Below, one piece after another: positions 1 to 64,000 of a stretch of DNA of 64,000 nt. The translations under genes were made by a program, and so were the position numbers. The notes under the pieces were generated by a model. That model did not search any database. It was given only the letters and a program-made list of their open reading frames with translations, and was not told where the DNA came from. The stretch is from Cellulomonas sp. APG4 (GTDB lineage: Bacteria; Actinomycetota; Actinomycetes; Actinomycetales; Cellulomonadaceae), in the NCBI RefSeq assembly GCF_009996735.1, contig NZ_JAACYI010000011.1, positions 1 through 64,000 of the forward strand, written 5' to 3'. Numbering within the stretch: position 1 is the first letter of the stretch; each line of letters opens with the position of its first letter.

Positions 1-560
1 TCGAGGGCCTGGCTCACGTGGTCACGCAGCGCGACGACGGCGGGGGCGACCACCTGCTCGACCATCGCCTCCTCGAACGCGGCGACGGCCTCGTCGACGA
101 TCCCCAAGCCGGCCTGCACCCCGGGGGGTACGGTCGTGGGCGAGTGACGCTGCACCACCGCGCGGGCGGTCCGCCCGCCCCCGGGCACGGGCCCCACCCC
201 GGGGACGTCCCGCAGCGGCGCCGTCGGCCACGCCGCGGCCTCCCGCACGACGAGTCGCACGACGTCGCGCACGCCGCCCAGGCCGGTGCGAGCCAGGGTC
301 GAGGCCCGCGGGAGGGCGCCCGGGGCGGCGCTCAGCAGGGTGTCCACCGTCGACGGCGTGGCGGCGTCGACCTCCGTCGCGACCTCCCACGCGCGCTCGA
401 CGGCACGCGCGTCGTCGTCGAGCGCGTGCAGACCCAGCACCGTGGCCTCGGCGTCGTCGAGCCGGAACACGCGACCGAGCGTGCCCAGCAGCTCGACCGC
501 GCGCACGCGGCACGCGGCATCGACCACCAGGGCCGTGGGTGAGGTCAGGGTGTAGGGCAC
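1..560 (-). CDS. Hypothetical protein, 5' part only (runs off left edge)
   Basis: About 186 codons of an open frame read from a GTG at 560 towards the left edge. The start is chosen because GGGAGGAG lies six bases before it. The visible part begins VPYTLTSPTALVVDAACRVR and reads as a soluble, Ala/Val/Asp-rich, probably helical protein with no signal peptide or membrane segment. A Pro/Gly-rich stretch lies near the middle (around residues 110-140). I recognise no family and assign no function. Third-position G/C is very high, as in its neighbours, which supports real coding. It follows the IclR gene in the same direction after a gap of about 100 bases, so the two could be cotranscribed. Confidence 0.6.
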   Translation of the reverse strand, partial: MPYTLTSPTALVVDAACRVRAVELLGTLGRVFRLDDAEATVLGLHALDDDARAVERAWEVATEVDAATPSTVDTLLSAAPGALPRASTLARTGLGGVRDVVRLVVREAAAWPTAPLRDVPGVGPVPGGGRTARAVVQRHSPTTVPPGVQAGLGIVDEAVAAFEEAMVEQVVAPAVVALRDHVSQAL

Positions 561-663
561 ACCGGGCTCCTCCCGCTCCGTCCACCGACCATAACCGGAC
601 GGATCGCCCACGTCGCCGCGGGTCACCCGCACGAGCGACAAGGCGACCCCGGGTCGCGCCGGT

Positions 664-1455
664 TCAGCCGGGCAGGGTGAGGCCGTCCGGCAGCAGCGGG
701 GGCAGCACCCGGCGCATCACCGCGTGCAGCTCGTCGCGGCGTTCGGGCGTCATGCGCTCGGCGGGCGCCGTGACGCTCACCGCCGCGATCGCCGAGCCCG
801 ACCGGAGCAGGGGGACGGCGACGCAGCTGATGCCGCCCTCGTTCTCCTCGTCCTCCGTCGCGTAGCCCGTGGCGCGCGCGTGCTCGAGCACCGACCACAC
901 GTGCTCGCCGTCGACGGGCCGGTCCCCGACGGCGCCCACGTAGCCCGCGAGCATCGCGCGGTCCGTGCCGCGGTACGCGAGCAGGGCCCGCCCGAGCGCC
1001 GTCGTGACCGCCGGGCTGCGTCGACCGATCGCCGACCACACACGCACCGACCGCTCGGGCTCGACCTTGTCGAGGTAGACGACGTGGCCGCCGCTCAGCA
1101 CGCCCAGGTGCACGAGCTCACCGGCCACCGCGCACAGCGCGACCAGGGCCGGGTGCAGCAGGACCGGAAGGTTCTCCTCGCCGAGGAAGTCGTCGGCGAG
1201 CCGGGTCGCGGCGCCTCCCAGCAGGTACGCGCCCGTCGTCGGGTCCTGCGCGACGAAGCCGCGGTGGCGCAGCGCCGCGAGCACGCGGTGCAGCGTCGTC
1301 TTGTGCAGGTCGAGCCTCGAGGCGAGCTCGGCGAGACCCATGCCGCGCGGACCGGCCGGTGCGAGCGCCTCGAGCACGAGCAGCGCGCGATCGACCGCCT
1401 CGATCGGCGAGCCCGCCGCTCGCGTCGTCTGCTCCGCCGTCGTCCGCTCCGCCAC
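664..1455 (-). CDS. IclR-family transcriptional regulator
   Basis: 263-residue regulator. The N-terminal winged helix-turn-helix spans about residues 20-75 (AELASRLDLHKTTLHRVL), followed by the IclR effector-binding domain to about residue 255, the usual IclR size. I chose the GTG at 1455 rather than an in-frame GTG 18 bases upstream, because a TACGCT -10-like box ends seven bases before 1455, the spacing of actinobacterial leaderless genes; the longer reading would begin upstream of that promoter. It is divergent from the alpha/beta hydrolase at 1539, 83 bases away. IclR proteins commonly regulate adjacent catabolic genes. The hydrolase and the partial downstream gene are the obvious candidate targets, but this is inference and the ligand is unknown. 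Confidence 0.88.
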   Translation of the reverse strand: MAERTTAEQTTRAAGSPIEAVDRALLVLEALAPAGPRGMGLAELASRLDLHKTTLHRVLAALRHRGFVAQDPTTGAYLLGGAATRLADDFLGEENLPVLLHPALVALCAVAGELVHLGVLSGGHVVYLDKVEPERSVRVWSAIGRRSPAVTTALGRALLAYRGTDRAMLAGYVGAVGDRPVDGEHVWSVLEHARATGYATEDEENEGGISCVAVPLLRSGSAIAAVSVTAPAERMTPERRDELHAVMRRVLPPLLPDGLTLPG

Positions 1456-1462
1456 GGTGCCC

Positions 1463-1468
1463 AGCGTA
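1463..1468 (-). promoter_or_regulatory. -10 box TACGCT of leaderless IclR transcript
   Basis: Read on the minus strand, TACGCT is followed after seven bases by the GTG at 1455. This matches the TANNNT-N6/7-RTG pattern of leaderless genes in actinobacteria. No convincing -35 hexamer is visible. Confidence 0.5.
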
Positions 1469-1524
1469 GGCACCAGCGCCCGGGGGGGGGCGGGGACGCG
1501 CAGGTGGGCGCAGCGAGCCGCGCC

Positions 1525-1530
1525 TAGGCT
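1525..1530 (+). promoter_or_regulatory. -10 box TAGGCT of leaderless alpha/beta hydrolase transcript
   Basis: TAGGCT lies eight bases before the GTG at 1539 and only two bases before the in-frame GTG at 1533. The spacing favours 1539 as the translated start of a leaderless mRNA. No Shine-Dalgarno sequence is present. Confidence 0.5.
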
Positions 1531-1538
1531 GGGTGACC

Positions 1539-2348
1539 GTGAGCGACGCGCCCGTGACCCTGCACACGACCACGGTCGGCGACGACGACGCCGTCCCGAC
1601 CGTCGTTTTCCTGCACGGCCTGTTCGGGCAGGGGCGCAACTTCACCCAGATCGCGAAGGCCCTCACCCCGCAGGCCCGTTCGCTGCTCGTCGACCTGCCG
1701 GACCACGGCCGCTCGGGCTGGACCGAGCGCTTCGACTACACCCGCGTCGCCGACCTGGTCGCGGCCGAGCTGCGCGAGGGGGTCGCGGCCGAGCGCCCCG
1801 TGCACGTCGTCGGGCACTCGATGGGCGGGAAGGTCGCGATGGTGCTCGCGCTGCGCCATCCCGACCTCGTCGACCGCCTCGTCGTGGCCGACATCGCGCC
1901 GGCCGCGGGCGGCTCGACGGGCGAGTTCGCGTACCTGCTCGACAGCCTCGCGGCCCTCGACCTCGAGAGCATCGCGCGCCGCTCCGACGCTGACGAGCAG
2001 CTCGCCGAGCGGGTCGACGACGCGCGCGTACGGGGCTTTCTGCTGCAGAACCTCCGGGCCGACGGCGACGCGTTCCGCTGGCAGGCGAACCTCGCGCTGC
2101 TGCGCCGCGACCTCGCGCAGATCGGCGACTTCCCCGACGTCGGCGACGCGACGTTCGACCACCCGGTGCTGTGGGTCGCCGGCGACCGCTCGGACTACAT
2201 CCGTGACGAGCACGACCCGGTGATGCGGGGCCTCTTCCCGCGCACCACGCTCGTCACCATCAAGGGCGCAGGCCACTGGGTGCACTCCGAGCAGCCCGAG
2301 GCGTTCGTCTCGACGCTCCGCACGTTCCTCGGCCTGGGCGAGGGCTGA
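1539..2348 (+). CDS. Alpha/beta-fold hydrolase
   Basis: 269-residue serine hydrolase of the alpha/beta fold. The oxyanion-hole motif FLHG is near residue 26 and the nucleophile elbow GHSMGG near residue 94 (Ser). An acidic residue in VAGDRSDY and a C-terminal GAGHWVHSEQP would complete the triad. Size and motif order resemble the YbfF-type esterase group. No signal peptide, so cytoplasmic. The natural substrate cannot be told from sequence; esterase is the default. GTG 1533 is an alternative start two codons upstream, disfavoured by the leaderless -10 box. The gene is divergent from the IclR regulator and 17 bases upstream of the LacI gene, which has its own -10 box. Confidence 0.85.
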   Translation: MSDAPVTLHTTTVGDDDAVPTVVFLHGLFGQGRNFTQIAKALTPQARSLLVDLPDHGRSGWTERFDYTRVADLVAAELREGVAAERPVHVVGHSMGGKVAMVLALRHPDLVDRLVVADIAPAAGGSTGEFAYLLDSLAALDLESIARRSDADEQLAERVDDARVRGFLLQNLRADGDAFRWQANLALLRRDLAQIGDFPDVGDATFDHPVLWVAGDRSDYIRDEHDPVMRGLFPRTTLVTIKGAGHWVHSEQPEAFVSTLRTFLGLGEG

Positions 2349-2353
2349 GGCCC

Positions 2354-2359
2354 TACCCT
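2354..2359 (+). promoter_or_regulatory. -10 box TACCCT of leaderless LacI-family gene
   Basis: TACCCT followed by exactly six bases and then the GTG at 2366. There is no Shine-Dalgarno sequence. This is the textbook layout of an actinobacterial leaderless transcript and fixes the start of the downstream regulator. Confidence 0.6.
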
Positions 2360-2365
2360 GGCGCC

Positions 2366-3400
2366 GTGCCCGCACGAGGTCCCGTCACCCTGAGCCAGGT
2401 CGCCCGCGAGGCGGGCGTGTCGCTCGCGACGGCGTCGCGTGCGATCAACGGCAGCGCGACCCGCACGGTGCGGGCCGACCTGCGCGACCGCGTGCTCGAG
2501 GCCGCCGAGCGCCTGCGCTACTCCCCCGACGCCAACGCCCAGGCGATGGCCCGCGGCCGGACGACGTCGCTCGGGCTCATCGTGCACGACATCGCCGACC
2601 CCTACTTCTCGTCGATCGCGTCGGGTGTGACCCTCGCGGCCGAGCGTGCGTCGCTCGTGGTCACGCTCGCGAGCACCCAGCACGACCCGTCGCGCGAGCC
2701 CGCGTTCGTCGAGCTGCTCCGCCGTCAGCGGGCCCGGGCCGTGATCGTCGCGGGCGGTCGGCGCGACGACGACGCGCTCAACGCCGAGATGCGCGCGGCC
2801 CTCGAGGACTTCGAGCGCTCGGGCGGGTCCGTCGCGGTGATCGGCCAGCCCCTGCTGGACGTCGACACCGTGGTGATCGCGAACCGCAGCGGCTCGGCCG
2901 CGCTCGCGCGGGCGCTGCACGGCCGCGGGTACCGGCGGTTCGGCGTGCTGGCCGGTCCCGTGGACCACCTGACGGCCCGCGACCGGCGCGAGGGCTTCGC
3001 CGAGGCGCTCGCCGAGCTCGGCTGCCCCGCGGCCCCGGACGCGTTCGTGACCTGCGGGTTCACGCGTGACGGCGGCTACGAGGGCATGACGCGTCTGCTC
3101 AAGGACGGCCCCGACGTCGAGGTGGTGTTCGCCGTCAACGACGTCATGGCCGTCGGCGCGATCGCGGCGGCACGCGACCTCGCACGGAGCGTCCCGCACG
3201 ACGTCGGCGTCGCGGGCTTCGACGACATCACGACCCTGCGCGACGTCACCCCTGCCCTCACGACCGTCCGGATCCCGCTCGTCGACGTCGGCATCGCCGC
3301 GACCGAGCTCGCGCTCGCCCGCCCGGCCGACGAGCCCCGCCTGGTCCACGTCGAGGGCAGCGTCGTGCTCCGCGAGTCCACCCCGGGCCCGCACACCTGA
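2366..3400 (+). CDS. LacI-family transcriptional regulator
   Basis: 344 residues. The N-terminal helix-turn-helix (TLSQVAREAGVSLATASRAI, residues 8-27) and hinge are followed by a periplasmic-binding-protein-like sugar-sensing domain from about residue 65, with the usual VFAVNDVMAVGAI and GVAGFDDI segments. The GTG start is set by the leaderless -10 box. The gene stands between the alpha/beta hydrolase and the minus-strand ABC system A. Its 3' end faces the dehydrogenase at 3501, so it may control that operon. The recognition helix SLATASRAI differs slightly from SPATASRAL of the regulator at 14504; both are plausible readers of the GGNAAGCGCNTTCC sites. Ligand unknown. Confidence 0.9.
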   Translation: MPARGPVTLSQVAREAGVSLATASRAINGSATRTVRADLRDRVLEAAERLRYSPDANAQAMARGRTTSLGLIVHDIADPYFSSIASGVTLAAERASLVVTLASTQHDPSREPAFVELLRRQRARAVIVAGGRRDDDALNAEMRAALEDFERSGGSVAVIGQPLLDVDTVVIANRSGSAALARALHGRGYRRFGVLAGPVDHLTARDRREGFAEALAELGCPAAPDAFVTCGFTRDGGYEGMTRLLKDGPDVEVVFAVNDVMAVGAIAAARDLARSVPHDVGVAGFDDITTLRDVTPALTTVRIPLVDVGIAATELALARPADEPRLVHVEGSVVLRESTPGPHT

Positions 3401-3419
3401 CCCCCCACCCCCCACCGCT

Positions 3420-3485
3420 GAGATCGCACTCCCGCGCCGAGATCGCACGTCCAGCAGTGCGATCTCGGCGCAGAAGTGCGATCTC
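3420..3485. repeat. Nested inverted repeat, copy A of an intergenic palindrome family
   Basis: Outer arms GAGATCGCACT (3420-3430) and AGTGCGATCTC (3475-3485) enclose inner arms GCGCCGAGATCGCAC (3434-3448) and its perfect complement (3457-3471), with an 8-base loop. A C-rich tract precedes it. It sits between the convergent LacI and dehydrogenase genes, so it could act as a bidirectional terminator. A second copy with the same geometry lies at 45212-45279. Confidence 0.85.
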
Positions 3486-3500
3486 GTCGATGCGGAGCGG

Positions 3501-4862
3501 TCAGGCGAGCCCCAGGCGGAGGTCGGCGGTGCGGACCGGGAGGCCCGTCTCGAGCGAGGTGTTGCCCGCGATCCCGACGACCACGGACCGGACGCCGTCG
3601 AGCAGGCCCGCCGCTCGGCCGAGCGGGTCGTGGCCCGGGCCGCGGAACACGTCCGCGAGCATCCTGTCGTCGCCGCCGCCGTGGGCGCCCGAGCCCTCGG
3701 GGATCTCGACCTCGCGCGCGGCGCCCCAGTGCTGCTGCACCACGAGCCGCTGCCCGCGCGGCCGCACCGCGTCGTCGTCGTCGGCCTCGACCAGGCTCGG
3801 GTCGAGCACCGGGCGACCGTCCTTGCCGAGCACGACGGCGCCCCGCTCGACCACCTCGAGCTCGGCCCGCCCCCCGGTGCCGTTGACGCTCACGCGGTAG
3901 CCCTCCCAGGGGCTGTGCGCGTTGAGCGAGTAGGTCAGGGTCGCGCCGCGCGCGTAGTCGACGACCACCGCGAGGTTGTCCTCGATCGTGATGCCGCTCG
4001 TGAACACGTCGCGGTCGCGCAGGTACCCGTCGTGCTCCTCGGCCTGGAGGTAGAGCCGCTCGAGCCGCGGGTCGTCGCGCAGGTCGAGCGAGAACGGGTC
4101 CGGCCTGCCCGTGCGGCCCGTGCCGCGCGCCGGCCTGCGGATGAGGCCACGACGGCGTGCGTTCGCGGCTCCGTAGAACCGCAGCGCGCCGCTCGCGTAC
4201 ACCCGTGAGGGGAGGTCCGCGAGCCACCAGTTCACGAGGTCGAAGTGGTGGCTCGCCTTGTGCACCAGGAGGCCGCCCGACAGGTCCTTGCGTCGGTGCC
4301 AGCGCCGGAAGTAGTCGGCGCCGTGCATCGTGTCCAGCACCCACTCGAAGTGCACCGACGTGACCTCGCCGATCTCACCCGACGCGATCACCTCCTTGAG
4401 GGCGCTGTTGCGCGGCGAGTACCGGTAGTTGAAGGTCAGCACGATCGAGCGCCCGGTGCGCTCGGCCGCGTCGACGATGCGCCGCGTACCCGCGAGATCG
4501 GTCGTCATGGGCTTCTCGAGCACGACGTCGGCCCCCGCCGCCATGGCACGCGCCACGACGTCGGCGTGCGTGTGGTCGGGGCTCGTGACCACCACGGTCT
4601 GCACACCCTCGACGTCGATCATCTTCTCGAGCTGGTCGGGCTCGTAGCGCGCGGGGGCGTCGGCACCCGGCCGGGCCGCCGCCACCAGCTCGTCGTAGTA
4701 CGCGGCCCGCGCCGGGTTGGGCTCGCACCAGGCGGCGATCTCACCGACGTCGGCGTGCGGCCCGAGCAGTGCCTCGATGTACATCTGGGCGCGGTGGCCC
4801 GTCCCGACGACGGCGTACCGCCTCAGGTCCGTGCCGCCGGTTCCGCCCGTCGTGTGCGCCAC
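3501..4862 (-). CDS. Gfo/Idh/MocA-family sugar oxidoreductase (copy 1 of a paralogous pair)
   Basis: 453-residue NAD(P)-dependent dehydrogenase. The Rossmann motif VVGTGHR is near residues 19-25 and the conserved EKP lysine motif near 116-118, followed by the alpha/beta C-terminal substrate domain with the H-x3-D-like segment KASHHFDLVNWW. GTG 4862 is the start because AAGGAG precedes it by five to six bases; an ATG at 4913 would add 17 residues. It is the last gene of ABC operon A, so it probably oxidises or epimerises the imported sugar. It is strikingly similar over its whole length to the protein at 36473 (shared blocks such as FNYRYSPRNSALKEVIASG), indicating a fairly recent duplication. 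The substrate is unknown. Confidence 0.9.
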   Translation of the reverse strand: MAHTTGGTGGTDLRRYAVVGTGHRAQMYIEALLGPHADVGEIAAWCEPNPARAAYYDELVAAARPGADAPARYEPDQLEKMIDVEGVQTVVVTSPDHTHADVVARAMAAGADVVLEKPMTTDLAGTRRIVDAAERTGRSIVLTFNYRYSPRNSALKEVIASGEIGEVTSVHFEWVLDTMHGADYFRRWHRRKDLSGGLLVHKASHHFDLVNWWLADLPSRVYASGALRFYGAANARRRGLIRRPARGTGRTGRPDPFSLDLRDDPRLERLYLQAEEHDGYLRDRDVFTSGITIEDNLAVVVDYARGATLTYSLNAHSPWEGYRVSVNGTGGRAELEVVERGAVVLGKDGRPVLDPSLVEADDDDAVRPRGQRLVVQQHWGAAREVEIPEGSGAHGGGDDRMLADVFRGPGHDPLGRAAGLLDGVRSVVVGIAGNTSLETGLPVRTADLRLGLA

Positions 4863-4937
4863 GCGCGCTCCTTCGTCCGCGCGGGTCGTCGTCGACCCGC
4901 GACCGTGGTCCACATGCTGCCGTGCCGTGCGGCGGTC

Positions 4938-4972
4938 CCGCGGGGCCGGTCGTCCCGTGACCGGCCCCGCGG
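4938..4972. terminator. Strong hairpin just after the system-A binding protein
   Basis: CCGCGGGGCCGGTC (4938-4951) pairs perfectly with 4959-4972 across a 7-base loop, nine bases past the stop of the binding-protein gene. There is no T-run. It may be an intrinsic terminator of the GC-rich type or an mRNA 3'-end stabiliser that lets the binding protein outnumber the downstream dehydrogenase. Confidence 0.6.
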
Positions 4973-4980
4973 AGCCGCGC

Positions 4981-6330
4981 TCAGCCCTGCGTCGCCGTCT
5001 CGACCTCGGCGATGAACTGCTCGGCCGCGTCCATCGGGCTCAGGCGCCCGAACAGGACCTCGGCGTTGATGCGCCGCGTGATCTCGGCGACCTCACCCGC
5101 ACCGACCGGCGGCACGGGGAGCCCGTCGACGATCTCGTCCTCGAGGTCCGTCAGGAACTCGGCCGAGTACTGGTCGACCTCGGCGAACTGGTCCTGCACC
5201 TCGGCGCGGACCTCGGTGTTGGCCGGCAGGCCGCGGTCGGACAGCAGCAGCTCGGCCGCGGCCGGGTCGTTGAGCAGGTAGTCCACGAGCGTCGCGGCCG
5301 CCTCGGGGTACTCGCTCGTCGCGGAGATCGAGTAGAACATCGCGGGCTTGAAGTACATGCCGGTGCGCTCGTGCTCGGACTCGCCCGGGTGGCGGAGCAG
5401 CACGAGGTCGCGGCCCGCCGCATTGGTGATCGCACCCAGCTGGTTGGTCCAGAAGAACGACATCGCGCCCTGGTTGAGGCCCACGAGCGACTGCTCGGGC
5501 CCACCCGCGTCGATCTCGACCGTCTCGGCCGCCGACGGCGTGCCCCCGGTCTCCTGGAGACGCAGCGAGATCTCCCACCACTCGGCGAGCGTCTCGGGGC
5601 TGAAGCCGAGCGAGCCGTCCTCGTTGTAGAGGGCCTCACCGCGCTGCCGCGCGAAGATCGCGAAGCCCGGCTCGTTGAAGCCGTAGTCCTGCGCGCCGTA
5701 GACGCCGTCGGGCGTGTTCGCCGAGATCTCCGCGGCGATCTCGACGTAGTCGTCCCAGGTCCACGTGGAGTCGTCGGGCATCTCGACGCCCGCGTCGGCG
5801 AACACCTGCGGGTCGGCGACGATCGCGTACGCGTTGATGCCGGTGGGCACGCCGTACTGGCCACCCTCCATCTGGCCCGAGGCGAGGATCGACTCGTCGA
5901 TGTTGCTCAGGTCGAGGGTGTCGCCGAACTCGCTGAGGTCGGCGAGGACCCCGCGGGTGGCGTAGTCACGCAGGTAGCGCTCCTCCTGCGTGATCACGTC
6001 GGGGGCGTCGCCGCCCGCGACGGTGGTCGCGAGCTTGTCCCAGTAGCCGCCCCAGTCGGTGAAGTCGGGCACCACGGTGATGTCCGGGTGCTCCTCCATG
6101 AAGTTGTCGAGCACCTCCTGGGTGAGCTCGTGGCGGGTGTCCGAGCCCCACCACGAGAACTTGATGGTGGCCTCGCCCTCCTCGCCCTCGGCGGGCTGCT
6201 CGGCCTCGGGCGTGTTGTCCACGGGATCCTGCGCGCAGGCGGTCAGCGCCATGACTGCTGCGGCGCCGAGCGCGACCACGCGCAGCGTGCCGCGTGCGGG
6301 CCGGGAGTGGGTACGGGTGCGGTGAGTCAT
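4981..6330 (-). CDS. Sugar ABC transporter substrate-binding lipoprotein, system A
   Basis: 449-residue extracellular solute-binding protein of family 1 (maltose/oligosaccharide type). The N-terminal Arg/His-rich signal peptide ends in the lipobox LTAC, with Cys32 as the predicted lipidation site, followed by an acidic Glu-rich linker. The mature protein begins with the family-typical IKFSWWGSDTRHE. GAGGAG lies five bases before the ATG. It captures an oligosaccharide outside the cell for the permeases at 6529-8497. It is paralogous to the binding proteins at 40292 and 60552, sharing segments such as YGVPTGIN and a C-terminal LFGRLSPMDAAEQ. The 198-base gap to the upstream permease gene and the hairpins on both sides suggest that its mRNA level is tuned separately. 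Confidence 0.93.
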   Translation of the reverse strand: MTHRTRTHSRPARGTLRVVALGAAAVMALTACAQDPVDNTPEAEQPAEGEEGEATIKFSWWGSDTRHELTQEVLDNFMEEHPDITVVPDFTDWGGYWDKLATTVAGGDAPDVITQEERYLRDYATRGVLADLSEFGDTLDLSNIDESILASGQMEGGQYGVPTGINAYAIVADPQVFADAGVEMPDDSTWTWDDYVEIAAEISANTPDGVYGAQDYGFNEPGFAIFARQRGEALYNEDGSLGFSPETLAEWWEISLRLQETGGTPSAAETVEIDAGGPEQSLVGLNQGAMSFFWTNQLGAITNAAGRDLVLLRHPGESEHERTGMYFKPAMFYSISATSEYPEAAATLVDYLLNDPAAAELLLSDRGLPANTEVRAEVQDQFAEVDQYSAEFLTDLEDEIVDGLPVPPVGAGEVAEITRRINAEVLFGRLSPMDAAEQFIAEVETATQG

Positions 6331-6495
6331 CGTGCTCCTCGATGGTGGGTCGACGGGGCGGTGACCCGCGGGCCGGCAGCCTGCGGGGTGGTGCGCCGAC
6401 CTGGCCGGTGGTGCGGCCGGTCGGTCGTGCGGACGGGTGCGCTCGTCGGTGGGCGCTTCCCGGGGATGACGTCGGTCCTTTCCCTTCCGCGAGAC

Positions 6496-6525
6496 CCGGG
6501 GGCCGCCGACGTCGTCGGCCCCCGG
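6496..6525. terminator. Near-perfect 30-base palindrome after the system-A permease pair
   Basis: CCGGGGGCCG (6496-6505) pairs with CGGCCCCCGG (6516-6525), and the 10 bases between are themselves almost palindromic around GACGTC. It lies three bases beyond the permease stop codon. It likely attenuates or processes the transcript between the permeases and the binding protein gene. Confidence 0.6.
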
Positions 6526-6528
6526 ACC

Positions 6529-7557
6529 TCACTTGATGCCGGTGGTGGCGATGCCCTTGACCAGGTACTTCTGGCCGAAGAGGAAGACGAGGAAGATCGG
6601 GACGAGCGACACGATCGACATCGCGAAGAGCGAGCCCCACGAGCTCGCACCCGTCGAGTCGACGAACGTACGCAGCGCGACCGGGACCGTGTACATGTCC
6701 GGGTTGGTCAGGAAGATCAGCTGGCTGAAGAAGTCGTTCCACGTCCAGATGAACGTGAAGATCGCCGTCGTCGCCAGCGCGGGCGTCGCGAGCGGCAGCA
6801 TGATGCGGAAGAAGATCCGCGCGTGGCCCGCGCCGTCGATGTGCGCGGCCTCGTCGAGCTCGCGCGGGATCCCGCGGAAGAACTGGACCATCAGGAACAC
6901 GAAGAACGCGTCCGTGGCCAGCAGCTTGGGCACCACGAGCGGGAGGTAGGTGTTGATCCAGTCCAGCTGGGAGAACAGGATGTACTGCGGCACGATCACC
7001 ACGTGGATCGGCAGCATGATCGACATCAGCATGATCGCGAACCACAGCTTGCGACCGCGGAAGTTGAGCCGCGCGAACGCGTACGCCGCCATCGAGCACG
7101 AGATCAGGTTCCCGAGCACCGCACCGGCCACGATGATGAACGAGTTCATCAGGTAGTGGCTGAACGGGTGCAGCAGCGCGTCCCAGCCCACGGTGTAGTT
7201 CGACAGGTCGATCTCGCTCGGGATGAGCGCGGGGTCGCGGAAGATCAGCGCATTCGGCTTGAACGAGCTCGCGAGCATCCAGAGCAGCGGGTACAGCATC
7301 ACGAAGCCGACGGCGATGAGCATGCCGTGCTTGACCAGGCTGCGGGCCCGGCTCGCCCACGGCGACCGGCCGGCCGCACGGCGCGTGCCGCGACCGCCCG
7401 TGTCGTCCGCGGCCGGCGGGACGGGGACGGCCGGGGCCGCCGGGTCCTGGAGCGCGGCGACGGCGGACGGTGCCGGTGCGGGGCGCTGGTCGACGCCTGC
7501 GACGGAGCCGTCGCGGCCTGCGGAGGAGGGGCTCGTGCCCTCGGTGCGCTCAGTCAT
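6529..7557 (-). CDS. Sugar ABC transporter permease (MalG/UgpE type), system A
   Basis: 342-residue inner-membrane permease. About 75 N-terminal residues are a Pro/Ala-rich, probably disordered cytoplasmic extension, longer than in most relatives. Six membrane segments follow. The cytoplasmic EAA loop reads ELDEAAHIDGAGHARIFFRI, the contact site for an ABC ATPase. Its ATG overlaps the last codons of the partner permease by 8 bases, so translation is likely coupled; no good Shine-Dalgarno precedes it. The C-terminus GIATTGIK is typical of MalG-like proteins. With the permease at 7550 and binding protein at 4981 it forms a CUT1-type importer. No ATPase is encoded nearby. Confidence 0.93.
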   Translation of the reverse strand: MTERTEGTSPSSAGRDGSVAGVDQRPAPAPSAVAALQDPAAPAVPVPPAADDTGGRGTRRAAGRSPWASRARSLVKHGMLIAVGFVMLYPLLWMLASSFKPNALIFRDPALIPSEIDLSNYTVGWDALLHPFSHYLMNSFIIVAGAVLGNLISCSMAAYAFARLNFRGRKLWFAIMLMSIMLPIHVVIVPQYILFSQLDWINTYLPLVVPKLLATDAFFVFLMVQFFRGIPRELDEAAHIDGAGHARIFFRIMLPLATPALATTAIFTFIWTWNDFFSQLIFLTNPDMYTVPVALRTFVDSTGASSWGSLFAMSIVSLVPIFLVFLFGQKYLVKGIATTGIK

Positions 7558-8497
7558 TGTAGAAGACCCAGTACTTGGAGAGCAGGAAGTTGACCGCGGT
7601 CATCGCCGCGACGATCGCCAGGAGCAGCCAGGCCATGCCCGAGGCGTACCCCATCCGGAAGTTCTCGAAGCCCTCCTTGTAGAGGTACAGCGTGTAGAAC
7701 ATCGTCGAGTCGACCGGCCCGCCGGTGCCGCCGCTGACGACGAACGCCTGGGTGAACGACTGGAACGCGCCGATCACCTGCAGCACCAGGTTGAAGAAGA
7801 TGATCGGCGTGAGCAGCGGCACCGTGATGCTCACGAACTGCCGCAGCTTGCCCGCACCGTCGATCGACGCCGCCTCGTAGTACATGTCCGGGATCTGCCG
7901 CAGGCCCGCGAGGAAGATGATCATCGGGGAGCCGAAGGTCCACACGTTGAGGATCACGAGCGTCCCGAGGGCGTAGTCCGGGTGCGAGACCCAGCCCTGA
8001 CCCTGGATGCCGAAGAACCCGAGCACCTGGTTGATGAGGCCGTCGGTGCCGAAGATCTGCCGCCACAGGATCGCGATCGCGACGCTGCCGCCGAGCAGCG
8101 ACGGCAGGTAGTAGACCGAGCGGTAGATGGCGAGCCCTCGCAGCCCGCGGTCGAGCAGGAGCGCGAGCCCGAGCGCCGCGGCGAGCTGCAGCGGGACCGA
8201 GACGAAGACGTAGGTGAACGTCACGCGCAGCGAGTTGTGCAGCCGCGTGTCCCCGAGCATCCGCTCGTAGTTCTCGAAGCCGATCCAGTTGGGCGGCTGC
8301 AGCAGGCTGTAGTCGGTGAACGACAGGTAGAGCGAGGCGATGAGCGGGCCGGCCGTGATGAGGAAGAGGCCGATGAACCACGGCGCCATGAAGAACAGGG
8401 CCGCCTTGTTGTCACCCCGCTCGACGGGAGCAGGGGTCGCCTTGACGCCCTTGCTCCTGCGCAGGGACGCGAGCTCGCCGAGGGCGGCCACGGTCAC
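7550..8497 (-). CDS. Sugar ABC transporter permease (MalF/UgpA type), system A
   Basis: 315-residue membrane protein with six predicted segments and the EAA loop YYEAASIDGAGKLRQFVSI. The first membrane helix follows a short charged N-terminus (around residue 33, AALFFMAPWFIGLF). The GTG at 8497 is the only start compatible with the open frame. This is the promoter-proximal gene of the minus-strand operon 8497-3501. The 276-base gap to the divergent fusion gene at 8774 holds the operator GGAAAGCGCTATCC, which probably controls both directions. Substrate unknown; the uronate genes across the divergent promoter suggest a uronic-acid-containing oligosaccharide, which is inference. Confidence 0.93.
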   Translation of the reverse strand: MTVAALGELASLRRSKGVKATPAPVERGDNKAALFFMAPWFIGLFLITAGPLIASLYLSFTDYSLLQPPNWIGFENYERMLGDTRLHNSLRVTFTYVFVSVPLQLAAALGLALLLDRGLRGLAIYRSVYYLPSLLGGSVAIAILWRQIFGTDGLINQVLGFFGIQGQGWVSHPDYALGTLVILNVWTFGSPMIIFLAGLRQIPDMYYEAASIDGAGKLRQFVSITVPLLTPIIFFNLVLQVIGAFQSFTQAFVVSGGTGGPVDSTMFYTLYLYKEGFENFRMGYASGMAWLLLAIVAAMTAVNFLLSKYWVFYND

Positions 8498-8672
8498 CGC
8501 CCCCCGGAGGGTCGGGGTGGTGTCGCGCGTCCTGCCGCGACGTGCCTGCTGAAGGACATCCGGTGCTCCTCGTGATCGCCCTTGATCGGTGGTGGCTGCC
8601 GTGCCGCCAGAGTCCGGCCGGCGCGACCCTCGTCGCCGTTCCCGAGGACCGAGATCCCTGCGGCGCGAAGGT

Positions 8673-8686
8673 GGAAAGCGCTATCC
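8673..8686. promoter_or_regulatory. LacI-type operator GGAAAGCGCTATCC
   Basis: Palindrome centred on AGCGCT with one mismatch, in the divergent region between ABC system A and the DUF6807 fusion gene. One of five sites fitting GGNAAGCGCNTTCC (also 14397, 17193, 25710, 61917). Likely bound by a LacI-family protein, possibly that at 14504 or 2366. Confidence 0.7.
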
Positions 8687-8773
8687 ATCTTCTGATACAA
8701 CTTTGGTACCAGGCGCCGAGAAGTGATGTCAACCACATCGGCGCCCCGGAGCACCTCGAGGGAGCGGAGCACC

Positions 8774-11035
8774 GTGAGCAGCACAGGACCCGCGGACGAC
8801 GTCGCGGCGCAGCCCCTACCGGGCGGGACGCCGGTCGCGTCGACCCCACCCACGATCGCCGTCGTCGGCGTGCACGGGCACGGCCGCACGCACCTGCGCA
8901 ACGCGCTGCGCCTCGAGGCTCAGGGGCGTGCGCGCCTCGCCGCCGTCGTCGACCCGCGCTCCCTCGACGAGGCCGACCTGGCCTGGCTCGAGCGCGACCT
9001 GGGCACCCACGGCGCGGTGCCCGACGTCGCCGCGGCCCTCGCGCGCCTCGCGGAGGTACCGCACCACGGCGACCTCGCCGCCCTGCTCGCGACCCGCCCG
9101 CCGTCGGTCGTCGTGCTCAGCACCCCCATCCACACCCACCACGACCTCGCGGTCGAGGCGCTGCGCGCCGGCTGCGACGTGCTGCTCGAGAAGCCGCCGA
9201 CGGCGTCCCTGACCGAGCTCGACCAGCTGCTCGCCGTCGAGGCCGCCTCCGCCGGAACCGTCCAGGTGGGCTTCCAGACGTTCGGCTCGGGCGCCCTCGA
9301 CCGGATCGCCGAGGTGCTCGCCTCGGGTCGGCTGGGCGAGGTCACGGCCGTCGAGGCGCTCGGCACCTGGGTGCGCCCGGTCGGCTACTGGACGCGCTCG
9401 GCATGGGCCGGGCGCCGCACGCTCGGCGGCCGCGCGGTGGTCGACGGCGTCGTCACCAACCCGCTCGCGCACGCGGTCGCGACTGCCCTGCGCATCGCGG
9501 GGGCGCGGACCACGGACGACGTCGCGTCGGTCGAGCTCGACCAGTACCGCGTCAACGACATCGAGGCCGACGACACGTCCGTGGTGCGCGTGCGGACCGC
9601 CGACGGCGTGCCCGTCACGGCCGCCCTCACCCTGTGCGCCGCGACCCACGAGCTGCCCACCGTGACGGTGCGCGGCACGCGCGGCCACCTGGTGCTCGAC
9701 TACTACGCGGACGCCGTCGAGGTGGTCACCGACGCCGGGACGGAGCGGCTCGCGGCCGATCGCACCGACCTGCTCGAGGACCTGCTCCGCCACCGCGCGG
9801 CGGGCACCCCGCTGCTCAGTCCCCTGCGGGAGGCCGGGGCCTTCACACGCGTGCTCGACGCAGTGCGCACCGCACCGGACCCGCGGCCCGTGGATCCAGC
9901 CCACGTGGACCGCGTGACCGACGACGCCGGGACCCACCTGGTGCTGCGCGGTGTCGAGGAGTGGTGCCGGCGCGCGGTCCGCGAGGGCCGGACGTTCGCC
10001 GAGCTCGGTGCGCCGTGGGCCACCACGTCCGCGTCGAGGGCGGCAGACCCGAGCACCGCGACAGTCGCCCCGCGCGACCGCGCCGTCCCCGATCCCCCGG
10101 TGAAGACCCCGCCGTGGGACCCCCGACCCGAGCGCGGCGAGCACGGGACCCTGCTGCGCGTCCAGCTGGGCAGCACCGAGGTGGCGCGCTACGTCGACGG
10201 CACGGGCAGTCCCGCCTTCGACAGCCCCCGACCGCACCTGCACCCGGTCACCACGTGCCGGGGGACGGTCGTGACCGCCGCGTCCCCCGCCGACCACACC
10301 TGGCACCTCGGCCTCGGCATCGGGGTGCAGGACGTCGCGGGGCACAACCTGTGGGGTGGGCGCACCTACCTGCGCGACGGCGGGTACACGTGGCGCCGCG
10401 ACCACGGGCGCATCGAGCACCGCACCTGGACCACCCGCACGCCCGGCACCGTGCGGCACCGGCTCGCATGGCTCGGGTCGGGCGGCGAGGAGCTGCTGCG
10501 CGAGGAGCGCGAGCTCGCGTGGTCCGTGCTCGACGACGGGGCGTGGCGACTCGACCTCACCTTCACGCTCACCGTGCCCGACGACGTGCCAGACTGCCCA
10601 GACGTGCCGCTGGGCAGCCCGGGGTCGAACGGCCGCGAGGCAGGCGGCTACGGCGGGGCGTTCTGGCGCCTCGCGGACTGCGACGACGTCGACGTGCGCA
10701 CACCGGTGGGCCGCGGCGAGGAAGCCGTGCACGGCAGCGTGCCGGCCGACGGCGCGGCCTGGCTCGCGTGGTCCGCGACGGCGCGCTCCGGGGATGACTT
10801 CACGATCGCCGTCGTGCCGGGGGATGCGCGCACCGCCAAGGACCCGTGGTTCGTGCGGGCCGCGGGGTACCCGGGCATCGGCTCGGCGCTCGCGTGGGAC
10901 CGGCCGCTCGTGGTGCGACGAGGTCACCCCGAGCGACGCGCCCTCACCTGGGTGATCGCCGACGGCCGCTGGGAGGACGGGCGCGTGGCGTCGGCGGTCG
11001 AGGGCATGCTGGACGACGGGGAGGTGCGGGGATGA
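8774..11035 (+). CDS. Gfo/Idh/MocA oxidoreductase fused to a C-terminal DUF6807 (PmoA-like) domain
   Basis: 753 residues from GTG 8774, which follows GAGGGAGCGGAG; an ATG at 8723 would add 17 residues but has a poorer ribosome site. The N-terminal half (about 25-385) is a dehydrogenase with GVHGHGRTHL as the nucleotide-binding turn and VLLEKPPTAS as the conserved lysine motif. A linker of about 80 residues follows. The C-terminal part (about 455-750) matches the DUF6807/PmoA-family pattern: HLHPVTTCRGTVVTA, DHTWHLGLG, HNLWGGRTY, then NGREAGGYGGAFWR. DUF6807 proteins occur in sugar-catabolic loci but lack an agreed function. The stop overlaps the ATG of altronate dehydratase (ATGA), so the two are translationally coupled. 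Likely cytoplasmic modification of a uronic-acid derivative; inference. Confidence 0.85.
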   Translation: MSSTGPADDVAAQPLPGGTPVASTPPTIAVVGVHGHGRTHLRNALRLEAQGRARLAAVVDPRSLDEADLAWLERDLGTHGAVPDVAAALARLAEVPHHGDLAALLATRPPSVVVLSTPIHTHHDLAVEALRAGCDVLLEKPPTASLTELDQLLAVEAASAGTVQVGFQTFGSGALDRIAEVLASGRLGEVTAVEALGTWVRPVGYWTRSAWAGRRTLGGRAVVDGVVTNPLAHAVATALRIAGARTTDDVASVELDQYRVNDIEADDTSVVRVRTADGVPVTAALTLCAATHELPTVTVRGTRGHLVLDYYADAVEVVTDAGTERLAADRTDLLEDLLRHRAAGTPLLSPLREAGAFTRVLDAVRTAPDPRPVDPAHVDRVTDDAGTHLVLRGVEEWCRRAVREGRTFAELGAPWATTSASRAADPSTATVAPRDRAVPDPPVKTPPWDPRPERGEHGTLLRVQLGSTEVARYVDGTGSPAFDSPRPHLHPVTTCRGTVVTAASPADHTWHLGLGIGVQDVAGHNLWGGRTYLRDGGYTWRRDHGRIEHRTWTTRTPGTVRHRLAWLGSGGEELLREERELAWSVLDDGAWRLDLTFTLTVPDDVPDCPDVPLGSPGSNGREAGGYGGAFWRLADCDDVDVRTPVGRGEEAVHGSVPADGAAWLAWSATARSGDDFTIAVVPGDARTAKDPWFVRAAGYPGIGSALAWDRPLVVRRGHPERRALTWVIADGRWEDGRVASAVEGMLDDGEVRG

Positions 11036-12615
11036 GCGTCGCGCGGAGGGGCACGCCGGGTACGGGCTCCGCGGGGACTGGCATGGCGCTCGCCGAGTGC
11101 ACGCTGCGGCTGCGCGCGGACGACGACGTCGCGGTCGCGACGCGCGACCTGCAGTCCGGGACGGTGCTGCACACGGACGGCGCGGCGACGCTCGAGGTGA
11201 CCCAGAGCGTGCCGCGCGGCCACAAGCTCGCCGTCCGCCCGGTCGCCGTCGGGCAGCCCGTGCGCAAGTACGGCCAGGTGATCGGGCGCGCGACGGTGCC
11301 GATCGCCGCGGGCGACCACGTGCACACGCACAACCTGGGCATGGACGACGTCGCGCACGACTACGAGTTCGGCACGGCGCGCGTGCGCCCGCCCGCGCCC
11401 GAGGGGCCGCGGCCCACGTTCCGCGGCTACCGCAGGGCGGACGGCCGGGTGGGCACGCGCAACTACGTCGCGATCCTGACGTCGGTGAACTGCTCGGCGA
11501 GCTCGGCCAAGCTCATCGCCGACCAGTTCCGCGGGCCCGTGCTCGACGCCTACCCGCACGTCGACGGCGTCGTCGCGCTCACGCACACGAGCGGCTGCGG
11601 CCTGGTACCCACGAGCGAGGGCGGGCAGATGCTGCTGCGCACGCTGCGCGGCTACGCGACCCACCCGAACGTCGCGGGCCTGCTGGTGCTGGGCCTGGGC
11701 TGCGAGATGATCCAGGTGGACCAGGTGCTGGACGGGCTCGAGCTGCCGGCCGACACGCTGCTCGAGCAGCTCACCGTGCAGGAGTCGGGTGGGATCCGGC
11801 GCACGGTGCGCGCGGGCGTCGAGGCGATCGAGCGGATGCTGCCTGCGATCGATGCGCGCCGCCGCGAGGAGTGCGACGTGAGCGAGCTGGTGCTCGGTCT
11901 CAACTGCGGCGGGTCGGACGGGTACTCGGGCATCACCGCCAACCCGGCCCTGGGGCATGCGTCGGACGCGCTGGTCGCCTACGGCGCGCGGTCCGTGCTC
12001 GCCGAGACGCCCGAGGTGTATGGCGCCGAGCACCTGCTCACCCGGCGGGCCGTGAGCCCCGAGGTGGGGCAGCGGCTCCTCGACCGGATCACGTGGTGGC
12101 GGCGCTACGCCGAGGAGGGGCAGGGCACCCTCGACAACAACCCGTCGCCGGGCAACAAGGCCGGCGGCCTCACGACGATCCTCGAGAAGTCGCTGGGTGC
12201 CGTCGCGAAGGGCGGCGCAGCCGAGCTCTCGGCGGTCTACCACTACGCCGAGCCCATCGACACGCCGGGCTTCGGGTTCATGGACACGCCGGGCTACGAC
12301 CCGGTGTCGGTGACCGGGCTCATCGCGGGCGGAGCGAACGTCGTCGTCTTCACCACGGGTCGGGGCTCGGTGCTGGGCGGCAAGCCGACCCCGGTGATCA
12401 AGGTCGCGACCAACACGCCGATGTACCTGCGCATGGCGGAGGACATGGACCTCAACGCGGGCCGCATCGTCGACGGGGAGGCGACGCTCGAGCAGGTGGG
12501 CGAGGAGATCCTCACGAAGATCCTCGCCGTGGCGTCGGGCGAGCAGACCGTGAGCGAGGAGCTCGACCTGGGTCAGGACGAGTTCATCCCCTGGCAGCTC
12601 GGCACCGTCACCTGA
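11032..12615 (+). CDS. uxaA: Altronate dehydratase (UxaA family)
   Basis: 527 residues. The N-terminal SAF-like domain (about residues 17-105, ending GDHVHTHNLGMDD) is joined to the C-terminal dehydratase domain (about 125-527) with the conserved HTSGCGL, LNCGGSDGYSGI and DNNPSPGNKAGGLTTI motifs. E. coli UxaA is slightly shorter (about 495). The enzyme converts D-altronate to 2-keto-3-deoxy-D-gluconate in galacturonate breakdown. The ATG overlaps the upstream fusion gene by four bases. KDG kinase and aldolase are not in the window. D-galactarate dehydratase belongs to the same superfamily and is an alternative, but the full two-domain layout and the nearby uxaC and reductase genes favour altronate. 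Confidence 0.9.
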   Translation: MSVARRGTPGTGSAGTGMALAECTLRLRADDDVAVATRDLQSGTVLHTDGAATLEVTQSVPRGHKLAVRPVAVGQPVRKYGQVIGRATVPIAAGDHVHTHNLGMDDVAHDYEFGTARVRPPAPEGPRPTFRGYRRADGRVGTRNYVAILTSVNCSASSAKLIADQFRGPVLDAYPHVDGVVALTHTSGCGLVPTSEGGQMLLRTLRGYATHPNVAGLLVLGLGCEMIQVDQVLDGLELPADTLLEQLTVQESGGIRRTVRAGVEAIERMLPAIDARRREECDVSELVLGLNCGGSDGYSGITANPALGHASDALVAYGARSVLAETPEVYGAEHLLTRRAVSPEVGQRLLDRITWWRRYAEEGQGTLDNNPSPGNKAGGLTTILEKSLGAVAKGGAAELSAVYHYAEPIDTPGFGFMDTPGYDPVSVTGLIAGGANVVVFTTGRGSVLGGKPTPVIKVATNTPMYLRMAEDMDLNAGRIVDGEATLEQVGEEILTKILAVASGEQTVSEELDLGQDEFIPWQLGTVT

Positions 12616-12635
12616 CCCGTCCCCGCCCCGTCCCC

Positions 12636-12840
12636 GGCCCAAACGTTCGAATGCGTACGTGTGCGCAGATGGGCTCGTCCAGTACGGCCCACTGCGCACG
12701 TGAGTTCGCATCTGGGCGACGCCCGGCTTCGCTCGACGGCCGGCTGCGACCAACGCCGCCGCAGACGCGAACCTCTGCGCGAAGATGGGCGTTCAGTACG
12801 TCCCAACATGTGCACATGTTCGCTTTCGAACGTTTGGGCC
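12636..12840. repeat. About 205-base element bounded by long inverted repeats
   Basis: GGCCCAAACGTTCGAA at 12636-12651 is perfectly complementary to 12825-12840, and the match continues imperfectly for about 20 more bases inward. Inside are a hairpin (GTGCGCA...TGCGCAC, 12661-12700), the 16-base palindrome AACATGTGCACATGTT near 12795, and a direct repeat of the pattern AGATGGGC-N4/6-AGTACG-N-CCCA (about 12667 and 12784). It fills the gap between the convergent uxaA and uxaC genes. It may be a large terminator/stem structure or a MITE-like remnant. No coding capacity was found. Confidence 0.75.
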
Positions 12841-12885
12841 CCGCTGGGCCCTGCCCGGGCCCTGCCGGGCCTGCGGGGTGGCCCG

Positions 12886-14328
12886 TCAGCGGGGGGCGGG
12901 GTAGGCCGCCTTGGGGAGCTCGTAGGCGAGGTCGACGGCGGTCTCGACGGCCTCGTCGAGCGTGAGGCGGTGCTCGGCGACCAGTCGCGCGAGGTGGCCC
13001 GCGTCGATGCGGCGCGAGAGGTCGTGCCGCGCCGGGATCGAGAAGTACGCGCGCGTGTCGTCGACGAACCCCGTCGTGTTGTAGAAGCCCGCGGTGTCCG
13101 TCACCGCCTCGCGGAAGCGCCGCATGCCGTCGGGCGTGTCGAGGAACCACCACGGCGCACCGAGCTTCATCGCCGGGTAGACTCCCGCGAGCGGCGCGAG
13201 CTCACGGGAGAAGATCGTCTCGTCGACGGTGAACACGATGAACCGCAGGTCGGGGTGGTGGCCGAACGCCTCGAGCAGCGGCCGCAGCGAGCGCGTGTAC
13301 TCGGTCGCCACGGGGATGTCGTAGCCGACGTCCGGGCCGCGCTGGGCGAACACGTCGGCGCTGTGGTTGCGCAGCACACCCGGGTGCAGCTGCATCGTCA
13401 GACCGTCCTGGGTGGACATGCGCGCCATCTCGAAGAGCATGTGCCCGCTGAACGCGCGCGCCTCATCCGTCGACGCCTCGCCACGCAGCGCCGCGGCGTA
13501 GATCCGCGCGGCCTCGTCCCGCCCGAGCGGCGTGGTGTCCGCGCTCAGGTGCCCGTGGTCGGTGGCCCGCGCGCCCGCCGCCACGAACGTGCGCCGTCGG
13601 GCCTCGAGCGCCGCGACGAAGCCGTCGTACGTATCCGTCGCGACATCGGCGCGCTCGGCCAGCAGCGCGACGTCGTCCACCCAGCCGTCGCGGTCCACGT
13701 GCAGCAGCGCGTCCGGCCGGAACGTCGGGACCACGCGCTCGCCCCAGCCGCGCGCGGCGAGCGCGGCATGGTGCTCGAGCGTGTCCGTGGCGGCGTCGGT
13801 GGTCGCGAGGATCTCGAGGCCGAAGCGCTCGAACAGCGCGAGCGGCCGGTACTCGTCGGTCGCGAGGCGGGCCGAGATCTCGTCGAACAGCTGGTCGGCG
13901 GTCTCGGCCGACGGCTGCACGGTCAGCCCGAGCTCGGCGACGAACACGTGCTCGAGCCAGTAGCGCGTCGGTGTGCCGCGGAACAGCTTCCAGTGCGCGC
14001 AGAACGTGCGCCACACCTCGCGCGGGTCGGTCTCGACCGGCCCGCCGTCACGGCGCGGGACCCCGAGCGCGCCGTGCGGCACGCCCTGGGACACGAGCAT
14101 GCGGACGAGGTAGTGGTCGGGCACGACGAACAGCTGCGCCGGGTCGGGGAAGGGAGCATCGGCGGCGAGCATCCCGACGTCGACGTGACCGTGCATCGAG
14201 ACCACCGGCAGGTCGCGGGTCGCGCCGTACACCGCGCGGGCGATCTCGCGGGTTTCCGGATCCGCCGGGAGCGCCCGGTCGGGGTGCAGCGTCCAGGGGC
14301 GACCGTCGCTGCTCGCCGGCTCACTCAT
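12886..14328 (-). CDS. uxaC: Glucuronate (uronate) isomerase
   Basis: 480 residues (E. coli UxaC about 470), amidohydrolase-superfamily uronate isomerase. The N-terminal metal-site motif HGHVD follows VVSMHGHVDVGML. Other family segments are the TPTRYWLEHVF block, LQLHPGVLRN and EFRDFF-like C-terminal pieces. It interconverts D-glucuronate/D-fructuronate and D-galacturonate/D-tagaturonate in the cytoplasm. The ATG 14328 start has GGAGGT six bases upstream; an upstream ATG at 14412 would add 28 atypical residues and is rejected. It is divergent from the LacI gene at 14504. The gap contains the GGCAAGCGCGTTCC site, so that regulator probably represses it until a uronate metabolite is present. 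Confidence 0.92.
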   Translation of the reverse strand: MSEPASSDGRPWTLHPDRALPADPETREIARAVYGATRDLPVVSMHGHVDVGMLAADAPFPDPAQLFVVPDHYLVRMLVSQGVPHGALGVPRRDGGPVETDPREVWRTFCAHWKLFRGTPTRYWLEHVFVAELGLTVQPSAETADQLFDEISARLATDEYRPLALFERFGLEILATTDAATDTLEHHAALAARGWGERVVPTFRPDALLHVDRDGWVDDVALLAERADVATDTYDGFVAALEARRRTFVAAGARATDHGHLSADTTPLGRDEAARIYAAALRGEASTDEARAFSGHMLFEMARMSTQDGLTMQLHPGVLRNHSADVFAQRGPDVGYDIPVATEYTRSLRPLLEAFGHHPDLRFIVFTVDETIFSRELAPLAGVYPAMKLGAPWWFLDTPDGMRRFREAVTDTAGFYNTTGFVDDTRAYFSIPARHDLSRRIDAGHLARLVAEHRLTLDEAVETAVDLAYELPKAAYPAPR

Positions 14329-14396
14329 CGATGTACCTCCGTGTGAAACAGATGAAACGCACGTCTCCGCACATGGTCGCGTCCGGGCGCGCTCGT

Positions 14397-14410
14397 GGCA
14401 AGCGCGTTCC
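14397..14410. promoter_or_regulatory. LacI-type operator GGCAAGCGCGTTCC
   Basis: Imperfect palindrome on an AAGCGC core in the divergent uxaC/LacI region, fitting the five-member GGNAAGCGCNTTCC set. The repeated half-site TGAAAC occurs at 14344 and 14353, nearer uxaC, and may be part of a second site. Confidence 0.6.
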
Positions 14411-14438
14411 ACATCACGACAACCCCCACCCGACCCCC

Positions 14439-14468
14439 TTGATGAATCACGATGAGACGTGGTGCAAT
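14439..14468 (+). promoter_or_regulatory. Putative promoter of the LacI gene at 14504
   Basis: TTGATG (14439-14444), an 18-base spacer and TGCAAT (14463-14468), 35 bases before the start codon. The hexamers are moderate matches only. Confidence 0.4.
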
Positions 14469-14503
14469 GCGATCCCCCGTCTCAGCAACGTGAGAGGCCA
14501 GCC

Positions 14504-15520
14504 ATGGTCACCCTGCGCGACGTCGCACGCGCCGCCGGCGTCTCCCCCGCGACCGCGTCGCGGGCCCTCGCCCAACCCGCCCGCGTGAGCCCCGAGCGGC
14601 GCCGGCGGGTCGAGCGGGCAGCGGTCGAGCTCGGCTACTCGCCGACGACGGCGTCGGCCGAGCCGGTCGCCGGCCGCACGATCGGGCTCGTGGTCCCGGA
14701 CATGCAGAACCCGTTCTTCGCGGGCATCGCCAAGGGGGTGCAGCACCGTGCCCGCTCGGCCGGGATCTCGGTGGTGGTCGCGGACTCGGACGAGGACCCG
14801 AGGCTCGAGAACGAGATCCTCCACCAGATGACCGCGCAGGTGAGCGGGATCGTGCTGTGCTCGGCCCGCATGTCCGACCAGGCGCTCGCCGCACTGCTCG
14901 AGACCCCGGAGATCGTGCTCGTCAACCGCGAGTCCGAGCACCTGCGCTCGGTGATCATCGACAACGACGACGGTGTGCGCCAGGCCGTGACCCACCTGCA
15001 CGCGCTGGGCCACCGCCGCATCGCCTACGCCGGCGGCCAGTGGGGCTCGTGGTCCGACCGCGAGCGGCGTCGCGGCCTCGAGGCCGCCGCGCACGCGCTG
15101 CCCGACGTCGAGCTGGTCCAGCTGGGCCACTTCCCCACGATCTTCGCGGGCGGTGTGGCCGCCGCCGATCTCGTCTCCGCGAGCGGTGCGACCGCGGTGA
15201 TCGCCCACAACGACCTCATCGCCCTGGGCATCCTCGACCGCCTCCGGGCACGGGGCACGCGCGTGCCCGACGACGTCTCGGTGGTGGGCTTCGACGACAT
15301 CCCGGGCGCCACCCACGTGAGCCCCACGCTGACGACGGTCTCGGTGCCGCTGCGCCTCCTGGGACGCACGGCCGTGGACCTGCTGCTCGACCCCGAGCAC
15401 CTGGTGCCCGAACCACCGGCCGCCGCCGTCGGCCTCGACGAGGACGACGAGGTGCCGCGCACGCAGACGATGCCGGTCTCGCTCGTGGTGCGCGACTCGA
15501 CCGGTCCCGCCCCCACCTGA
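14504..15520 (+). CDS. LacI-family regulator of the hexuronate genes (predicted)
   Basis: 338 residues with an N-terminal helix-turn-helix ([20 protein letters not shown], residues 3-22) and a C-terminal sugar-binding domain with the [18 protein letters not shown] and [17 protein letters not shown] segments typical of LacI proteins. The ATG at 14504 is chosen over one 45 bases upstream because the helix-turn-helix then starts at the usual residue and GAGAGG precedes it. It is divergent from uxaC and immediately upstream of the UxuB-type reductase, so it most likely responds to a uronate pathway intermediate and may control the GGNAAGCGCNTTCC sites. That assignment is inference from position only. 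Confidence 0.9.
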
Positions 15521-15566
15521 CCCGACCCACCCCCGGCCGAAGCCGCCGTCCGACCGAAGGAAGCCG

Positions 15567-17069
15567 ATGTCCGTGCCTCGCCTGTCCCTGCAGACCCTCG
15601 ACCAGCGGGGCGCGGAGGTACGCGGTCCGGCGGTCGACCCGCGCGAGACCCAGGTCGGCATCGTCCACCTGGGCGTCGGGGCGTTCCACCGCGCGCACCA
15701 GGCCGTCTTCACCGAGGACGCCGCGGGCGCGACGGGCGAGACGCGCTGGGGGATCCTCGGCGTGACCCAGCGCAGCCCGCGCGTCGCCGAGCAGCTGCGC
15801 CCGCAGGACGGCCTGTACGGCGTGCTGACCAAGGGGCGTGACGCCACGTCGCTGCGCGTGATCGGGTCGATGCGCGGCGCGGCGTTCCTGCGCGTGGACG
15901 TGGACGTGCTCGAGGCGATCGCGGCACCGACCACGCACGTGGTCAGCTCGACGGTCTCCGAGAAGGGGTACCGGCGCACGTCGTCGGGCAGGCCAGACCT
16001 GGGTGACGACGACCTCTCGGCCGACGTCGCGACCCTGTGGCGCGAGCTCGACGGCGACCGTCCCGAGGACGCGCCCGCGCGGACGCCCGTCGGCGCCCTC
16101 GCACGCGGGCTGTTCCGGCGTCGGCGCGCCCACGGTGCCCCGCTGACCGTCGTCTGCTGCGACAACATGGTCGACAACGGCCGGGTGGTGGCTGCCCTGC
16201 TCGACGACGTGCTCGAGGCCGTGGGCACGAGGGCCGACGCGCTGCGCGCCTGGGTCGAGCAGAGCGTGCGGTTCCCCGTGACGATGGTCGACCGCATCAC
16301 GCCCGCCACGACCGACGCGCACCGTGCCGAGGCCCAGGCGCTGCTCGGGCTGCGCGACGACGCGCTCGTGGTGGCCGAGCCGTTCTCCCAGTGGGTGATC
16401 GAGGACGACTTCGCGGGGCCGCGGCCGGCGTGGGAGCGCGCGGGCGCGACGCTGACCGCCGACGTCGCGCCGTGGGAGCGGGCGAAGCTGCGCATGCTCA
16501 ACGGCGCGCACTCGACGGTCGCGTACCTCGGGGCGTTGCGCGGTCATCGGATGATCGACCAGGCGGTCACCGACCCGGCGATCGAGGCGGTGGTGCGCCG
16601 CCTCATGGACGACGAGGTGGCGCCCACCCTCACGCCGCCGCCGGGCCTCGACCTCGCGGTCTACCGCGACTCGGTGATCGAGCGTTTCGCCAACCCCGCC
16701 ACCGGCTACACGACGCTCCAGGTGGCCGGCGACGGGTCGCAGAAGCTGCCGATCCGCCTGCTCGGCACGGTCGCGGACAGGCTCGCGGCGGGCGCGGTCC
16801 CCGAGGCCGCGACGCTCGCGACGGCGGCCTGGATGGTGTTCGTGGCGCGTGGCCAGGACGCCCGCGGTGACGCGCTGCCGCTCGACGACCCGCTCGCCGA
16901 CCGGCTGCGTCGCGCCGCCGACGGCCCCGAGGCCTCGCTCGTGGACCGCATGCTCGACGTGCACGAGGTCTTCGCCGAGCCGCTGCGCGAGCACGACGGC
17001 TTCCGCACGCGCCTGCGCGCCGACGTCGCGCAGCTCCTCGCGGAGGTGGGCGCGCGCGCGACGGTCTGA
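15567..17069 (+). CDS. Mannitol dehydrogenase-family tagaturonate/fructuronate reductase
   Basis: 500-residue polyol-specific long-chain dehydrogenase. The N-terminal Rossmann domain starts at [15 protein letters not shown] (about residue 34) and the C-terminal domain begins around residue 285. The catalytic signature KLRMLNGAH gives Lys307, Asn312 and His315, the triad of mannitol 2-dehydrogenase. The segment [10 protein letters not shown] is shared with UxuB/UxaB proteins. With UxaC and altronate dehydratase nearby it would reduce D-tagaturonate to D-altronate, or D-fructuronate to D-mannonate, using NADH. No mannonate dehydratase (UxuA) is seen, which favours the altronate branch. GAAGGAAG lies just before the ATG. 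Mannitol or arabinitol dehydrogenase is the main alternative. Confidence 0.87.
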
Positions 17070-17160
17070 GCGCCTGCCGGACCGGTGGCGTCCGACGCGC
17101 CGCTCGTCGGTGCGACTCGTTCGCGTGCGGCGAGGCGGCCCTCACCGCGCGCACGCGTCC

Positions 17161-17189
17161 TTGACGGCGACGTCGGGCCTCCGTACGCT
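17161..17189 (+). promoter_or_regulatory. Sigma70-type promoter of the dehydrogenase/TIM-VOC operon
   Basis: TTGACG (17161-17166), a 17-base spacer and TACGCT (17184-17189). The transcription start would fall inside the operator at 17193-17205, a classic repression geometry. Confidence 0.65.
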
Positions 17190-17192
17190 CGC

Positions 17193-17205
17193 GGAAAGCG
17201 CTTCC
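17193..17205. promoter_or_regulatory. LacI-type operator GGAAAGCGCTTCC
   Basis: Near-perfect palindrome immediately downstream of the -10 box, 20 bases before the start codon at 17226. Member of the GGNAAGCGCNTTCC set, one base shorter than the others. Binding here would block transcription initiation. Confidence 0.75.
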
Positions 17206-17225
17206 CCACTACTTCAGGAGTCCGC

Positions 17226-18389
17226 ATGGCGCCCCAGGTCCTCCGCATCGCGATGAACGGCATCACCGGACGCATGGGGTACCGCCAGCACCTCGTCCGC
17301 TCGATCCTGCCCATCCGCGACGCGGGCGGCGTCGAGCTCGAGGACGGCACGCGCGTGCAGGTCGAGCCAGTGCTCGTCGGCCGTCGCGAGGCCGCGGTGC
17401 GGGAGATCGCCGAGCGGCACGGCGTCGAGCACTGGACCACGGACGCGGAGTCGGTGCTGACCGACCCGTCGATCGACGTCTACTTCGACGCGCAGGTCAC
17501 CTCGCGACGCGCCGCCGCGCTCACGGCCGCGATGAAGGCCGGCAAGCACGTCTACACCGAGAAGCCGACGGCCGAGACGCTGACCGAGGCCGTCGAGCTC
17601 GCCCGCATCGCGCGCGACGCCGGCATCACCGCGGGCGTGGTGCACGACAAGCTCTACCTGCCGGGCCTGGTCAAGCTGCGGCGACTCGTCGACGAGGGCT
17701 TCTTCGGCCGGATCCTGTCGCTGCGCGGCGAGTTCGGCTACTGGGTGTTCGAGGGCGACGTGCAGCCCGCCCAGCGCCCCTCGTGGAACTACCGGTCCGA
17801 GGACGGCGGCGGCATCACCGTCGACATGTTCTGCCACTGGAACTACGTGCTCGAGGGGGTCCTGGGCACCGTCCGCACCGTCAACGCGCAGGTCGCGACC
17901 CACATCCCGACGCGGTGGGACGAGCAGGGCCGCGAGTACCGCGCGACCGCCGACGACGCCGCGTACGGGATCTTCGAGATCGAGACGCCCGACGGCGACC
18001 CGGTGGTCGCGCAGATCAACTCCTCCTGGGCGGTGCGGGTGTACCGCGACGAGCTGGTCGAGTTCCAGGTGGACGGCACGCACGGCTCGGCCGTCGCAGG
18101 GCTCAACACGTGCGTCGCGCAGCAGCGCGCCCACACGCCCAAGCCCGTGTGGAACCCTGATCTGCCGGTCACCGAGTCGTTCCGCGACCAGTGGCTCGAG
18201 GTCCCCGCCAACGCCGACCTCGACAACGGCTTCAAGCTCCAGTGGGAGGACTACGTGCGCGACGTCGTCGCGGGGCGCGAGCACCGCTACGGGCTGCTGT
18301 CGGCCGCGCGCGGGGTCCAGCTCGCGGAGCTCGGCCTGCGCTCCTCGGCCGAGGGCCGCCGGCTCGAGGTCCCCGAGATCTCGCTGTGA
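17226..18389 (+). CDS. Gfo/Idh/MocA-family oxidoreductase
   Basis: 387 residues from the ATG at 17226, which has AGGAG six bases upstream. The N-terminus is unusual for the family: RIAMNGITGRMGYRQHLVRS rather than a plain GxGxxG, then a Rossmann fold with VYTEKPTAETLTEA near residue 115 carrying the conserved Lys. The C-terminal domain has GGGITVDMFCHWNYVLEGVLG, where His and neighbouring residues would contact the sugar. Members with this N-terminus are found with sugar-phosphate-isomerase-like TIM barrels, as here: the stop overlaps the next start (GTGA). The pair may oxidise a glycoside or sugar acid and process the keto product. Substrate unknown. Controlled by the promoter and operator just upstream. 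Confidence 0.9.
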   Translation: MAPQVLRIAMNGITGRMGYRQHLVRSILPIRDAGGVELEDGTRVQVEPVLVGRREAAVREIAERHGVEHWTTDAESVLTDPSIDVYFDAQVTSRRAAALTAAMKAGKHVYTEKPTAETLTEAVELARIARDAGITAGVVHDKLYLPGLVKLRRLVDEGFFGRILSLRGEFGYWVFEGDVQPAQRPSWNYRSEDGGGITVDMFCHWNYVLEGVLGTVRTVNAQVATHIPTRWDEQGREYRATADDAAYGIFEIETPDGDPVVAQINSSWAVRVYRDELVEFQVDGTHGSAVAGLNTCVAQQRAHTPKPVWNPDLPVTESFRDQWLEVPANADLDNGFKLQWEDYVRDVVAGREHRYGLLSAARGVQLAELGLRSSAEGRRLEVPEISL

Positions 18390-19735
18390 CCGCCTGCACG
18401 CCCGACCCCGCGGCGCCGTCGCCGTCGGACCTCGCGCGGCTGTCGCTCAACACCGCGACCACCAAGGCGTGGACGCTGCGCGAGGCGGTCGAGGGTGCCG
18501 TGCGCGCCGGCATCCCGGCGATCGGCCTGTGGCGCGACCGCGTGCACGAGGCCGGGCTCGACGAGTCCGCGCGGATCGTGCGCGAGGCCGGCCTGCGTGT
18601 CTCGTCGCTGTGCCGCGGCGGCTTCCTCACGGCCGACGACGCCGCGGGGGTCGCGGCCGCGCTCGAGGACAACCGGGCCGCGATCGTCGAGGCCGCGACG
18701 CTCGGCACGCGCGAGCTGGTGCTCGTGGTCGGCGGCCTGCCCGCCGCGAGCGCGCCGGGCGGGCCGGCCCTCCCGTACCCGGGTGCGCCGTCGGGCGCCG
18801 AGGGCCTGCGCGACCCGGCACGGGACGTCGTCGCAACGCGGCAGCGCGTGGCCGACCGGCTGGGCGAGCTCGCGCCGTTCGCGGCCGAGCACGACGTGCG
18901 GCTCGTGCTCGAGCCGCTGCACCCGATCTTCGCGGCCGACCGCGCGGTGATCTCGACGCTCGGCCAGGCGCTCGACCTCGCAGCGCCGTTCCCGGCCGAG
19001 ACGGTGGGCGTCGTCATCGACACGTACCACGTGTGGTGGGACCCGGACCTCGAGCGCCAGATCGCGCGCGCGGGCGCGGAGGGGCGGATCGCCGGCTACC
19101 AGGTGTGCGACTGGGTGCTGCCGCTCGCGGCCGACCCGCTGCTGTCCCGCGGGCACGTGGGCGACGGCTACGTCGACGTCGCGACGATCACCCGCTGGGT
19201 GGCGCAGGCCGGGTACACCGGCGACGTCGAGGTCGAGATCTTCAACCGGCAGATCTGGGACACCCCGGGCGACGAGACCCTCGCGACGCTCCGCGACCGC
19301 TACCTCCGCCACGTCCTCCCGTTCCTCGCAGCCGGCGGCACCCCGAGCGCGTCAGGGCGCACGTCGCCCCGGCCGATCGGCCACCTCGACATCGCCTCGA
19401 CGGACCCCGGAACCACGTCGAGGTTCTTCCGCGAGCTGCTGGGCTGGGAGATCGCCGAGCGGGCGAACGGCTACACCTCGTTCACGGACGGCAGGCTCAC
19501 GGGCGGCTTCCCGGACCTCGTGCACGGCTTCGCGCCGGTCCGCAGGGTGCTGGCCGCGGGCGACGTCGTCCCCTACGTCGAGACCGACGACCTCGATGAC
19601 GCGCTGGTGCGCGCACGCGGGCTCGGCGGCGAGGTGCTGCTCGCCCCCACCGAGGCCGCACCCGGCCACTGGCTCGCCGTCGTCCGCGCTCCGGGGGGCG
19701 CGAAGCTCGCCCTCACCCGGATCGAGCGTCCCTGA
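18386..19735 (+). CDS. TIM-barrel sugar isomerase/epimerase fused to a C-terminal VOC domain
   Basis: 449 residues from the GTG at 18386 that overlaps the previous stop. Residues about 10-310 form an AP-endonuclease-2-type TIM barrel, with family motifs LEPLHP, VVIDTYHVWWDP and DVEVEIFN supplying Glu, Asp, His and Glu metal ligands. After a Ser/Pro-rich linker, residues about 330-447 form a vicinal-oxygen-chelate fold (GHLDIASTDPGTTSRFFREL ... GHWLAVVRAPGGAKLAL). A TIM barrel with C-terminal VOC repeats is known from QuiC-type 3-dehydroshikimate dehydratases. This protein has a single VOC unit and a sugar-operon setting, so its reaction is open. No frameshift separates the two parts. Confidence 0.82.
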   Translation: MTACTPDPAAPSPSDLARLSLNTATTKAWTLREAVEGAVRAGIPAIGLWRDRVHEAGLDESARIVREAGLRVSSLCRGGFLTADDAAGVAAALEDNRAAIVEAATLGTRELVLVVGGLPAASAPGGPALPYPGAPSGAEGLRDPARDVVATRQRVADRLGELAPFAAEHDVRLVLEPLHPIFAADRAVISTLGQALDLAAPFPAETVGVVIDTYHVWWDPDLERQIARAGAEGRIAGYQVCDWVLPLAADPLLSRGHVGDGYVDVATITRWVAQAGYTGDVEVEIFNRQIWDTPGDETLATLRDRYLRHVLPFLAAGGTPSASGRTSPRPIGHLDIASTDPGTTSRFFRELLGWEIAERANGYTSFTDGRLTGGFPDLVHGFAPVRRVLAAGDVVPYVETDDLDDALVRARGLGGEVLLAPTEAAPGHWLAVVRAPGGAKLALTRIERP

Positions 19736-19761
19736 CCTGCCGCCCCGCCGTGCGGGGGAGG

Positions 19762-20523
19762 TCAACCTGCGAGGGCCGCCCGCAGGAAGGCGATGTCCTC
19801 CGACTGACGCTCGGCCGGGGTCTCGACCACCGCGTCGCAGCCCGCCTCGCGGACCACGTGCGCGATGAGCTCGGGCGGGATGGTGCCCGTGGCGAAGCTC
19901 GCGTGCCGATCGCGGCTCGACCCTGCCTCGTCGCGCGAGCTGTTGGCGTGCACCAGGTCGATCCGCCCGGTGATCGCGCGAACCCGCTCGACGATCGTCT
20001 CGAGGTCCTCCCCCGCGGCCCACGCGTGACACGTGTCGAGGCAGAAGCCGACGTCGTACTCACCGATCACGTCCCACAGCATCGCGATCCCGTCGAGCGT
20101 GCGCGCGCACGCGTTCTCGCCGCCCGCGGTGTTCTCGACCAGCACGGGCACCGGGAAGGTCGCGCGCTCGAACGTCTTGCGCCAGTTGTCGAAGCCCACG
20201 GCGATGTCGTCGCCGTCGCCCACGTGGCCGCCGTGCACGATCAGCCCCTTGCCGCCCAGCGCCGCCGCAGCGGACGCGTGCTCGGCGATCATCTTGCGGC
20301 TCGGGATGCGGATCTTGTTGTTGGTCGAGGCGACGTTCACCAGGTACGGCGCGTGCGCGTACACGCCCAGCCCGGAGCCGACGACGGCGTCCGCGTCCTC
20401 GCGAGGGACGGGCTTCTTCCAGCCCTGCGGGTTCGCGAGGAAGATCTGCACCGCCTCGGCGCCCACCGCGGCCGCCGCGGCCACCGGGTCGTCGTCACGG
20501 ACGTGCGCACCGATCAGCACCAT
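19762..20523 (-). CDS. nfo: Deoxyribonuclease IV (endonuclease IV, AP endonuclease)
   Basis: 253-residue TIM-barrel enzyme that cleaves DNA at abasic sites in base-excision repair. Characteristic segments are IGAHV at the N-terminus, YAHAPYLVNVAS, LVENTAGG (metal-ligand Glu), GFCLDTCHAWAAG (Asp/His) and HANSSRDEAGSSRDRHAS. It is slightly shorter than E. coli Nfo (285), as in other actinobacteria. The ATG at 20523 is preceded after six bases by TACCGT, suggesting a leaderless transcript. It is a housekeeping gene placed between sugar operons; the TIM barrel at 18386 is only a distant relative in fold. Its 3' end converges on that gene with a 26-base gap. Confidence 0.93.
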   Translation of the reverse strand: MVLIGAHVRDDDPVAAAAAVGAEAVQIFLANPQGWKKPVPREDADAVVGSGLGVYAHAPYLVNVASTNNKIRIPSRKMIAEHASAAAALGGKGLIVHGGHVGDGDDIAVGFDNWRKTFERATFPVPVLVENTAGGENACARTLDGIAMLWDVIGEYDVGFCLDTCHAWAAGEDLETIVERVRAITGRIDLVHANSSRDEAGSSRDRHASFATGTIPPELIAHVVREAGCDAVVETPAERQSEDIAFLRAALAG

Positions 20524-20529
20524 GGGCCC

Positions 20530-20535
20530 ACGGTA
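20530..20535 (-). promoter_or_regulatory. -10 box TACCGT of leaderless nfo
   Basis: On the minus strand TACCGT is followed by six bases and the ATG at 20523, the spacing expected for a leaderless transcript. Confidence 0.45.
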
Positions 20536-20649
20536 CCCACGCGCCCGGACACCGCGCGGCGCCGTCGTCCGCCCCTCGGATCACCCCTGGGCGCGCCGCG
20601 CCCGCGCCGCTACGTTCGCGGCGGCAGCCACGACCAGCAGGGGGAGCAC

Positions 20650-21441
20650 GTGCGCACCGACATCCGCGGAGCCGTCGAGGGGCTCACCCTCTTCCCGTCG
20701 CCCGACGACGTCTTCGTGCCCGACCAGGCGGGTCTCGCCCGCTATCTCGACCCGCTCGTCACGATCGACCTGGCGCTCGTGAACCCCGAGTGGACCGGCC
20801 GCGTGCACGTGCTCAGCCCGGTCGAGCCGGTCGACGGCCACGTGGGCGAGGACGCCGACGAGCACTGGACGGACCTCGTGCGCGAGAACTGGCTCGGCTT
20901 CGCCGTCGAGGGCGACCGCTACCGCTTCCTCGCCGCACCCGAGTACTTCCGCCACGCTCGCCTCGCCGCCGACCCGCGCGTGCAGGCGTTCCCCGACATG
21001 CAGAACCCGCCTCCGCGCGAGGCGGTGCGCGAGTTCCACCAGGCGCGCCGCCTGCACGAGGCCTGGACCGAGCTCGAGGAGCACTACGCGGCCGAGCGCG
21101 AGTCGTTCGCGCAGGCGAAGGCCCACCACACCGAGCACGGGACGCTCTGCATGGTGCCGCTGCGCGAGCCGCACACGCACCAGGACCTCCCGGTGATCGA
21201 GCAGCTGGGCGGCACCGCGTCGGCGCGCGAGAACTGGGTCGAGGCCGTGGACTTCCCCGTCGAGATCGACGAGGACGCGGGCGACGACGGCGCGGCCTGG
21301 CCGATCGGCCCCGACGGCGAGCGCTTCGAGCTCGTGGCCGCGGTCCCCGGCTACCACTACCGGCGCACCGGCGCCGGCTCGATCCTGCTCTTCTTCGAGC
21401 CCACCACCAGCACCGTGCTGCTCACGTTCAACTGGTCCTGA
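20650..21441 (+). CDS. Hypothetical protein, 263 residues
   Basis: Starts at a GTG with GGGGGAG five to six bases upstream (VRTDIRGAVEGLTLFPSPDD). The protein is acidic and rich in Glu, Trp and aromatic residues. It has no signal peptide or membrane segment. Recognisable stretches include DLALVNPEWTGRVHVLSP and a C-terminal YHYRRTGAGSILLFFEPTTS ending TVLLTFNWS. I do not recognise a family. It is divergent from nfo. Its last 14 bases overlap the 3' end of the SGNH hydrolase on the other strand, so transcripts from the two would be antisense at their ends. Confidence 0.72.
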   Translation: MRTDIRGAVEGLTLFPSPDDVFVPDQAGLARYLDPLVTIDLALVNPEWTGRVHVLSPVEPVDGHVGEDADEHWTDLVRENWLGFAVEGDRYRFLAAPEYFRHARLAADPRVQAFPDMQNPPPREAVREFHQARRLHEAWTELEEHYAAERESFAQAKAHHTEHGTLCMVPLREPHTHQDLPVIEQLGGTASARENWVEAVDFPVEIDEDAGDDGAAWPIGPDGERFELVAAVPGYHYRRTGAGSILLFFEPTTSTVLLTFNWS

Positions 21442-22621
21442 CGACCAGTCGCGGGAGCGCAGCGGCGAACCGCTCGCCCATGAGTCGCTGCCCACGGGCC
21501 TCGGGGTGCAGCAGGTCGGGCATCGGCAGCGCCGTCCAGTCCGCCTCGCCGTAGAGCTCGCGGCCATCGAGGTAGGTCAGGTGGGCGTCGCCCGCGGCGC
21601 GGCGCCGCTCGACGACGGCGGCGAGCACCTCGCGCACCACGCCGAGGCTCAGCTTGTCGCGCTCAAGCTCCTCGGGCGTGCCGAGGGTGCGGAACACCGG
21701 CTGCGCGGAGTCGGCAGTCTCCGGGTCGATCTCGGTGGGCCCGGGGCGGTCCTCGACCATCGGGCACAGGATCGGCGAGACGAGAACCACGGGCGTGGTC
21801 GGGTGGCCCTCGCGGATCGTGTCGAGGAAACCCTCGACGGCGGGCCCGAAGGTGCGCCGCCGCAGGCAGTCGTGGTTGACCACGTTGATGCCGAGCTTGA
21901 GGGAGATGAGGTCCGCCGGGAGGTCACGGATGGCCCGGGCCACGAACGGGTCGAGCACCGCGTTGCCCGAGTACCCGAGGTTCACCAGGTCGAGCCCCGC
22001 CTGACGCGCCGCGACCACGGGCCACGTGCCGGTGGGCGAGTCGGCGTTGCCGCCGTGGCTGATCGAGCTGCCGTGGTGCACCCAGCGCGCCGCGCCCTGC
22101 GTGCCCGACGGCGCGCGCACCATGCCGTCGGCCCGGAGCGCGACCAGGCGCACGATCTCCGCGTACGGGAGCCAGACCTCGACCTCGGCGTCGCGTCCCG
22201 GCAGGCCGTCGAGCACCACGGTGCTCACCGGGGCTGAGTCGACGACGGCGCACCGCGTCCGGAAGTCGAGGCGGTAGGCGCCGGCCTCGGGTGCGGTGCC
22301 CTGCAGGTGCAGCAGGCCGTCGACGACGACGTCGTACGGCTGGGCGGGCGGCATCGGCCCGTCGAGGCCGGTGGGCGGCCGGTTCGCGGAGACCGTGCGG
22401 AGGGTGCGGACGTCGAGCTCGAGCCGGCGCGCATCCGTGCGGAACGCGAGCCGCATTCCGGCGGACTGGAGCGCCGTCATGCGCAGGAAGTCGTCGGGCG
22501 CCTGCGCGCGGGCCGCCGCGGGCAGCCGGTGCGGGACGACGCCGTCGTCGGTCACCTCGACCTCGACCGCACCCCGGATCTCGACCGGCCCGCCCACCAG
22601 CGGCACCTCGACCATCCCCAT
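21428..22621 (-). CDS. SGNH/GDSL-fold hydrolase, carbohydrate-esterase-like
   Basis: 397 residues. The N-terminal half (about 1-185) is a beta-rich region. The C-terminal half is an SGNH hydrolase: GSSISHGG supplies block I Ser, NLGYSGNAVLDP block II Gly, LKLGINVVNHD block III Asn, and MPDLLHPEARG the Asp/His of block V. This layout resembles two-domain acetyl-xylan/pectin-type esterases (CE2/CE3-like), but I cannot place it in a CAZy family. There is no signal peptide, so it would act on imported, acylated oligosaccharides or sugars. It is the third gene of the minus-strand operon 25657-21428, 49 bases after the flavoprotein gene. Confidence 0.85.
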   Translation of the reverse strand: MGMVEVPLVGGPVEIRGAVEVEVTDDGVVPHRLPAAARAQAPDDFLRMTALQSAGMRLAFRTDARRLELDVRTLRTVSANRPPTGLDGPMPPAQPYDVVVDGLLHLQGTAPEAGAYRLDFRTRCAVVDSAPVSTVVLDGLPGRDAEVEVWLPYAEIVRLVALRADGMVRAPSGTQGAARWVHHGSSISHGGNADSPTGTWPVVAARQAGLDLVNLGYSGNAVLDPFVARAIRDLPADLISLKLGINVVNHDCLRRRTFGPAVEGFLDTIREGHPTTPVVLVSPILCPMVEDRPGPTEIDPETADSAQPVFRTLGTPEELERDKLSLGVVREVLAAVVERRRAAGDAHLTYLDGRELYGEADWTALPMPDLLHPEARGQRLMGERFAAALPRLVVRTS

Positions 22622-22670
22622 GCGTCCTCCTCGTCCGACGACGTCCTGCGCAGCCTGCCGGCCCGAGACG

Positions 22671-24824
22671 TCAGTGGGTGTTGCCGTGGGCGCGGAACTC
22701 GCGCCAGACGTTCTCGAAGAAGTCGTCGTCCTCGGGGATCGGCCGGCGGGGGCGCCAGCGGAACACGGGCCGCCCGGCCGGGTCGTCGGCGTCGCGCGGC
22801 TCGACCTCCGCCCAACCGGCCGGCGGCCCGTCGGCCCCCGGTGCCAGCCACGCGGCCTCCTGCACCTCGTCGTCGAGCGCGCCGCGGTCGAGGGTGAACC
22901 GGAACAGCTCGGGCAGGTCGAGCTCGCGCTCGGTGTGCTCGCCGTACCCGACCCGCGGCAGCCCGCCGTCGGGGTCGGTGTAGAGCACCGAGCCGCGCGA
23001 GCGCCCGCCGTGCGCCACGTAGTCGGCCATCGCCGACAGGTACACGTAGGCCGTCGTGAGGATGTCGCGCACCAGGAAGGTCCGGTTGACCGCGCGCCGC
23101 GAGCCGCCGTCGGCCGAGATCGTCGCCTCGTACTCCGCGAGCCACGCGTGCACCTGGACCAGCGCCTCGTGGATCGACGCCGCGGAGCGCACCGGGCCGG
23201 CCTTGGCGCTCATCAGCACGCCGACGTCGCGCAGCAGGTCGCCCGTGTTGTCGGGCACGCCCGACGACGCGCGTCCGGTCGCCGCGGCCACGAGGTCGAG
23301 CGCACCCGTCAGCACGGGGCCGGCCGCCGCGGTGAACTCCTCGACGGGCACCGGGGCGTGACCCCGCCGGGCCGCGATGAGCTGCGCCGCACGCGTGGCG
23401 CCCACCTGCCCGCTGTTGAGCGCCGCCCCGCCCGGCCGGTACACACCGTGCGCGCCACCGGCCTCGCCCACCGGGAAGAAGCCCGCGACGTTCGACTGCC
23501 ACCACGTGTCGACGAGCAGCCCGCCGTTGTTGTGCTGCGCGCACACGTCGACCTCGAGCATCTCCCGCTCGAGGTCCACGTACGGGTTCTTGTCCAGGTA
23601 GAACTGGTACGCGGGCTCGTTCATGCGCCGCAGGCGCTCGATCGGCGTCCCGAAGAGGACGTCCGCGCGCTCGAGGTAGTCGTGCGCCTCGGGGCTCAGC
23701 AGGCTCGGGTCGAAACGCTCCTGCACCGGGTTGCGGCGGAAGTCGACGAACACCCGCCGTCCGCGCAGCACCGTCTCGCGGTAGACCAGCAGGTCCACCA
23801 GCGACGAGCCGTCGAGCGCCTTCCGGATGTCGAACGGCCACTGGTAGCCCTTGAGGAAGACGAGCGACATGAGGCGGCCAGGGTCCGGGATCGCCTCGGT
23901 GAGGAACTCGCGCTCGTCGCCGCCGTCCCCGTCGGTCGACACGAACCGCGGGATCACCTGCATGTACGTGCCCGAGACGTTCCACCGCGGCTTGATCGAC
24001 GCGAGCCCGAACTGCCACTCGGTGAGGTTCTTGCCGTGCACGCCCGCGCGGTACGCCGCCCCCGAGGCGCCCCACTGGCCGTTCGGGAACACGCGCGTCG
24101 CGTAGATGCCCGCGGGCCCGCCGGTCGCGTAGACCAGGTTGGTGCAGCGGAACAGCAGGAACGGCGACTCGACGCCGTCGTGCGGCACGTCGGTGCGCAG
24201 CACGAGCAGCCCCGCGACCTCGGTCGCACGTGCCTCGTCCCCTGTCACCGGGGGCACGCCGTCGTCGGCGGGGAGGTCGCGACGAGGACGCGTGATCACG
24301 TCGACCACCCGGCACTCGTCGAAGACGCGCGTGCCGTTGCGGCCCACCTTCTTCTCGAGCTGCTCGACCATGGACCGGCTCGTGTAGGGACCGACGGACG
24401 TGGCGCGGCGGCGCGGGTCGTGGTCGGTCTTGTAGCCGATGAACTCGCCGTAGCGGTTCTGCGGGAACGGCACGCCCAGGTCGCACAGGTGCAGGAAGGC
24501 CCGGGCCGAGAGCGCGGCCTCGGCCAGCGCGTTGTCGCCGTCCATGGCCCCGCCGGCGTAGAGCGTCTGCGCCATCTCGCGCACCGAGTCGCCGTCGCCG
24601 CCCGAGAGCGTGAGCTTGTAGTACGTCTGCTTGTCCGAGCCCGCGTTGCGGCTCGCGCCCGCGTGCACCTTGTCGGCGACCATGACGACGTCGTCGTGCC
24701 CGAGCTCCCAGAGCCTGTCGGCCGCGCAGAACCCCGCCGAGCCGGTGCCGACGACGACGGTCGTGGCCGTGACGACGGGCACCTCGCGGCCCGCGATCCG
24801 CAGCACCTCGGGCTCGTGAGTCAT
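22671..24824 (-). CDS. Large FAD-binding flavoprotein (succinate dehydrogenase/fumarate reductase-like)
   Basis: 717 residues from ATG 24824, with AAGGAG five bases upstream; the frame stays open far upstream but without a plausible earlier start. The dinucleotide-binding motif VVGTGSAGFCAADRL lies near residue 20. FAD-domain segments typical of the SdhA/FrdA superfamily follow (CTNLVYATGGPAGIYATRVFPNG, HNNGGLLVDTWWQSNVAGFFPVGEAGGAHG). The HAGASRNAGSDKQTYY stretch replaces the usual covalent-FAD His context. The protein is cytoplasmic. It lies between an SDR and an SGNH hydrolase under one GGNAAGCGCNTTCC site, suggesting oxidation of a sugar or sugar acid in a route I cannot name. L-aspartate oxidase or true fumarate reductase are unlikely, as no iron-sulfur partner is present. 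Confidence 0.82.
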   Translation of the reverse strand: MTHEPEVLRIAGREVPVVTATTVVVGTGSAGFCAADRLWELGHDDVVMVADKVHAGASRNAGSDKQTYYKLTLSGGDGDSVREMAQTLYAGGAMDGDNALAEAALSARAFLHLCDLGVPFPQNRYGEFIGYKTDHDPRRRATSVGPYTSRSMVEQLEKKVGRNGTRVFDECRVVDVITRPRRDLPADDGVPPVTGDEARATEVAGLLVLRTDVPHDGVESPFLLFRCTNLVYATGGPAGIYATRVFPNGQWGASGAAYRAGVHGKNLTEWQFGLASIKPRWNVSGTYMQVIPRFVSTDGDGGDEREFLTEAIPDPGRLMSLVFLKGYQWPFDIRKALDGSSLVDLLVYRETVLRGRRVFVDFRRNPVQERFDPSLLSPEAHDYLERADVLFGTPIERLRRMNEPAYQFYLDKNPYVDLEREMLEVDVCAQHNNGGLLVDTWWQSNVAGFFPVGEAGGAHGVYRPGGAALNSGQVGATRAAQLIAARRGHAPVPVEEFTAAAGPVLTGALDLVAAATGRASSGVPDNTGDLLRDVGVLMSAKAGPVRSAASIHEALVQVHAWLAEYEATISADGGSRRAVNRTFLVRDILTTAYVYLSAMADYVAHGGRSRGSVLYTDPDGGLPRVGYGEHTERELDLPELFRFTLDRGALDDEVQEAAWLAPGADGPPAGWAEVEPRDADDPAGRPVFRWRPRRPIPEDDDFFENVWREFRAHGNTH

Positions 24825-24865
24825 CTGTCTCCTTCGTCCTGCGCTCGCCCCGGCCGGCGGCGGGG

Positions 24866-25657
24866 TCAGAGGGTGGGGATGTGCATGCCGCCGTCGACGT
24901 GGAAGACCTCGCCCGTCGAGTAGGGGGTCGCGCTCGTGGCGAGCATGACGACGGCGGCGCCGACGTCGGCCGGGCGGCCCCAGCGCGCGATCGGCGCGAG
25001 CCCGCCCGCGAGCAGGGCGTCGTACTTCTCGGTGACGCCCGCGGTCATGTCCGTCGCGATGACGCCGGGCCGGACCTCGTGGACGACGATGCCCTCGGGC
25101 GCGAGGCGCGCGGCCCACAGCTGCGTGGCCATCGCGACGCCGGCCTTGGAGACGCAGTAGTCGCCGCGGTTGGTCGAGACGGTGGTCGCGGAGATCGAGG
25201 ACACGTTGACCACGGTCGCGACCGGGCCCGACGGCGGCTCGGGCAGGGCCTCGAGCGGGCCGCGCAGGTCGATCACGCGACGCGCGAACTCCTGGGTGAG
25301 GAAGTACGGGCCGCGCAGGTTGATGCCGAGCACGCGGTCGAAGCTCTCGGTGGTGGCCTCGAGCAGGTCCGCCCGCACGCTCGGCGCGACGCCCGCGTTG
25401 TTGACGAGCAGGTCGAGGCGGCCCCACGCGTCGACCGCGTCGGTCACGTAGCGCTCGTGGTCGGCGGGCTCGGCGACGCTCCCGCGCACGTAGCGGACCC
25501 GCGACGGGTCGCCCGCGACCTCGCGCAGCTCCTCGAGCACCTCGACCGGCTCCTCGCGCGTCGCGAGGATCGAGACCGCGAACCCCTCCTCGACCAGCCG
25601 CCGGCTGATGCCGAGCCCGATCCCCCGGTTGCCGCCCGTGACGAGCGCGACGCGCAT
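24866..25657 (-). CDS. SDR-family oxidoreductase (3-ketoacyl-ACP reductase-like)
   Basis: 263-residue classical short-chain dehydrogenase. TGGNRGIG (residues about 8-15) binds the cofactor, NNAG follows near residue 88, and the catalytic Ser-Tyr-Lys is seen in NVSSIS and DYCVSKAG. ATG 25657 follows GAGGAGGCAG. It heads the operon SDR-flavoprotein-SGNH hydrolase and lies 53 bases downstream of operator GGCAAGCGCTTTCC. Annotation pipelines often call such proteins FabG, but the setting points to a sugar or polyol dehydrogenase. Cofactor preference cannot be read with certainty. The C-terminus TGEVFHVDGGMHIPTL is standard for the family. Confidence 0.9.
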   Translation of the reverse strand: MRVALVTGGNRGIGLGISRRLVEEGFAVSILATREEPVEVLEELREVAGDPSRVRYVRGSVAEPADHERYVTDAVDAWGRLDLLVNNAGVAPSVRADLLEATTESFDRVLGINLRGPYFLTQEFARRVIDLRGPLEALPEPPSGPVATVVNVSSISATTVSTNRGDYCVSKAGVAMATQLWAARLAPEGIVVHEVRPGVIATDMTAGVTEKYDALLAGGLAPIARWGRPADVGAAVVMLATSATPYSTGEVFHVDGGMHIPTL

Positions 25658-25709
25658 GGCCTGCCTCCTCGGTTGCCTCGGGCGATCCTTCCACGCGCCC
25701 GCCGGTCCG

Positions 25710-25723
25710 GGCAAGCGCTTTCC
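25710..25723. promoter_or_regulatory. LacI-type operator GGCAAGCGCTTTCC
   Basis: Good palindrome (GGNAAGCGCTTTCC) between the SDR operon (minus) and the AEC transporter (plus). The best-centred member of the five-site set; likely controls the SDR-flavoprotein-esterase operon and perhaps the transporter. Confidence 0.7.
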
Positions 25724-25803
25724 CGCTCCGCGGCGTGCCCGACGGCGGCTCGCGCGGGCGCCTGGGAGGATCGGCCCGTGCACCCGCGTCCCCGCCGCCG
25801 CGC

Positions 25804-26751
25804 ATGACCGCGGTCCTCACGGCCCTCGGCACCCTCGCCGCCGTGGCCGCGCTCGGCTGGGTGCTCGCGCGGCTCCAGGTGCTGGGCCCCGGCTCGGAGT
25901 CGGTGCTCGCGCGGATCGTGTTCGTGGTCGCGGCCCCCGCGCTGCTCGCCGTCACCATCGCCGAGGCCGACCTCGGCCTGGTCCTCTCGCGCGGTGCCCT
26001 CGTGACCGCGGCGAGCACGGCCGTCGTGGCGCTCACGGCCGCCGTCGTGCTGCGGGGGCTGTGGCGCCGCCCGGCAGCCGAGGCGACCGTCGGCACCCTC
26101 GCGGCCTCGTACCTCAACGCGGGCCACCTCGGCATCCCGATCGCCGTCTACCTGCTCGGCTCGGCGGTCGCCGTCGTGCCCGTGCTGCTCTTCCAGCTGC
26201 TCGTGCTCGCGCCGGTCGCGTTCACGGTGCTCGACGCGGCCGTGAGCGAACGCACCGACCGCACCACGGGCGAGCGCGTGGTCGCGGTCGCGAGCCGCAC
26301 GCTGCGCAACCCGATCATCGTCGCGGCGCTCACGGGCCTCGCTCTCGCCGCGCTCCCGTGGGACCTGCCCGTCCCGGTGGCCGACCTGCTGCACCTCGTG
26401 GGCGGCACGGCCGCGCCCCTCGCCCTCATCGCGTTCGGCATGTCGCTCGCGCGGGCGCGGACCCGCGGCGAGGACGGCGGCACGCGGTTCACGCGCGAGC
26501 TGCTGCTCGCCGTGGTGCTGCGCGCCGTGGTGCATCCCGCGCTCGCGTGGGCCATCGGCACGGCCCTGGGCCTCGAGGGCCGTGCGCTGCTCGCGGTGGT
26601 CACGATGGCCGCGCTGCCCACGGCCCAGAACGTGCTCGTCTACGCGCTGCACTACGGCCGCGGCGGGGCGGTCGCGCGCGACGCAGGCCTCGTGACGACG
26701 CTCGCAGCCCTGCCGGTGCTGCTCGTGGTGACCGCGCTGCTGGGCCCCTGA
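25804..26751 (+). CDS. AEC-family (auxin efflux carrier-type) transporter
   Basis: 315-residue integral membrane protein with about ten hydrophobic segments in two sets, the fold of AEC permeases, which export or exchange organic acids such as malate and malonate. The segment AASYLNAGHLGIPIAVYLLG matches the conserved N-terminal repeat, and AALPTAQNVLVYALHYGRG the C-terminal one. ATG 25804 is used because the first helix begins directly after it; a GTG at 25779 is out of frame. It is divergent from the SDR operon and shares the intergenic operator, so it may export an acid produced by that pathway. This is inference; the substrate is unknown. Confidence 0.88.
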   Translation: MTAVLTALGTLAAVAALGWVLARLQVLGPGSESVLARIVFVVAAPALLAVTIAEADLGLVLSRGALVTAASTAVVALTAAVVLRGLWRRPAAEATVGTLAASYLNAGHLGIPIAVYLLGSAVAVVPVLLFQLLVLAPVAFTVLDAAVSERTDRTTGERVVAVASRTLRNPIIVAALTGLALAALPWDLPVPVADLLHLVGGTAAPLALIAFGMSLARARTRGEDGGTRFTRELLLAVVLRAVVHPALAWAIGTALGLEGRALLAVVTMAALPTAQNVLVYALHYGRGGAVARDAGLVTTLAALPVLLVVTALLGP

Positions 26752-26773
26752 CGCGGCCCCCGAGCAGGCCGGT

Positions 26774-26790
26774 AATAATGCGCATCATCC
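26774..26790. promoter_or_regulatory. Operator of the ATGCGCAT type (site 1)
   Basis: AATAATGCGCATCATCC contains the palindrome AT-N-ATGCGCAT-N-AT. A near-identical site lies at 28951. It sits about 100 bases before the secreted glycosidase start at 26888 and is probably bound by the LacI protein encoded at 29037. Confidence 0.7.
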
Positions 26791-26887
26791 CTTTGACCTG
26801 CGCGCTCGCGGCTCAGAAGACTGCCTGAGCCGGCCCGGCCGGCGTCCGGCACGACGACGTGCCGGACGGCTCCCGACGGAGGTCACC

Positions 26888-28876
26888 GTGATCCCTCGAC
26901 ACCGACGACGACGCACCCTCGGCCTGGGCGCCGCCCTCGCGGCGCTCCTCGCCGTCCCCCTCGCCGTGCCCGCCGCGGCCGCACCACCGACCCCGGCACG
27001 AGCCGCCCCGGCGGCGGCCACGGCCGACGAGCCCGAGCTCCCCGAGTTCGCGTTCGCGGGACAGGTCATCGACAAGGACGAGATGATCTACAACCCGACC
27101 GACGAGTTCATCTTCCCGAGCATCTTCCACGCGGGCGCGCACCTGAGCGACCCGCTCGGCGAGTGGTACCTCTACTACGCCCCCCACGACTCACCGGGCG
27201 GCATCTCGCTCATGTACGCGGACACCCTCGACGGCCCGTGGACCGAGTACGCCGCCAACCCGCTGATCAGCAACGAGTGGCCGCCGCACTACACGCGCGT
27301 CTCGCACGTCTCGTCGCCCGACGCGGTGTGGGACGAGGTCACCGGCCAGGTGCTCCTGTACTTCCACGGCGAGAACTCGACCACGCGCTGGGCGAGCTCG
27401 GCCGACGGCGTGACCTTCGACGACTCGGGCGTCGCGGTCACCAACGCCGACGGCGGTGCGGGCACCACCGAGACCTCGTACGCGCGCGTCTTCGCGCACC
27501 CCGACCCGGACTCGCCGTACCGCTGGGGCATGTTCTACATGCAGAACAGGACGGACGACATCCGCCGCATCAAGGTCGCGGAGTCGGTCGACGGCAAGGC
27601 GTGGGACGTGCGACCCGACCCCGTCGTGGTGCCGGACTCGGAGACCGGTCGCAACGTCTCGGGCGGCAACCTGCTGACCTGGGAGGGGCAGAACTTCGTC
27701 GTCTACCACGGCTCGTCGGGCGTCTCCTACGCCCGCGAGATCGACCCGACGCTCACCGAGACAGGCCCGCAGCGCGTGCTGCACCGCTCGTCGGGCGTGG
27801 GTGACGACGTCGGCCGGGTCGCCGCACCCGAGGTCGTCTCGGACGGCGAGGAGACCTACCTCTTCTACGAGTCGGGCGACCGCCTGGGCGCCACGATCGC
27901 CTACGCGACGCGCGTCGAGCCCACCCCGCCCGATCCCGATCCCCTGCGCGAGCAGTGCAGCGGCGCCGGGTCCGACGAGCTCGACGGCGATGCCCTCGAC
28001 CCCGCGCTGTGGACCGTGGTGAACCCTGCTGGCGCGCGGCACACCGTCGCGGACGGCGCCCTCCGCATCCCGACCTACGGGACCGGCGTGGCCGGGGCGC
28101 CCTTCCCCGTGCAGGCCGTGCCCGACGGCGCGTGGGAGGTCACCACCCAGGTCGACCTCGAACCCACCGCCCGCTACCAGCAGGCCGGGCTGATCCTGCA
28201 CACCTCGGGTGACACCTACGCCAAGGTCGACTACGGGTACGGCTCCAACGGACTGCGCTTCTCGTACATCTGGCGTCAGGCGGGATCCGAGCGCAACGCG
28301 TCGATCGACACGCCTCCCGTGCCCGCGGGCACCGGCACCACCGTGTGGCTGCGGCTCACGAGCGACGGCACCGACGTGCGGGCCGCCGCCTCGGTCGACG
28401 GGCAGGAGTTCGCGACCATCGGCAGGCCCGTGCCGCTCGCGGAGCTCGCCCCCACCGGGATCGGCGTCTCCGCCCTGCGCGGCGCGACGTCGGCGCCCGA
28501 GATCACGGCGACGTTCGACTGGTTCCGCTGGACGCCGTCGGCCGCGGAGGCCGAGGCGTGCGCCGCGCCGGCCGTGCCCGCGTGGGACGCCGGTGCGACC
28601 TACACGCAGGGTGACCAGGTGACGCACGGGGCGAGCACCTGGACCGCCTTGTGGTGGACCCGCGGCCAGGAGCCCGGCGCGAGCGCCTACGGCCCGTGGG
28701 CCGAGGCCGGCACGACGACGGCGTGCGGCACGGCGTGGACCGCGAGCGCGGTGCACGTCGCGGGCGACGTGGTGGTGCACGACGGCCGTCGTTGGGAGGC
28801 GGCGTGGTGGACCCGCGACCAGGAGCCCGGGGCCTCGCCGTGGGGCCCCTGGCAGGACGCGGGCGCCTGCGCCTGA
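26888..28876 (+). CDS. Secreted GH43-like beta-propeller protein with two CBM5/12 modules
   Basis: 662 residues from GTG 26888, ACGGAGG upstream. An Arg-rich Sec signal peptide occupies residues 1-33. Residues about 55-345 form a five-bladed propeller of the GH43/GH32 type (YNPTDEFIFPSIFHAGAHLS, EWYLYYAPHD, VSSPDAVW, ETYLFYESGD). A concanavalin-like DUF1349-type jelly roll follows (about 355-550). Two short carbohydrate-binding modules of the chitin-binding type-3 family (CBM5/12) end the protein, each with the WWTRxQEPG pattern (AGATYTQGDQV...WTALWWTRGQEPG and AVHVAGDVV...WEAAWWTRDQEPG). It probably binds and hydrolyses an extracellular polysaccharide. The catalytic acids were not assigned. 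Probable member of the LacI 29037 regulon. Confidence 0.85.
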   Translation: MIPRHRRRRTLGLGAALAALLAVPLAVPAAAAPPTPARAAPAAATADEPELPEFAFAGQVIDKDEMIYNPTDEFIFPSIFHAGAHLSDPLGEWYLYYAPHDSPGGISLMYADTLDGPWTEYAANPLISNEWPPHYTRVSHVSSPDAVWDEVTGQVLLYFHGENSTTRWASSADGVTFDDSGVAVTNADGGAGTTETSYARVFAHPDPDSPYRWGMFYMQNRTDDIRRIKVAESVDGKAWDVRPDPVVVPDSETGRNVSGGNLLTWEGQNFVVYHGSSGVSYAREIDPTLTETGPQRVLHRSSGVGDDVGRVAAPEVVSDGEETYLFYESGDRLGATIAYATRVEPTPPDPDPLREQCSGAGSDELDGDALDPALWTVVNPAGARHTVADGALRIPTYGTGVAGAPFPVQAVPDGAWEVTTQVDLEPTARYQQAGLILHTSGDTYAKVDYGYGSNGLRFSYIWRQAGSERNASIDTPPVPAGTGTTVWLRLTSDGTDVRAAASVDGQEFATIGRPVPLAELAPTGIGVSALRGATSAPEITATFDWFRWTPSAAEAEACAAPAVPAWDAGATYTQGDQVTHGASTWTALWWTRGQEPGASAYGPWAEAGTTTACGTAWTASAVHVAGDVVVHDGRRWEAAWWTRDQEPGASPWGPWQDAGACA

Positions 28877-28896
28877 CCTGCACCTCGACGCAGCAC

Positions 28897-28936
28897 CAAG
28901 GGCCCCCGGCCGTCACCTGACGGCCGGGGGCCCTTG
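28897..28936. terminator. Perfect 18-base-pair hairpin terminator
   Basis: CAAGGGCCCCCGGCCGTC (28897-28914) and its exact complement (28919-28936) enclose the loop ACCT, 20 bases past the glycosidase stop. It is the strongest stem in the window, without a T-run, and separates the glycosidase transcript from the LacI gene. Confidence 0.85.
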
Positions 28937-28950
28937 CCGTGGGCGTCGAT

Positions 28951-28967
28951 AATAATGCGCATAATCC
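28951..28967. promoter_or_regulatory. Operator of the ATGCGCAT type (site 2)
   Basis: AATAATGCGCATAATCC differs from site 1 at one of 17 positions. It lies about 70 bases before the GTG of the LacI gene at 29037, suggesting autoregulation and control of the operon that follows. Confidence 0.7.
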
Positions 28968-29036
28968 CCTTGTTGCGGTGCTCGGCCCCTCGGCAGACTC
29001 GCGGTCACGTCGACGACGACGGACGGAGGAGGGACA

Positions 29037-30125
29037 GTGCCCAGGCGCCGCATCACCCAGGCAGACGTGGCCGCGATGGCCGGCGTCAGCCAGGCCACCG
29101 TCTCGTTCGTCCTCAACGACCGCGTGCCTGAGGGCGTGCACATCTCCGCGGACACCCGCCAGCGCGTGCGGGACGCGATCCGCATCACCGGCTACTCGGC
29201 CAACCCCGTGGCGCAGCGCCTCGCCGGCGGCCGGAACCAGATCATCGGTGTCTTCACCTACGAGGCGACGTTCCCGGGTGGCGGCCGCGACTTCTACGGC
29301 CCGTTCCTGGTGGGCATCGAGCACGCTGCCGAGCAGCTGGGCATCGACATCTTGCTGTTCACGAGCGCGCGTGTGGTCGAGGGCCGCCGGCGGCTCACGC
29401 GCGACGGCTGGCAGCGCCTCGGGATCGCCGACGGCTGCCTGCTGCTCGGCCAGCACGAGGACCGCAGCGAGCTCCAGCACCTGCTGGACACCAACTACCC
29501 GTTCGCGTTCATCGGCAAGCGCGCGAGCGAGGGCGGGCGGCTGCCCTACGTGGGCGCCGACTACGTCACCGCCACGCGACGCGCGGTCGAGCGGCTCGTC
29601 GCCCTGGGCCACCGCCGCATCGGCTACGTGGGTGAGCTCGGCACGGACCAGCCGACGCTCGACCGCCTCGAGGGCTACCGCGCGACCGTGCAGCAGGCCG
29701 GTCTCTCGGCGCGCCTGGTGACCGAGGAGGACCCGGCCGCGACGGCGGCCGCCGTCGTCGACCAGGGCCTGACGGCGCTCGTCGTCGCCCCCGAGCGCGA
29801 CGCCGAGGAGCTCTCGGACGCGCTGCTCGCCCGCGACGTGCGCGTGCCGCGCGACGTGTCCGTGCTGCTGCTCGGGCAGCCGCACCGGCGCCTGCGCCGA
29901 CCGCAGGAGTGGTCCGGCTTCGCGATCCCGCGCGAGGAGATGGGCGCCCGTGCGCTGCTCATGCTCTCGCGGCTGGTCGCCAACGACGACGTCCCCGAGA
30001 CCGAGCTCCACCAGCTCCTCGAGTGCCCCGAGGTGGAGGGCGCGACCGCGGCTCCCCCGCCCGGGGCCCCTGCGCCCGGCGGCCAGGGACCCGCCGATCC
30101 CACCGAGCTCGCCACCGCTCCCTGA
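29037..30125 (+). CDS. LacI-family transcriptional regulator
   Basis: 362 residues, GTG start with GGAGGAGG five bases upstream. The helix-turn-helix is ITQADVAAMAGVSQATVSFVL (residues 5-25). The Phe after TVS is unusual: LacI proteins usually carry Arg or Asn there, consistent with the distinctive ATGCGCAT operators. The sensing domain starts near residue 63. It carries longer, more diverged segments (FTYEATFPGGGRDFYGPFLVG) and a Pro/Gly-rich tail of about 30 residues. It lies between the secreted glycosidase and the flavoprotein/ABC-B genes, all in one direction, and most likely senses the sugar released by the glycosidase. Repressor action is assumed from family behaviour. Confidence 0.9.
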   Translation: MPRRRITQADVAAMAGVSQATVSFVLNDRVPEGVHISADTRQRVRDAIRITGYSANPVAQRLAGGRNQIIGVFTYEATFPGGGRDFYGPFLVGIEHAAEQLGIDILLFTSARVVEGRRRLTRDGWQRLGIADGCLLLGQHEDRSELQHLLDTNYPFAFIGKRASEGGRLPYVGADYVTATRRAVERLVALGHRRIGYVGELGTDQPTLDRLEGYRATVQQAGLSARLVTEEDPAATAAAVVDQGLTALVVAPERDAEELSDALLARDVRVPRDVSVLLLGQPHRRLRRPQEWSGFAIPREEMGARALLMLSRLVANDDVPETELHQLLECPEVEGATAAPPPGAPAPGGQGPADPTELATAP

Positions 30126-30179
30126 CCCGCGTCCCACCCGACGCCCGCCCGCCATCCACCCAGAGACAGGACCCGCACC

Positions 30180-31805
30180 GTGCCCAGCACCACCGACCTG
30201 ACCACCGACGTGCTCGTCGTCGGCGCCGGCCTCGGCGGCATCGCCGCGGCGATCGCGGCGGCCGAGCGCGGCGCGCGCGTCGTCCTCACCGAGGAGTTCC
30301 CGTGGATCGGCGGCCAGCTGACCTCGCAGGCCGTGCCACCCGACGAGCACCCCTGGATCGAGCGCTTCGGCGCCACGGCCCGCTACCGCGCGCTGCGCGA
30401 GGGGATCCGCGACGTCTACCGCCGCCGGTACCCGCTCACGGCCGCCGCCCGGACCCGCCCCGACCTCAACCCGGGCGCCGGCTGGGTGTCCAAGCTCTGC
30501 CACGAGCCGCGGGTCGCGCTCGGCGTGCTCGAGGAGATGCTCGCGCCGGCGCGCGCCGCCGGTCGCGTGACGCTCCTCGAGCGCATGCGGCCCGTCGCGG
30601 CCGAGACCGATGGCGACGTGGTGCGCGCCGTCGTCCTCGAGCACGTGCTCGATGGCACGCGCACCACCGTGACGGCCCCGTTCGTCATCGACGCGACCGA
30701 GACGGGCGAGCTGCTCCCGCTCACCGGCACCGAGTACGTCACGGGCTTCGAGTCCGCCGCCGAGACGGGCGAGCCGAGCGCACCCGACGCAGCGCAGCCC
30801 GACAACGTCCAGGCGCTCAGCGTGTGCTTCGTGCTCGAGCACGTGGACGGCGACCACACCATCGACCGGCCCGAGCGCTACGACTTCTGGCGCTCGTTCA
30901 CACCGGGGCCCTGGAACGGCCGCCCGATGCTGTCGTGGCACGCACCGAACCCGCGGACGCTCGCCATGGACGTGCGCTCGTTCACGCCCAACCCGGGGGA
31001 CGACGCCCTCGCGGTCGACGCGGACCAGTCGCGCGACCCGGGCGACGGCAACCTGTGGACGTTCCGACGGATCCTCGCGCGCGACCTGCACGCGCCCGGC
31101 TGGTTCCCGAGCGACCTGTGCCTGGTGAACTGGCCGAGCATCGACTACTTCCTCGCACCGGTGCTCGACGTGCCGCGTGAGGTCGAGCTTGCCCGGATCG
31201 AGGACGCGCGTCAGCTCAGCCTGTCGATGCTGCACTGGATGCAGACCGAGGCGCCCCGGGCCGACGGCGGCACGGGGTTCCCGGGCCTGCGGCTGCGGCC
31301 CGACGTCATGGGCACCGACGACGGGCTCGCCCAGGCCGCGTACCACCGCGAGTCGCGTCGCATCCGGGCCCTGACCACGGTCACCGAGAACGACGTGTCG
31401 TACGCCGTGCGCGGCGAGCACGGGGCGACGCGCTACGAGGACAGCGTGGGCATCGGCATGTACCGGATCGACCTGCACCCCTCGACCGGCGGCGACACGT
31501 ACATCGACGTGCCGTCGACCCCGTTCGAGATCCCGCTCGGTGCGCTCGTGCCGCAGCGCACCGTCAACCTGCTCGCGGCCAACAAGAACATCGGCACCAC
31601 GCACATCACCAACGGCTGCTACCGCCTGCACCCCGTCGAGTGGAACGTGGGCGAGGTCGCGGGCCACCTCGCGGCCTACTGCCTCGAGCGCGGCGCCCTG
31701 CCGCGCGACGTCCACGCCAAGCCCGACCTGCTCGGGGACCTGCAGGACGAGCTCGTCGCCACCGGCGTCGAGCTGCACTGGCCCGCCGGGGCCCACCCCT
31801 ACTGA
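30180..31805 (+). CDS. FAD-dependent oxidoreductase (FAD_oxidored family)
   Basis: 541 residues from GTG 30180. The N-terminal dinucleotide fold VLVVGAGLGGIAAAIAAAERG is followed by EEFPWIGGQLTSQ and by the family-specific PPDEHPWIERFG, RYPL and SKLCHEPRV segments. The C-terminal part ends with NIGTTHITNGCYRLHPVEWNVGE, another hallmark of this family (Pfam FAD_oxidored type). No signal peptide, so cytoplasmic. Its place directly ahead of the binding protein and permeases of system B suggests it oxidises the imported sugar or a derivative. The reaction has not been established for the close family, to my knowledge. Expression is probably controlled by the LacI protein encoded 55 bases upstream. 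Confidence 0.87.
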   Translation: MPSTTDLTTDVLVVGAGLGGIAAAIAAAERGARVVLTEEFPWIGGQLTSQAVPPDEHPWIERFGATARYRALREGIRDVYRRRYPLTAAARTRPDLNPGAGWVSKLCHEPRVALGVLEEMLAPARAAGRVTLLERMRPVAAETDGDVVRAVVLEHVLDGTRTTVTAPFVIDATETGELLPLTGTEYVTGFESAAETGEPSAPDAAQPDNVQALSVCFVLEHVDGDHTIDRPERYDFWRSFTPGPWNGRPMLSWHAPNPRTLAMDVRSFTPNPGDDALAVDADQSRDPGDGNLWTFRRILARDLHAPGWFPSDLCLVNWPSIDYFLAPVLDVPREVELARIEDARQLSLSMLHWMQTEAPRADGGTGFPGLRLRPDVMGTDDGLAQAAYHRESRRIRALTTVTENDVSYAVRGEHGATRYEDSVGIGMYRIDLHPSTGGDTYIDVPSTPFEIPLGALVPQRTVNLLAANKNIGTTHITNGCYRLHPVEWNVGEVAGHLAAYCLERGALPRDVHAKPDLLGDLQDELVATGVELHWPAGAHPY

Positions 31806-31907
31806 TCCGACCCGGACTCACCCGACCCGCACCGACCCCGACCCGATCCGCACCGACCGTTCGCCCCGCTCAGCACGGCCCGTCCCACTCAGTCCGAAGG
31901 AGCACTG

Positions 31908-33218
31908 ATGACCCCCCACCACCACCGCCGCCGCGGGTTCGCCGCGGGCCTCGCGGCCGCGACCGCCCTGGGCCTGACCGCCTGCGCGGCCGACGAGCAG
32001 CAGGTCGCCGGCGAGCCCGGAACCCCGGCCGAGCCCGTCACGCTCACCATGACGGTCTGGACGGCCGACGAGTCCCAGCTCGCGCTGTTCGACGAGATCG
32101 CCGACGCCTACGTGGCCGAGAACCCGGACCTCGTCTCTGACGTCGAGTTCGAGGCGATCCCCTTCGAGGACTACACGACCTCGCTCACCACGCGGCTCGC
32201 GGGCGGCAACCCGCCCGACCTCGCGTGGATCCTCGAGAGCTACGCGCCCGAGTTCGTCCGCAGCGGCGCCCTGGTCGACGTGCGCCCGGCCCTCGAGGCG
32301 ACCGAGGGGTACGAGGTGGACGACCTGCTCGACAGCTCGCTCGCCCTCTGGGAGGACGGCGACGGCCTGTACGCCTACCCGTTCTCCAACAGCCCGTTCG
32401 CGATGTTCGTCAACACCGACCAGATCGCGGCGGCCGGGCAGCCCTCACCCGCCGATCTCGTCGCCTCGGGCGACTGGACCTACGACGCGGCACGCGACAT
32501 CGCGGCCGCCACCGCGGCGTCGTCGGGCAAGCAGGGCCTGGTGGTGCGCGACTTCGAGTACAAGGTCTGGGAGAACCTCTCGACCGTCTGGGAGGGCTGG
32601 GGCGCCGCGCCGTGGAGCGAGGACGGCACCCAGTGCACCTTCACCGACCCGGCGATGGTCGACGCGATGACGTGGATCCACGACGCGACGTTCGACGACG
32701 GCGCGCTGCCGGGCCCGGGCACCACCGCCGACTTCTTCGCCGGTGACGCGGCCATGACGATCACGCAGATCTCGCGGGCCTCCGCACTCGACGAGAGCTT
32801 CGCGTGGGACGTGGTCCCGCTCCCCGCGGGTCCCGAGGGCCGGCAGAACGTGATCGGCCAGGCGGGCATCGGGGTCTTCGCGCAGGGTGAGCACCCCGAC
32901 GTCGCCGCAGACTTCCTCGCGTTCTTCACCAACCCCGAGAACGCCGAGAAGCTCGCGACCTACTTCCCGCCGCCGCGCGAGCAGCTGCTCACCGCCGAGG
33001 TGCTGGGTGCAGCCAACCCGCTGCTGAGCGAGGAGCAGCTGCAGGCCGTGGTGGTCGAGGGCATCCAGGACGCCGTGACCAAGCCTGCGCACCCGAGCTT
33101 CGCACGCCTGCAGGAGGCCGTGCGCGCCGAGCTCGACGCGCTGTGGACCGCGGATGCCGACGTCGAGGCCGTGCTCGCCGACGTGTGCGCCGCGATCGAG
33201 CCGGTGCTCGCGGACTGA
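31908..33218 (+). CDS. Sugar ABC transporter substrate-binding lipoprotein, system B
   Basis: 436 residues. Basic His/Arg N-terminus, hydrophobic stretch and lipobox LTAC with Cys26 as lipidation site. The mature protein opens VTLTMTVWTADESQLALFDE, the family 1 solute-binding pattern, and continues to residue 436 without interruption. GAAGGAG lies five bases before the ATG. It is less similar to the other three binding proteins of the window than those are to each other, matching its separate regulon. Its stop overlaps the permease start at 33218, so binding protein and permease translation are coupled. Ligand unknown; a product of the secreted GH43-like enzyme is the natural guess. Confidence 0.93.
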   Translation: MTPHHHRRRGFAAGLAAATALGLTACAADEQQVAGEPGTPAEPVTLTMTVWTADESQLALFDEIADAYVAENPDLVSDVEFEAIPFEDYTTSLTTRLAGGNPPDLAWILESYAPEFVRSGALVDVRPALEATEGYEVDDLLDSSLALWEDGDGLYAYPFSNSPFAMFVNTDQIAAAGQPSPADLVASGDWTYDAARDIAAATAASSGKQGLVVRDFEYKVWENLSTVWEGWGAAPWSEDGTQCTFTDPAMVDAMTWIHDATFDDGALPGPGTTADFFAGDAAMTITQISRASALDESFAWDVVPLPAGPEGRQNVIGQAGIGVFAQGEHPDVAADFLAFFTNPENAEKLATYFPPPREQLLTAEVLGAANPLLSEEQLQAVVVEGIQDAVTKPAHPSFARLQEAVRAELDALWTADADVEAVLADVCAAIEPVLAD

Positions 33219-34153
33219 TGTCGACCCCGCTCGCCACCACCGCGGAGCCGCTGCGGCGCACCACGCGCCGCCGCGGCTCCGTGGACCGGCGCGACCGCTG
33301 GGTGGGCGTGGCCATGGTCACGCCCCAGGTGCTGGGTGCGCTGGCCTTCGTCATCGCCCCGCTCGTCACGGTCGTCCGGTACTCGCTGCACGAGTGGAAC
33401 GTGCTCTCGGGCAGCTTCGTGTTCGCCGGGGCGGACAACTACGACCGCATGCTGGCCGACCCGGGGCTGAGGGAGTCGCTGCTCGCGAGCCTGTACTTCT
33501 CGCTCGGGCTCGTGGTGCTCAACGTCTCGCTCGCGCTGCTGCTCGCGGTGCTGCTCAACCAGAAGCTGCCGGGCACGACGACGTTCCGCACGTTCTTCTT
33601 CTCGCCGGTCGTGGTCTCGCTGGTCGCGTGGACGATCGTCTGGAGCTTCCTGCTCCAGGACGACGGCGGCATCAACGGGTTCCTCGCGGGGCTCGGCGTC
33701 GACGGCCCCAACTGGCTGCGCGGCGAGGGCACCGCGATGCTCGCCGTGATCGTGGTCCAGGTGTTCAAGAACGTGGGTCTGAACATGATCCTGTTCCTCG
33801 CGGCGCTGCAGAGCGTGCCCGAGGAGGTCCAGGAGGCTGCCCGGATCGACGGCGCCGGGGCGTGGCGCAGGTTCCGCGCGATCACGCTGCCGCTGATCAG
33901 CCCCACGATCCTGCTGGTCTCGATCCTCACGATCGTGGGCTCGCTCGAGGTGTTCGCCCAGATCGCGGTGCTCACCGGCGGCGGGCCCGGGAACTCGACC
34001 ACGGTGCTCGTCTACTACCTGTACCAGCAGGCGTTCCGGTTCAACGACTTCGGCTACGCGAGCGCGATCTCGGTGCTGCTGTTCGTGATCGTGCTGGTGC
34101 TCACCCTGATCCAGTGGCAGACGCGGAAGAGGTGGGTCTTCGATGAGGTCTGA
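33218..34153 (+). CDS. Sugar ABC transporter permease (MalF/UgpA type), system B
   Basis: 311 residues from ATG 33218, whose first base is the last base of the preceding stop codon. An Arg/Thr-rich N-terminus precedes six membrane segments. The EAA loop is EEVQEAARIDGAGAWRRFRA. The C-terminus (TRKRWVFDEV) overlaps the next gene by 11 bases. It forms the channel with the permease at 34143. As in the other two systems no ATPase is encoded beside it. Confidence 0.93.
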   Translation: MSTPLATTAEPLRRTTRRRGSVDRRDRWVGVAMVTPQVLGALAFVIAPLVTVVRYSLHEWNVLSGSFVFAGADNYDRMLADPGLRESLLASLYFSLGLVVLNVSLALLLAVLLNQKLPGTTTFRTFFFSPVVVSLVAWTIVWSFLLQDDGGINGFLAGLGVDGPNWLRGEGTAMLAVIVVQVFKNVGLNMILFLAALQSVPEEVQEAARIDGAGAWRRFRAITLPLISPTILLVSILTIVGSLEVFAQIAVLTGGGPGNSTTVLVYYLYQQAFRFNDFGYASAISVLLFVIVLVLTLIQWQTRKRWVFDEV

Positions 34154-35087
34154 CGTGCACCCTGCCCCCGTCGTCGCACCGACGCCCGAGTCCCCGGCCG
34201 ACGACGACGTACGCCCCGTGCGGCCCGCACGCACCCGGCCGGGCACCACACGCCGTCGTCGGCGGCTGGTGCGCGGCCTGCTGGTCGCGCTGCTCGCGGT
34301 GCTCGCGGTCCCGTTCGTCTTCCCCACCTGGTGGATGGCGAGCTCGAGCCTCAAGCCGATGAGCGAGATCCTGCGGATCCCGCCCACGGTGCTGCCCGAG
34401 GCCGTCTCGTGGCAGGCGTACGCCGACGTGTTCCGGCTCCAGCCGTTCGCGCAGCAGTACTGGAACAGCCTCTACATCGCCGTGCTCGTGACCCTCGGCA
34501 CGATCCTGGTGGCGTCCATGGCGGGCTACGCGTTCGCGCGGGTCCGGTTCCCCGGGGCCAACGCGCTGTTCGTGCTCGTGCTCGTGGGGCTGCTGGTTCC
34601 GGCCGAGGTGACGATCGTGCCGCTGTTCCGCATGGTCAACCAGCTCGGGCTGATCGACACGCACTGGCCGCTGGTCGTGGTGCCGATCTTCGGGGCGCCC
34701 AGCGTGCTCGCGACGTTCATCATGCGGCAGTTCTTCCTCGGCCTGCCGCGCGAGCTCGAGGAGGCCGGACGCATGGACGGGCTGGGCCGCTGGGGCATCT
34801 TCTGGCGCATCGCGTTCCCGCTCGCGCGCCCGGCCGTGGCCGCCGTCGCGATCTTCACGTTCCTCAAGTCGTGGAACCTGTACCTCGAGCCCATCGTGTA
34901 CCTGTCGAGCCGCGAGAACTTCACGCTGCCGCAGGCGCTGACCCAGTACGTCGACGCGTACGGCGGGCCCATGTGGAACGTCCAGCTCGCCGCGACCACG
35001 CTCACCGTGCTTCCGGTGCTGGCCGTGTTCCTCGTGGCTCAGCGCCAGTTCGTCCAGGGCCTCGCGCACTCGGGCCTCAAGGGCTGA
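34143..35087 (+). CDS. Sugar ABC transporter permease (MalG/UgpE type), system B
   Basis: 314 residues. The first 35-40 are Pro/Arg-rich and cytoplasmic, followed by six membrane segments. The EAA loop reads ELEEAGRMDGLGRWGIFWRI; Gly replaces the second Ala of EAA and Leu the Ala of GAG, mild departures that still fit the family. C-terminus FVQGLAHSGLKG is typical. It ends the operon that starts at 30180; no clear hairpin follows within 60 bases. Confidence 0.92.
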   Translation: MRSDVHPAPVVAPTPESPADDDVRPVRPARTRPGTTRRRRRLVRGLLVALLAVLAVPFVFPTWWMASSSLKPMSEILRIPPTVLPEAVSWQAYADVFRLQPFAQQYWNSLYIAVLVTLGTILVASMAGYAFARVRFPGANALFVLVLVGLLVPAEVTIVPLFRMVNQLGLIDTHWPLVVVPIFGAPSVLATFIMRQFFLGLPRELEEAGRMDGLGRWGIFWRIAFPLARPAVAAVAIFTFLKSWNLYLEPIVYLSSRENFTLPQALTQYVDAYGGPMWNVQLAATTLTVLPVLAVFLVAQRQFVQGLAHSGLKG

Positions 35088-35156
35088 CCCGCCGAGGGGC
35101 CCGGGTCGCGGAGAGGCCGAGCAGCGGCACTCCACCCGCGGCGCGCGCCGTGGCGA

Positions 35157-35186
35157 ATATTATTGGTAGTCAAGTGCCACTAATAT
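35157..35186. promoter_or_regulatory. AT-rich inverted repeat upstream of the AAA/DUF4143 gene
   Basis: ATATTATTGG (35157-35166) and CCACTAATAT (35177-35186) pair with one mismatch around a 10-base centre, 20 bases before the start codon at 35206. The A/T content is strikingly high for this window. Probably the promoter and an autoregulatory site of the ATPase gene. Confidence 0.55.
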
Positions 35187-35205
35187 CGGCCACGGAGGCC
35201 ACGCG

Positions 35206-36450
35206 ATGCCTGAGTACCGCCCCCGTCTCGTCGACGCCCAGCTCGCGCGCGGGCTCCGCTCCGCGGGCGCCGTCCTCCTCGAGGGCCCGAAGGCGTGCGG
35301 GAAGACGTCCACCGCCCGCCAGCAGGCCGTGTCCTCCGTGCGGCTGGACGCGTCCCCGCAGGTACGAGCCGTGGGCGAGGCGGATCCGAACCTCCTGCTC
35401 GACGGCGAGACCCCCCGCCTGATCGATGAGTGGCAGCTCGTCCCAGGCGTCTGGAACGCCGTGCGGTACCAGGTCGACGAGCGCCAGCAGGACGGCCAGT
35501 TCATCCTGACGGGCTCGGCGACCCCTGCGGACGACGTCACCCGCCACACGGGTGCCGGGCGGATCGCACGGGTGCAGATGTCCCCGATGACCTTGCACGA
35601 GGCGGGGCACGGCACCGGCGCCGTGTCCCTCGCAGGCTTGTTCGACGGCGCCAAGCCCTCCTCGTTCGCATCCGAGGCGGACCTGATGACGATCGCCGAG
35701 CTCCTGTGCCGTGGTGGGTGGCCGGGGAACCTGCACCGTGAGCTCGGGGACGCGATGAACGCGAACCGTGACTACCTCACGACCATCGCCGCCGCGGACA
35801 TCATCACGGTCGACGGAGTGCGCCGTGACCCTCGCAAGGTCACCGCGCTCCTGTACGCCCTCGCGCGCTCGAACGGCACCTACGTGACCGACAAGACCCT
35901 GCAGGCGGACGTCAACGGTCGTGGAGAGACGCTCGCACCGAAGACCCTCGCGTCGTACCTGGGCGCGCTGTGCCGGTTGTGGATCGCCGTCGAGCAGCCG
36001 GCGTGGGGTCAGCACATGCGGTCCGCCGCGCAGGTCCGCAAGGCCCCGAAGCGCCACCTGGTCGACCCGTCCCTCGCGGTCGCTGCCGTGGGAGCTTCGC
36101 CCAAGGCGCTGCTCGCAGACCCGGAGGCGTTCGGGCAGCACTTCGAGAGCCTGGCGTTCCGCGACCTGTCGGTGTACGCCCGAGCGTTCGGCGGGTCGGT
36201 TCACGCCTACCAGGACGCATCCGGCGCGGAGATCGACGCGGTCGTGGTCCGCGACGACCAGTGGATCGGCATCGAGGTCAAGCTCGGGGCGCGCCCCGAG
36301 ATCGTCGACGGTGCCGCAGAAGGCCTGCTCCGGATCGCCACGCACATGCGCACACGCCCGGCCGCTCTCGCCGTGGTCACAGCAACGGGCGCGTCCTACC
36401 AGCGACCTGACGGCGTGAACGTCATCTCGATCCTCGACCTCGCGCCCTGA
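35206..36450 (+). CDS. AAA-family ATPase with DUF4143 C-terminal domain
   Basis: 414 residues, ATG start with ACGGAGG nine bases upstream. The P-loop LLEGPKACGKTST (about residues 25-37) is followed by a Walker B-like RLIDEWQ (about 71-77) and ILTGSA. The C-terminal DUF4143 part includes GQHFESLAFRDL and ends with EIDAVVV...WIGIEVKLG, a PD-(D/E)xK nuclease-like signature. Such proteins are common, patchily distributed and often mobile or solitary; their role is not settled (toxin-like or DNA-associated functions have been proposed). The gene is unrelated to its sugar-operon neighbours and its upstream region is AT-rich, both suggesting acquisition by transfer. It converges on the dehydrogenase at 36473 with a 22-base gap. 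Confidence 0.85.
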   Translation: MPEYRPRLVDAQLARGLRSAGAVLLEGPKACGKTSTARQQAVSSVRLDASPQVRAVGEADPNLLLDGETPRLIDEWQLVPGVWNAVRYQVDERQQDGQFILTGSATPADDVTRHTGAGRIARVQMSPMTLHEAGHGTGAVSLAGLFDGAKPSSFASEADLMTIAELLCRGGWPGNLHRELGDAMNANRDYLTTIAAADIITVDGVRRDPRKVTALLYALARSNGTYVTDKTLQADVNGRGETLAPKTLASYLGALCRLWIAVEQPAWGQHMRSAAQVRKAPKRHLVDPSLAVAAVGASPKALLADPEAFGQHFESLAFRDLSVYARAFGGSVHAYQDASGAEIDAVVVRDDQWIGIEVKLGARPEIVDGAAEGLLRIATHMRTRPAALAVVTATGASYQRPDGVNVISILDLAP

Positions 36451-36472
36451 CGCGGCGTGAGGTGGCGGGCCG

Positions 36473-37816
36473 TCAGAGGGGGAGGTCGAGCGAGGCGACG
36501 TCGACGCGCTCGCGGGCGCGCATGGACTCGTTGAGGGCGAGACCCACGGCCACCGAGGCCAGCCCGTCGCGGTAGCCGGCGCGCTTGCCGAGCGGGTCGG
36601 GGGCTGTGCCGCGGAACACGTCGTGCAGCAGCAGCGCGTCACCGCCGCCGTGACCCCCGTCGGAGTTCACGATCGACACCAGCTCGGCCTTCTCCCAGTG
36701 CCGCTGCACCGTGAGCCGCTCGCCGCGCCGGCGCACGTCGTCGTCCGCGGTGTCGTCGACCACCGAGCTCGCGTCGAGCACCAGGCGACCGTCCGGCCCC
36801 GGGAGCACCGCGGCGCGCTCGACGACCTCGAGCTCGGCGCGGCCCTCGGTGCCGTTGACGCTCACCCGGTAGCCCTCCCACGGGCTGTGCGCGTTGAGCG
36901 AGTACGTCATCACGGCCCCGCGCTCGTAGCCGACCATCGCCGCGAGGGTGTCCTCGATCGTGATGCCGGGCGCGAAGACGTCGCGGTCGCGCAGGTAGCC
37001 GTCGTGCTGCTCGGCGTCCCAGTACAGGCCCTTGAGCTTGGGGTCGGTGCGCAGGTCGAGCGCGAACGGGTCCGTCGACGGCGGGTCCACGGTGCCGCGC
37101 CCCGGGCGCTCGCCCAGGCCGCGCGCCCGCGCGTTCGCGTCGCCGTAGAAGTTCAGGCCACCCGTCGCGAACACCCACGACGGCGTGTCCGCGAGCCACC
37201 AGTTCATGAGGTCGAAGTGGTGGGTCGCCTTGTGCACCGCGAGCCCTGCCGAGTGCTCCTTCTCGCGGTGCCAGCGGCGGAAGTAGTCGGCGCCGTGCAT
37301 CGTGTCGAGCACCCACTCGAAGTGGACGGCCGTGACCTCGCCGATCCGGCCCGAGGCGATGACCTCCTTGAGGGCGCTGTTGCGCGGCGAGTAGCGGTAG
37401 TTGAACGTCAGCACCACCGAGCGCCCGGTCTCCTGGGCCGCCCGGGTGATCGTGCGGCAGCCCTCGGCGTCCGTGGTGAGCGGCTTCTCGAGCACGACGT
37501 CGACCCCGGCGTGCAGCGCGCGCGACGTCATCTCGGCATGGGTCCAGTCGGGGCTCGTGACGACGACGGCGTCGAGCTGCTGCTCGTCGACCATGCGCTC
37601 GAGCTGGTCCGGGGTGTACCGCGCGGGCGGGGTGCCGCCGTGCCCGCGCACGAGCGCGTCGTAGTGGTCGGCGCGCGCCGGGTTGGGCTCGCACCACGCG
37701 GCGAGCTCACCCACCTCGGCGTGGTCGGTCAGCAGCGCCTCGACGTACATCTGCGACCGTGCTCCGGTGCCGACGACCCCGTAGCGCCGTCGTCGGTCGG
37801 TGGCCTGCTCAGTCAT
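36473..37816 (-). CDS. Gfo/Idh/MocA-family sugar oxidoreductase (copy 2 of the paralogous pair)
   Basis: 447 residues. Rossmann motif YGVVGTGARSQMYVEAL at residues 12-28 and VVLEKPLTTDAEG near 110. The C-terminal domain carries HKATHHFDLMNWWLAD and the block LTYSLNAHSPWEGYRVSVNG (as MTYSLNAHSPWEGYRVSVNG here), almost identical in the protein at 3501. GAGGAG precedes the ATG by four bases. It is the third gene of the operon binding protein / six-hairpin enzyme / dehydrogenase. The duplication of dehydrogenase plus binding protein between this operon and system A implies related substrates. The precise sugar is unknown. Confidence 0.9.
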   Translation of the reverse strand: MTEQATDRRRRYGVVGTGARSQMYVEALLTDHAEVGELAAWCEPNPARADHYDALVRGHGGTPPARYTPDQLERMVDEQQLDAVVVTSPDWTHAEMTSRALHAGVDVVLEKPLTTDAEGCRTITRAAQETGRSVVLTFNYRYSPRNSALKEVIASGRIGEVTAVHFEWVLDTMHGADYFRRWHREKEHSAGLAVHKATHHFDLMNWWLADTPSWVFATGGLNFYGDANARARGLGERPGRGTVDPPSTDPFALDLRTDPKLKGLYWDAEQHDGYLRDRDVFAPGITIEDTLAAMVGYERGAVMTYSLNAHSPWEGYRVSVNGTEGRAELEVVERAAVLPGPDGRLVLDASSVVDDTADDDVRRRGERLTVQRHWEKAELVSIVNSDGGHGGGDALLLHDVFRGTAPDPLGKRAGYRDGLASVAVGLALNESMRARERVDVASLDLPL

Positions 37817-37930
37817 GGTGCTCCTCGTGGTGTGGTGCGCGCGCCGGGCGGCGCGTCGGACGTGCGGTTCGACGTGGTGCGGACGGTGGGGCGGGACGGC
37901 GACGGTCGCGTCGCGGGCGGTGCAGCGCGG

Positions 37931-40207
37931 TCACGGCGCCCGGACGAACCCCTCGTGCCTGGCCACCCAGGTGCCGTCGTCGGGAAGGCCTGGCGGGGCG
38001 CCGTCGGTCGCGGGCGTGCCGTCCCATCCGCCCACCATGAGCGCGAGGGCCGCGAGCAGCCCGCCGTTGCCGGGCAGGTAGACGGGGAGCTCATCGGTCT
38101 GGTGGTTGTGGCCGTTGGGCAGGTGCGTGTTCTTGGCGACGGGCAGCAGCAGCGCGTCGACGGCGGTGGCCGGCTCGCCCAGCCGGGCCGCGGTCATCGC
38201 GAGGGCCGGGTAGTCCCAGCCCCACGTGCTCGGCCAGTCCCAGTCGGCGAGCACGTCGTGCAGCGTCGCGCGCACCACCTCGCGGTCGAGCAGCCCCGTC
38301 TCGGGGATCACGCCGAGGCCGTAGACCATCGACGGGTGGTCGTGCCGCAGGGTCCACGGCTCGACGCCGACCGCGGCGTAGCGCCCGTCGCGCACGGTCG
38401 GCGGGACGAGACCGGCGCGCACCTCGTCCCAGCGCGGCTCACGCGGCAGGCCCGCCCGCTCGCGCCACTGCTGCGCGACGTCGAGGGCCCACGCCCAGGC
38501 CGCGAGCTCGAACGGTGGGTCCACCACGCGGTCGCGGATCTCGACGTAGGACTCCTGCGCCGGGATCAGCGGCGGACCGAGCCCGTAGCGCCCGTCGGCC
38601 CGCGGCTCGACCACGTCGGCCATGAACCGCGCCGTCTGCTCGACCAGCGGGGCGTGGTGCGCGACGTCGAGGCCCGCGCGCCGGAGCAGCTCGGCGAGGT
38701 GGATCACGTGCGGCTGCTGCCACAGCAGGAACGGGCCGATGTCGCTCGGGCTCTCGCGCCCGTCGGGCCCCACCTGCTTGGGCCAGCGCGCGCCGTCGTA
38801 GCCCTGCAGCCGCGCCGTCTGCTGCGCGAGCGGGAGCACGCGGTGGTACCAGCCCATGCTGCGCTCGAGCAGCTCCGGCCGCCCCCACAGCGCGAAGTGC
38901 GCGGCGTGCCACCAGTGCATCTCGAGGTGGAACCGGCCGCGCCAGCTGTTGCACGTGAGCCCGGTCTCCTGCGGCGGCAGCGAGCCCGCGCACTGGATCG
39001 CGGTGAGGTACTGCGACAGCACGGCCCGGCGCTCGAGCTCGGGCGCGCGCGGGTCGCTCGAGCCCGAGAGGTCGAGCGCGGCGCCGCTGCGCCAGAACGC
39101 GGGCCAGTGCGCGCGGCTCGCCGCGAGCACGTCGTCGACCGACGGCGGCGCGAGCGGGTCGGTGCGCACGTCGCGGGGGGCGACGTCGCCGTCGGGCCCG
39201 GGCGAGAACGCGAGCACCAGGTCCAGGCGCGTCCCGGTCGGCACGACGGCGACCTCGTGGGCACCCGTGCGCTCGACACGCGCGTCGGTGCGCAGGCCGA
39301 CCACGTAGGTGGGTGTGGGCGCACCGTCGAGCACGCGGTGCACGACGGCGCCGTCGGGCACCGCCTCGAGGCGGGTCTCGTGCCGCTCGGGGGACGACCA
39401 GTCGGCCGCGTTGCCCCAGGCCTGCGACCCGTAGGGGAAGGCGAGACGCACGACGACGTCGTCCTGGGCACGCGGTGCGCCGTCGCGGGCACCGAGCCCC
39501 GCCTCGGAGTCACCGTCCGCCGAGGCACCGACGGCGGGCGTCGGGGCCGTCGCGGTGGCGGTGGCGAGCGGGAGGCCGTCGCGCGCCTCGATGCGCACCG
39601 CGATCGCGTCGAGCTGCGGGTGGCACGCCGTCGTGACCGCAAGGGCGCGACCCGCGAGCTCGAAGCGGCTCTCGACGATGCCCGTCCAGGGGTCGAGCAC
39701 CTGGTCCACCGCCCGCAGCTCGGACGGCGAGGGTGCCCGCAGGGGCCCGGAGCCGCCACGTGCACCCCCGCCGTCGGGGCCCTCACCGCGACCGGCCGCG
39801 GCCCGGGTCACCAGCCCGGCCCGCACCAGGTCGAGCCGGTGAGGGTTCGCACGCAGCCAGCGGTGCGCCTCGTCGAGTGCGGAGTCGTCCGACCCGTCCT
39901 GGCGCGCGGCGTCGACGTAGCGCACCTCACCCCGCGACGTGCGGTACGGGCGCCGGCAGGCGTCCAGGTCCGCACCCTCGGGGCGCGGCACGGTGTGCCA
40001 ACCCCACTGCGACTGCGTGCTGAGCGACGTCCCGGCCGCACCACCGGCCGGATCCGCCACCCGGTACTGCTCCGGGAAGGTCTGCAGGCCCGTCGCGTCG
40101 ACGGTCGCGCAGAGCTCCCCGTTGCCGACCGAGAGGAACGCCGTGGGGTCGAGCGAGCTCACCGCGACGCGGTGCCGCCGGACCACGGCCTCACGGTCCA
40201 CCTGCAT
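37931..40207 (-). CDS. Six-hairpin glycosidase-like enzyme, 758 residues
   Basis: ATG 40207 is preceded by GGAGGTGGGGCAGG; an earlier start at 40240 would add 11 residues. Residues about 1-370 are a beta-sandwich-like N-terminal region, including a low-complexity Ala/Gly stretch around 150-175. The C-terminal half looks like an (alpha/alpha)6 barrel, with TGLTCNSWRGRFHLEMHWWHAAHFALWGR near the centre (Glu in LEMHWW a candidate acid), then RWPKQVGPDG, GPFLLWQQPHVIHLAELL and THLPNGHNHQTDELPVYLPG. This architecture recalls GH65/GH95-type enzymes, but I cannot assign a CAZy family. No signal peptide: it acts inside the cell on an imported oligosaccharide. It lies between the orphan binding protein and the dehydrogenase copy 2. 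Confidence 0.8.
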   Translation of the reverse strand: MQVDREAVVRRHRVAVSSLDPTAFLSVGNGELCATVDATGLQTFPEQYRVADPAGGAAGTSLSTQSQWGWHTVPRPEGADLDACRRPYRTSRGEVRYVDAARQDGSDDSALDEAHRWLRANPHRLDLVRAGLVTRAAAGRGEGPDGGGARGGSGPLRAPSPSELRAVDQVLDPWTGIVESRFELAGRALAVTTACHPQLDAIAVRIEARDGLPLATATATAPTPAVGASADGDSEAGLGARDGAPRAQDDVVVRLAFPYGSQAWGNAADWSSPERHETRLEAVPDGAVVHRVLDGAPTPTYVVGLRTDARVERTGAHEVAVVPTGTRLDLVLAFSPGPDGDVAPRDVRTDPLAPPSVDDVLAASRAHWPAFWRSGAALDLSGSSDPRAPELERRAVLSQYLTAIQCAGSLPPQETGLTCNSWRGRFHLEMHWWHAAHFALWGRPELLERSMGWYHRVLPLAQQTARLQGYDGARWPKQVGPDGRESPSDIGPFLLWQQPHVIHLAELLRRAGLDVAHHAPLVEQTARFMADVVEPRADGRYGLGPPLIPAQESYVEIRDRVVDPPFELAAWAWALDVAQQWRERAGLPREPRWDEVRAGLVPPTVRDGRYAAVGVEPWTLRHDHPSMVYGLGVIPETGLLDREVVRATLHDVLADWDWPSTWGWDYPALAMTAARLGEPATAVDALLLPVAKNTHLPNGHNHQTDELPVYLPGNGGLLAALALMVGGWDGTPATDGAPPGLPDDGTWVARHEGFVRAP

Positions 40208-40231
40208 CCTGCCCCACCTCCCCACGGATGT

Positions 40232-40253
40232 CCGTCGCACTCCTGTGCGACGG
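40232..40253. terminator. Hairpin after the orphan binding protein
   Basis: CCGTCGCAC (40232-40240) and GTGCGACGG (40245-40253) form a perfect 9-base-pair stem with loop TCCT, in the 84-base gap after the binding-protein stop. A second, looser pairing (GCCCGCG near 40254 with CGCGGGC near 40279) lies between it and the stop codon. Likely attenuator or 3'-end stabiliser, as in system A. Confidence 0.55.
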
Positions 40254-40291
40254 CCCGCGCGGCGCCGTCGGGCACCACGCGGGCCGGCGCG

Positions 40292-41641
40292 TCAGGAGAT
40301 CGCCGTCGTGACCTCGACGACCAGCTGCTCGGCCGCGTCCTCGGGTGTGAGCTGGCCGAACAGCACGGACTCGTTGAGCCGCTTGAGGATGTCCGGCGTC
40401 TCCGTGGAGCCCGTGGGGCCCACCACGAAGTCGCCGTCGACGAGCGGGCCGATCCGGTCGATGAACGCGTACTCGGCCTCGCGCACGGGGTCCAGGCCCT
40501 TGCCGATGAGGTACTCACGGATGTCGGAGTTCGCGGGGATGCCGCGGTCGGCACCGATGTGGTCGGCCGCGGCCTCGGCCGAGACGAGGAAGTCGACGAG
40601 CTTCGCCGCGGCCTCCGGGTGCTCGGTGTCCGCGCTGATCGTGTACAGCTGCGAGGCCTGGAGCCACATGGCCGGGCCCTCGTGGTTGGTCTCCCCCGGC
40701 GGGCGCAGCATGCCGAGCTCGACGCCCGCGGGCTCGCTAAAGGCGGTGAGCATGTTGGACCAGCCGAAGTGCATCGCGGCCTTGCCCTGGCCCAGCAGCA
40801 ACTGCTCGGGCGCGCCCTGCGCGGTCAGCTCGACCGTGAGGCTCGCGGGCGGCGTCGCCCCGCTCTCCATGAGCCCCGTCGTCATCTCCCACCAGTCGGT
40901 CGCGACCTCGGCGTCGAGGTTGAGCTCGCCGTCCGCCGTGTAGAGGCCCTGGCCGGTCATCTGGTTCGTGTAGAGGTCGAGCGTCTCGGCGACCGTCGGG
41001 TCGTTGAGCGCGTAGCTGCCCTCGGGGAGGTTCGCGCTGAGCTCGTTCGCCACCTCGACGAAGTCGGGCCAGTCCCAGCTGTCGTCGTCGGGCACCTCGA
41101 CGCCGGCCTGCTCGAACAGCTCGGGGTTGTAGATGAGGCCGTAGGTGTTGACGCCGGTCGGCACGCCGTACTGCGTGTCGTCGAAGTAACCGTTGGAGAG
41201 CGCGCCCTCGTCGAGCTTCGACAGGTCGAGGTGCTCGGAGACCGTGCTCAGGTCGAGCAGCGCGCCGCGCGCCCCGTACTCGCGCGGGTAGGCGCCGCCC
41301 ATGGTGATGACGTCGGGCTCGTCGCCGGCCGCGACCGAGGTCGAGATGCGGTCGAAGTACGCCTCGAAGTCCGCGAACTCGGTCTCGACCGTGATGTTCG
41401 GGTTCTCGGCCATGAAGGCGTCGACGGCGGCGTTCGTGATGGCGGCGCGGTCCTCGTTGCCCCACCAGGCGAACCGGATGGTGACCTCCTCGTCGCCTCC
41501 GCCGTCGCCCGCGGGCTCGTCGGCCTCGGCGTCGCCGCCGCCGCACGCCGCGGTCAGCAGCAGGGCCGCCGCCAGAGCTCCGGCGCCCAGGGTGCTGCGG
41601 GTGCGTCGGCCGCGGGTGGCCGTCCCTCGTTCGGATCGCAT
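40292..41641 (-). CDS. Sugar ABC transporter substrate-binding lipoprotein without adjacent permeases
   Basis: 449 residues from ATG 41641, with AGGGAGGA seven bases upstream; open frame upstream is not used. Signal peptide with lipobox LTAAC and Cys33, then a Gly/Asp/Glu linker. The mature part starts VTIRFAWWGNEDRAAITNAA and aligns along its length with the system-A binding protein (RYGVPTG-type segment YGVPTGVNTYGL; C-terminal LFGQLTPEDAAEQL). No permease genes accompany it: the operon continues with the six-hairpin enzyme and dehydrogenase copy 2. It may feed the permeases of system A or C, or a pair elsewhere. Two palindromes (41691 and 41757) lie upstream, indicating dual regulation. 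Confidence 0.92.
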   Translation of the reverse strand: MRSERGTATRGRRTRSTLGAGALAAALLLTAACGGGDAEADEPAGDGGGDEEVTIRFAWWGNEDRAAITNAAVDAFMAENPNITVETEFADFEAYFDRISTSVAAGDEPDVITMGGAYPREYGARGALLDLSTVSEHLDLSKLDEGALSNGYFDDTQYGVPTGVNTYGLIYNPELFEQAGVEVPDDDSWDWPDFVEVANELSANLPEGSYALNDPTVAETLDLYTNQMTGQGLYTADGELNLDAEVATDWWEMTTGLMESGATPPASLTVELTAQGAPEQLLLGQGKAAMHFGWSNMLTAFSEPAGVELGMLRPPGETNHEGPAMWLQASQLYTISADTEHPEAAAKLVDFLVSAEAAADHIGADRGIPANSDIREYLIGKGLDPVREAEYAFIDRIGPLVDGDFVVGPTGSTETPDILKRLNESVLFGQLTPEDAAEQLVVEVTTAIS

Positions 41642-41690
41642 GTGCTGTCCTCCCTGCCGCGTCGTTGCGGCTGTCGCCCATCCCACCTGA

Positions 41691-41702
41691 TGAATCGATT
41701 CA
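41691..41702. promoter_or_regulatory. LacI-type operator TGAATCGATTCA
   Basis: Perfect 12-base palindrome, 50 bases before the binding-protein start at 41641. Fits TGAAWCGNTTCA, the sites found at the rhamnose operon and lldD. Confidence 0.75.
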
Positions 41703-41756
41703 CCCGCTCGACCGACGCGGGCTGGGGCCGTCGTCGACAAGGGGGGTCTTCGTGCT

Positions 41757-41770
41757 TTACACCGGTGTAA
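41757..41770. promoter_or_regulatory. LacI-type operator TTACACCGGTGTAA
   Basis: Perfect 14-base palindrome between the LacI gene (ends at 41880) and the binding-protein gene. Shares the ACCGGT core with the site at 43048. Likely bound by the LacI protein encoded at 41880-42902. Confidence 0.75.
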
Positions 41771-41879
41771 GTGGAGCATACGGACGGGGGTGTGGTCAAT
41801 GCCCCAGGACCAGGGAAGGCGCGCTCCGGCCACCTGCGCGCCGACTCCCCGATCGGGCCGGCCAGCGGACGGAGTTGCC

Positions 41880-42902
41880 TCAGCCGGGGCGAGTCGAGGA
41901 CGCGCGGACGCGGAGCACGCAGTCGGCGACCACCTCGGGTGCCGGCTGGTCGGCGGGAACAGGGCCGTTGCGCAGCCGGTCGACCAGCAGGTCGACCGCC
42001 GTCCGCGCGATGAGCTCACGGTCCGGGTCCACGGTCGTGAGGCTCGGCCGCGTGAAGCGCCCCTCCTCGATGTCGTCGAAACCCGTGACCGCGACGTCGT
42101 CCGGCACGCGCAGGCCGCGGTCGTGCAGCACGCTCATCGCGCCGAGCGCGAGCACGTCGTTGAGCGCGACCACGCCGTCCACCTCGAGCCCGCGGTCGAG
42201 CACCGCACGCATGGCCTCCGCGCCCGTCGCGCGCGTCCACGCGAGCGCCTCGCCCGTACGGTGCGGGTCGTGCTCGAGGCCCGCACCCTCGAGGGCCTCG
42301 AGGAACCCGCGCGTGCGCAGCGCCCCCGCACCCACGCCCTCGCGGTCGAAGGTGCCGATGAGCGCGAGCCTGCGCCGGCCCAGACCGAGCAGGTGCTCTG
42401 TCGCGGCGCGCGCCCCGTCGACGTTGGCCATCGCGACGTGCGGCACGCGCCCGTGCAGCGCGCGCTCACCGAGCAGCACCATCGGGAAGTCGACCTCGAG
42501 CACAGGGGCGTCACCCGCGCGCAGGCCGAGCGGCGAGAGGATCAGCCCGTCGGTCATGCGTCGGCGCGCGCTCGTGAGGACCTCGAGCTCGCGATCGCGG
42601 CTGCCGCCGGTCTGCTCGATCAGCACGGTGTAGCCCTGCGCACCCGCGGCGTCGATCACGGCGTCGGAGAGCTCGGCGAAGTACGGCAGGCGCAGCTCGG
42701 GCACCGCGAGCGTGATCATCCCGGTGCGCCCCAGGCTCAGGCTGCGGGCGGTGAAGTTCATCTGGTACCCGAGCTCGTCGATCGCCGCCCGCACACGCTC
42801 GCGCGTCGTGGGGCTGACGTGCGCGAAGTCGTTGACGACATTGGAGACGGTCTTGACCGAGACCCCCGCGACCCGGGCGACGTCGCGCATCGTGACGGGC
42901 AC
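41880..42902 (-). CDS. LacI-family transcriptional regulator
   Basis: 340 residues from GTG 42902 (MPVTMRDVARVAGVSVKTVSNVV as the DNA-binding helices, residues 1-23). Asn in TVSN sits where many relatives carry Arg, and is shared with the regulator at 54492, while the preceding residues (SVK versus SLG) differ. The sensing domain begins near residue 62 (MITLAVPELRLPYFAELSDAV) and contains VVALNDVLALGAM and VTGFDDIEEGRFTRPSLTTV. It lies between GH5 (divergent) and the binding-protein operon (same strand downstream). The two palindromes with ACCGGT cores, one on each side, are its likely targets. The inducer is probably a glucan- or mannan-derived sugar; inference. Confidence 0.9.
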   Translation of the reverse strand: MPVTMRDVARVAGVSVKTVSNVVNDFAHVSPTTRERVRAAIDELGYQMNFTARSLSLGRTGMITLAVPELRLPYFAELSDAVIDAAGAQGYTVLIEQTGGSRDRELEVLTSARRRMTDGLILSPLGLRAGDAPVLEVDFPMVLLGERALHGRVPHVAMANVDGARAATEHLLGLGRRRLALIGTFDREGVGAGALRTRGFLEALEGAGLEHDPHRTGEALAWTRATGAEAMRAVLDRGLEVDGVVALNDVLALGAMSVLHDRGLRVPDDVAVTGFDDIEEGRFTRPSLTTVDPDRELIARTAVDLLVDRLRNGPVPADQPAPEVVADCVLRVRASSTRPG

Positions 42903-43014
42903 GCGAGCCTCCTCGTCCGGACGGCCCGGGCCCGCCCGGCGCGGGACCGCTCAGGCTCCGGTGCCGGTCACTATCCCACCGCCGTGGGCCCGACGGCGCG
43001 TGCGGCACGCGGCC

Positions 43015-43044
43015 TGGACACGCCTCACCCGCCCTGCCTAGGCT
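43015..43044 (+). promoter_or_regulatory. Putative GH5 promoter
   Basis: TGGACA (43015-43020), an 18-base spacer and TAGGCT (43039-43044). The transcription start would fall in the operator at 43048-43063. Confidence 0.55.
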
Positions 43045-43047
43045 CTC

Positions 43048-43063
43048 TGGTAACCGGTTACCA
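43048..43063. promoter_or_regulatory. LacI-type operator TGGTAACCGGTTACCA
   Basis: Perfect 16-base palindrome immediately downstream of a -10-like TAGGCT and 78 bases before the GH5 start. Placed between GH5 and the divergent LacI gene at 42902, its probable regulator. Confidence 0.8.
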
Positions 43064-43140
43064 CTCGCACTCGCATGGCCGACGCGGGAAGCACCGGCCA
43101 CACTCGACGGCGCAGCGCTGCGCCGAGCCCAGGAGGACCG

Positions 43141-44523
43141 ATGGACTGGATCCGCGTCGACGGCGACCGGCTCGTGGACGAGGCAGGCCGCACCGTGCTG
43201 CTGCGCGGCGTCGGCCTCGGCGGCTGGATGACGATGGAGAACTTCATCACCGGCCACCCCGCGACCGAGTCGCAGATGCGGCGCGCGACCCGCCGCGTGC
43301 TGGGCGACGAGGCCTACGAGGCGTTCTTCGAGACCTTCCTGACCGAGTTCTTCGCGGACGCCGACGCCGCCCATCTCGCGTCGCTCGGCGTCAACGCCGT
43401 CCGCGTGCCGTTCAGCTACTTCCACCTCGAGGACGACGACGCCCCGTTCGTGATCAAGGAGGAGGGGTTCCGGCACCTCGACCGCGTGGTGCGCACGCTC
43501 GCCGCGCACGGGATCTACGCGATCCTCGACCTGCACGCGGCACCCGGCTGGCAGAACCAGCACTGGCACAGCGACAACCCGAACGGCTGGGCGTCGTTCT
43601 GGCGCCACCCGCACTTCCAGGACCGCGTGGTCCACCTGTGGGAGGCGATCGCCGACAGGTACCGCGACGAGCCCGCCGTGGCCGGCTACAACCCCCTCAA
43701 CGAGCCCTCCGACCACACGGGCGAGGTGATCGGCCCGTTCTACACCCGCCTCGAGGCCGCGATCCGGCGCATCGACCCACGCCACGTGCTGTTCCTCGAC
43801 GGGAACCGGTACTCGACCGACTTCTCGATGTTCGACCGGCCGTTCGACAACGCCGTCTGGACAGCGCACGACTACGCGTTGCCGGGCATCGCGAACCCGA
43901 GCCGCTACCCGGGCGAGACGCGTGGCAAGCACTTCGACGCCGCCGTCGTCGAGCAGACCTACCTGGCCCGCACCGAGGTGATGCGACGCACGGGGACACC
44001 GGTGTGGGTGGGCGAGTTCGGGCCGACGTACGTGGGCGACGCCGAGCGCGTCGAGGGCGCGTACCGGCTTCTCGACGACCAGCTCGACGTCTACCGGCGG
44101 CACGGCGCGAGCTGGAGCCTGTGGACCTACAAGGACATCGGGGCGCAGGGACTCGTCACCGTCGACCCCGCGAGCCCCTACCTCGAGCGCATCCGGCCGG
44201 CGCTCGAGAAGAAGGAGCGCCTGGGCGCCGACTCGTGGGGCGGCTCGGAGGCTCACACGCGCCACGTGCTCGAGCCGGTCGAGCAGCTGCTCGCGACCGA
44301 GTTCCCGGACTTCGACCCCTACCCGTGGGGCGCCAAGCCGTGGCTCAACGTGCTGGTGCGGCACATCCTGCTCGCGGAGCCGCTCGTCGACGAGTTCGCC
44401 GCCACCTTCCGCGGCCTCGACGCCGACGGCGCGGCCGAGCTCGCGCGCTCGTTCGCCTTCGACAGGTGCGTCGAGCGGACCCGGCTCTCGGCGCTGCTGC
44501 GCCGCCACCTGGCCCACGACTGA
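43141..44523 (+). CDS. Glycoside hydrolase family 5-like enzyme, intracellular
   Basis: 460 residues from ATG 43141 with AGGAGG four bases upstream. The (beta/alpha)8 clan-A fold is marked by LRGVGLGGWMTMENF (residues 22-36), ILDLHAAPGWQ, the acid/base Glu in YNPLNEPSD (about residue 189) and the nucleophile Glu in VWVGEFGP (about 297). There is no signal peptide, so it hydrolyses imported oligosaccharides rather than polymer. The C-terminal about 100 residues are a helical extension. Subfamily cannot be told: exo-beta-1,3-glucanase-like and beta-mannosidase/glucosidase-like subfamilies share these motifs. It is solitary, divergent from a LacI gene with a perfect operator at its promoter. Confidence 0.85.
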   Translation: MDWIRVDGDRLVDEAGRTVLLRGVGLGGWMTMENFITGHPATESQMRRATRRVLGDEAYEAFFETFLTEFFADADAAHLASLGVNAVRVPFSYFHLEDDDAPFVIKEEGFRHLDRVVRTLAAHGIYAILDLHAAPGWQNQHWHSDNPNGWASFWRHPHFQDRVVHLWEAIADRYRDEPAVAGYNPLNEPSDHTGEVIGPFYTRLEAAIRRIDPRHVLFLDGNRYSTDFSMFDRPFDNAVWTAHDYALPGIANPSRYPGETRGKHFDAAVVEQTYLARTEVMRRTGTPVWVGEFGPTYVGDAERVEGAYRLLDDQLDVYRRHGASWSLWTYKDIGAQGLVTVDPASPYLERIRPALEKKERLGADSWGGSEAHTRHVLEPVEQLLATEFPDFDPYPWGAKPWLNVLVRHILLAEPLVDEFAATFRGLDADGAAELARSFAFDRCVERTRLSALLRRHLAHD

Positions 44524-44564
44524 CCGAGCCTTGACACGCCGTTGACGGGACGAAGCCCCAGGTC

Positions 44565-44637
44565 AAGACCGTATTTCGCGGCCAGCCCCTGCGTGACGCA
44601 CGTCACCCGGGCGGCTGATCAACCTGGGGCCACGCGT
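44565..44637. other. Gap between GH5 and the PQ-loop gene: inverted repeat and Crp-like palindrome
   Basis: The 293-base stretch 44524-44816 holds no gene. CCCCAGGT and ACCTGGGG form widely spaced inverted arms (about 44566 and 44629), and GTGACGCACGTCAC (44593-44606) is a perfect palindrome with the GTGA-N6-TCAC layout of Crp/GlxR-type sites. The rest is C-rich leader without clear signals. Confidence 0.4.
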
Positions 44638-44816
44638 GGCCGAAGATGTGGGTGCCGCGGTCGCCGACGACGCGACGCGGCACCCCCGCCGTTCCCCCTC
44701 GCTGTGCCCTGCCTTCCCGCAGTACCCACCCGCAGTACCACCCCCACCGTTCCACCTGCACCCGGCGATCCCGGGTCCGTCCGGGGCGCCCGCGCGCCCC
44801 ACCGCCCGGAGCACCC

Positions 44817-45173
44817 ATGCACGCGCTCACCGAGATCCTCGGCCTGCTCGCCTCCCTCACCTCGTTCATCCTCTGGGTGCCCCAGGGCCTGCGCGTCTGG
44901 CGCGCGCGGCGCGCCCCGGCGTCGCTCACGGGGCTGGCGGTGAGCACCCAGGTGATCTCGCTGATCGGCAACGTGCTGTGGGCCGCCTACGGCGTGCTCA
45001 TCGGCTCGTTCTGGGTGGGTGCGCCCGTCGTGGTCAACGTCCCGATCCTGCTCATGACGATCGTCGTGCTGAGGCGCGCGCGCCGCGCCGCCGCGCTCCC
45101 GACGACGAGCGAGCCCGGTCCCCTCGACGGCGCCACGACCCCCGAGGTCCCCGAGGTCGCCCTCGCCGCCTGA
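44817..45173 (+). CDS. Small PQ-loop (SemiSWEET-like) membrane protein
   Basis: 118 residues, ATG 44817 with GGAG five bases upstream. Three hydrophobic helices: about 5-22 containing the VPQ motif (FILWVPQGLRVWRARR), 40-60 and 66-85, followed by a charged, disordered tail. A single three-helix bundle with a PQ motif is the SemiSWEET/MtN3 half-transporter pattern. Bacterial members work as homodimers and several move sugars. The second helix reads TQVISLIGNVLWAAYGVLIG. The transported compound is unknown here. Upstream sequence is C-rich with no convincing promoter; downstream lies the nested palindrome copy B. Confidence 0.7.
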   Translation: MHALTEILGLLASLTSFILWVPQGLRVWRARRAPASLTGLAVSTQVISLIGNVLWAAYGVLIGSFWVGAPVVVNVPILLMTIVVLRRARRAAALPTTSEPGPLDGATTPEVPEVALAA

Positions 45174-45211
45174 CCCCGGCGAGCCGTTCGCTCTCCCCCA
45201 CCCCACCCCCG

Positions 45212-45279
45212 CGAGTTCGCACTGCCGCACCGAGGTCGCACGGCCGACGGTGCGAACTCGGTGCGCGGGTGCGAACTCG
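45212..45279. repeat. Nested inverted repeat, copy B of the intergenic palindrome family
   Basis: Outer arms CGAGTTCGCAC (45212-45222) and GTGCGAACTCG (45269-45279), inner arms GCACCGAGGTCGCAC (45227-45241) and GTGCGAACTCGGTGC (45250-45264, one mismatch), 8-base loop. Same geometry as copy A at 3420-3485, with A/T substitutions compensated on both arms and a similar C-rich lead-in. Confidence 0.85.
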
Positions 45280-45320
45280 GCGGGAGAAGTGAGTGACGGC
45301 CACGACGGCCGGGGTGGGCG

Positions 45321-45761
45321 GTGCTCGCCGAGATCACGCGCTACCCGATCGAGCAGCAGGCCGAGCGCACCGAACGGTTCGCCGCACAGCTGCTCGCCTG
45401 GCGCTGGTACTTCAGCCAGTCCGTCGAGAAGGACAGCCGCTACCTCGAGGCGCTCGCGCTGAGCAAGGTCGTGCTGTTCGCGTGCCGGCTCGTGCTCAAC
45501 GCGAACGCGACGCTCTACCCTTTCCACAAGTGGCTGCTGCGGGTGACCGAGGGCGTCGACCACCGGCCGGCGGACCTGACGGACCGCCTCGACACGCTCC
45601 TCGCCGCGCCGTCGCAGGAGCAGGTCGATTCCCTCGTCGAGGACCTCTTCGCCTTCTACGACATCGACCGGGCGGCGACCGACGCCGTGTGGCCCACGCG
45701 GTTCATGAAGGACACCGAGCTCGCCTGGCAGTCCGGGCACCCCCCGATCGACGACCTGTAG
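45321..45761 (+). pseudogene. C-terminal fragment resembling a nucleotidyltransferase-domain protein
   Basis: 146-residue open frame from a GTG with only a weak ribosome site. The sequence is helical: QLLAWRWYFSQSVEKDSRYL, LSKVVLFACRLVLNANATLYPFHKWLLRVTE. It resembles the C-terminal helical part of stand-alone nucleotidyltransferase-domain proteins, in which a phrase like FPYHKWLLR is common. The N-terminal catalytic domain with its GSxxxG...DxD motif is absent. An in-frame stop (45294-45296) and palindrome copy B lie directly upstream, so the 5' part seems lost. It may still be expressed as a small protein of unknown role; I favour a decayed gene. Confidence 0.45.
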
Positions 45762-45838
45762 GCCCTCCGCGGCGGCGTCCGCCACGAGCCTCCGGACGGC
45801 GTGCGCGCAGGGCGATGACTTCCGGCGCGCCGACGGGT

Positions 45839-45864
45839 CTGTGGTGGTGAGGGCACCACCACAG
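45839..45864. other. Perfect stem-loop in the leader of the DUF899 gene
   Basis: CTGTGGTGGTG (45839-45849) pairs with CACCACCACAG (45854-45864) across loop AGGG, 28 bases before the start codon at 45893. It could end the upstream fragment's transcript or act in the leader of the downstream gene. No T-run follows. Confidence 0.55.
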
Positions 45865-45892
45865 GTGATCCCGCGAGACGACGGAGGGACCC

Positions 45893-46675
45893 ATGAGCAC
45901 GACCCGCGACGACACCCAGCCCGCCCACCGGGGCCGACCCCCCGTGGTCGACCACGCCACGTGGCAGGCCGCGCGCGACGAGCTCCTGGTGCGCGAGAAG
46001 GCACACACCCGAGCGGGCGACGCTCTGGCCGCCGAGCGCCGCCGGCTGCCGATGGTCGAGCTCGACCCGCGCGTCGAGGTGGTGGGCGCCCACGGCTCCG
46101 TGCCCTTCCTCGACCTGTTCGAGGGCCGCGACGAGCTGCTGGTCTACAAGCACATGTGGCACGACGGCGCGCCGCACCAGGGGCAGTGCGAGGGCTGCAC
46201 GACGACGGCCTGGCACCTGCGCGACGCCGCCTACCTCAACGTGGCCGGCGTCTCGTTCGCCGTCCTCACCGAAGGGCCCTGGGACGAGGTCGCGCCGTAC
46301 CTCGACTTCATGGGGTACACGCAGCCCTGGTACTCGGTGCGGGGACTCGACGAGCCCGTGGGTGGCGAGATGGGCACGCTCACGTGCTTCCTGCGCGACG
46401 GCGACCGCGCCTTCCTCACGTACGCGACGACGGGCCGCGGCAACGAGGTGACGAGTCCCGCGTTCGCCCTGCTCGACATGACGCCCTACGGACGCCGCGA
46501 GTCGTGGCAGGACGTCCCCGACGGCTGGCCCGAGGGCCACCCGCCGTGCTGGTACTGGCGCACCGACCACGACGGCGTCGCGGGCTGGGCCGAGTCGTCC
46601 CGCCCCACGCCGCAGTGGACCCGGCCGGGCGCAGGTCCGGTGCAGACGCTCGGTCGTCGCAGCCACCACCACTGA
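45893..46675 (+). CDS. DUF899-family thioredoxin-like protein
   Basis: 260 residues with GGAGGG four to five bases before the ATG. DUF899 proteins have a thioredoxin-like fold. The conserved stretch ELLVYKHMWHDGAPHQGQCEGCTT, with a CEGC motif near residues 102-105, is clearly present, as are the VAGVSFAVLTEGP and YLDFMGYTQPWYS blocks. The N-terminal segment DHATWQAARDELLVREKAHTRAGD is the family's opening helix. Cytoplasmic. The function of the family is not established; a redox or dithiol role is often assumed. The last residues are three histidines. No relation to the sugar genes is apparent. Confidence 0.88.
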   Translation: MSTTRDDTQPAHRGRPPVVDHATWQAARDELLVREKAHTRAGDALAAERRRLPMVELDPRVEVVGAHGSVPFLDLFEGRDELLVYKHMWHDGAPHQGQCEGCTTTAWHLRDAAYLNVAGVSFAVLTEGPWDEVAPYLDFMGYTQPWYSVRGLDEPVGGEMGTLTCFLRDGDRAFLTYATTGRGNEVTSPAFALLDMTPYGRRESWQDVPDGWPEGHPPCWYWRTDHDGVAGWAESSRPTPQWTRPGAGPVQTLGRRSHHH

Positions 46676-46850
46676 GGCGCGCGGCCGAGTCCTGCCACCG
46701 TCGCCTCAGACAGCCGAATAGGCCCTACGTCCGCCGGACTTAAGACTCATTCGCGCGGCGGCCCCGGCGCGGACTCTGGAACCAGGGCTCGAACGGGCCC
46801 TCCGCGCGGGAAGCGAACCCGTCGCGGCACATCCTGGGGGAGGTCCCATC

Positions 46851-47411
46851 ATGGCAACGACGCACAGCACGAGCACCACCCCGAGCAAGGGCCACGCCGT
46901 CCCGGTGGTCTACCAGGAGCAGGTCGTCACGAGCGCGTTCGCGCGCAGGGTGCTGGCCGTCGCCCGCATCGTCATCGGCTTCACGTTCTTCTGGGCCTTC
47001 ATCGACAAGACCTTCGGCCTCGGCTACGCGACGCCCACCGAGCGCGCGTGGATCAACGGCGGCACGCCGGCGCAGGGGTTCATCAAGGGCATCGAGGGCC
47101 CGTTCCACGACGCCTTCCAGGTGTTCGCCAACCCGTTCGGAGACGTCCTGTTCATGGTCGGCCTGCTCGGCATCGGCGTCGCGCTGATCGCCGGCGCCGG
47201 GCTGCGCATCGCGGCGGTCACCGGCACGCTGCTCATGCTCTTCATGTACCTCGCCGAGTTCCCGCTCGCCCTGGGCGGCAACAACCCGATCGTCGAGTCG
47301 CACTGGCACGAGGCGCTGCTGCTGATCATCGCCGCGGTGACCCTCTCGGGCGACACGTGGGGTGCCGGGAAGATCTGGGGCCGGATCGTCGGCAACAGCT
47401 GGCTGCGCTGA
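46851..47411 (+). CDS. DoxX-family-like membrane protein
   Basis: 186 residues, ATG with GGGGAGG six bases upstream. Four hydrophobic segments: about 33-50 (VLAVARIVIGFTFFWAFIDKTFG), 98-116, 120-140 and 150-165. The LARIVIGFTFFWAFIDK-like first helix and the ESHWHEALLLIIAAVTL last helix match DoxX-like quinone-linked membrane proteins. The N-terminus is a Ser/Thr/His-rich tail. Homologues in actinobacteria are often described as thiosulfate:quinone-oxidoreductase-like DoxX, but the role of stand-alone copies is uncertain. The gene is monocistronic by spacing: 175 bases follow DUF899 and a strong hairpin closes it. Confidence 0.78.
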   Translation: MATTHSTSTTPSKGHAVPVVYQEQVVTSAFARRVLAVARIVIGFTFFWAFIDKTFGLGYATPTERAWINGGTPAQGFIKGIEGPFHDAFQVFANPFGDVLFMVGLLGIGVALIAGAGLRIAAVTGTLLMLFMYLAEFPLALGGNNPIVESHWHEALLLIIAAVTLSGDTWGAGKIWGRIVGNSWLR

Positions 47412-47420
47412 CCCGCTCGT

Positions 47421-47455
47421 CGCAGCGGCCCGCCCCGCTCGGGTGGGCCGCTGCG
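47421..47455. terminator. Bidirectional hairpin between convergent genes
   Basis: CGCAGCGGCCC (47421-47431) pairs perfectly with GGGCCGCTGCG (47445-47455), nine bases past the DoxX-like stop and about 40 bases before the end of the minus-strand gene at 47495. Confidence 0.7.
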
Positions 47456-47494
47456 GCGCCTCACGGGGCCCGCCGTCGGCGCGCGGGGCCCGGC

Positions 47495-48136
47495 CTACGC
47501 GGGTGCGGGCTCGAGGTGATCGTGGGCGGCCAGCACGGCCCGATCCGCGACGGCACGCTCGTGACTCGGCGTCCCCGGCCTCGGGAGCGAGAACACGCCG
47601 TCGTCGGAGCCGTCGGCCTGGACCTTGCGCGCCATCAGCCGCCAGTAGCTCGTGCGCGCGAGGCCGAGCCCGGCCCAGTCCACCTCGTCGAGGAGCGCGC
47701 GGCGAACGCGCACCTGGCGTGCGTCGTCGAGGACGATGCCGCCCGTCGGCACCCCTGTGATGCTGACCTCGCCCTCGAACCGCGTGAGGTCCAGCACGGG
47801 CGGCCGGGCCGCGACCGGGCCGCCGTCCGGTCTGATCCACAGCATGCGTGGCCGGTGCCCCACGAGCGTCACGCCCTCGAGCGTGGCCCCCGCGCTCACG
47901 TGCAGCGCGTCCCCGCAGTCGAGGTCCACGAAGGTGACGTCACGCAGCGTCGCCCACGCGTCGATGAAGAATCCGCTCTCGGTGCGGCACCGCTCAAACG
48001 TCGTGCGCTCGATCGTCCACGGGCGGCTCGGCGCGCCGGGCAGGAGCGTGGGAAAGGTCTCGTCCGCGTAGTCACGCCCGGCCAGCACGGCTCGGCCCTC
48101 GGCGTCGACGACGGCGTCCGCGCTCAGGTCCCTCAC
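47495..48136 (-). CDS. Hypothetical beta-helix-like protein
   Basis: 213 residues. The middle (about 38-160) repeats short strand-turn units (TIERTTFERCRTESGFFIDA, WATLRDVTFVDLDCGDALHV, SAGATLEGVTLVGHRP), the spacing seen in right-handed beta-helix or pentapeptide-like proteins. No exact pentapeptide repeat is present. No signal peptide, soluble, acidic. The GTG at 48136 follows TAGGCT by six bases, so the transcript is probably leaderless. That -10 box includes the TAG stop codon of the upstream epimerase gene. I cannot assign a function. Confidence 0.72.
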   Translation of the reverse strand: MRDLSADAVVDAEGRAVLAGRDYADETFPTLLPGAPSRPWTIERTTFERCRTESGFFIDAWATLRDVTFVDLDCGDALHVSAGATLEGVTLVGHRPRMLWIRPDGGPVAARPPVLDLTRFEGEVSITGVPTGGIVLDDARQVRVRRALLDEVDWAGLGLARTSYWRLMARKVQADGSDDGVFSLPRPGTPSHERAVADRAVLAAHDHLEPAPA

Positions 48137-48142
48137 GCCGGG

Positions 48143-48148
48143 AGCCTA
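48143..48148 (-). promoter_or_regulatory. -10 box TAGGCT sharing the TAG stop of the upstream gene
   Basis: On the minus strand TAGGCT, then six bases, then GTG at 48136. The TAG of this box (48148-48146) is also the stop codon of the epimerase gene, so gene end and promoter are fused. Confidence 0.5.
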
Positions 48149-49117
48149 GCGAGGCACGTCGGCGACCCGTGCGAGCGCGGACGGCGGCTCAGGGTGGTCG
48201 AGGCCTGCCTCGCGCTGCCACGCCCATGTCGCCGTGACCGTCTCGTCGATCGGGCGGGTCGGCAGGCCGAGCTCGCGTGCGCGGGCCGTCCCCACCTGCC
48301 AAGCCGTGCGCGCGACGTCGTCGGGCAGCCAGAACGGGAGGTCGCGCCACGGCTCGACCCCGGCCGCGAGCAGCACATCGTCGGGCACGGGACGCAGCGC
48401 GCCGGCACGTCCCTCGGTGCGGACGACGGCGTCGTGGCACGCCTCGAGCAGCCCGCCGAAGGTCGTCATGCCCTCGGGTCCGGTCGCGTTGACCGGCCCC
48501 GACCACGTCTCCTCCGCCAACGTGACCAGCCACGACGCCAGGTCGCGCACGTCGACCACGGCGATCGGGAGGTCGGCGGCCTCCGGCACCACGACCACGT
48601 CATCGGTCGCGAAGCGGTGCAGCCAGGTGGTGAGGCGACGGGTCCGGTCCCCCGGGCCGACGATCAGCCCGGCCCGCGCGTGCAGCACGCGCTCGCCGAA
48701 CGCCGCGGTGAGCACGCGCTCGCTCTCGGCCTTCATCGGCCCGTACTCGGCGGTGTCGGCGTCCGGCCCGAAGGTGGGGGCCGACTCGTCGGGCACGGGC
48801 CCGGGCGGCCAGCCCGCGTACGCGCTGATCGAGCTCACGTAGACGTACCGCGGCACGTCCGCGAGCGCTGCCGCGGCTGCGCGGGCACCGGCGACGGTGA
48901 AGCCGCAGCAGTCGACGACGGCGTCCGGTACGGGCCGACCGGCGAGCACGGCACCCAGGGCACCCGCGTCGTCGCGGTCGGCGTGCAGCACGGTGACGCC
49001 GGGCACGGCCGGCGTCCCGGTGCGGGTCACCGTCGCGACCCGGTGCCCGCGCCCGACGGCGGCCTCCACCACCGCGCCGCTGAGGAACCCGGACCCGCCG
49101 AGCACGAGGATCTCCAT
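48146..49117 (-). CDS. NAD-dependent epimerase/dehydratase-family protein
   Basis: 323-residue extended SDR-type protein. The cofactor turn LVLGGSGFLSG is at residues 4-14, VDCCGFTV and YVYVSSISAYAG follow, and the usual Tyr-x3-Lys is represented by EYGPMKAES. The C-terminal region has PVNATGPEGMTTFGGLLE, like reductases that act on side chains of natural products or sugars. ATG 49117 starts right at the first beta strand; an ATG at 49165 would add 16 unlikely residues. The role of the protein is not clear from context: it neighbours unknown genes rather than a sugar pathway. Confidence 0.82.
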   Translation of the reverse strand: MEILVLGGSGFLSGAVVEAAVGRGHRVATVTRTGTPAVPGVTVLHADRDDAGALGAVLAGRPVPDAVVDCCGFTVAGARAAAAALADVPRYVYVSSISAYAGWPPGPVPDESAPTFGPDADTAEYGPMKAESERVLTAAFGERVLHARAGLIVGPGDRTRRLTTWLHRFATDDVVVVPEAADLPIAVVDVRDLASWLVTLAEETWSGPVNATGPEGMTTFGGLLEACHDAVVRTEGRAGALRPVPDDVLLAAGVEPWRDLPFWLPDDVARTAWQVGTARARELGLPTRPIDETVTATWAWQREAGLDHPEPPSALARVADVPR

Positions 49118-49233
49118 CCCCCGAGCCTGTCGGCGGCATCGGCCCCGGTCCAGCGTGTCCGCCATGGGCGGACATGGGTGGTTCTCGGCGCGCCGCCCAC
49201 CACGGCGACCCCGACGTGGGCAGGATCACCCAC

Positions 49234-49488
49234 GTGAACGCTCACACGGCCGCCGTCCCCAGCCGATGGGATGGCATGTCCGCGATGACGGTGACCGAGC
49301 CCGAGGCCCGCACGGGTCTCGCCCTCGTGCCGCCCACCGCCCCCGAGATCGTGGTCCCGTGCGCCGCACGCCCCTCGACCCGGTACGTGCACCGCGACGG
49401 CCCGTGCCGCTGCTTCACCGGCGGCCCGGCACCCGAGTTCCCCGCGTCGACGGATCCGAGCCGACCGTCGCTCACGGTCGCCCGCTGA
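49234..49488 (+). CDS. Small hypothetical protein, 84 residues
   Basis: Open frame with high third-position G/C and a plausible protein sequence (ending PEFPASTDPSRPSLTVAR). GTG 49234 has AGGA about 11 bases upstream; ATG 49276 is an alternative start. Two cysteines lie in CRCF near residue 65. There is no known family, signal peptide or membrane helix. The reality of the gene is uncertain, but the opposite strand and other frames give nothing better. Confidence 0.35.
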   Translation: MNAHTAAVPSRWDGMSAMTVTEPEARTGLALVPPTAPEIVVPCAARPSTRYVHRDGPCRCFTGGPAPEFPASTDPSRPSLTVAR

Positions 49489-49509
49489 CCGACCGCTGAG
49501 CGGACGGGC

Positions 49510-51021
49510 TCAGCCCCCGAGCAGGTGCTCCGCCGCGCGCCACCCGGCCTCGCCGACGGCGCCCGGCCCGTCCGGCTCGTAGCGCTCGAGATCGGCCCCG
49601 CGGGCTCCGACGGACCGCAACGCCGCCAGGTCACCGTCGAGCACGCCGGCGGCGCGGGCCTGGACGAGGAGGTTCCCGAGGGCTGCGGACTCGACCGGGC
49701 CGGCGAGCACCGGGACGCCCACCGCCTGCGCGGTCATGCGGCACAGCAGCGCGTTGCGCGCGCCCCCACCCACGAGATGCACGACGTCGACCTCGCGCCC
49801 CGAGAGCTCGGCCGCCTGCCGCAGTGCACGCCGGTGCGCGAGCGCGAGCGAGTCCACGACGCAGCGCACGACGGCGGCGCGCGAGGCGGGCTCGGGCTGC
49901 CCCGTGCGTCGCGCGGCGTCGGCGATCCGTGCGGGCATGTCGCCCGGCGGGACGAAGGCGTCGTCGTCCACGTCCACCACGGTCGTCAGCGCGGGAAGGG
50001 CCGCGGCCTCGGCGAGCAGGGCGGTCAGGTCCGGTGCGACGCCGTCGGCGGCCTCCCACGTGCGTAGCGACTCCTGGAGCACCCACAGCCCAGTGACGTT
50101 GCGCAGGTAGCGCACGGTGCCGTCGACGCCCAGCTCGTTGGTGAAGTTCGCGGCCCGGCTCGCCTCGGTGAGCACGGGCTCGTCGAGCTCGAGCCCGACG
50201 AGCGACCACGTCCCGGTCGCGACGTACGCGGCCCGGGGGGACGCGAGCGGCACACCGACCACGGCCGACGCCGTGTCGTGCGAGCCGACGGCGATCACGG
50301 GCAGCGGGCCGTCGTGGCCGATCTCCGTCAGCACGTCGTCGCGCACGTCGCCGATCACCGTGCCCGGCTCACGCAGGGGCGGCAGCAGACCGGTGTCGAT
50401 CGCGAGGCGGTCCGCGAGGTCCGTGGCCCACGCGCGCGTGCGGGCGTCGAGCAGGCCCGTGGTCGAGGCGTTGGTGACCTCGGCACCCAGCCGACCGGTG
50501 AGCCAGTACGCGATCAGGTCCGGGACCGGCAGCATCGTGCGGGCGTGAGCGGTCTGGGCGTCGTCGGCCGCGGCGATCAGCTGGAACACGGTGTTGAACG
50601 ACTGCACCTGCAGGCCGGTGCGCGCGTAGAGCTCGTCGGCGGGCACCGTCGCGAACGCGCGAGCGGGCACGCCGTCGGTGCGCGCGTCGCGGTAGTGCAC
50701 CGGGGTGCCCAGCAGCGCTCCGTCGGCGTCGAGCATCCCGACGTCCACGGCCCACGAGTCGATGCCCACGCCGTCGAGCCGTCCGTGCGCGCGCACCGCG
50801 GCCCGGAGCCCGTCGAGCACCCCGCGGTACAGCCCGACGACGTCCCAGTGCAGCCGCGAGCCGCGCGCCGTCGGCAGCGTGACCGGCCGGTTCGGGAACC
50901 GGTGCACCTCGTGCAGCTCGATCCCCTCGGCGCCCGGCTCACCCGTGACCACCCCGACGATCACGCGCCCGCTCGAGGCCCCCAGGTCGACGGCCGCGAA
51001 CACGCCGCGCCGCGTGGGCAT
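49510..51021 (-). CDS. rhaB: Rhamnulokinase
   Basis: 503-residue FGGY-family sugar kinase that phosphorylates L-rhamnulose to L-rhamnulose 1-phosphate with ATP. The first domain opens AAVDLGASSGRVIVG (ATP-phosphate contact, shared with RhaB rather than xylulokinase), then DSWAVDVGMLD, which contains the catalytic Asp. The second domain has VGSHDTASAVVGVP, YVATGTWSLVGLEL and VHLVGGGARNALLCRM. The ATG overlaps the stop of the aldolase gene (ATGA). It is the third and last gene of the operon rhaI, rhaD-SDR, rhaB. Fuculokinase is an alternative within the family but the operon settles rhamnose. Confidence 0.94.
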   Translation of the reverse strand: MPTRRGVFAAVDLGASSGRVIVGVVTGEPGAEGIELHEVHRFPNRPVTLPTARGSRLHWDVVGLYRGVLDGLRAAVRAHGRLDGVGIDSWAVDVGMLDADGALLGTPVHYRDARTDGVPARAFATVPADELYARTGLQVQSFNTVFQLIAAADDAQTAHARTMLPVPDLIAYWLTGRLGAEVTNASTTGLLDARTRAWATDLADRLAIDTGLLPPLREPGTVIGDVRDDVLTEIGHDGPLPVIAVGSHDTASAVVGVPLASPRAAYVATGTWSLVGLELDEPVLTEASRAANFTNELGVDGTVRYLRNVTGLWVLQESLRTWEAADGVAPDLTALLAEAAALPALTTVVDVDDDAFVPPGDMPARIADAARRTGQPEPASRAAVVRCVVDSLALAHRRALRQAAELSGREVDVVHLVGGGARNALLCRMTAQAVGVPVLAGPVESAALGNLLVQARAAGVLDGDLAALRSVGARGADLERYEPDGPGAVGEAGWRAAEHLLGG

Positions 51022-53075
51022 CAGCGGAGGAAGGCGGCGGCGACGCCCGAGTCGACCGGGACGTGCAGGCCCGTGGTCTGCACGAGGTCCGGGCCCGTGA
51101 GCGCGAAGACCGCGGCCGCGACGTGCTCGGGCAGCACCTCCCTCTTCAGGAGCGTGCGCTGCGCGTAGTACTCGCCCAGCTTCTCCTCCGGGACGCCGTA
51201 GGTCGCGGCGCGCTGCGCACCCCAGCCGCCCGCGAAGATGCCCGAGCCGCGGACCACGCCGTCGGGGTTGACCCCGTTGACGCGGATGCCGTGCGCGCCG
51301 AGCTCGGCCGCGAGCAGCCGCACCTGGTGCGCCTGGTCGGCCTTGGTCGCGGAGTACGCGATGTTGTTGGGCCCCGCGAACAGCGAGTTCTTGGACGCGA
51401 TGTAGACGACGTCGCCGCCCATGCCCTGCGCGATCATCGCCCGGGCCGCCTCGCGCGCCACGAGGAACGAGCCGCGCGCCATGACGTCGTGCTGGAGGTC
51501 CCAGTCCTGCGCCGTGGTCTCGAGCAGCGGCTTGGAGATCGACAGCCCGGCGTTGTTGACCACCAGGTCCACCCCGCCGAACGCGAGCGCGGCGGCGTCG
51601 ACCATGGCGCGCACGTCGTCCTCCGAGGTGACGTCCGCGCGGACGGCGATCGCGCGGTCGGGGCCGCCGAGCGCGTCCGCGACCTCCTGCGCACCCTCGA
51701 GGTTCAGGTCCGCGACCACGACGCACGCACCCTCGGCCGCGAGGCGTTCGGCGATCGCGCGGCCGATGCCCGAGCCCGCACCCGTGACGAGCGCGACCCG
51801 CGTCGCGAGGGCCTTGGGCGCCGGCATGCGCCGGAGCTTGGCCTCCTCGAGGGCCCAGTACTCGATGCGGAACTTCTCGGCCTCGTCGATCGGCGCGTAG
51901 GTGCTGATCGCCTCGGCCCCGCGCATCACGTTGATCGCGTTGACGTAGAACTCGCCGGCCACGCGCGCGGTCTGCTTGTCCTTGCCGAAGCTGAACATGC
52001 CGACGCCGGGCACGAGCACGATCAGCGGGTCCGCGCCGCGCATCGGCGGGCTGCCCGGCGTCGCGTGCCGCTCGTAGTAGGCCGCGTAGTCGGCCCGGTA
52101 GGCCGCGTGCAGCTCGCCGAGCCGCGCGACGACGTCCTCGACGGGCGCATCCGCGGGAAGGTCGACCACCAGGGGCTTCACCTTGGTGCGCAGGAAGTGG
52201 TCGGGGCACGAGGTCCCGAGGGCCGCGAGGCGCTCGAGCTGCTCGCGCGCCAGCAGGTCGAGCACGACGTCGTCGTCGGTCCAGTGCCCCACCTGCGGAC
52301 GGTCGGTGCTCGCGAGGCCGCGGATCACGGGGGCGAGCGCCGCGGCGCGGGCGCGGCGCGCGGCCTCGGGCAGCGGCTCGCGTCCGGGCACGACGGCGCC
52401 GAAGGGGTGCGCCCCGCGCGCCGCGAGCTCCGCGGTGCGCCCCGCGATGAACTCCTCGGCGGTGCGGACGATCTCGAGCGAGCGCTCCTGCGCCTCCTGG
52501 CTCGTGTCACCCCACGCCGTGATGCCGTGCCCGCCCAGCACGCAGCCGATCGCCTGCGGGTTCGCCGCCTTGATCGCCGCGATGTCGAGGCCGAGCTGGA
52601 AACCCGGACGTCGCCACGGCACCCAGACCACGCGGTCGCCGAACACCTCACGCGTGAGGGCCTCGCCGTCGGCCGCGGTCGCGAGCGCGATCCCCGAATC
52701 GGGGTGCAGGTGGTCCACGTGCGCGGCGTCCACGAGCCCGTGCATCGCGGTGTCGATCGACGGCGCGGCGCCGCCCTTGCCGTGCAGGCAGTAGTCGAAG
52801 GCCGCGACCATCTCGTCCTCGCGGTCCACGCCCGGGTACACGTCCACGAGGGCGCGCAGCCGGTCCAGGCGCAGCACCGCGAGGTTCTTCTCGGTGAGCG
52901 TGCCGAGGTCGCCACCCGAGCCCTTGACCCACAGCAGCTCGACCGGCTGCCCGGTCACCGGATCGGTCTCGGTGCCCTTGGCCGAGGTGTTGCCCCCGGC
53001 GTAGTTCGTGGTGCGCGGGTCTGCGCCCAGCAGGTTGGACCGCGCGATCAGCTCGGTGACGGCAGGGTTGGTCAT
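51021..53075 (-). CDS. rhaD: Bifunctional rhamnulose-1-phosphate aldolase / short-chain dehydrogenase (RhaEW-type)
   Basis: 684 residues. The N-terminal class II aldolase/adducin domain (about 1-400) includes TNYAGGNTSAKGTE near residue 23, HVDHLHPDSGIALATA with the metal-binding His pair, and CVLGGHGITAWGDT. The C-terminal SDR domain (about 430-684) has VTGAGSGIGRAIAERL and YIASKNSLFAG...AYSATKAD for cofactor and Ser-Tyr-Lys catalysis. The aldolase splits L-rhamnulose 1-phosphate into DHAP and L-lactaldehyde; the SDR part is thought to oxidise the lactaldehyde to L-lactate. ATG 53075 begins four bases after the rhaI stop. The same fusion is known from Bacillus subtilis YuxG. Confidence 0.93.
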   Translation of the reverse strand: MTNPAVTELIARSNLLGADPRTTNYAGGNTSAKGTETDPVTGQPVELLWVKGSGGDLGTLTEKNLAVLRLDRLRALVDVYPGVDREDEMVAAFDYCLHGKGGAAPSIDTAMHGLVDAAHVDHLHPDSGIALATAADGEALTREVFGDRVVWVPWRRPGFQLGLDIAAIKAANPQAIGCVLGGHGITAWGDTSQEAQERSLEIVRTAEEFIAGRTAELAARGAHPFGAVVPGREPLPEAARRARAAALAPVIRGLASTDRPQVGHWTDDDVVLDLLAREQLERLAALGTSCPDHFLRTKVKPLVVDLPADAPVEDVVARLGELHAAYRADYAAYYERHATPGSPPMRGADPLIVLVPGVGMFSFGKDKQTARVAGEFYVNAINVMRGAEAISTYAPIDEAEKFRIEYWALEEAKLRRMPAPKALATRVALVTGAGSGIGRAIAERLAAEGACVVVADLNLEGAQEVADALGGPDRAIAVRADVTSEDDVRAMVDAAALAFGGVDLVVNNAGLSISKPLLETTAQDWDLQHDVMARGSFLVAREAARAMIAQGMGGDVVYIASKNSLFAGPNNIAYSATKADQAHQVRLLAAELGAHGIRVNGVNPDGVVRGSGIFAGGWGAQRAATYGVPEEKLGEYYAQRTLLKREVLPEHVAAAVFALTGPDLVQTTGLHVPVDSGVAAAFLR

Positions 53076-53079
53076 CGGC

Positions 53080-54273
53080 TCAGGCTCCCCATCCGGCCTG
53101 CGCGCCACCCACGCGCTCGGCCACGATCGTCTCGGCCCAGCCCGACGCCGCGTAGGCGCGCATCGGGTCGGGGTCCAGCCCGTGCGACGCGCGCAGCTCG
53201 GCGAGCAGCGGCCGCACGTCGGTGTTGTAGGCGTCCATGAGCACGCCGTTCGCGCCCAGCACGTCGCCCGCCTGCTGGGCCGCCGCCAGGGCGTCCCGGT
53301 CCACGAGCAGCGCCTTGGCCGTGGCCTCCTGGACGTTCATCACCGAGCGGATCTGCCCCGGGATCTTGGGCTCGATGTTGTGGCACTGGTCGAGCATGAA
53401 GTTGACGCCCGAGTCCGGCCGCAGGGCGTCGGCACCCACGATCTCGTGCATGATCCGGAACAGCTGGAACGGGTCCGCCGCGCCCACCATCAGGTCGTCG
53501 TCGGCGTAGAAGCGCGAGTTGAAGTCGAACGCACCCAGCCGCCCCTGGCGCAGCAGCTGCGCGACGATGAACTCGATGTTGGTGCCGGGTGCGTGGTGGC
53601 CCGTGTCGAGGACGACGGTCGCTCGCTCGCCCAGGGCGAGGCAGTGCAGCAGCGAGGTGCCCCAGTCCGGGACGTCGGTCGCGTAGAAGGCGGGCTCGAA
53701 GAACTTGTACTCGAGCAGGATCCGGTGGGCCGGGTCGAGCGCGGCGTAGATCTCCGCGAGCCCCTCGGCGAGCCGGTCCTGGCGCGCACGCAGGTCGTCC
53801 TGGCCGGGGTAGTTGAGGCCGTCGGGCAGCCAGATCTTGAGGTCGGTCGACCCGGTGGCGCGCATGACGTCGATGCACTGCACGTGGTGCGCCACGGCCT
53901 TGGCCCGCACCCGCGCATCGGGGTGGGTGAGCGAGCCGAGCATGTAGTCGTCGTCCTGGAAGACGTTCGAGTTGATCGCCCCGATGCGCACCCCGTGCTC
54001 GGTGGCGTGCGCGGCGAGGGCGCCGAAGTCGTCCACGAGGTCCCACGGGATGTGCAGCGAGACCCGCGGGGCGACACCGGTGAACCGGTGCACCTGGGCG
54101 GCGTCGGCGATCTTCTCGAACGGGTCGCGCGGCACGCCCTGCTGCGCGAAGACCTTGAAGCGCGTGCCGGAGTTGCCGAACGCCCAGCTGGGCAGCTCGA
54201 TGGTCTGCGCCGCGAGCGCGGCCAGGGCCGCCTCCCTGCGCGCCTGCTGCGACGACGTCGTCCCGGTGCTCAC
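53080..54273 (-). CDS. rhaI: L-rhamnose isomerase
   Basis: 397-residue TIM-barrel isomerase of the RhaI (Pseudomonas stutzeri/Thermotoga) type, not the E. coli RhaA type. Opening motifs LPSWAFGNSGTRFKVF and VSLHIPWDLVDD are followed by the metal-site stretches KIWLPDGLNYPGQDD, LEYKFFEPAFYATDVPDWG, VVLDTGHHAPGTNIEF and FDFNSRFYADDDLMVG. It converts L-rhamnose to L-rhamnulose. The start is a GTG at 54273 with GAAGGG upstream. It is the promoter-proximal gene of the rha operon, directly downstream of a TTGACC-N18-TAGAGT promoter and the perfect palindrome TGAAACGTTTCA. Broad aldose specificity is common in this type. Confidence 0.95.
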   Translation of the reverse strand: MSTGTTSSQQARREAALAALAAQTIELPSWAFGNSGTRFKVFAQQGVPRDPFEKIADAAQVHRFTGVAPRVSLHIPWDLVDDFGALAAHATEHGVRIGAINSNVFQDDDYMLGSLTHPDARVRAKAVAHHVQCIDVMRATGSTDLKIWLPDGLNYPGQDDLRARQDRLAEGLAEIYAALDPAHRILLEYKFFEPAFYATDVPDWGTSLLHCLALGERATVVLDTGHHAPGTNIEFIVAQLLRQGRLGAFDFNSRFYADDDLMVGAADPFQLFRIMHEIVGADALRPDSGVNFMLDQCHNIEPKIPGQIRSVMNVQEATAKALLVDRDALAAAQQAGDVLGANGVLMDAYNTDVRPLLAELRASHGLDPDPMRAYAASGWAETIVAERVGGAQAGWGA

Positions 54274-54342
54274 CTGGCGGCCCTTCGTGTGTGCTGAGTG
54301 CTGCGCGACCCGGCCGAGCGAGGCGCTGGGTCGTCTCGACGC

Positions 54343-54354
54343 TGAAACGTTTCA
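54343..54354. promoter_or_regulatory. LacI-type operator TGAAACGTTTCA
   Basis: Perfect 12-base palindrome, 4 bases downstream of the rha -10 box and 69 bases before the rhaI start, so it covers the transcription start site. Probable main repression site of the rhamnose regulator at 54492. Confidence 0.85.
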
Positions 54355-54358
54355 AGGA

Positions 54359-54388
54359 ACTCTAGCCACGGCTTTCACCCCCGGTCAA
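54359..54388 (-). promoter_or_regulatory. Promoter of the rhaI-rhaD-rhaB operon
   Basis: On the minus strand TTGACC (54388-54383), an 18-base spacer and TAGAGT (54364-54359). One of the best sigma70-type matches in the window. Confidence 0.75.
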
Positions 54389-54417
54389 CCCGCCCGGCCC
54401 GCACGCACCGCGCCTCG

Positions 54418-54429
54418 TGAATCGGTTCA
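54418..54429. promoter_or_regulatory. LacI-type operator TGAATCGGTTCA
   Basis: Near-perfect palindrome, 63 bases before the LacI start at 54492. With TGAAACGTTTCA 75 bases away (centre to centre), it could allow looping between two operators by a LacI dimer pair and autoregulation. Confidence 0.75.
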
Positions 54430-54491
54430 CCGGGCATGATGGTGCCGAGGCAGGGCGGCCCGTCCCGCCCGTACCGGACGGAGGGACACGC

Positions 54492-55535
54492 GTGAGGTCG
54501 GACGCCAGGCGCGGCACGCACCGCGCGAGCATCGCCGACGTCGCGCGTCAGGCCGGCGTCTCGCTCGGCACGGTGTCCAACGTGCTCAACCGCCCCGAGC
54601 GGGTGGCCCCGGGCACGCGCCAGCGCGTCCTCGACGCGATCGAGGAGCTCGCGTTCGTCCCCAACGGACGTGCACGGCAGCTGCGGGCGGGCACGCTGAC
54701 CACGGTGGGCGCGATCCTGCTCGACATCGGCAACCCGTTCTTCACCGAGGTGGCCCGCGGCATCGAGGACCGCCTCGCGCAGGACGACCACACCCTCATG
54801 CTCGCGAGCTCGGACGAGGACCCGGAGCGCGAGGCCCGCTACCTGCGCCTCTTCGAGGAGCACGGGGTGCTCGGCGTGCTCGTGACGCCCGCGAGCCAGG
54901 ACCTCGAGCACCTGCTCGAGCTGCGCGGGCGCGGTCTCGAGATCGTGCTCCTCGACCGGACCTCCCCCGACCCGGACGTCTCGTCCGTCGCTGTCGACGA
55001 CGTCGCGGGCGCCGCCATGGCCGTGGCCCACCTGCTCGAGCAGGGCCACCGTCGCATCGCGTTCCTCAACGGGCCCGACACGATCAAGCAGTGCGTCGAC
55101 CGCCGTGCGGGGGCCGTGCGCGCACTCGCCGACGCGGGCCTGGACCCCGACGAGGCCCTGCACGAGGTCGTGGTCCCGTCCCTCAACGCGACGGGGGGCG
55201 AGCAGGGGGTCGAGCGGCTGCTCGCCGAGCTCCCCGCCCCGCCCACGGCCCTGTTCTGCGTCAACGACCTCACGGCCATGGGCGCGATGCGCGTGCTGCG
55301 CTGGACGCACGGCCTCGACATCCCGCGCGACGTGGCGGTGGTGGGCTACGACGACGTGAGCTTCGCCGAGATGCTCACCACTCCCCTCACCTCGGTGCGC
55401 CAGCCCATGCGCCGCCTCGGCAGCGTCGCGGCCGACCTGCTGCTGCGCGCGACCGGGCCCGACGACGCCCCGGCCGAGCAGGTGGTCTTCCAGCCCGAGC
55501 TCGTGGTGCGCGCCTCCTCGAGCACACGCGCGTGA
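54492..55535 (+). CDS. LacI-family regulator of rhamnose catabolism (predicted)
   Basis: 347 residues from GTG 54492 with ACGGAGG five bases upstream; an upstream ATG at 54417 lies in the operator and is rejected. The helix-turn-helix is ASIADVARQAGVSLGTVSNVL (residues 12-32) and the sensing domain runs from about residue 72 (TVGAILLDIGNPFFTEVARG) to VVGYDDVSFAEML. Divergent from rhaI with two operators of one type in between, so it is the natural rhamnose repressor. The stop overlaps the GTG of the GH43-like gene, so the two are made together. Sites with the same consensus at 41691 and 61972 suggest additional targets. Confidence 0.92.
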   Translation: MRSDARRGTHRASIADVARQAGVSLGTVSNVLNRPERVAPGTRQRVLDAIEELAFVPNGRARQLRAGTLTTVGAILLDIGNPFFTEVARGIEDRLAQDDHTLMLASSDEDPEREARYLRLFEEHGVLGVLVTPASQDLEHLLELRGRGLEIVLLDRTSPDPDVSSVAVDDVAGAAMAVAHLLEQGHRRIAFLNGPDTIKQCVDRRAGAVRALADAGLDPDEALHEVVVPSLNATGGEQGVERLLAELPAPPTALFCVNDLTAMGAMRVLRWTHGLDIPRDVAVVGYDDVSFAEMLTTPLTSVRQPMRRLGSVAADLLLRATGPDDAPAEQVVFQPELVVRASSSTRA

Positions 55536-56566
55536 CGGCCGCCGCCTCGGTCCGGACGCTCCCGGCGCCGCTGTTCCGCGACCCGATCCACGACGGCGCC
55601 ACAGACCCGACCCTCGTGCGGCACGACGACGGGACGTGGTGGCTCTTCTACACCCAGCGCCGCGCGCAGGACCCTGCGCTCGGGGTCGCGTGGGTGCACG
55701 GCACGGACATCGGCGTCGCGGTGAGCGAGGACGGCGTCACGTTCACCTACCGCGGCACGCTCGCGCTGGGGGACGGCTGGGGCCGCGACACGTGGTGGGC
55801 TCCCGAAGTGGTGCGCGCGGACGACGGCTGGCACATGTTCGTCTCGGTCATCCAGGGTGTGCCGACCCGCTGGGCCGGCCACGAACGCCACGTCGAGCAC
55901 CACGTGAGCACCGACCTGGTCCGCTGGACGCGCGTCGGCCGCGTCCCGCTCAGCAGCGACCGCGTGATCGACGCGTGCGTCGCGCGCCTGCCCGCGCCCA
56001 CGCCCGACGGCGACGTGTGGCGCATGTGGTTCAAGGACGAGGCGCGCGACTCGACCACCTGGGCGGCCGACAGTCCCGACCTGCACGCGTGGCACGTCGT
56101 CGGGCCCGCGGTCGAGGGGCGCCCGCACGAGGGGCCGAACGTGTTCACCGTCGGCGGGTGGCACTGGATGCTCACCGACGAGTGGCGAGGCCAGGCGGTG
56201 CACCGCTCACGCGACATGACCACGTGGGAACGCGCGGGGCTCGTGCTGGACGCGCCGGGGCCCCGGCCCGACGACGGCGCGATCGGCCTGCACGCCGACG
56301 TCGTGCCGCTGACCGAGGACGAGGCGATGGTCGTCTACTTCACGCACCCCGGGCGCACCGAGACCTACGTCGACGGCGAGGTCACGCCGGGCCCCATGGA
56401 GACTCCCGACGAGCGGCGCTCGTCGATCCAGGCGGCGCTGCTGCGCGTCGAGGACGAGCGCCTGCTGTGCGACCGCGACACACCCCCGCCGGCTCTGCCG
56501 GTCGGGGCGTGGGCTCAGGAGGGTGGCGTGCTCGGGTCTCCCAGCTCGGCGACCACGGACTCGTAG
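55532..56566 (+). CDS. GH43-like glycosidase, intracellular
   Basis: 344 residues from the GTG that overlaps the LacI stop. Five-bladed propeller of the GH43/GH32 kind: PIHDGATDPTLVRHDDGTWWLFY (Asp in DPT a candidate base), then GRDTWWAPEVVRADDGWHMF (Glu), WFKDEARDSTTWAADS (acid Glu) and GLHADVVPLTEDEAMVVYF. No signal peptide, hence cytoplasmic. Coupled to the rhamnose regulator, so it probably trims a rhamnose-containing oligosaccharide; the actual glycosidic bond is unknown. The last 52 bases overlap a small gene on the opposite strand. Family members are abundant in polysaccharide loci but few have been studied. Confidence 0.82.
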   Translation: MTAAASVRTLPAPLFRDPIHDGATDPTLVRHDDGTWWLFYTQRRAQDPALGVAWVHGTDIGVAVSEDGVTFTYRGTLALGDGWGRDTWWAPEVVRADDGWHMFVSVIQGVPTRWAGHERHVEHHVSTDLVRWTRVGRVPLSSDRVIDACVARLPAPTPDGDVWRMWFKDEARDSTTWAADSPDLHAWHVVGPAVEGRPHEGPNVFTVGGWHWMLTDEWRGQAVHRSRDMTTWERAGLVLDAPGPRPDDGAIGLHADVVPLTEDEAMVVYFTHPGRTETYVDGEVTPGPMETPDERRSSIQAALLRVEDERLLCDRDTPPPALPVGAWAQEGGVLGSPSSATTDS

Positions 56567-56706
56567 ATGGGCGCGGCGCCGTCGGGCTCGGCGCCGCTGG
56601 TGTCTGCCGCAAGCGCATCGGGCGCATCGGTGTGCGCGGGCTGCTGGGGGGCGTCGTCCTGCGGGGCGTCCTCGCCCGGGGCGACGGCGTCGGCGGTGCT
56701 CATCAT
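56515..56706 (-). CDS. Small acidic, disordered hypothetical protein
   Basis: 63 residues starting at ATG 56706, with the strong ribosome site AGGAG five bases upstream. The protein is rich in Asp, Ala, Pro and Glu in its first 45 residues and ends AAPIYESVVAELGDPSTPPS. That looks intrinsically disordered, with one short helix at the end. No homology recognised. Its 3' end overlaps the GH43-like gene by 52 bases in convergent orientation. The good start signal makes a real gene somewhat more likely than not. Confidence 0.5.
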   Translation of the reverse strand: MMSTADAVAPGEDAPQDDAPQQPAHTDAPDALAADTSGAEPDGAAPIYESVVAELGDPSTPPS

Positions 56707-56814
56707 GGTCACTCCTGGCTCGTGCTCCCCCGAAGCGTCCCGCGCGGGCCGGGAACGCGCATCTTGAGCGCTCCGACCTGGCTCGGCACCGCACGCGCCC
56801 GGCCCGGCCCCGCG

Positions 56815-57939
56815 TCAGGGCTTGAGCGGGGGCCAGGGGGCGCCGTCGCCGTCGTTGCGTGTGTAGAACGGATGCCCCGGACCGATCTCGCCGCGCTCGA
56901 CGGGTCGGCCCGTGAACGCCGAGGCGTAGACGGCGGCCACGAGCTCCATCGTGTCGCGCGCCTCGGCCAGCGGCACCGGGAGGGGCGAGCCCGTGTCGAG
57001 TGCGTCGAGCAGCACGCCGAGCTGCGCGGAGTGCCCGCTCGGGGCGCCGTCGAGCCCGCCGGCCCAGACGTCGGCGAGCCCCTCGTGCCCCGGGGCCGGC
57101 GTGAAGCGCCAGGCGTCGTCGCCGTAGCCGTAGAGGTGCTCGAGCTCGAGCGTCGCGTGGTCGGCGTCGACGCGGATCGTCGAGGTCTCGCGCGGGGACA
57201 GCAGCGAGTTCATCATCGTGGCGATCGTGCCGCGCTCGAAGCGCAGCACGGCGGCCGAGACGTCCTCGGTGTCGGTGGTCCGGGCCTGCCGCGCGGCCAT
57301 CGCGCTGACCTGCTGCCACGGGCCGAGCAGCGCGAGCAGCAGGTCGAACTGGTGGATGCCGTGGCCGAGCGTCGGGCCGCCACCCTCGACCTCCCAGAGC
57401 CCACGCCACGGCACCGCGAAGTACGGCTCGGGCCGGAACCAGAGCGTGTCGCACACCGCGACGTGCGCCCGGCCGATCCCCGAGCCGTCGGCCCCCTCGG
57501 CGAGCAGCCGCCGTGCGAGGCGGCCGGCCCCGCCGAACCGGTGCTGGAAGACCACCGCGACGGGCACCCCGGTGCGCTCCGACGCGGCGATCAGCTGATC
57601 CACCTCGGCGAGGCTCAGCGCGGGCGGCTTCTCGAGCAGCACCGGGACGCCCGCCTCGAGGCACTGGACCGCGAGCGGCAGGTGGCTGCCCGGCGGGGTG
57701 CACACGTGCGCGAGGTCCGGGCGGCCTGCCAGCACCTCGGCGAGGTCGGTGCCCCACGCCGCGATGCCGTGCTTCTCGGCGAAGGCACGCGCACGCTCGG
57801 CGTCGAGGTCGACGGCGTGCGTCACCACGGCACGGTCGGCGTGCGCGGCGACGGCACCCGCGTGGGCACCCGCGATCGCGCCGGTGCCGACGACGACGGT
57901 CCGACGGCGGTCTCGGGCGGGGTTCGGGGCGTGCGTCAT
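56815..57939 (-). CDS. Gfo/Idh/MocA-family oxidoreductase
   Basis: 374 residues, ATG with GAGGAGG three to four bases upstream. Rossmann fold opens RTVVVGTGAIAGAHAGAV (residues 13-30), with VPVLLEKPPALSLAEVD near 107. The C-terminal sugar-binding domain includes GGGPTLGHGIHQFDLLLALLG, with His and Asp as likely substrate contacts. It is the last gene of the minus-strand operon binding protein, two permeases, DUF624 protein, dehydrogenase. It would oxidise the transported sugar. This protein is clearly distinct in sequence from the paralogous pair at 3501 and 36473. Confidence 0.9.
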   Translation of the reverse strand: MTHAPNPARDRRRTVVVGTGAIAGAHAGAVAAHADRAVVTHAVDLDAERARAFAEKHGIAAWGTDLAEVLAGRPDLAHVCTPPGSHLPLAVQCLEAGVPVLLEKPPALSLAEVDQLIAASERTGVPVAVVFQHRFGGAGRLARRLLAEGADGSGIGRAHVAVCDTLWFRPEPYFAVPWRGLWEVEGGGPTLGHGIHQFDLLLALLGPWQQVSAMAARQARTTDTEDVSAAVLRFERGTIATMMNSLLSPRETSTIRVDADHATLELEHLYGYGDDAWRFTPAPGHEGLADVWAGGLDGAPSGHSAQLGVLLDALDTGSPLPVPLAEARDTMELVAAVYASAFTGRPVERGEIGPGHPFYTRNDGDGAPWPPLKP

Positions 57940-57978
57940 GGTCCTCCTCGGTGGGACGGGCTGCGGGCCAGCCTCTCG

Positions 57979-58632
57979 TCAGCGGGCGGCGTCGGCGAGC
58001 CGGGCCCTGCGCTCCTCGACGCCGAGCGCCGCGAGCGCGAGCAGCCCGGGGGCGATGAGCACGAGCGGCACGAGCATCCAGACCACCACCGCCACCACGC
58101 CGACGGCGGCCGCGAGCAGCACCGTGCCGACGGGGTCGCGCAGGCACGCCCGCACCGCTTCTCCGATCGCACTGCGCGCGGCGACGCCCGGCCGCCACGT
58201 GCCCGCGAGCCGCAGCGGCACCACGACGGCCGCCACGGCGACCAGGGCGCACACGCCCGAGACCACGGGCCCGCCCGGCAGTGCGCCGGTCGCGGCGAGC
58301 CACGCGTCGAACGCGAGGACGAGCAGCAGTGCAGGCACCGCAAGGCCCACGGCCCACAAGCCGCGCAGCGCGGTGACGAGCCGCCGGAGCAGCCCGCCGA
58401 TCGAGTCTGTCTCGCCGGCGAGGTGCGCGCGCAGGTGCCCCGCACCGGCGGCGAGCGCGGGCACCGCCGTCACGACCGGGATGCTGGCCACCGCGAGCAC
58501 CGCCCCGCTGAGCAGCACCTCCGCGAGCAGACCGACTGCTGCACCGCGTCGTGGCGCAGGCTGCGCGGGCACGACGTCGTCGTCCGCATGCGTCCCGGCC
58601 CCGCGTCCGGTCCACGCCGTCGTCGCGCTCAT
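57979..58632 (-). CDS. DUF624 (YesL-like) membrane protein
   Basis: 217 residues with four or five hydrophobic helices: about 32-60 (VGLLAEVLLSGAVLAVASIPVVTAVPALAAG), 88-110, 120-143 and 172-200. The family-typical segment ALAAGAGHLRAHLAGETDS follows the first. DUF624/YesL proteins sit beside carbohydrate ABC transporters; in B. subtilis yesL belongs to the rhamnogalacturonan region. Their function is unknown, perhaps assembly or regulation of the transporter. ATG 58632 overlaps the permease stop by four bases (ATGA), so stoichiometry with the permease is likely fixed. Its presence adds to the case that system C handles a pectin-derived sugar. Confidence 0.82.
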   Translation of the reverse strand: MSATTAWTGRGAGTHADDDVVPAQPAPRRGAAVGLLAEVLLSGAVLAVASIPVVTAVPALAAGAGHLRAHLAGETDSIGGLLRRLVTALRGLWAVGLAVPALLLVLAFDAWLAATGALPGGPVVSGVCALVAVAAVVVPLRLAGTWRPGVAARSAIGEAVRACLRDPVGTVLLAAAVGVVAVVVWMLVPLVLIAPGLLALAALGVEERRARLADAAR

Positions 58633-59573
58633 CCCTTGAGCCCCTGCGTCGCGACGCCCGCCACCAGGTAGCGCTGGAACACCAGGAAGAACAGCAGCAC
58701 CGGGACCAGGGCCAGCACGGCCATGGCGATCTGCGCGCCGTAGTCCGAGGTCGAGGTCTGGTCCACGAAGATGCGCAGGGCGATCGGCAGCGGGTACAGG
58801 TCCGGGCTCTTGAGGTAGAGCAGCGGCCCGAAGAAGTCGTTCCAGCTCCAGATGAACGCGAAGATCGACGACGTGACGATCGCGGGCTTCATCAGCGGCA
58901 GCATGATCGCGGTGAAGATCCGCAGGTGCCCCGCGCCGTCGATGCGCGCGGCCTCGTCGAGCTCACGCGGCAGGTTGCGCATGAACTGCACCATGAGGAA
59001 CACGAAGAACGCCTCGGCCGCGAGGAACTTGCCCAGCAGCAGCGGCACGTAGGTGTTCACCAGACCGAGGCTGTTGAAGACGATGTACTGCGGGATGATC
59101 ACCACGTGGAAGGGCAGCAGGAGGGTCGCGATCATCAGCGCGAACCACACCTTGCGGCCCGGGAAGTCGATGCGCGCGAACGCGTAGGCGCTCACCGACG
59201 CCGACAGCACGATGCCGATCACGGACCCCGCGGCGAGCAGCGTCGAGTTCCAGACGAACGTCCAGAAGGACACGCCGCCGATGCCGTCGAGCGCCGTCGC
59301 GAAGTTCGCGAACGACGGGCTCTCGGGCCACAGGCTCACGTTGCCGACGATCTCCGACGTCGGCTTGAAGGCCGACATCAGCATCCACAGCGCCGGGTAG
59401 AGGATCACCGCGGTCACGGCGAGCACGAAGGTGTGGAAGAGCACCGAGCCCGCGCGTGACCTGGTGCGCGTCCGGCGCCGCAGCGCGCGACTCTGCTCGT
59501 GGGAGGGCAGCCCGGGGCCGGGCTCGGCCTGCAGGCCGCCGGCCGTGCCGACGACGGCGTGGTCGATGCTCAC
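58629..59573 (-). CDS. Sugar ABC transporter permease (MalG/UgpE type), system C
   Basis: 314 residues from the GTG at 59573 that overlaps the previous stop (GTGA); longer open frame upstream is a shadow of the other permease. Six membrane segments; EAA loop ELDEAARIDGAGHLRIFTAI, followed by MLPLMKPAIVTSSIFAFIWSWNDFFGPL. The C-terminus GVATQGLKG is standard. Close in sequence to the system-A partner at 6529 (NDFF and LPREL stretches), pointing to a common origin of systems A and C. Confidence 0.93.
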   Translation of the reverse strand: MSIDHAVVGTAGGLQAEPGPGLPSHEQSRALRRRTRTRSRAGSVLFHTFVLAVTAVILYPALWMLMSAFKPTSEIVGNVSLWPESPSFANFATALDGIGGVSFWTFVWNSTLLAAGSVIGIVLSASVSAYAFARIDFPGRKVWFALMIATLLLPFHVVIIPQYIVFNSLGLVNTYVPLLLGKFLAAEAFFVFLMVQFMRNLPRELDEAARIDGAGHLRIFTAIMLPLMKPAIVTSSIFAFIWSWNDFFGPLLYLKSPDLYPLPIALRIFVDQTSTSDYGAQIAMAVLALVPVLLFFLVFQRYLVAGVATQGLKG

Positions 59574-60523
59574 TTCGCCTCCCCGCTGTAGTGGACCCAG
59601 AACCGCGAGCTGCGGAAGAACAGCAGCGTGAGGAGCCCGACGACGACCACGAGCACCCAGGCCATCGCCGAGGCGTAGCCCATGCGGAAGTCCTGGAAGC
59701 CGCGCATGTACAGGTAGAGCGTGTAGAAGAGCGTCGAGCCCGCGGGCCCGCCCGTGCCGTCCGAGATGATGAACGCCGAGGCGAAGATCTGGAACGAGTG
59801 GATGGTCTCGAGCAGCAGATTGAAGAAGATCACGGGCGAGAGCATGGGCAGCGTGATCCGGAAGAACTTGCGCACCGGGCCGGCGCCGTCCACCGCCGCC
59901 GCCTCGTAGAGCTCGGTCGGCACCTGCTTGAGCCCCGCGAGGAAGATCACCATCGGGGCCCCGAACTGCCACACGGTGAGCAGGATGAACATCGGCATGG
60001 TCTTGCCCGGGTCGCCCACCCAGCCGCCCCAGTCGATCCCGATCCCCTGGCCGATCCGGTCCACCACGCCGCGGTCGATGAACATCGCCTTCCAGACGAT
60101 CGCGATCGACACGCTCGCGCCGATGAGGGACGGCGCGTAGAAGACCGATCGGTACAGGCCCTGCCCGCGGCGGCTGTTGTTGAGCAGCATCGCGACCGCG
60201 AGCGCGGCGACCAGCTTGATCGGCGTGCCCAGGAGCACGTACGTCCCGGTCACCTTGGCGGACTGGAGGAAGCGCGGGTCCTCGAAGAGCATCCGGAAGT
60301 TGTCGAACCCCACGAGCTCGGGCGGGGCGAAGAGGTTGTAGTCGGTGAACGCGAGGTAGAGGGAGGCGAGCATCGGCCCGGCCGTGAGGCCGAAGAAGCC
60401 GATCAGCCAGGGCGTCAGGAAGGTGTACCCGGCCCGGGTCTCCGCCGCCCGCCGCCGCCGACGTGCGGCGGACGGCGGGACGGCGGAGCCACCCGTGCGG
60501 GTCACCGTGGTGGTGAGTGCCAC
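59570..60523 (-). CDS. Sugar ABC transporter permease (MalF/UgpA type), system C
   Basis: 317 residues from GTG 60523. A basic N-terminus (RRRRAAETRAGYTFLTPWLIGFF) leads into the first helix; six helices follow, with the EAA loop ELYEAAAVDGAGPVRKFFRI. It is similar to the system-A permease at 7550 (FTDYNLFAPPELVGFDNF versus FTDYSLLQPPNWIGFENY). It lies 28 bases after the binding-protein stop, so it is in the same transcript. Confidence 0.93.
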   Translation of the reverse strand: MALTTTVTRTGGSAVPPSAARRRRRAAETRAGYTFLTPWLIGFFGLTAGPMLASLYLAFTDYNLFAPPELVGFDNFRMLFEDPRFLQSAKVTGTYVLLGTPIKLVAALAVAMLLNNSRRGQGLYRSVFYAPSLIGASVSIAIVWKAMFIDRGVVDRIGQGIGIDWGGWVGDPGKTMPMFILLTVWQFGAPMVIFLAGLKQVPTELYEAAAVDGAGPVRKFFRITLPMLSPVIFFNLLLETIHSFQIFASAFIISDGTGGPAGSTLFYTLYLYMRGFQDFRMGYASAMAWVLVVVVGLLTLLFFRSSRFWVHYSGEAK

Positions 60524-60551
60524 GGAAGGTCCCGTCAGTCGAGTGGAGCGG

Positions 60552-61865
60552 TCACTGGGTCGCGAGCTGGGCCTCGGAGAACCACGACGACACGAACTCG
60601 TCGATGGTGATGGTCCCGTAGTTGAGCTCCTCGCCCAGGCGCTTGAACTCCGCCTCGATCGAGCCGAAGCCCTTGACCGGGATGGGCACGGGCTGGGTCA
60701 CGTGCTCGGCGACCTCCTCCTCGTACGCGACCACGCGGGCGTCGATCGAGCCCTCCTCGAGCTCCATCGCCTCGCGCTGGGCCTCGTCCGCGGGCACGCC
60801 CTTGGAGGTGCCGAAGATGCGGCCCACCTCGGGCTCGGTGAGCAGGAAGTCGATCAGCGTCGCCGCTGCCTCGGGGTGCTCGGTGTTCGCGCCGGCCGCG
60901 AGCAGCATCGACGGCTTGAAGAACATCGCCTTCTCGCCGTCAGGGCCCGTGGGCATGGGCATCATCTGGATGTCCTCGGTGCCCGAGTCCGCCACGTAGC
61001 CGGCCAGGAAGTTGTCCCAGCTGAACTCGGCCGCGGCCTCGTTGACCGTGAAGCCGCCCAGCGGGAGCAGCTGGACCTGGCGATCGATCGGGTAGAAGTG
61101 CCCCGCCTCGCGCAGGTCGGCGCCCAGCTCGAGGAACTCACGCATGTCGTCCTCGGTGAAGCCGAACGAACCGTCGTCCTCGAAGGGCTGGATGCCCTGC
61201 TGCACGAGCCACTGCAGGAAGAACCAGAAGGTCGAGGTGTAGTCGGCGCTGCCGTGGATCGGCTCGCCGTTCTCGGCCGTCGCGCCCGCCTCGGAGACCT
61301 GGGCGACGAACGCGTTGAAGTCCTGCCAGTCGTAGTCCTCGGCCGGCGCCTCGACACCCGTCTGCTCGAGCAGGCCCGGGTTGTAGAAGAGGGCCAGCGT
61401 GTTGGTGCTCGTCGGGATCCCGATCTGCGCCCCGTCGATCACCCCCGACTCGACGAGGGCCTCGTCGAACCCGCTCAGGTCGATCTGCTCGCCGACGTAC
61501 GGCGACAGGTCGAGCAGGTGGCCGTTCTCGGAGTACTCGCGCAGGTAGGACAGGTCGAACTGCATGACGTCGGGCAGCGAGCGTCCCGCTGCCTCGGTCG
61601 AGCGCGCCGTCCAGTAGCCGTCCCAGTCCTGGAACGTGGGCTGCACCGTGATGTTCGGGTGCTGCTCCTCGAAGAGGTCGATGGCCTCCTCGTAGCGGGA
61701 CGCACGGTCGTCGTTGCCCCACCACGTCATGGTGAGAGTGACCTCCTCGTCCGACGACGAGCCGCCGCCCCCGCTGTCGGGGCCGTCCGCCCCGCTCGAG
61801 CAGGCGGTGAGGACGAGGGCGGTCGCGGCCGCGACCCCCACGCCCGTGAAGGTACGTCGCTGCAT
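60552..61865 (-). CDS. Sugar ABC transporter substrate-binding lipoprotein, system C
   Basis: 437 residues, ATG with AAGGAGG eight bases upstream. Short signal peptide with lipobox LTAC, Cys22. A Gly/Ser linker precedes the mature part, which begins VTLTMTWWGNDDRASRYEEA. Related to the binding proteins at 4981 and 40292, though the C-terminus (GTITIDEFVSSWFSEAQ) differs. First gene of operon C. Upstream lie a GGTAAGCGCATTCC operator (52 bases before the start) and a TGAAACGTTACA site shared with lldD. Dual control by a uronate-type and a rhamnose-type LacI regulator would suit a rhamnose-uronate oligosaccharide; inference. Confidence 0.93.
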   Translation of the reverse strand: MQRRTFTGVGVAAATALVLTACSSGADGPDSGGGGSSSDEEVTLTMTWWGNDDRASRYEEAIDLFEEQHPNITVQPTFQDWDGYWTARSTEAAGRSLPDVMQFDLSYLREYSENGHLLDLSPYVGEQIDLSGFDEALVESGVIDGAQIGIPTSTNTLALFYNPGLLEQTGVEAPAEDYDWQDFNAFVAQVSEAGATAENGEPIHGSADYTSTFWFFLQWLVQQGIQPFEDDGSFGFTEDDMREFLELGADLREAGHFYPIDRQVQLLPLGGFTVNEAAAEFSWDNFLAGYVADSGTEDIQMMPMPTGPDGEKAMFFKPSMLLAAGANTEHPEAAATLIDFLLTEPEVGRIFGTSKGVPADEAQREAMELEEGSIDARVVAYEEEVAEHVTQPVPIPVKGFGSIEAEFKRLGEELNYGTITIDEFVSSWFSEAQLATQ

Positions 61866-61916
61866 CTGTGAGCCTCCTTGCTCAGTGGCCGCCCGGTGGT
61901 GCGGGTCGGACCCGTG

Positions 61917-61930
61917 GGTAAGCGCATTCC
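61917..61930. promoter_or_regulatory. LacI-type operator GGTAAGCGCATTCC
   Basis: Near palindrome of the GGNAAGCGCNTTCC set, 52 bases before the system-C binding protein start. Confidence 0.65.
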
Positions 61931-61954
61931 CAGCGTGGAGATGTGCTGTGGTGC

Positions 61955-61985
61955 TTGTCGACGGGGTGCAGTGAAACGTTACAAT
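61955..61985 (+). promoter_or_regulatory. Putative lldD promoter
   Basis: TTGTCG (61955-61960), a 19-base spacer and TACAAT (61980-61985), a good -10 box 63 bases before the start codon. The operator at 61972-61983 overlaps the -10 region. Confidence 0.5.
61972..61983. promoter_or_regulatory. LacI-type operator TGAAACGTTACA
   Basis: Differs from the rha operator TGAAACGTTTCA at one base. It overlaps the putative lldD -10 box and lies upstream of ABC operon C on the other strand. Confidence 0.65.
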
Positions 61986-62047
61986 ACTGTTGTCCGGGTC
62001 ACAATGGCCCCCGTCCCCACCACGTCCGAGACCGCAACGGAGCCCTC

Positions 62048-63259
62048 ATGACCCAGCGCCAGCTGCCCCGGTGGTCCGAGCTGAGGCCGCTGCTGCGCGT
62101 GCGGCCGCTCGAGCTCGACCCCACCGAGCGCAGGCTCCAGCGGGCGCTGTCGGTGTGGGACCTGCGGCGCGCGGCGAAGCGACGTACCCCGCGCTCGGTC
62201 TTCGACTACACCGACGGCGCCGCCGAGGCCGAGCTGAGCCTGCGCCGCGCGCGCTCGCTCTTCCGGGACCTCGAGCTGCGCCCCTCGGTGCTCCAGGACG
62301 TCTCGTCGGTCGACCTGACCACGTCGGTGCTCGGCCGCCCCTCCGCGACCCCGTTCGCCTTCGCGCCCACCGGCTTCACGCGGATGATGCACCACGAGGG
62401 CGAGCGCGCCGTCGTGCGCGTCGCGCAGCGCCACGGCCTCCCGTACGCCCTGTCGACCATGGGCACCACGTCGATCGAGGACGTCGCCGCGGCCGCCCCC
62501 GACGCGCGCAAGTGGTTCCAGCTGTACGTGTGGAAGGACCGCGCCGCGGGCGAGGACCTCATGGCCCGCGCCAAGGCGGCCGGCTACGAGGCGCTCATGC
62601 TCACGGTCGACGTGCCCGTGGCCGGCGCGCGCCTGCGCGACGTGCGCAACGGCTTCTCGATCCCACCCGCGCTCACGGTGAAGACCGTGCTGGACACGGC
62701 GACCCACCCGGCGTGGTGGTTCAACCTGCTGACCACCGAGCCGCTGACCTTCGCGTCGCTGAGCCAGTGGGACGGGACCGTCGCCGAGCTCCTCGACAAG
62801 CTGTTCGACCCGAGCATGACCCTCGCGGACCTCGAGTGGCTGCGCGCCACCTGGGACGGCCCACTCATCATCAAGGGCGTCCAGACCGTCGCGGACGCGC
62901 GCCGCATGGCGCAGGCCGGGGCCGACGCGATCGTGCTCTCCAACCACGGCGGCCGCCAGCTCGACCGCGCGCCCGTGCCCCTGCGGCTGCTGCCCGACGT
63001 GGTCGAGGCCGTCGGCGACGACGTCGAGCTGTGGGCCGACACCGGGATCATGAGCGGCGCGGACGTCGTGGCCGCGCTCGCCCTGGGCGCCGACGCGACC
63101 CTGGTGGGCCGGGCCTACCTCTACGGGCTCATGGCCGGCGGCGAGCGGGGCGTCGAGCGCACGGTCGAGATCCTCGTGCGCGAGATCCGCCGCACGATGG
63201 CCCTGCTGGGCGTGAGCACGGTCGACGAGCTCGGCCCGCAGCACGTCCGCCTGCCCTGA
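62048..63259 (+). CDS. lldD: FMN-dependent alpha-hydroxy-acid (L-lactate-type) dehydrogenase
   Basis: 403 residues from ATG 62048 with GGAG five bases upstream. (beta/alpha)8 FMN enzyme of the LldD/glycolate-oxidase family: RSVFDYTDGAAEAELSL at the N-terminus, PFAFAPTGFTRMMHHEGE, WFQLYVWKDRA, the FMN-contact Lys in LIIKGVQTV, and the catalytic IVLSNHGGRQLD with the base His. Then WADTGIMSGADVVAALALGADATLVGRAYLYG, where DTGIM stands in for the usual DGGIR. It oxidises L-lactate (or a similar 2-hydroxy acid) to pyruvate with a quinone or oxygen as acceptor. A rha-type operator at its promoter suggests it finishes rhamnose-derived lactate. Confidence 0.9.
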   Translation: MTQRQLPRWSELRPLLRVRPLELDPTERRLQRALSVWDLRRAAKRRTPRSVFDYTDGAAEAELSLRRARSLFRDLELRPSVLQDVSSVDLTTSVLGRPSATPFAFAPTGFTRMMHHEGERAVVRVAQRHGLPYALSTMGTTSIEDVAAAAPDARKWFQLYVWKDRAAGEDLMARAKAAGYEALMLTVDVPVAGARLRDVRNGFSIPPALTVKTVLDTATHPAWWFNLLTTEPLTFASLSQWDGTVAELLDKLFDPSMTLADLEWLRATWDGPLIIKGVQTVADARRMAQAGADAIVLSNHGGRQLDRAPVPLRLLPDVVEAVGDDVELWADTGIMSGADVVAALALGADATLVGRAYLYGLMAGGERGVERTVEILVREIRRTMALLGVSTVDELGPQHVRLP

Positions 63260-63316
63260 CCGCCGCCGCACGCGGGGCCGCACGCGCCCATCCGTCCGCA
63301 CCACCCCGGGACCACC

Positions 63317-64000
63317 GTGACCGACACCGCGCTGCTGCGCCGGCCCGACTTCCGCCTGTTCGCCGGCGCCCAGCTGCTCGGGAGCACGGGCGTGTGGATG
63401 CTGCGCATGGCCATGGACTGGCTCGTGCTCGAGCTCACGGACTCGCCCGCGGCGGTCGGCGTCCTCGTGGCGCTGCAGTTCCTGCCCATGCTCGTGGTGG
63501 GGCCGCTCGCGGGCGTGCTCGTCGACCGGCACGACCGTCGGCGCCTCGTGCTCGCGGCGCAGGCGGCCTCGGTGCTGATCGCCGTCGTGCTCGCGGCCCT
63601 CACGCTGGGCGACGTCGTGCTCCTGTGGCACGTCTACGCGCTCGCGACCGTGCTCGGCGTGGTCGGCGCCATCGACACCCCTGGTCGGCAGGTGCTCGTG
63701 AACGAGGTGGTGGGCGACGGTCGGCTGCGCAGCGCGATCAGCCTCACCAACGCGATCTCCCAGGGCGGTGGGCTCGTGGGGCCGGCGGTCGCCGGGTTCG
63801 TGATCGCCGAGGTGGGCGAGGGCTGGTCGTTCGGCCTCAACGCCGTCGTCGGCCTGTGCGTCGTGGCGCTGCTGCTCGCGATCCGACCGCACCGGCTGCA
63901 CGTCGTACCCCGCCTGCCGCGCGGCCCCGGCCAGGTGCGCGAGGGCTTCCGCTACGTGGCGGCCCGGTCGCACCTGCTCGCCGTCGTCGGCCTCGCGGGC
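63317..64000 (+). CDS. MFS transporter, N-terminal part (runs off right edge)
   Basis: 228 codons from GTG 63317 to the edge. The sequence LLRRPDFRLFAGAQLLGSTGVWMLRMAMDWL and the loop GVLVDRHDRRRLVLAAQ (the conserved GxxxDRxxRR between helices 2 and 3) identify a major-facilitator transporter of the MFS_3/enterobactin-exporter-like group. Six hydrophobic segments are visible. Later segments include DTPGRQVLVNEVVGDGRLRSAISLTNAISQGGGLVGPAVAG. It follows lldD by 57 bases in the same direction; a lactate or organic-acid link is possible but this MFS group mostly exports drugs or siderophores. A weak GGGA precedes the start. Confidence 0.85.
   Translation, partial: MTDTALLRRPDFRLFAGAQLLGSTGVWMLRMAMDWLVLELTDSPAAVGVLVALQFLPMLVVGPLAGVLVDRHDRRRLVLAAQAASVLIAVVLAALTLGDVVLLWHVYALATVLGVVGAIDTPGRQVLVNEVVGDGRLRSAISLTNAISQGGGLVGPAVAGFVIAEVGEGWSFGLNAVVGLCVVALLLAIRPHRLHVVPRLPRGPGQVREGFRYVAARSHLLAVVGLAG

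Follow-up and report, generated by a model that had tools for sequence, protein, structure and literature searches.

The window, by which we mean the whole 64,000-nt stretch that was analysed (Cellulomonas sp. APG4, assembly GCF_009996735.1, contig NZ_JAACYI010000011.1, positions 1-64,000), carries two copies of a 66-bp nested palindrome, one beside a Gfo/Idh/MocA oxidoreductase gene and the other beside a PQ-loop gene (Table 1). Both are built from four 10-bp units, GAGNTCGCAC twice and then inverted twice, at a fixed 19-bp pitch. The loop of 8 bases, outer arms of about 11 bp and a C-rich lead-in are as the initial annotation had described. Copy 2 extends to 45212-45279 if one extra C-G pair is counted. 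The inner arms of 15 bases proposed for both copies do not hold for copy 2, where the left inner unit, GAGGTCGCAC, stands opposite GTGCGAACTC with a G-A mismatch; thus the statement that paired arms change in step between the copies is correct for the outer arms and fails for the inner arms of copy 2. Folded as single-stranded DNA (+ strand) and compared with dinucleotide shuffles, copy 1 reaches -33 kcal/mol (z -9.5) and copy 2 -32.7 kcal/mol (z -7.6). A C-rich-left, G-rich-right bias surrounds 114 of 118 elements of the family.

Table 1. Palindromes, their parts and neighbouring genes in the window
Feature	Position	Strand	Remarks
Copy 1, 66-bp nested palindrome	3420-3485	no strand	GAGATCGCAC variant
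Copy 1, direct units	3420-3429, 3439-3448		
Copy 1, loop	3449-3456		
Copy 1, inverted units	3457-3466, 3476-3485		
Copy 2, 66-bp nested palindrome	45213-45278	no strand	GAGTTCGCAC variant; one G-A mismatch (45235/45256)
Copy 2, direct units	45213-45222, 45232-45241		
Copy 2, loop	45242-45249		
Copy 2, inverted units	45250-45259, 45269-45278		
C-rich left flank, copy 1	3401-3419		
C-rich left flank, copy 2	45192-45212		
Gene left of copy 1	2366-3400	+	From gene finder; stop codon 19 bp from copy 1; convergent with next gene
Gfo/Idh/MocA oxidoreductase gene right of copy 1	3501-4862	-	15 bp away; used in empty-site test
PQ-loop gene left of copy 2	44817-45173	+	Start uncertain: an alternative ATG at 44646 begins the same open stretch
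Gene right of copy 2	45321-45761	+	No Pfam match at E 0.01

A pattern search of the APG4 genome identified 21 places with at most two mismatches to the inner palindrome, so the refuting case named in the initial annotation, that the genome has the two window copies and no others, does not hold. The outer units are present at all 21, and none lies inside a predicted gene. Nine more places have three mismatches, and a reversed control pattern also yields 15 places at three or fewer; hence only the 21 were used. A covariance model gave 56 matches in the APG4 genome, both strands counted, and matched 22 of 58 relatives. Across the 21 copies the covariation score was 0.114, against 0.074 in shuffles (reached in 0 of 500) and at most 0.048 in slid controls, supporting the earlier proposal that palindromicity is maintained. 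Nine pairs have changed on both sides versus 5.6 in shuffles (reached in 9 of 500), and pairing holds in 90.5% of cells versus 88.5%; further pair types show no excess (16 versus 15.8). Four APG4 copies have GAGATC units and three of these carry the A in all four units, and therefore some of the covariation reflects subfamilies.

The site of copy 1 is empty in all three relatives that keep both neighbouring genes, and in one of them (G003) the two stop codons are separated by 2 bp. Together with the many intergenic copies and species-specific variants, this supports the suggestion that these are REP-like dispersed elements. No target-site duplication was detected at solo copies (direct repeats 2.46 versus 2.44 shuffled, 115 copies) or at gene units (2.43 versus 2.46, 21 units). 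Solo copies in G018 and G005 did not yield a clean element boundary, as in two cases the divergence is at one flank, and one copy is common to both genomes.

The RAYT/TnpA-REP gene that the initial annotation proposed as a partner was not found: the Y1/HUH transposase domain PF01797 occurs in none of 37 family genomes (APG4 and 36 relatives), with control genomes positive, and in 2 of 22 order-level genomes, neither of which has model-found elements. The arrangement expected of a RAYT gene, flanked by two copies, is instead that of a gene of about 300 codons whose product joins an AbiEi-like DNA-binding part to a predicted Vsr/I-Bth0305I-like nuclease; in APG4 it lies outside the window. The unit is a palindrome, one gene and a second palindrome, about 1.2 kb in all, with an inner spacing of 1025-1130 bp in 18 of 22 measured units.

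The palindromes and this gene are strongly associated. A matched palindrome pair surrounds 33 of 48 distinct family homologues (35 of 50 rows, two genes being entered twice and both scoring) and 13 of 30 order-level homologues, counts that are non-independent where homologues come from related genomes, and 6 of 20 loci picked by Pfam DUF559. The controls gave 0 of 152: no matched pair surrounds any of 29 Gfo/Idh genes, nor any of 123 further genes drawn from ten loci and filtered for a gene-finder score above 30 with 700 bp of room. The L128 gene (score 27) missed the control filter and scores as paired; it enters the homologue counts as L227. The L228 homologue, at a contig end, was negative in the pair test, and the set of 30 that includes it stands at 24. 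An earlier test with cruder gene bounds gave 22/28, 11/20, 10/29, 0/18, 0/28 and 0/105 on like sets. Only matched pairs discriminate, and one-sided counts were discarded because control genes score too (56/105). A recognised pair is absent at 15 of the 48 family and 17 of the 30 order homologues, and none was found at a Tsukamurella plasmid homologue. Of 30 homologue loci, a skeleton detector placed elements at 23 (both sides in 16); it placed none at 20 DUF559 loci, and of 30 Gfo/Idh loci two scored, including that of window copy 1. Palindrome sequences vary between genes while the two flanks of any one gene match: in units selected because both sides carry a palindrome, identity is 84% between the flanks of one gene and 51% between flanks of different genes (where it reaches 88% at most), and in 20 of 22 cases a gene's own right flank is the best match. 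ABC-transporter and other genes recurring beside clusters appear to be ordinary neighbours, with no special link seen.

The AbiEi-like fold spans the first two thirds of the protein, and Foldseek matched the predicted structure to AbiEi (6y8q, E 5.6e-6) and Rv2827c (1zel, E 1.9e-4). For the nuclease domain, Foldseek matches all lay above E 0.05, including the homing endonuclease I-Bth0305I (3r3p, E 0.067, probability 1.00, TM 0.74 over the target) and Vsr (1cw0, E 0.18, probability 0.91); profile comparison gave 3hrl (E 0.025) and 3r3p (E 0.46). Residues E192 and E234-x-D236-G237 are invariant and D223 is nearly so. Thus, a Vsr-like catalytic fold is predicted, and fold and residues together suggest that the protein may act as a nuclease. 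Homologues occur in 181 of 221 family genomes (E 1e-15) and 18 of 22 order-level genomes (E 1e-6), with none in phage records at E 1e-6. Pfam DUF559 proved a poor guide to the family, as all eight scanned homologues fell below its cut-off or were unmatched. The literature searched, mostly outside subscription journals and preprints, contained no role for the gene and nothing joining DUF559 with palindromes.

In some genomes the dispersed variants match the resident genes. APG4 carries two or more such genes, which between them have two palindrome variants: a frame-disrupted gene on contig C21 is bracketed by the GAGTTCGCAC variant, and an intact one on contig C20 (18858-19694) by a ...CGTACATC variant. 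Among 64 flank elements from 36 entries, the flanks of these two genes are the best match for 22 of 23 dispersed APG4 copies, and 9 of 11 copies in G018 best match the flank of its own gene; this comparison excluded the flank elements, the three long elements of G036 and any genome lacking a flank entry. Own-flank best matches were in the minority in other genomes (G002 2/20, G003 3/16, G048 4/10, G015 0/1). G005 has palindrome copies and no homologue at E 1e-15; where its close relative G018 has the gene unit, G005 carries other genes and not a cleanly empty site. The main-variant gene of APG4 is frame-disrupted or mis-assembled, and therefore current activity is not implied.

We lean towards explaining these observations by a REP-like system with the nuclease in place of a RAYT, and the window copies as solo, dispersed members of its palindrome family; our confidence, somewhat better than even, applies to that explanation as a whole. 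We infer the following course of binding, cutting and movement. The AbiEi-like part would recognise the four-unit palindrome, as duplex or as an extruded hairpin or cruciform, and the nuclease part would cut at or beside it. Repair would then copy the palindrome, or the whole unit, into new intergenic places. Solo copies may be non-autonomous copies, or remnants after loss of the gene between its two palindromes.

The palindromes could instead be operators through which the AbiEi-like protein represses its own gene, the dispersed copies forming a regulon or serving as decoys and the nuclease acting in separate defence, so that nothing moves. In PMC7319586, AbiEi and Rv2827c each recognise inverted repeats of 23 bp that lie upstream of the gene encoding them, PADLOC AbiEi models match the linked gene (E 3e-14), and a fixed 19-bp pitch would suit protein binding. 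The protein-binding site suggested by the initial annotation is plausible, because the linked gene product is AbiEi-like in fold and AbiEi proteins bind inverted repeats. However, the palindromes also lie downstream of the gene, dispersed copies are closer to gene 3' ends (median 43 bp) than to 5' ends (135 bp), copy 1 sits between convergent stops and is missing at its syntenic places, and an AbiEii-like toxin partner is absent among six neighbours of three units. We consider an operator role without movement unlikely.

Intrinsic terminators, another early suggestion, find no support: no stem followed by a T-run was found in window positions 45100-45400, spanning copy 2, copy 1 has no T-run by inspection, and divergent genes stand on either side of 3 of 21 APG4 copies and 13 of 119 copies in all. 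These facts also count against passive hairpins in a wider sense, whether terminators acting in both directions or stabilisers of mRNA 3' ends, which would have spread through replication slippage or template switching, with the gene unit as passenger or target. Passive hairpins would account for intergenic placement near gene 3' ends, enrichment in convergent gaps (46/119 versus 59/287 background gaps, the background including element-bearing gaps), strong hairpins also when folded as RNA, and a duplicated 19-bp unit in L051; hairpin-templated repair could yield the compensated changes. Yet nothing in the window matches Rfam at gathering scores, and the pairing around one gene family versus none of the controls is left unexplained, which makes this reading quite improbable. 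We give very little credence to the reading that these are ends of ordinary MITEs or IS elements, mobilised by a common transposase (DDE or other) encoded elsewhere in the genome, with the nuclease gene as cargo. Terminal palindromes around one gene do resemble transposon ends, and solo copies resemble MITEs, but the target-site duplications are missing, many unrelated variants track one gene family, and, for the Y1 class only, the transposase is absent from the 37 family genomes.

Returning to the REP-like system with a nuclease, we place about equal weight for and against the further claim that it is a new class of prokaryotic selfish element. This would be a single-gene unit with an AbiEi-like plus Vsr-like mobilising enzyme and co-evolving nested-palindrome ends of about 60-75 bp, whose solo ends have spread through actinobacterial genomes as REP-like elements, so that the RAYT-REP arrangement would have been invented a second time, independently. 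We know of no AbiEi plus Vsr-like enzyme class that moves such elements. REP-like palindromes with no known enzyme are a puzzle, as are common AbiEi-nuclease homologues for which no role was found; should they belong together, a single purified protein and a single 66-bp DNA would be enough to put both to the test. Gene-palindrome pairs of differing sequence are numerous and would also make a natural set from which to read a protein-DNA recognition code.

Four known systems come closest to this one. The predicted catalytic fold here is that of EDxHD/Vsr-like homing endonucleases such as I-Bth0305I, whereas here the nuclease is fused to an AbiEi-like part and bracketed by palindromes, with no intron or intein seen. 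The fold of the first two thirds recalls the AbiEi antitoxin and Rv2827c of type IV toxin-antitoxin systems, and AbiEi binds inverted repeats; unlike those proteins, the one described here carries an extra nuclease domain, no toxin gene accompanies it at three units, and its palindromes lie on both sides of the gene and dispersed. CGTC-tagged REPs, which according to PMC3733652 'apparently lack a dedicated transposase', are likewise palindromic repeats in genomes with no linked RAYT, although here a candidate gene was found, and column counts over the 21 APG4 copies show no fixed GTAG or CGTC tag (other variants were judged by eye). A further parallel is with REP/BIME/REPIN sequences and their RAYTs (TnpA-REP, GTAG superfamily), where, according to PMC2817692 and PMC3733652, the gene is flanked by palindromes matching the resident variant. 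Both have short intergenic palindromes, many per genome, with compensated changes and clusters, and in both a single gene family has, to either side, palindrome variants that match the resident gene. They differ in the enzyme, AbiEi plus a Vsr-like nuclease here and a Y1/HUH tyrosine transposase in RAYTs, and in the element, here 66 bp with four units at a 19-bp pitch and tens of copies, where REPs number hundreds.

We propose that the two nested palindromes of the window belong to a REP-like system whose enzyme is an AbiEi-Vsr nuclease, encoded by a gene of ~300 amino acids that recurs between such palindromes. The association of palindrome and gene is the strong part of this proposal, and we infer that the nuclease binds, cuts and moves the elements.

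Members of the palindrome family in the window
Feature	Position	Strand	Basis
Copy 1, nested palindrome, 66 bp	3420-3485		sequence
Copy 2, nested palindrome, 66 bp	45213-45278		sequence

Each window copy is built from four 10-bp units, two of them GAGNTCGCAC and two its reverse complement, which follow one another with a pitch of 19 bp and enclose an 8-base loop; each folds far more stably than shuffles do, as DNA and as RNA. The initial annotation described compensated, step-wise change between the copies; this holds for the outer arms but not for the inner ones, as one inner unit of copy 2 is GAGGTCGCAC and a G-A pair interrupts its inner stem. At gathering scores, no Rfam family matched the window. 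A perfect 19-bp inverted repeat at 28897-28936, with tandem genes on either side, forms a strong hairpin of sequence unrelated to the family.

A pattern search of the whole genome (3.74 Mb, 48 contigs) found 21 places that differ from the pattern by no more than two mismatches; nine more appeared at three mismatches, where the reversed control also responds (15 places at up to three). All 21 copies have the outer units and none lies in a predicted gene. Twelve of the gaps holding them are tandem, six convergent and three divergent, against 56, 14 and 30 among same-locus gaps of at least 70 bp, with gene boundaries predicted by a purpose-made gene finder. In the alignment of these copies 90.5% of cells are paired, both sides change at 9 of 29 pairs, and the covariation score is 0.114 (shuffles 0.074, slid controls no higher than 0.048). 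One copy (L051:4110-4194, contig C21), alone among the 21, has three direct units rather than two through an exact 19-bp unit duplication. A covariance model gave 56 matches in this genome, both strands counted, and 25 places were examined.

At E 0.01 the covariance model also matched 22 of 58 relatives, comprising 21 of the 36 family relatives and 1 of the 22 order-level ones. Named genomes scanned with a strict pattern yielded one record, Actinotalea caeni (Cellulomonadaceae), whose element locus codes for proteins closely related to those of the window (identity up to 82%). Across a comparison set of 119 elements from 21 genomes, the GAGNTCG-NNN x4 skeleton and its spacing are largely kept, and the other bases vary by genome (GAGTTCGCAC and GAGATCGCAC in our strain; GAGGTCGCAC, GAGATCGACC and GAGTTCGCTG in relatives G018, G025 and G001). 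Gaps were tandem for 55 elements, convergent for 46 and divergent for 13, with three elements at contig edges and two overlapping a predicted gene; median distances were 43 bp to gene 3' ends and 135 bp to 5' ends. Judged by eye, copies form clusters on contigs. Three elements of G036 (L082, L163, L165) measure 103-105 bp; their inner stem and loop form a long extension, and their outer units are unchanged.

The ~300-aa gene directly adjoins elements in G018 and G003, and on C21 pieces of a homologue sit between two element copies. Homologues occur in 181 of 221 family genomes, our strain included (E 1e-15). A skeleton detector at threshold 36, which gave no hits in 219 kb of reversed sequence and misses 13 of 119 known elements that score below it, found elements at 23 of the 30 best homologue loci (on both gene sides in 16), at none of 20 comparison loci chosen by Pfam DUF559 and at 2 of 30 Gfo/Idh loci, one being copy 1. 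A sequence-blind test for palindromes within 600 bp on each side of a gene, matching each other in sequence, was positive for 24 of 30 and 11 of 20 family homologues (33 of 48 distinct genes; two were in both sets, both positive), 13 of 30 order-level homologues and 6 of 20 DUF559-chosen loci, the last two sets having one G050 gene in common. None of 152 control genes was positive, a score filter having excluded the gene of L128 itself; Fisher's p for the family rows against controls is ~1e-27, inflated because relatedness of genomes is ignored.

Of 22 such palindrome-gene-palindrome units, 18 have an inner spacing of 1025-1130 bp. Among 22 units chosen for palindromes on both sides, flank identity averages 84% within one gene and 51% between genes (highest 88%), and the left flank best matches its own right flank in 20. 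Direct and inverted comparisons give about equal identity, as expected because the flanks are palindromic. The homologue inside the main palindrome variant (L051:4220-5200, C21) is frame-disrupted or mis-assembled; an intact one lies on contig C20 (L289). At L215, L225 and the order-level loci L257, L266, L277 and L279, paired palindromes of ~58-76 bp with wholly different sequences surround AbiEi/DUF559-type genes of other families, and this arrangement may be widespread in Actinobacteria.

The protein gave only sub-threshold Pfam matches (eight homologues: MTES_1575 REase, DUF559, AbiEi_4, AbiEi_1) and none in NCBIfam (six homologues); PADLOC AbiEi models match, at E 3e-14 for our strain. 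An alignment of 33 homologues shows invariant S189, E192, R196 and E234-x-D236-G237 and near-invariant D223. The AlphaFold2 model of the intact homologue (mean pLDDT 93.6) resembles AbiEi (6y8q, Foldseek E 5.6e-6) and Rv2827c (1zel, 1.9e-4) in its AbiEi part, and I-Bth0305I (3r3p, E 0.067, TM 0.74 over target) and Vsr (0.18 and 0.47) in its predicted nuclease part; profile searching against PDB sequences gives weak agreement (3hrl 0.025, 3r3p 0.46). No toxin-like partner was seen among six neighbours of three units. Both AbiEi and Rv2827c recognise inverted repeats of 23 bp that lie upstream of the genes encoding them (PMC7319586). The palindromes could similarly be operators of the AbiEi-like protein, which accounts for the one upstream of the gene but leaves the downstream palindrome and the dispersed copies unaccounted for; we consider this unlikely.

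We compared each dispersed copy with 64 elements from gene flanks, drawn from 36 genome or unit entries. The most similar element was from the same genome for 22 of 23 copies in our strain, 9 of 11 in G018, 4 of 10 in G048, 3 of 16 in G003, 2 of 20 in G002, the single copies of G001, G019 and G011, and not that of G015, in a copy set that reflects the one variant to which covariance model R1 is biased. In our strain 19 copies best match the C21 variant, and three of four at L136 (contig C44) match that around the intact C20 gene. Some misses in G003 may arise because the variants of G003, G018 and G007 are similar; G002 is a real exception to the match between copies and resident gene.

The right neighbour of copy 1 has a close orthologue (81-85%) in six relatives; three of these (G018, G003, G017) keep the left neighbour beside it, and sequence inspection found the element absent from all three, the two stop codons being 2 bp apart in G003. 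The close relatives G018 and G005 have one copy in common in one inspection set and two in another, and the remaining copies of the first set have at least one divergent flank. In one pair (L132:3019-3084 in G018, L135:3051-3116 in G005) the insertion place is identical and the flanks are ~93% identical, and the element is far more divergent, which suggests fast change or replacement. Flanking direct repeats around 115 copies or 21 units did not exceed those of shuffled pairs; inverted extension of the ends was 1.71 bases in units versus 1.06 in shuffles (p 0.02), with no excess in the 115 copies. In 114 of 118 elements (21 genomes, both window copies included) C is more frequent in the 18 nt on the left side than in the 18 nt on the right, compared with 89 of 164 control gaps. 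This C-left/G-right bias holds in every gene orientation and decays slowly over ~70 bp on either side; it may reflect a target preference, or repeated rounds of cutting and repair at the palindrome may have left it behind.

The likening of the palindromes to REP/BIME elements had raised the prospect of a linked RAYT/TnpA-REP gene, which must be abandoned: PF01797 is absent from this genome and from the 36 family relatives searched, and the 2 of 22 order-level genomes that have it lack elements by the covariance model. The system we propose differs from REP/RAYT in its linked enzyme, a predicted AbiEi-Vsr protein unrelated to RAYT.
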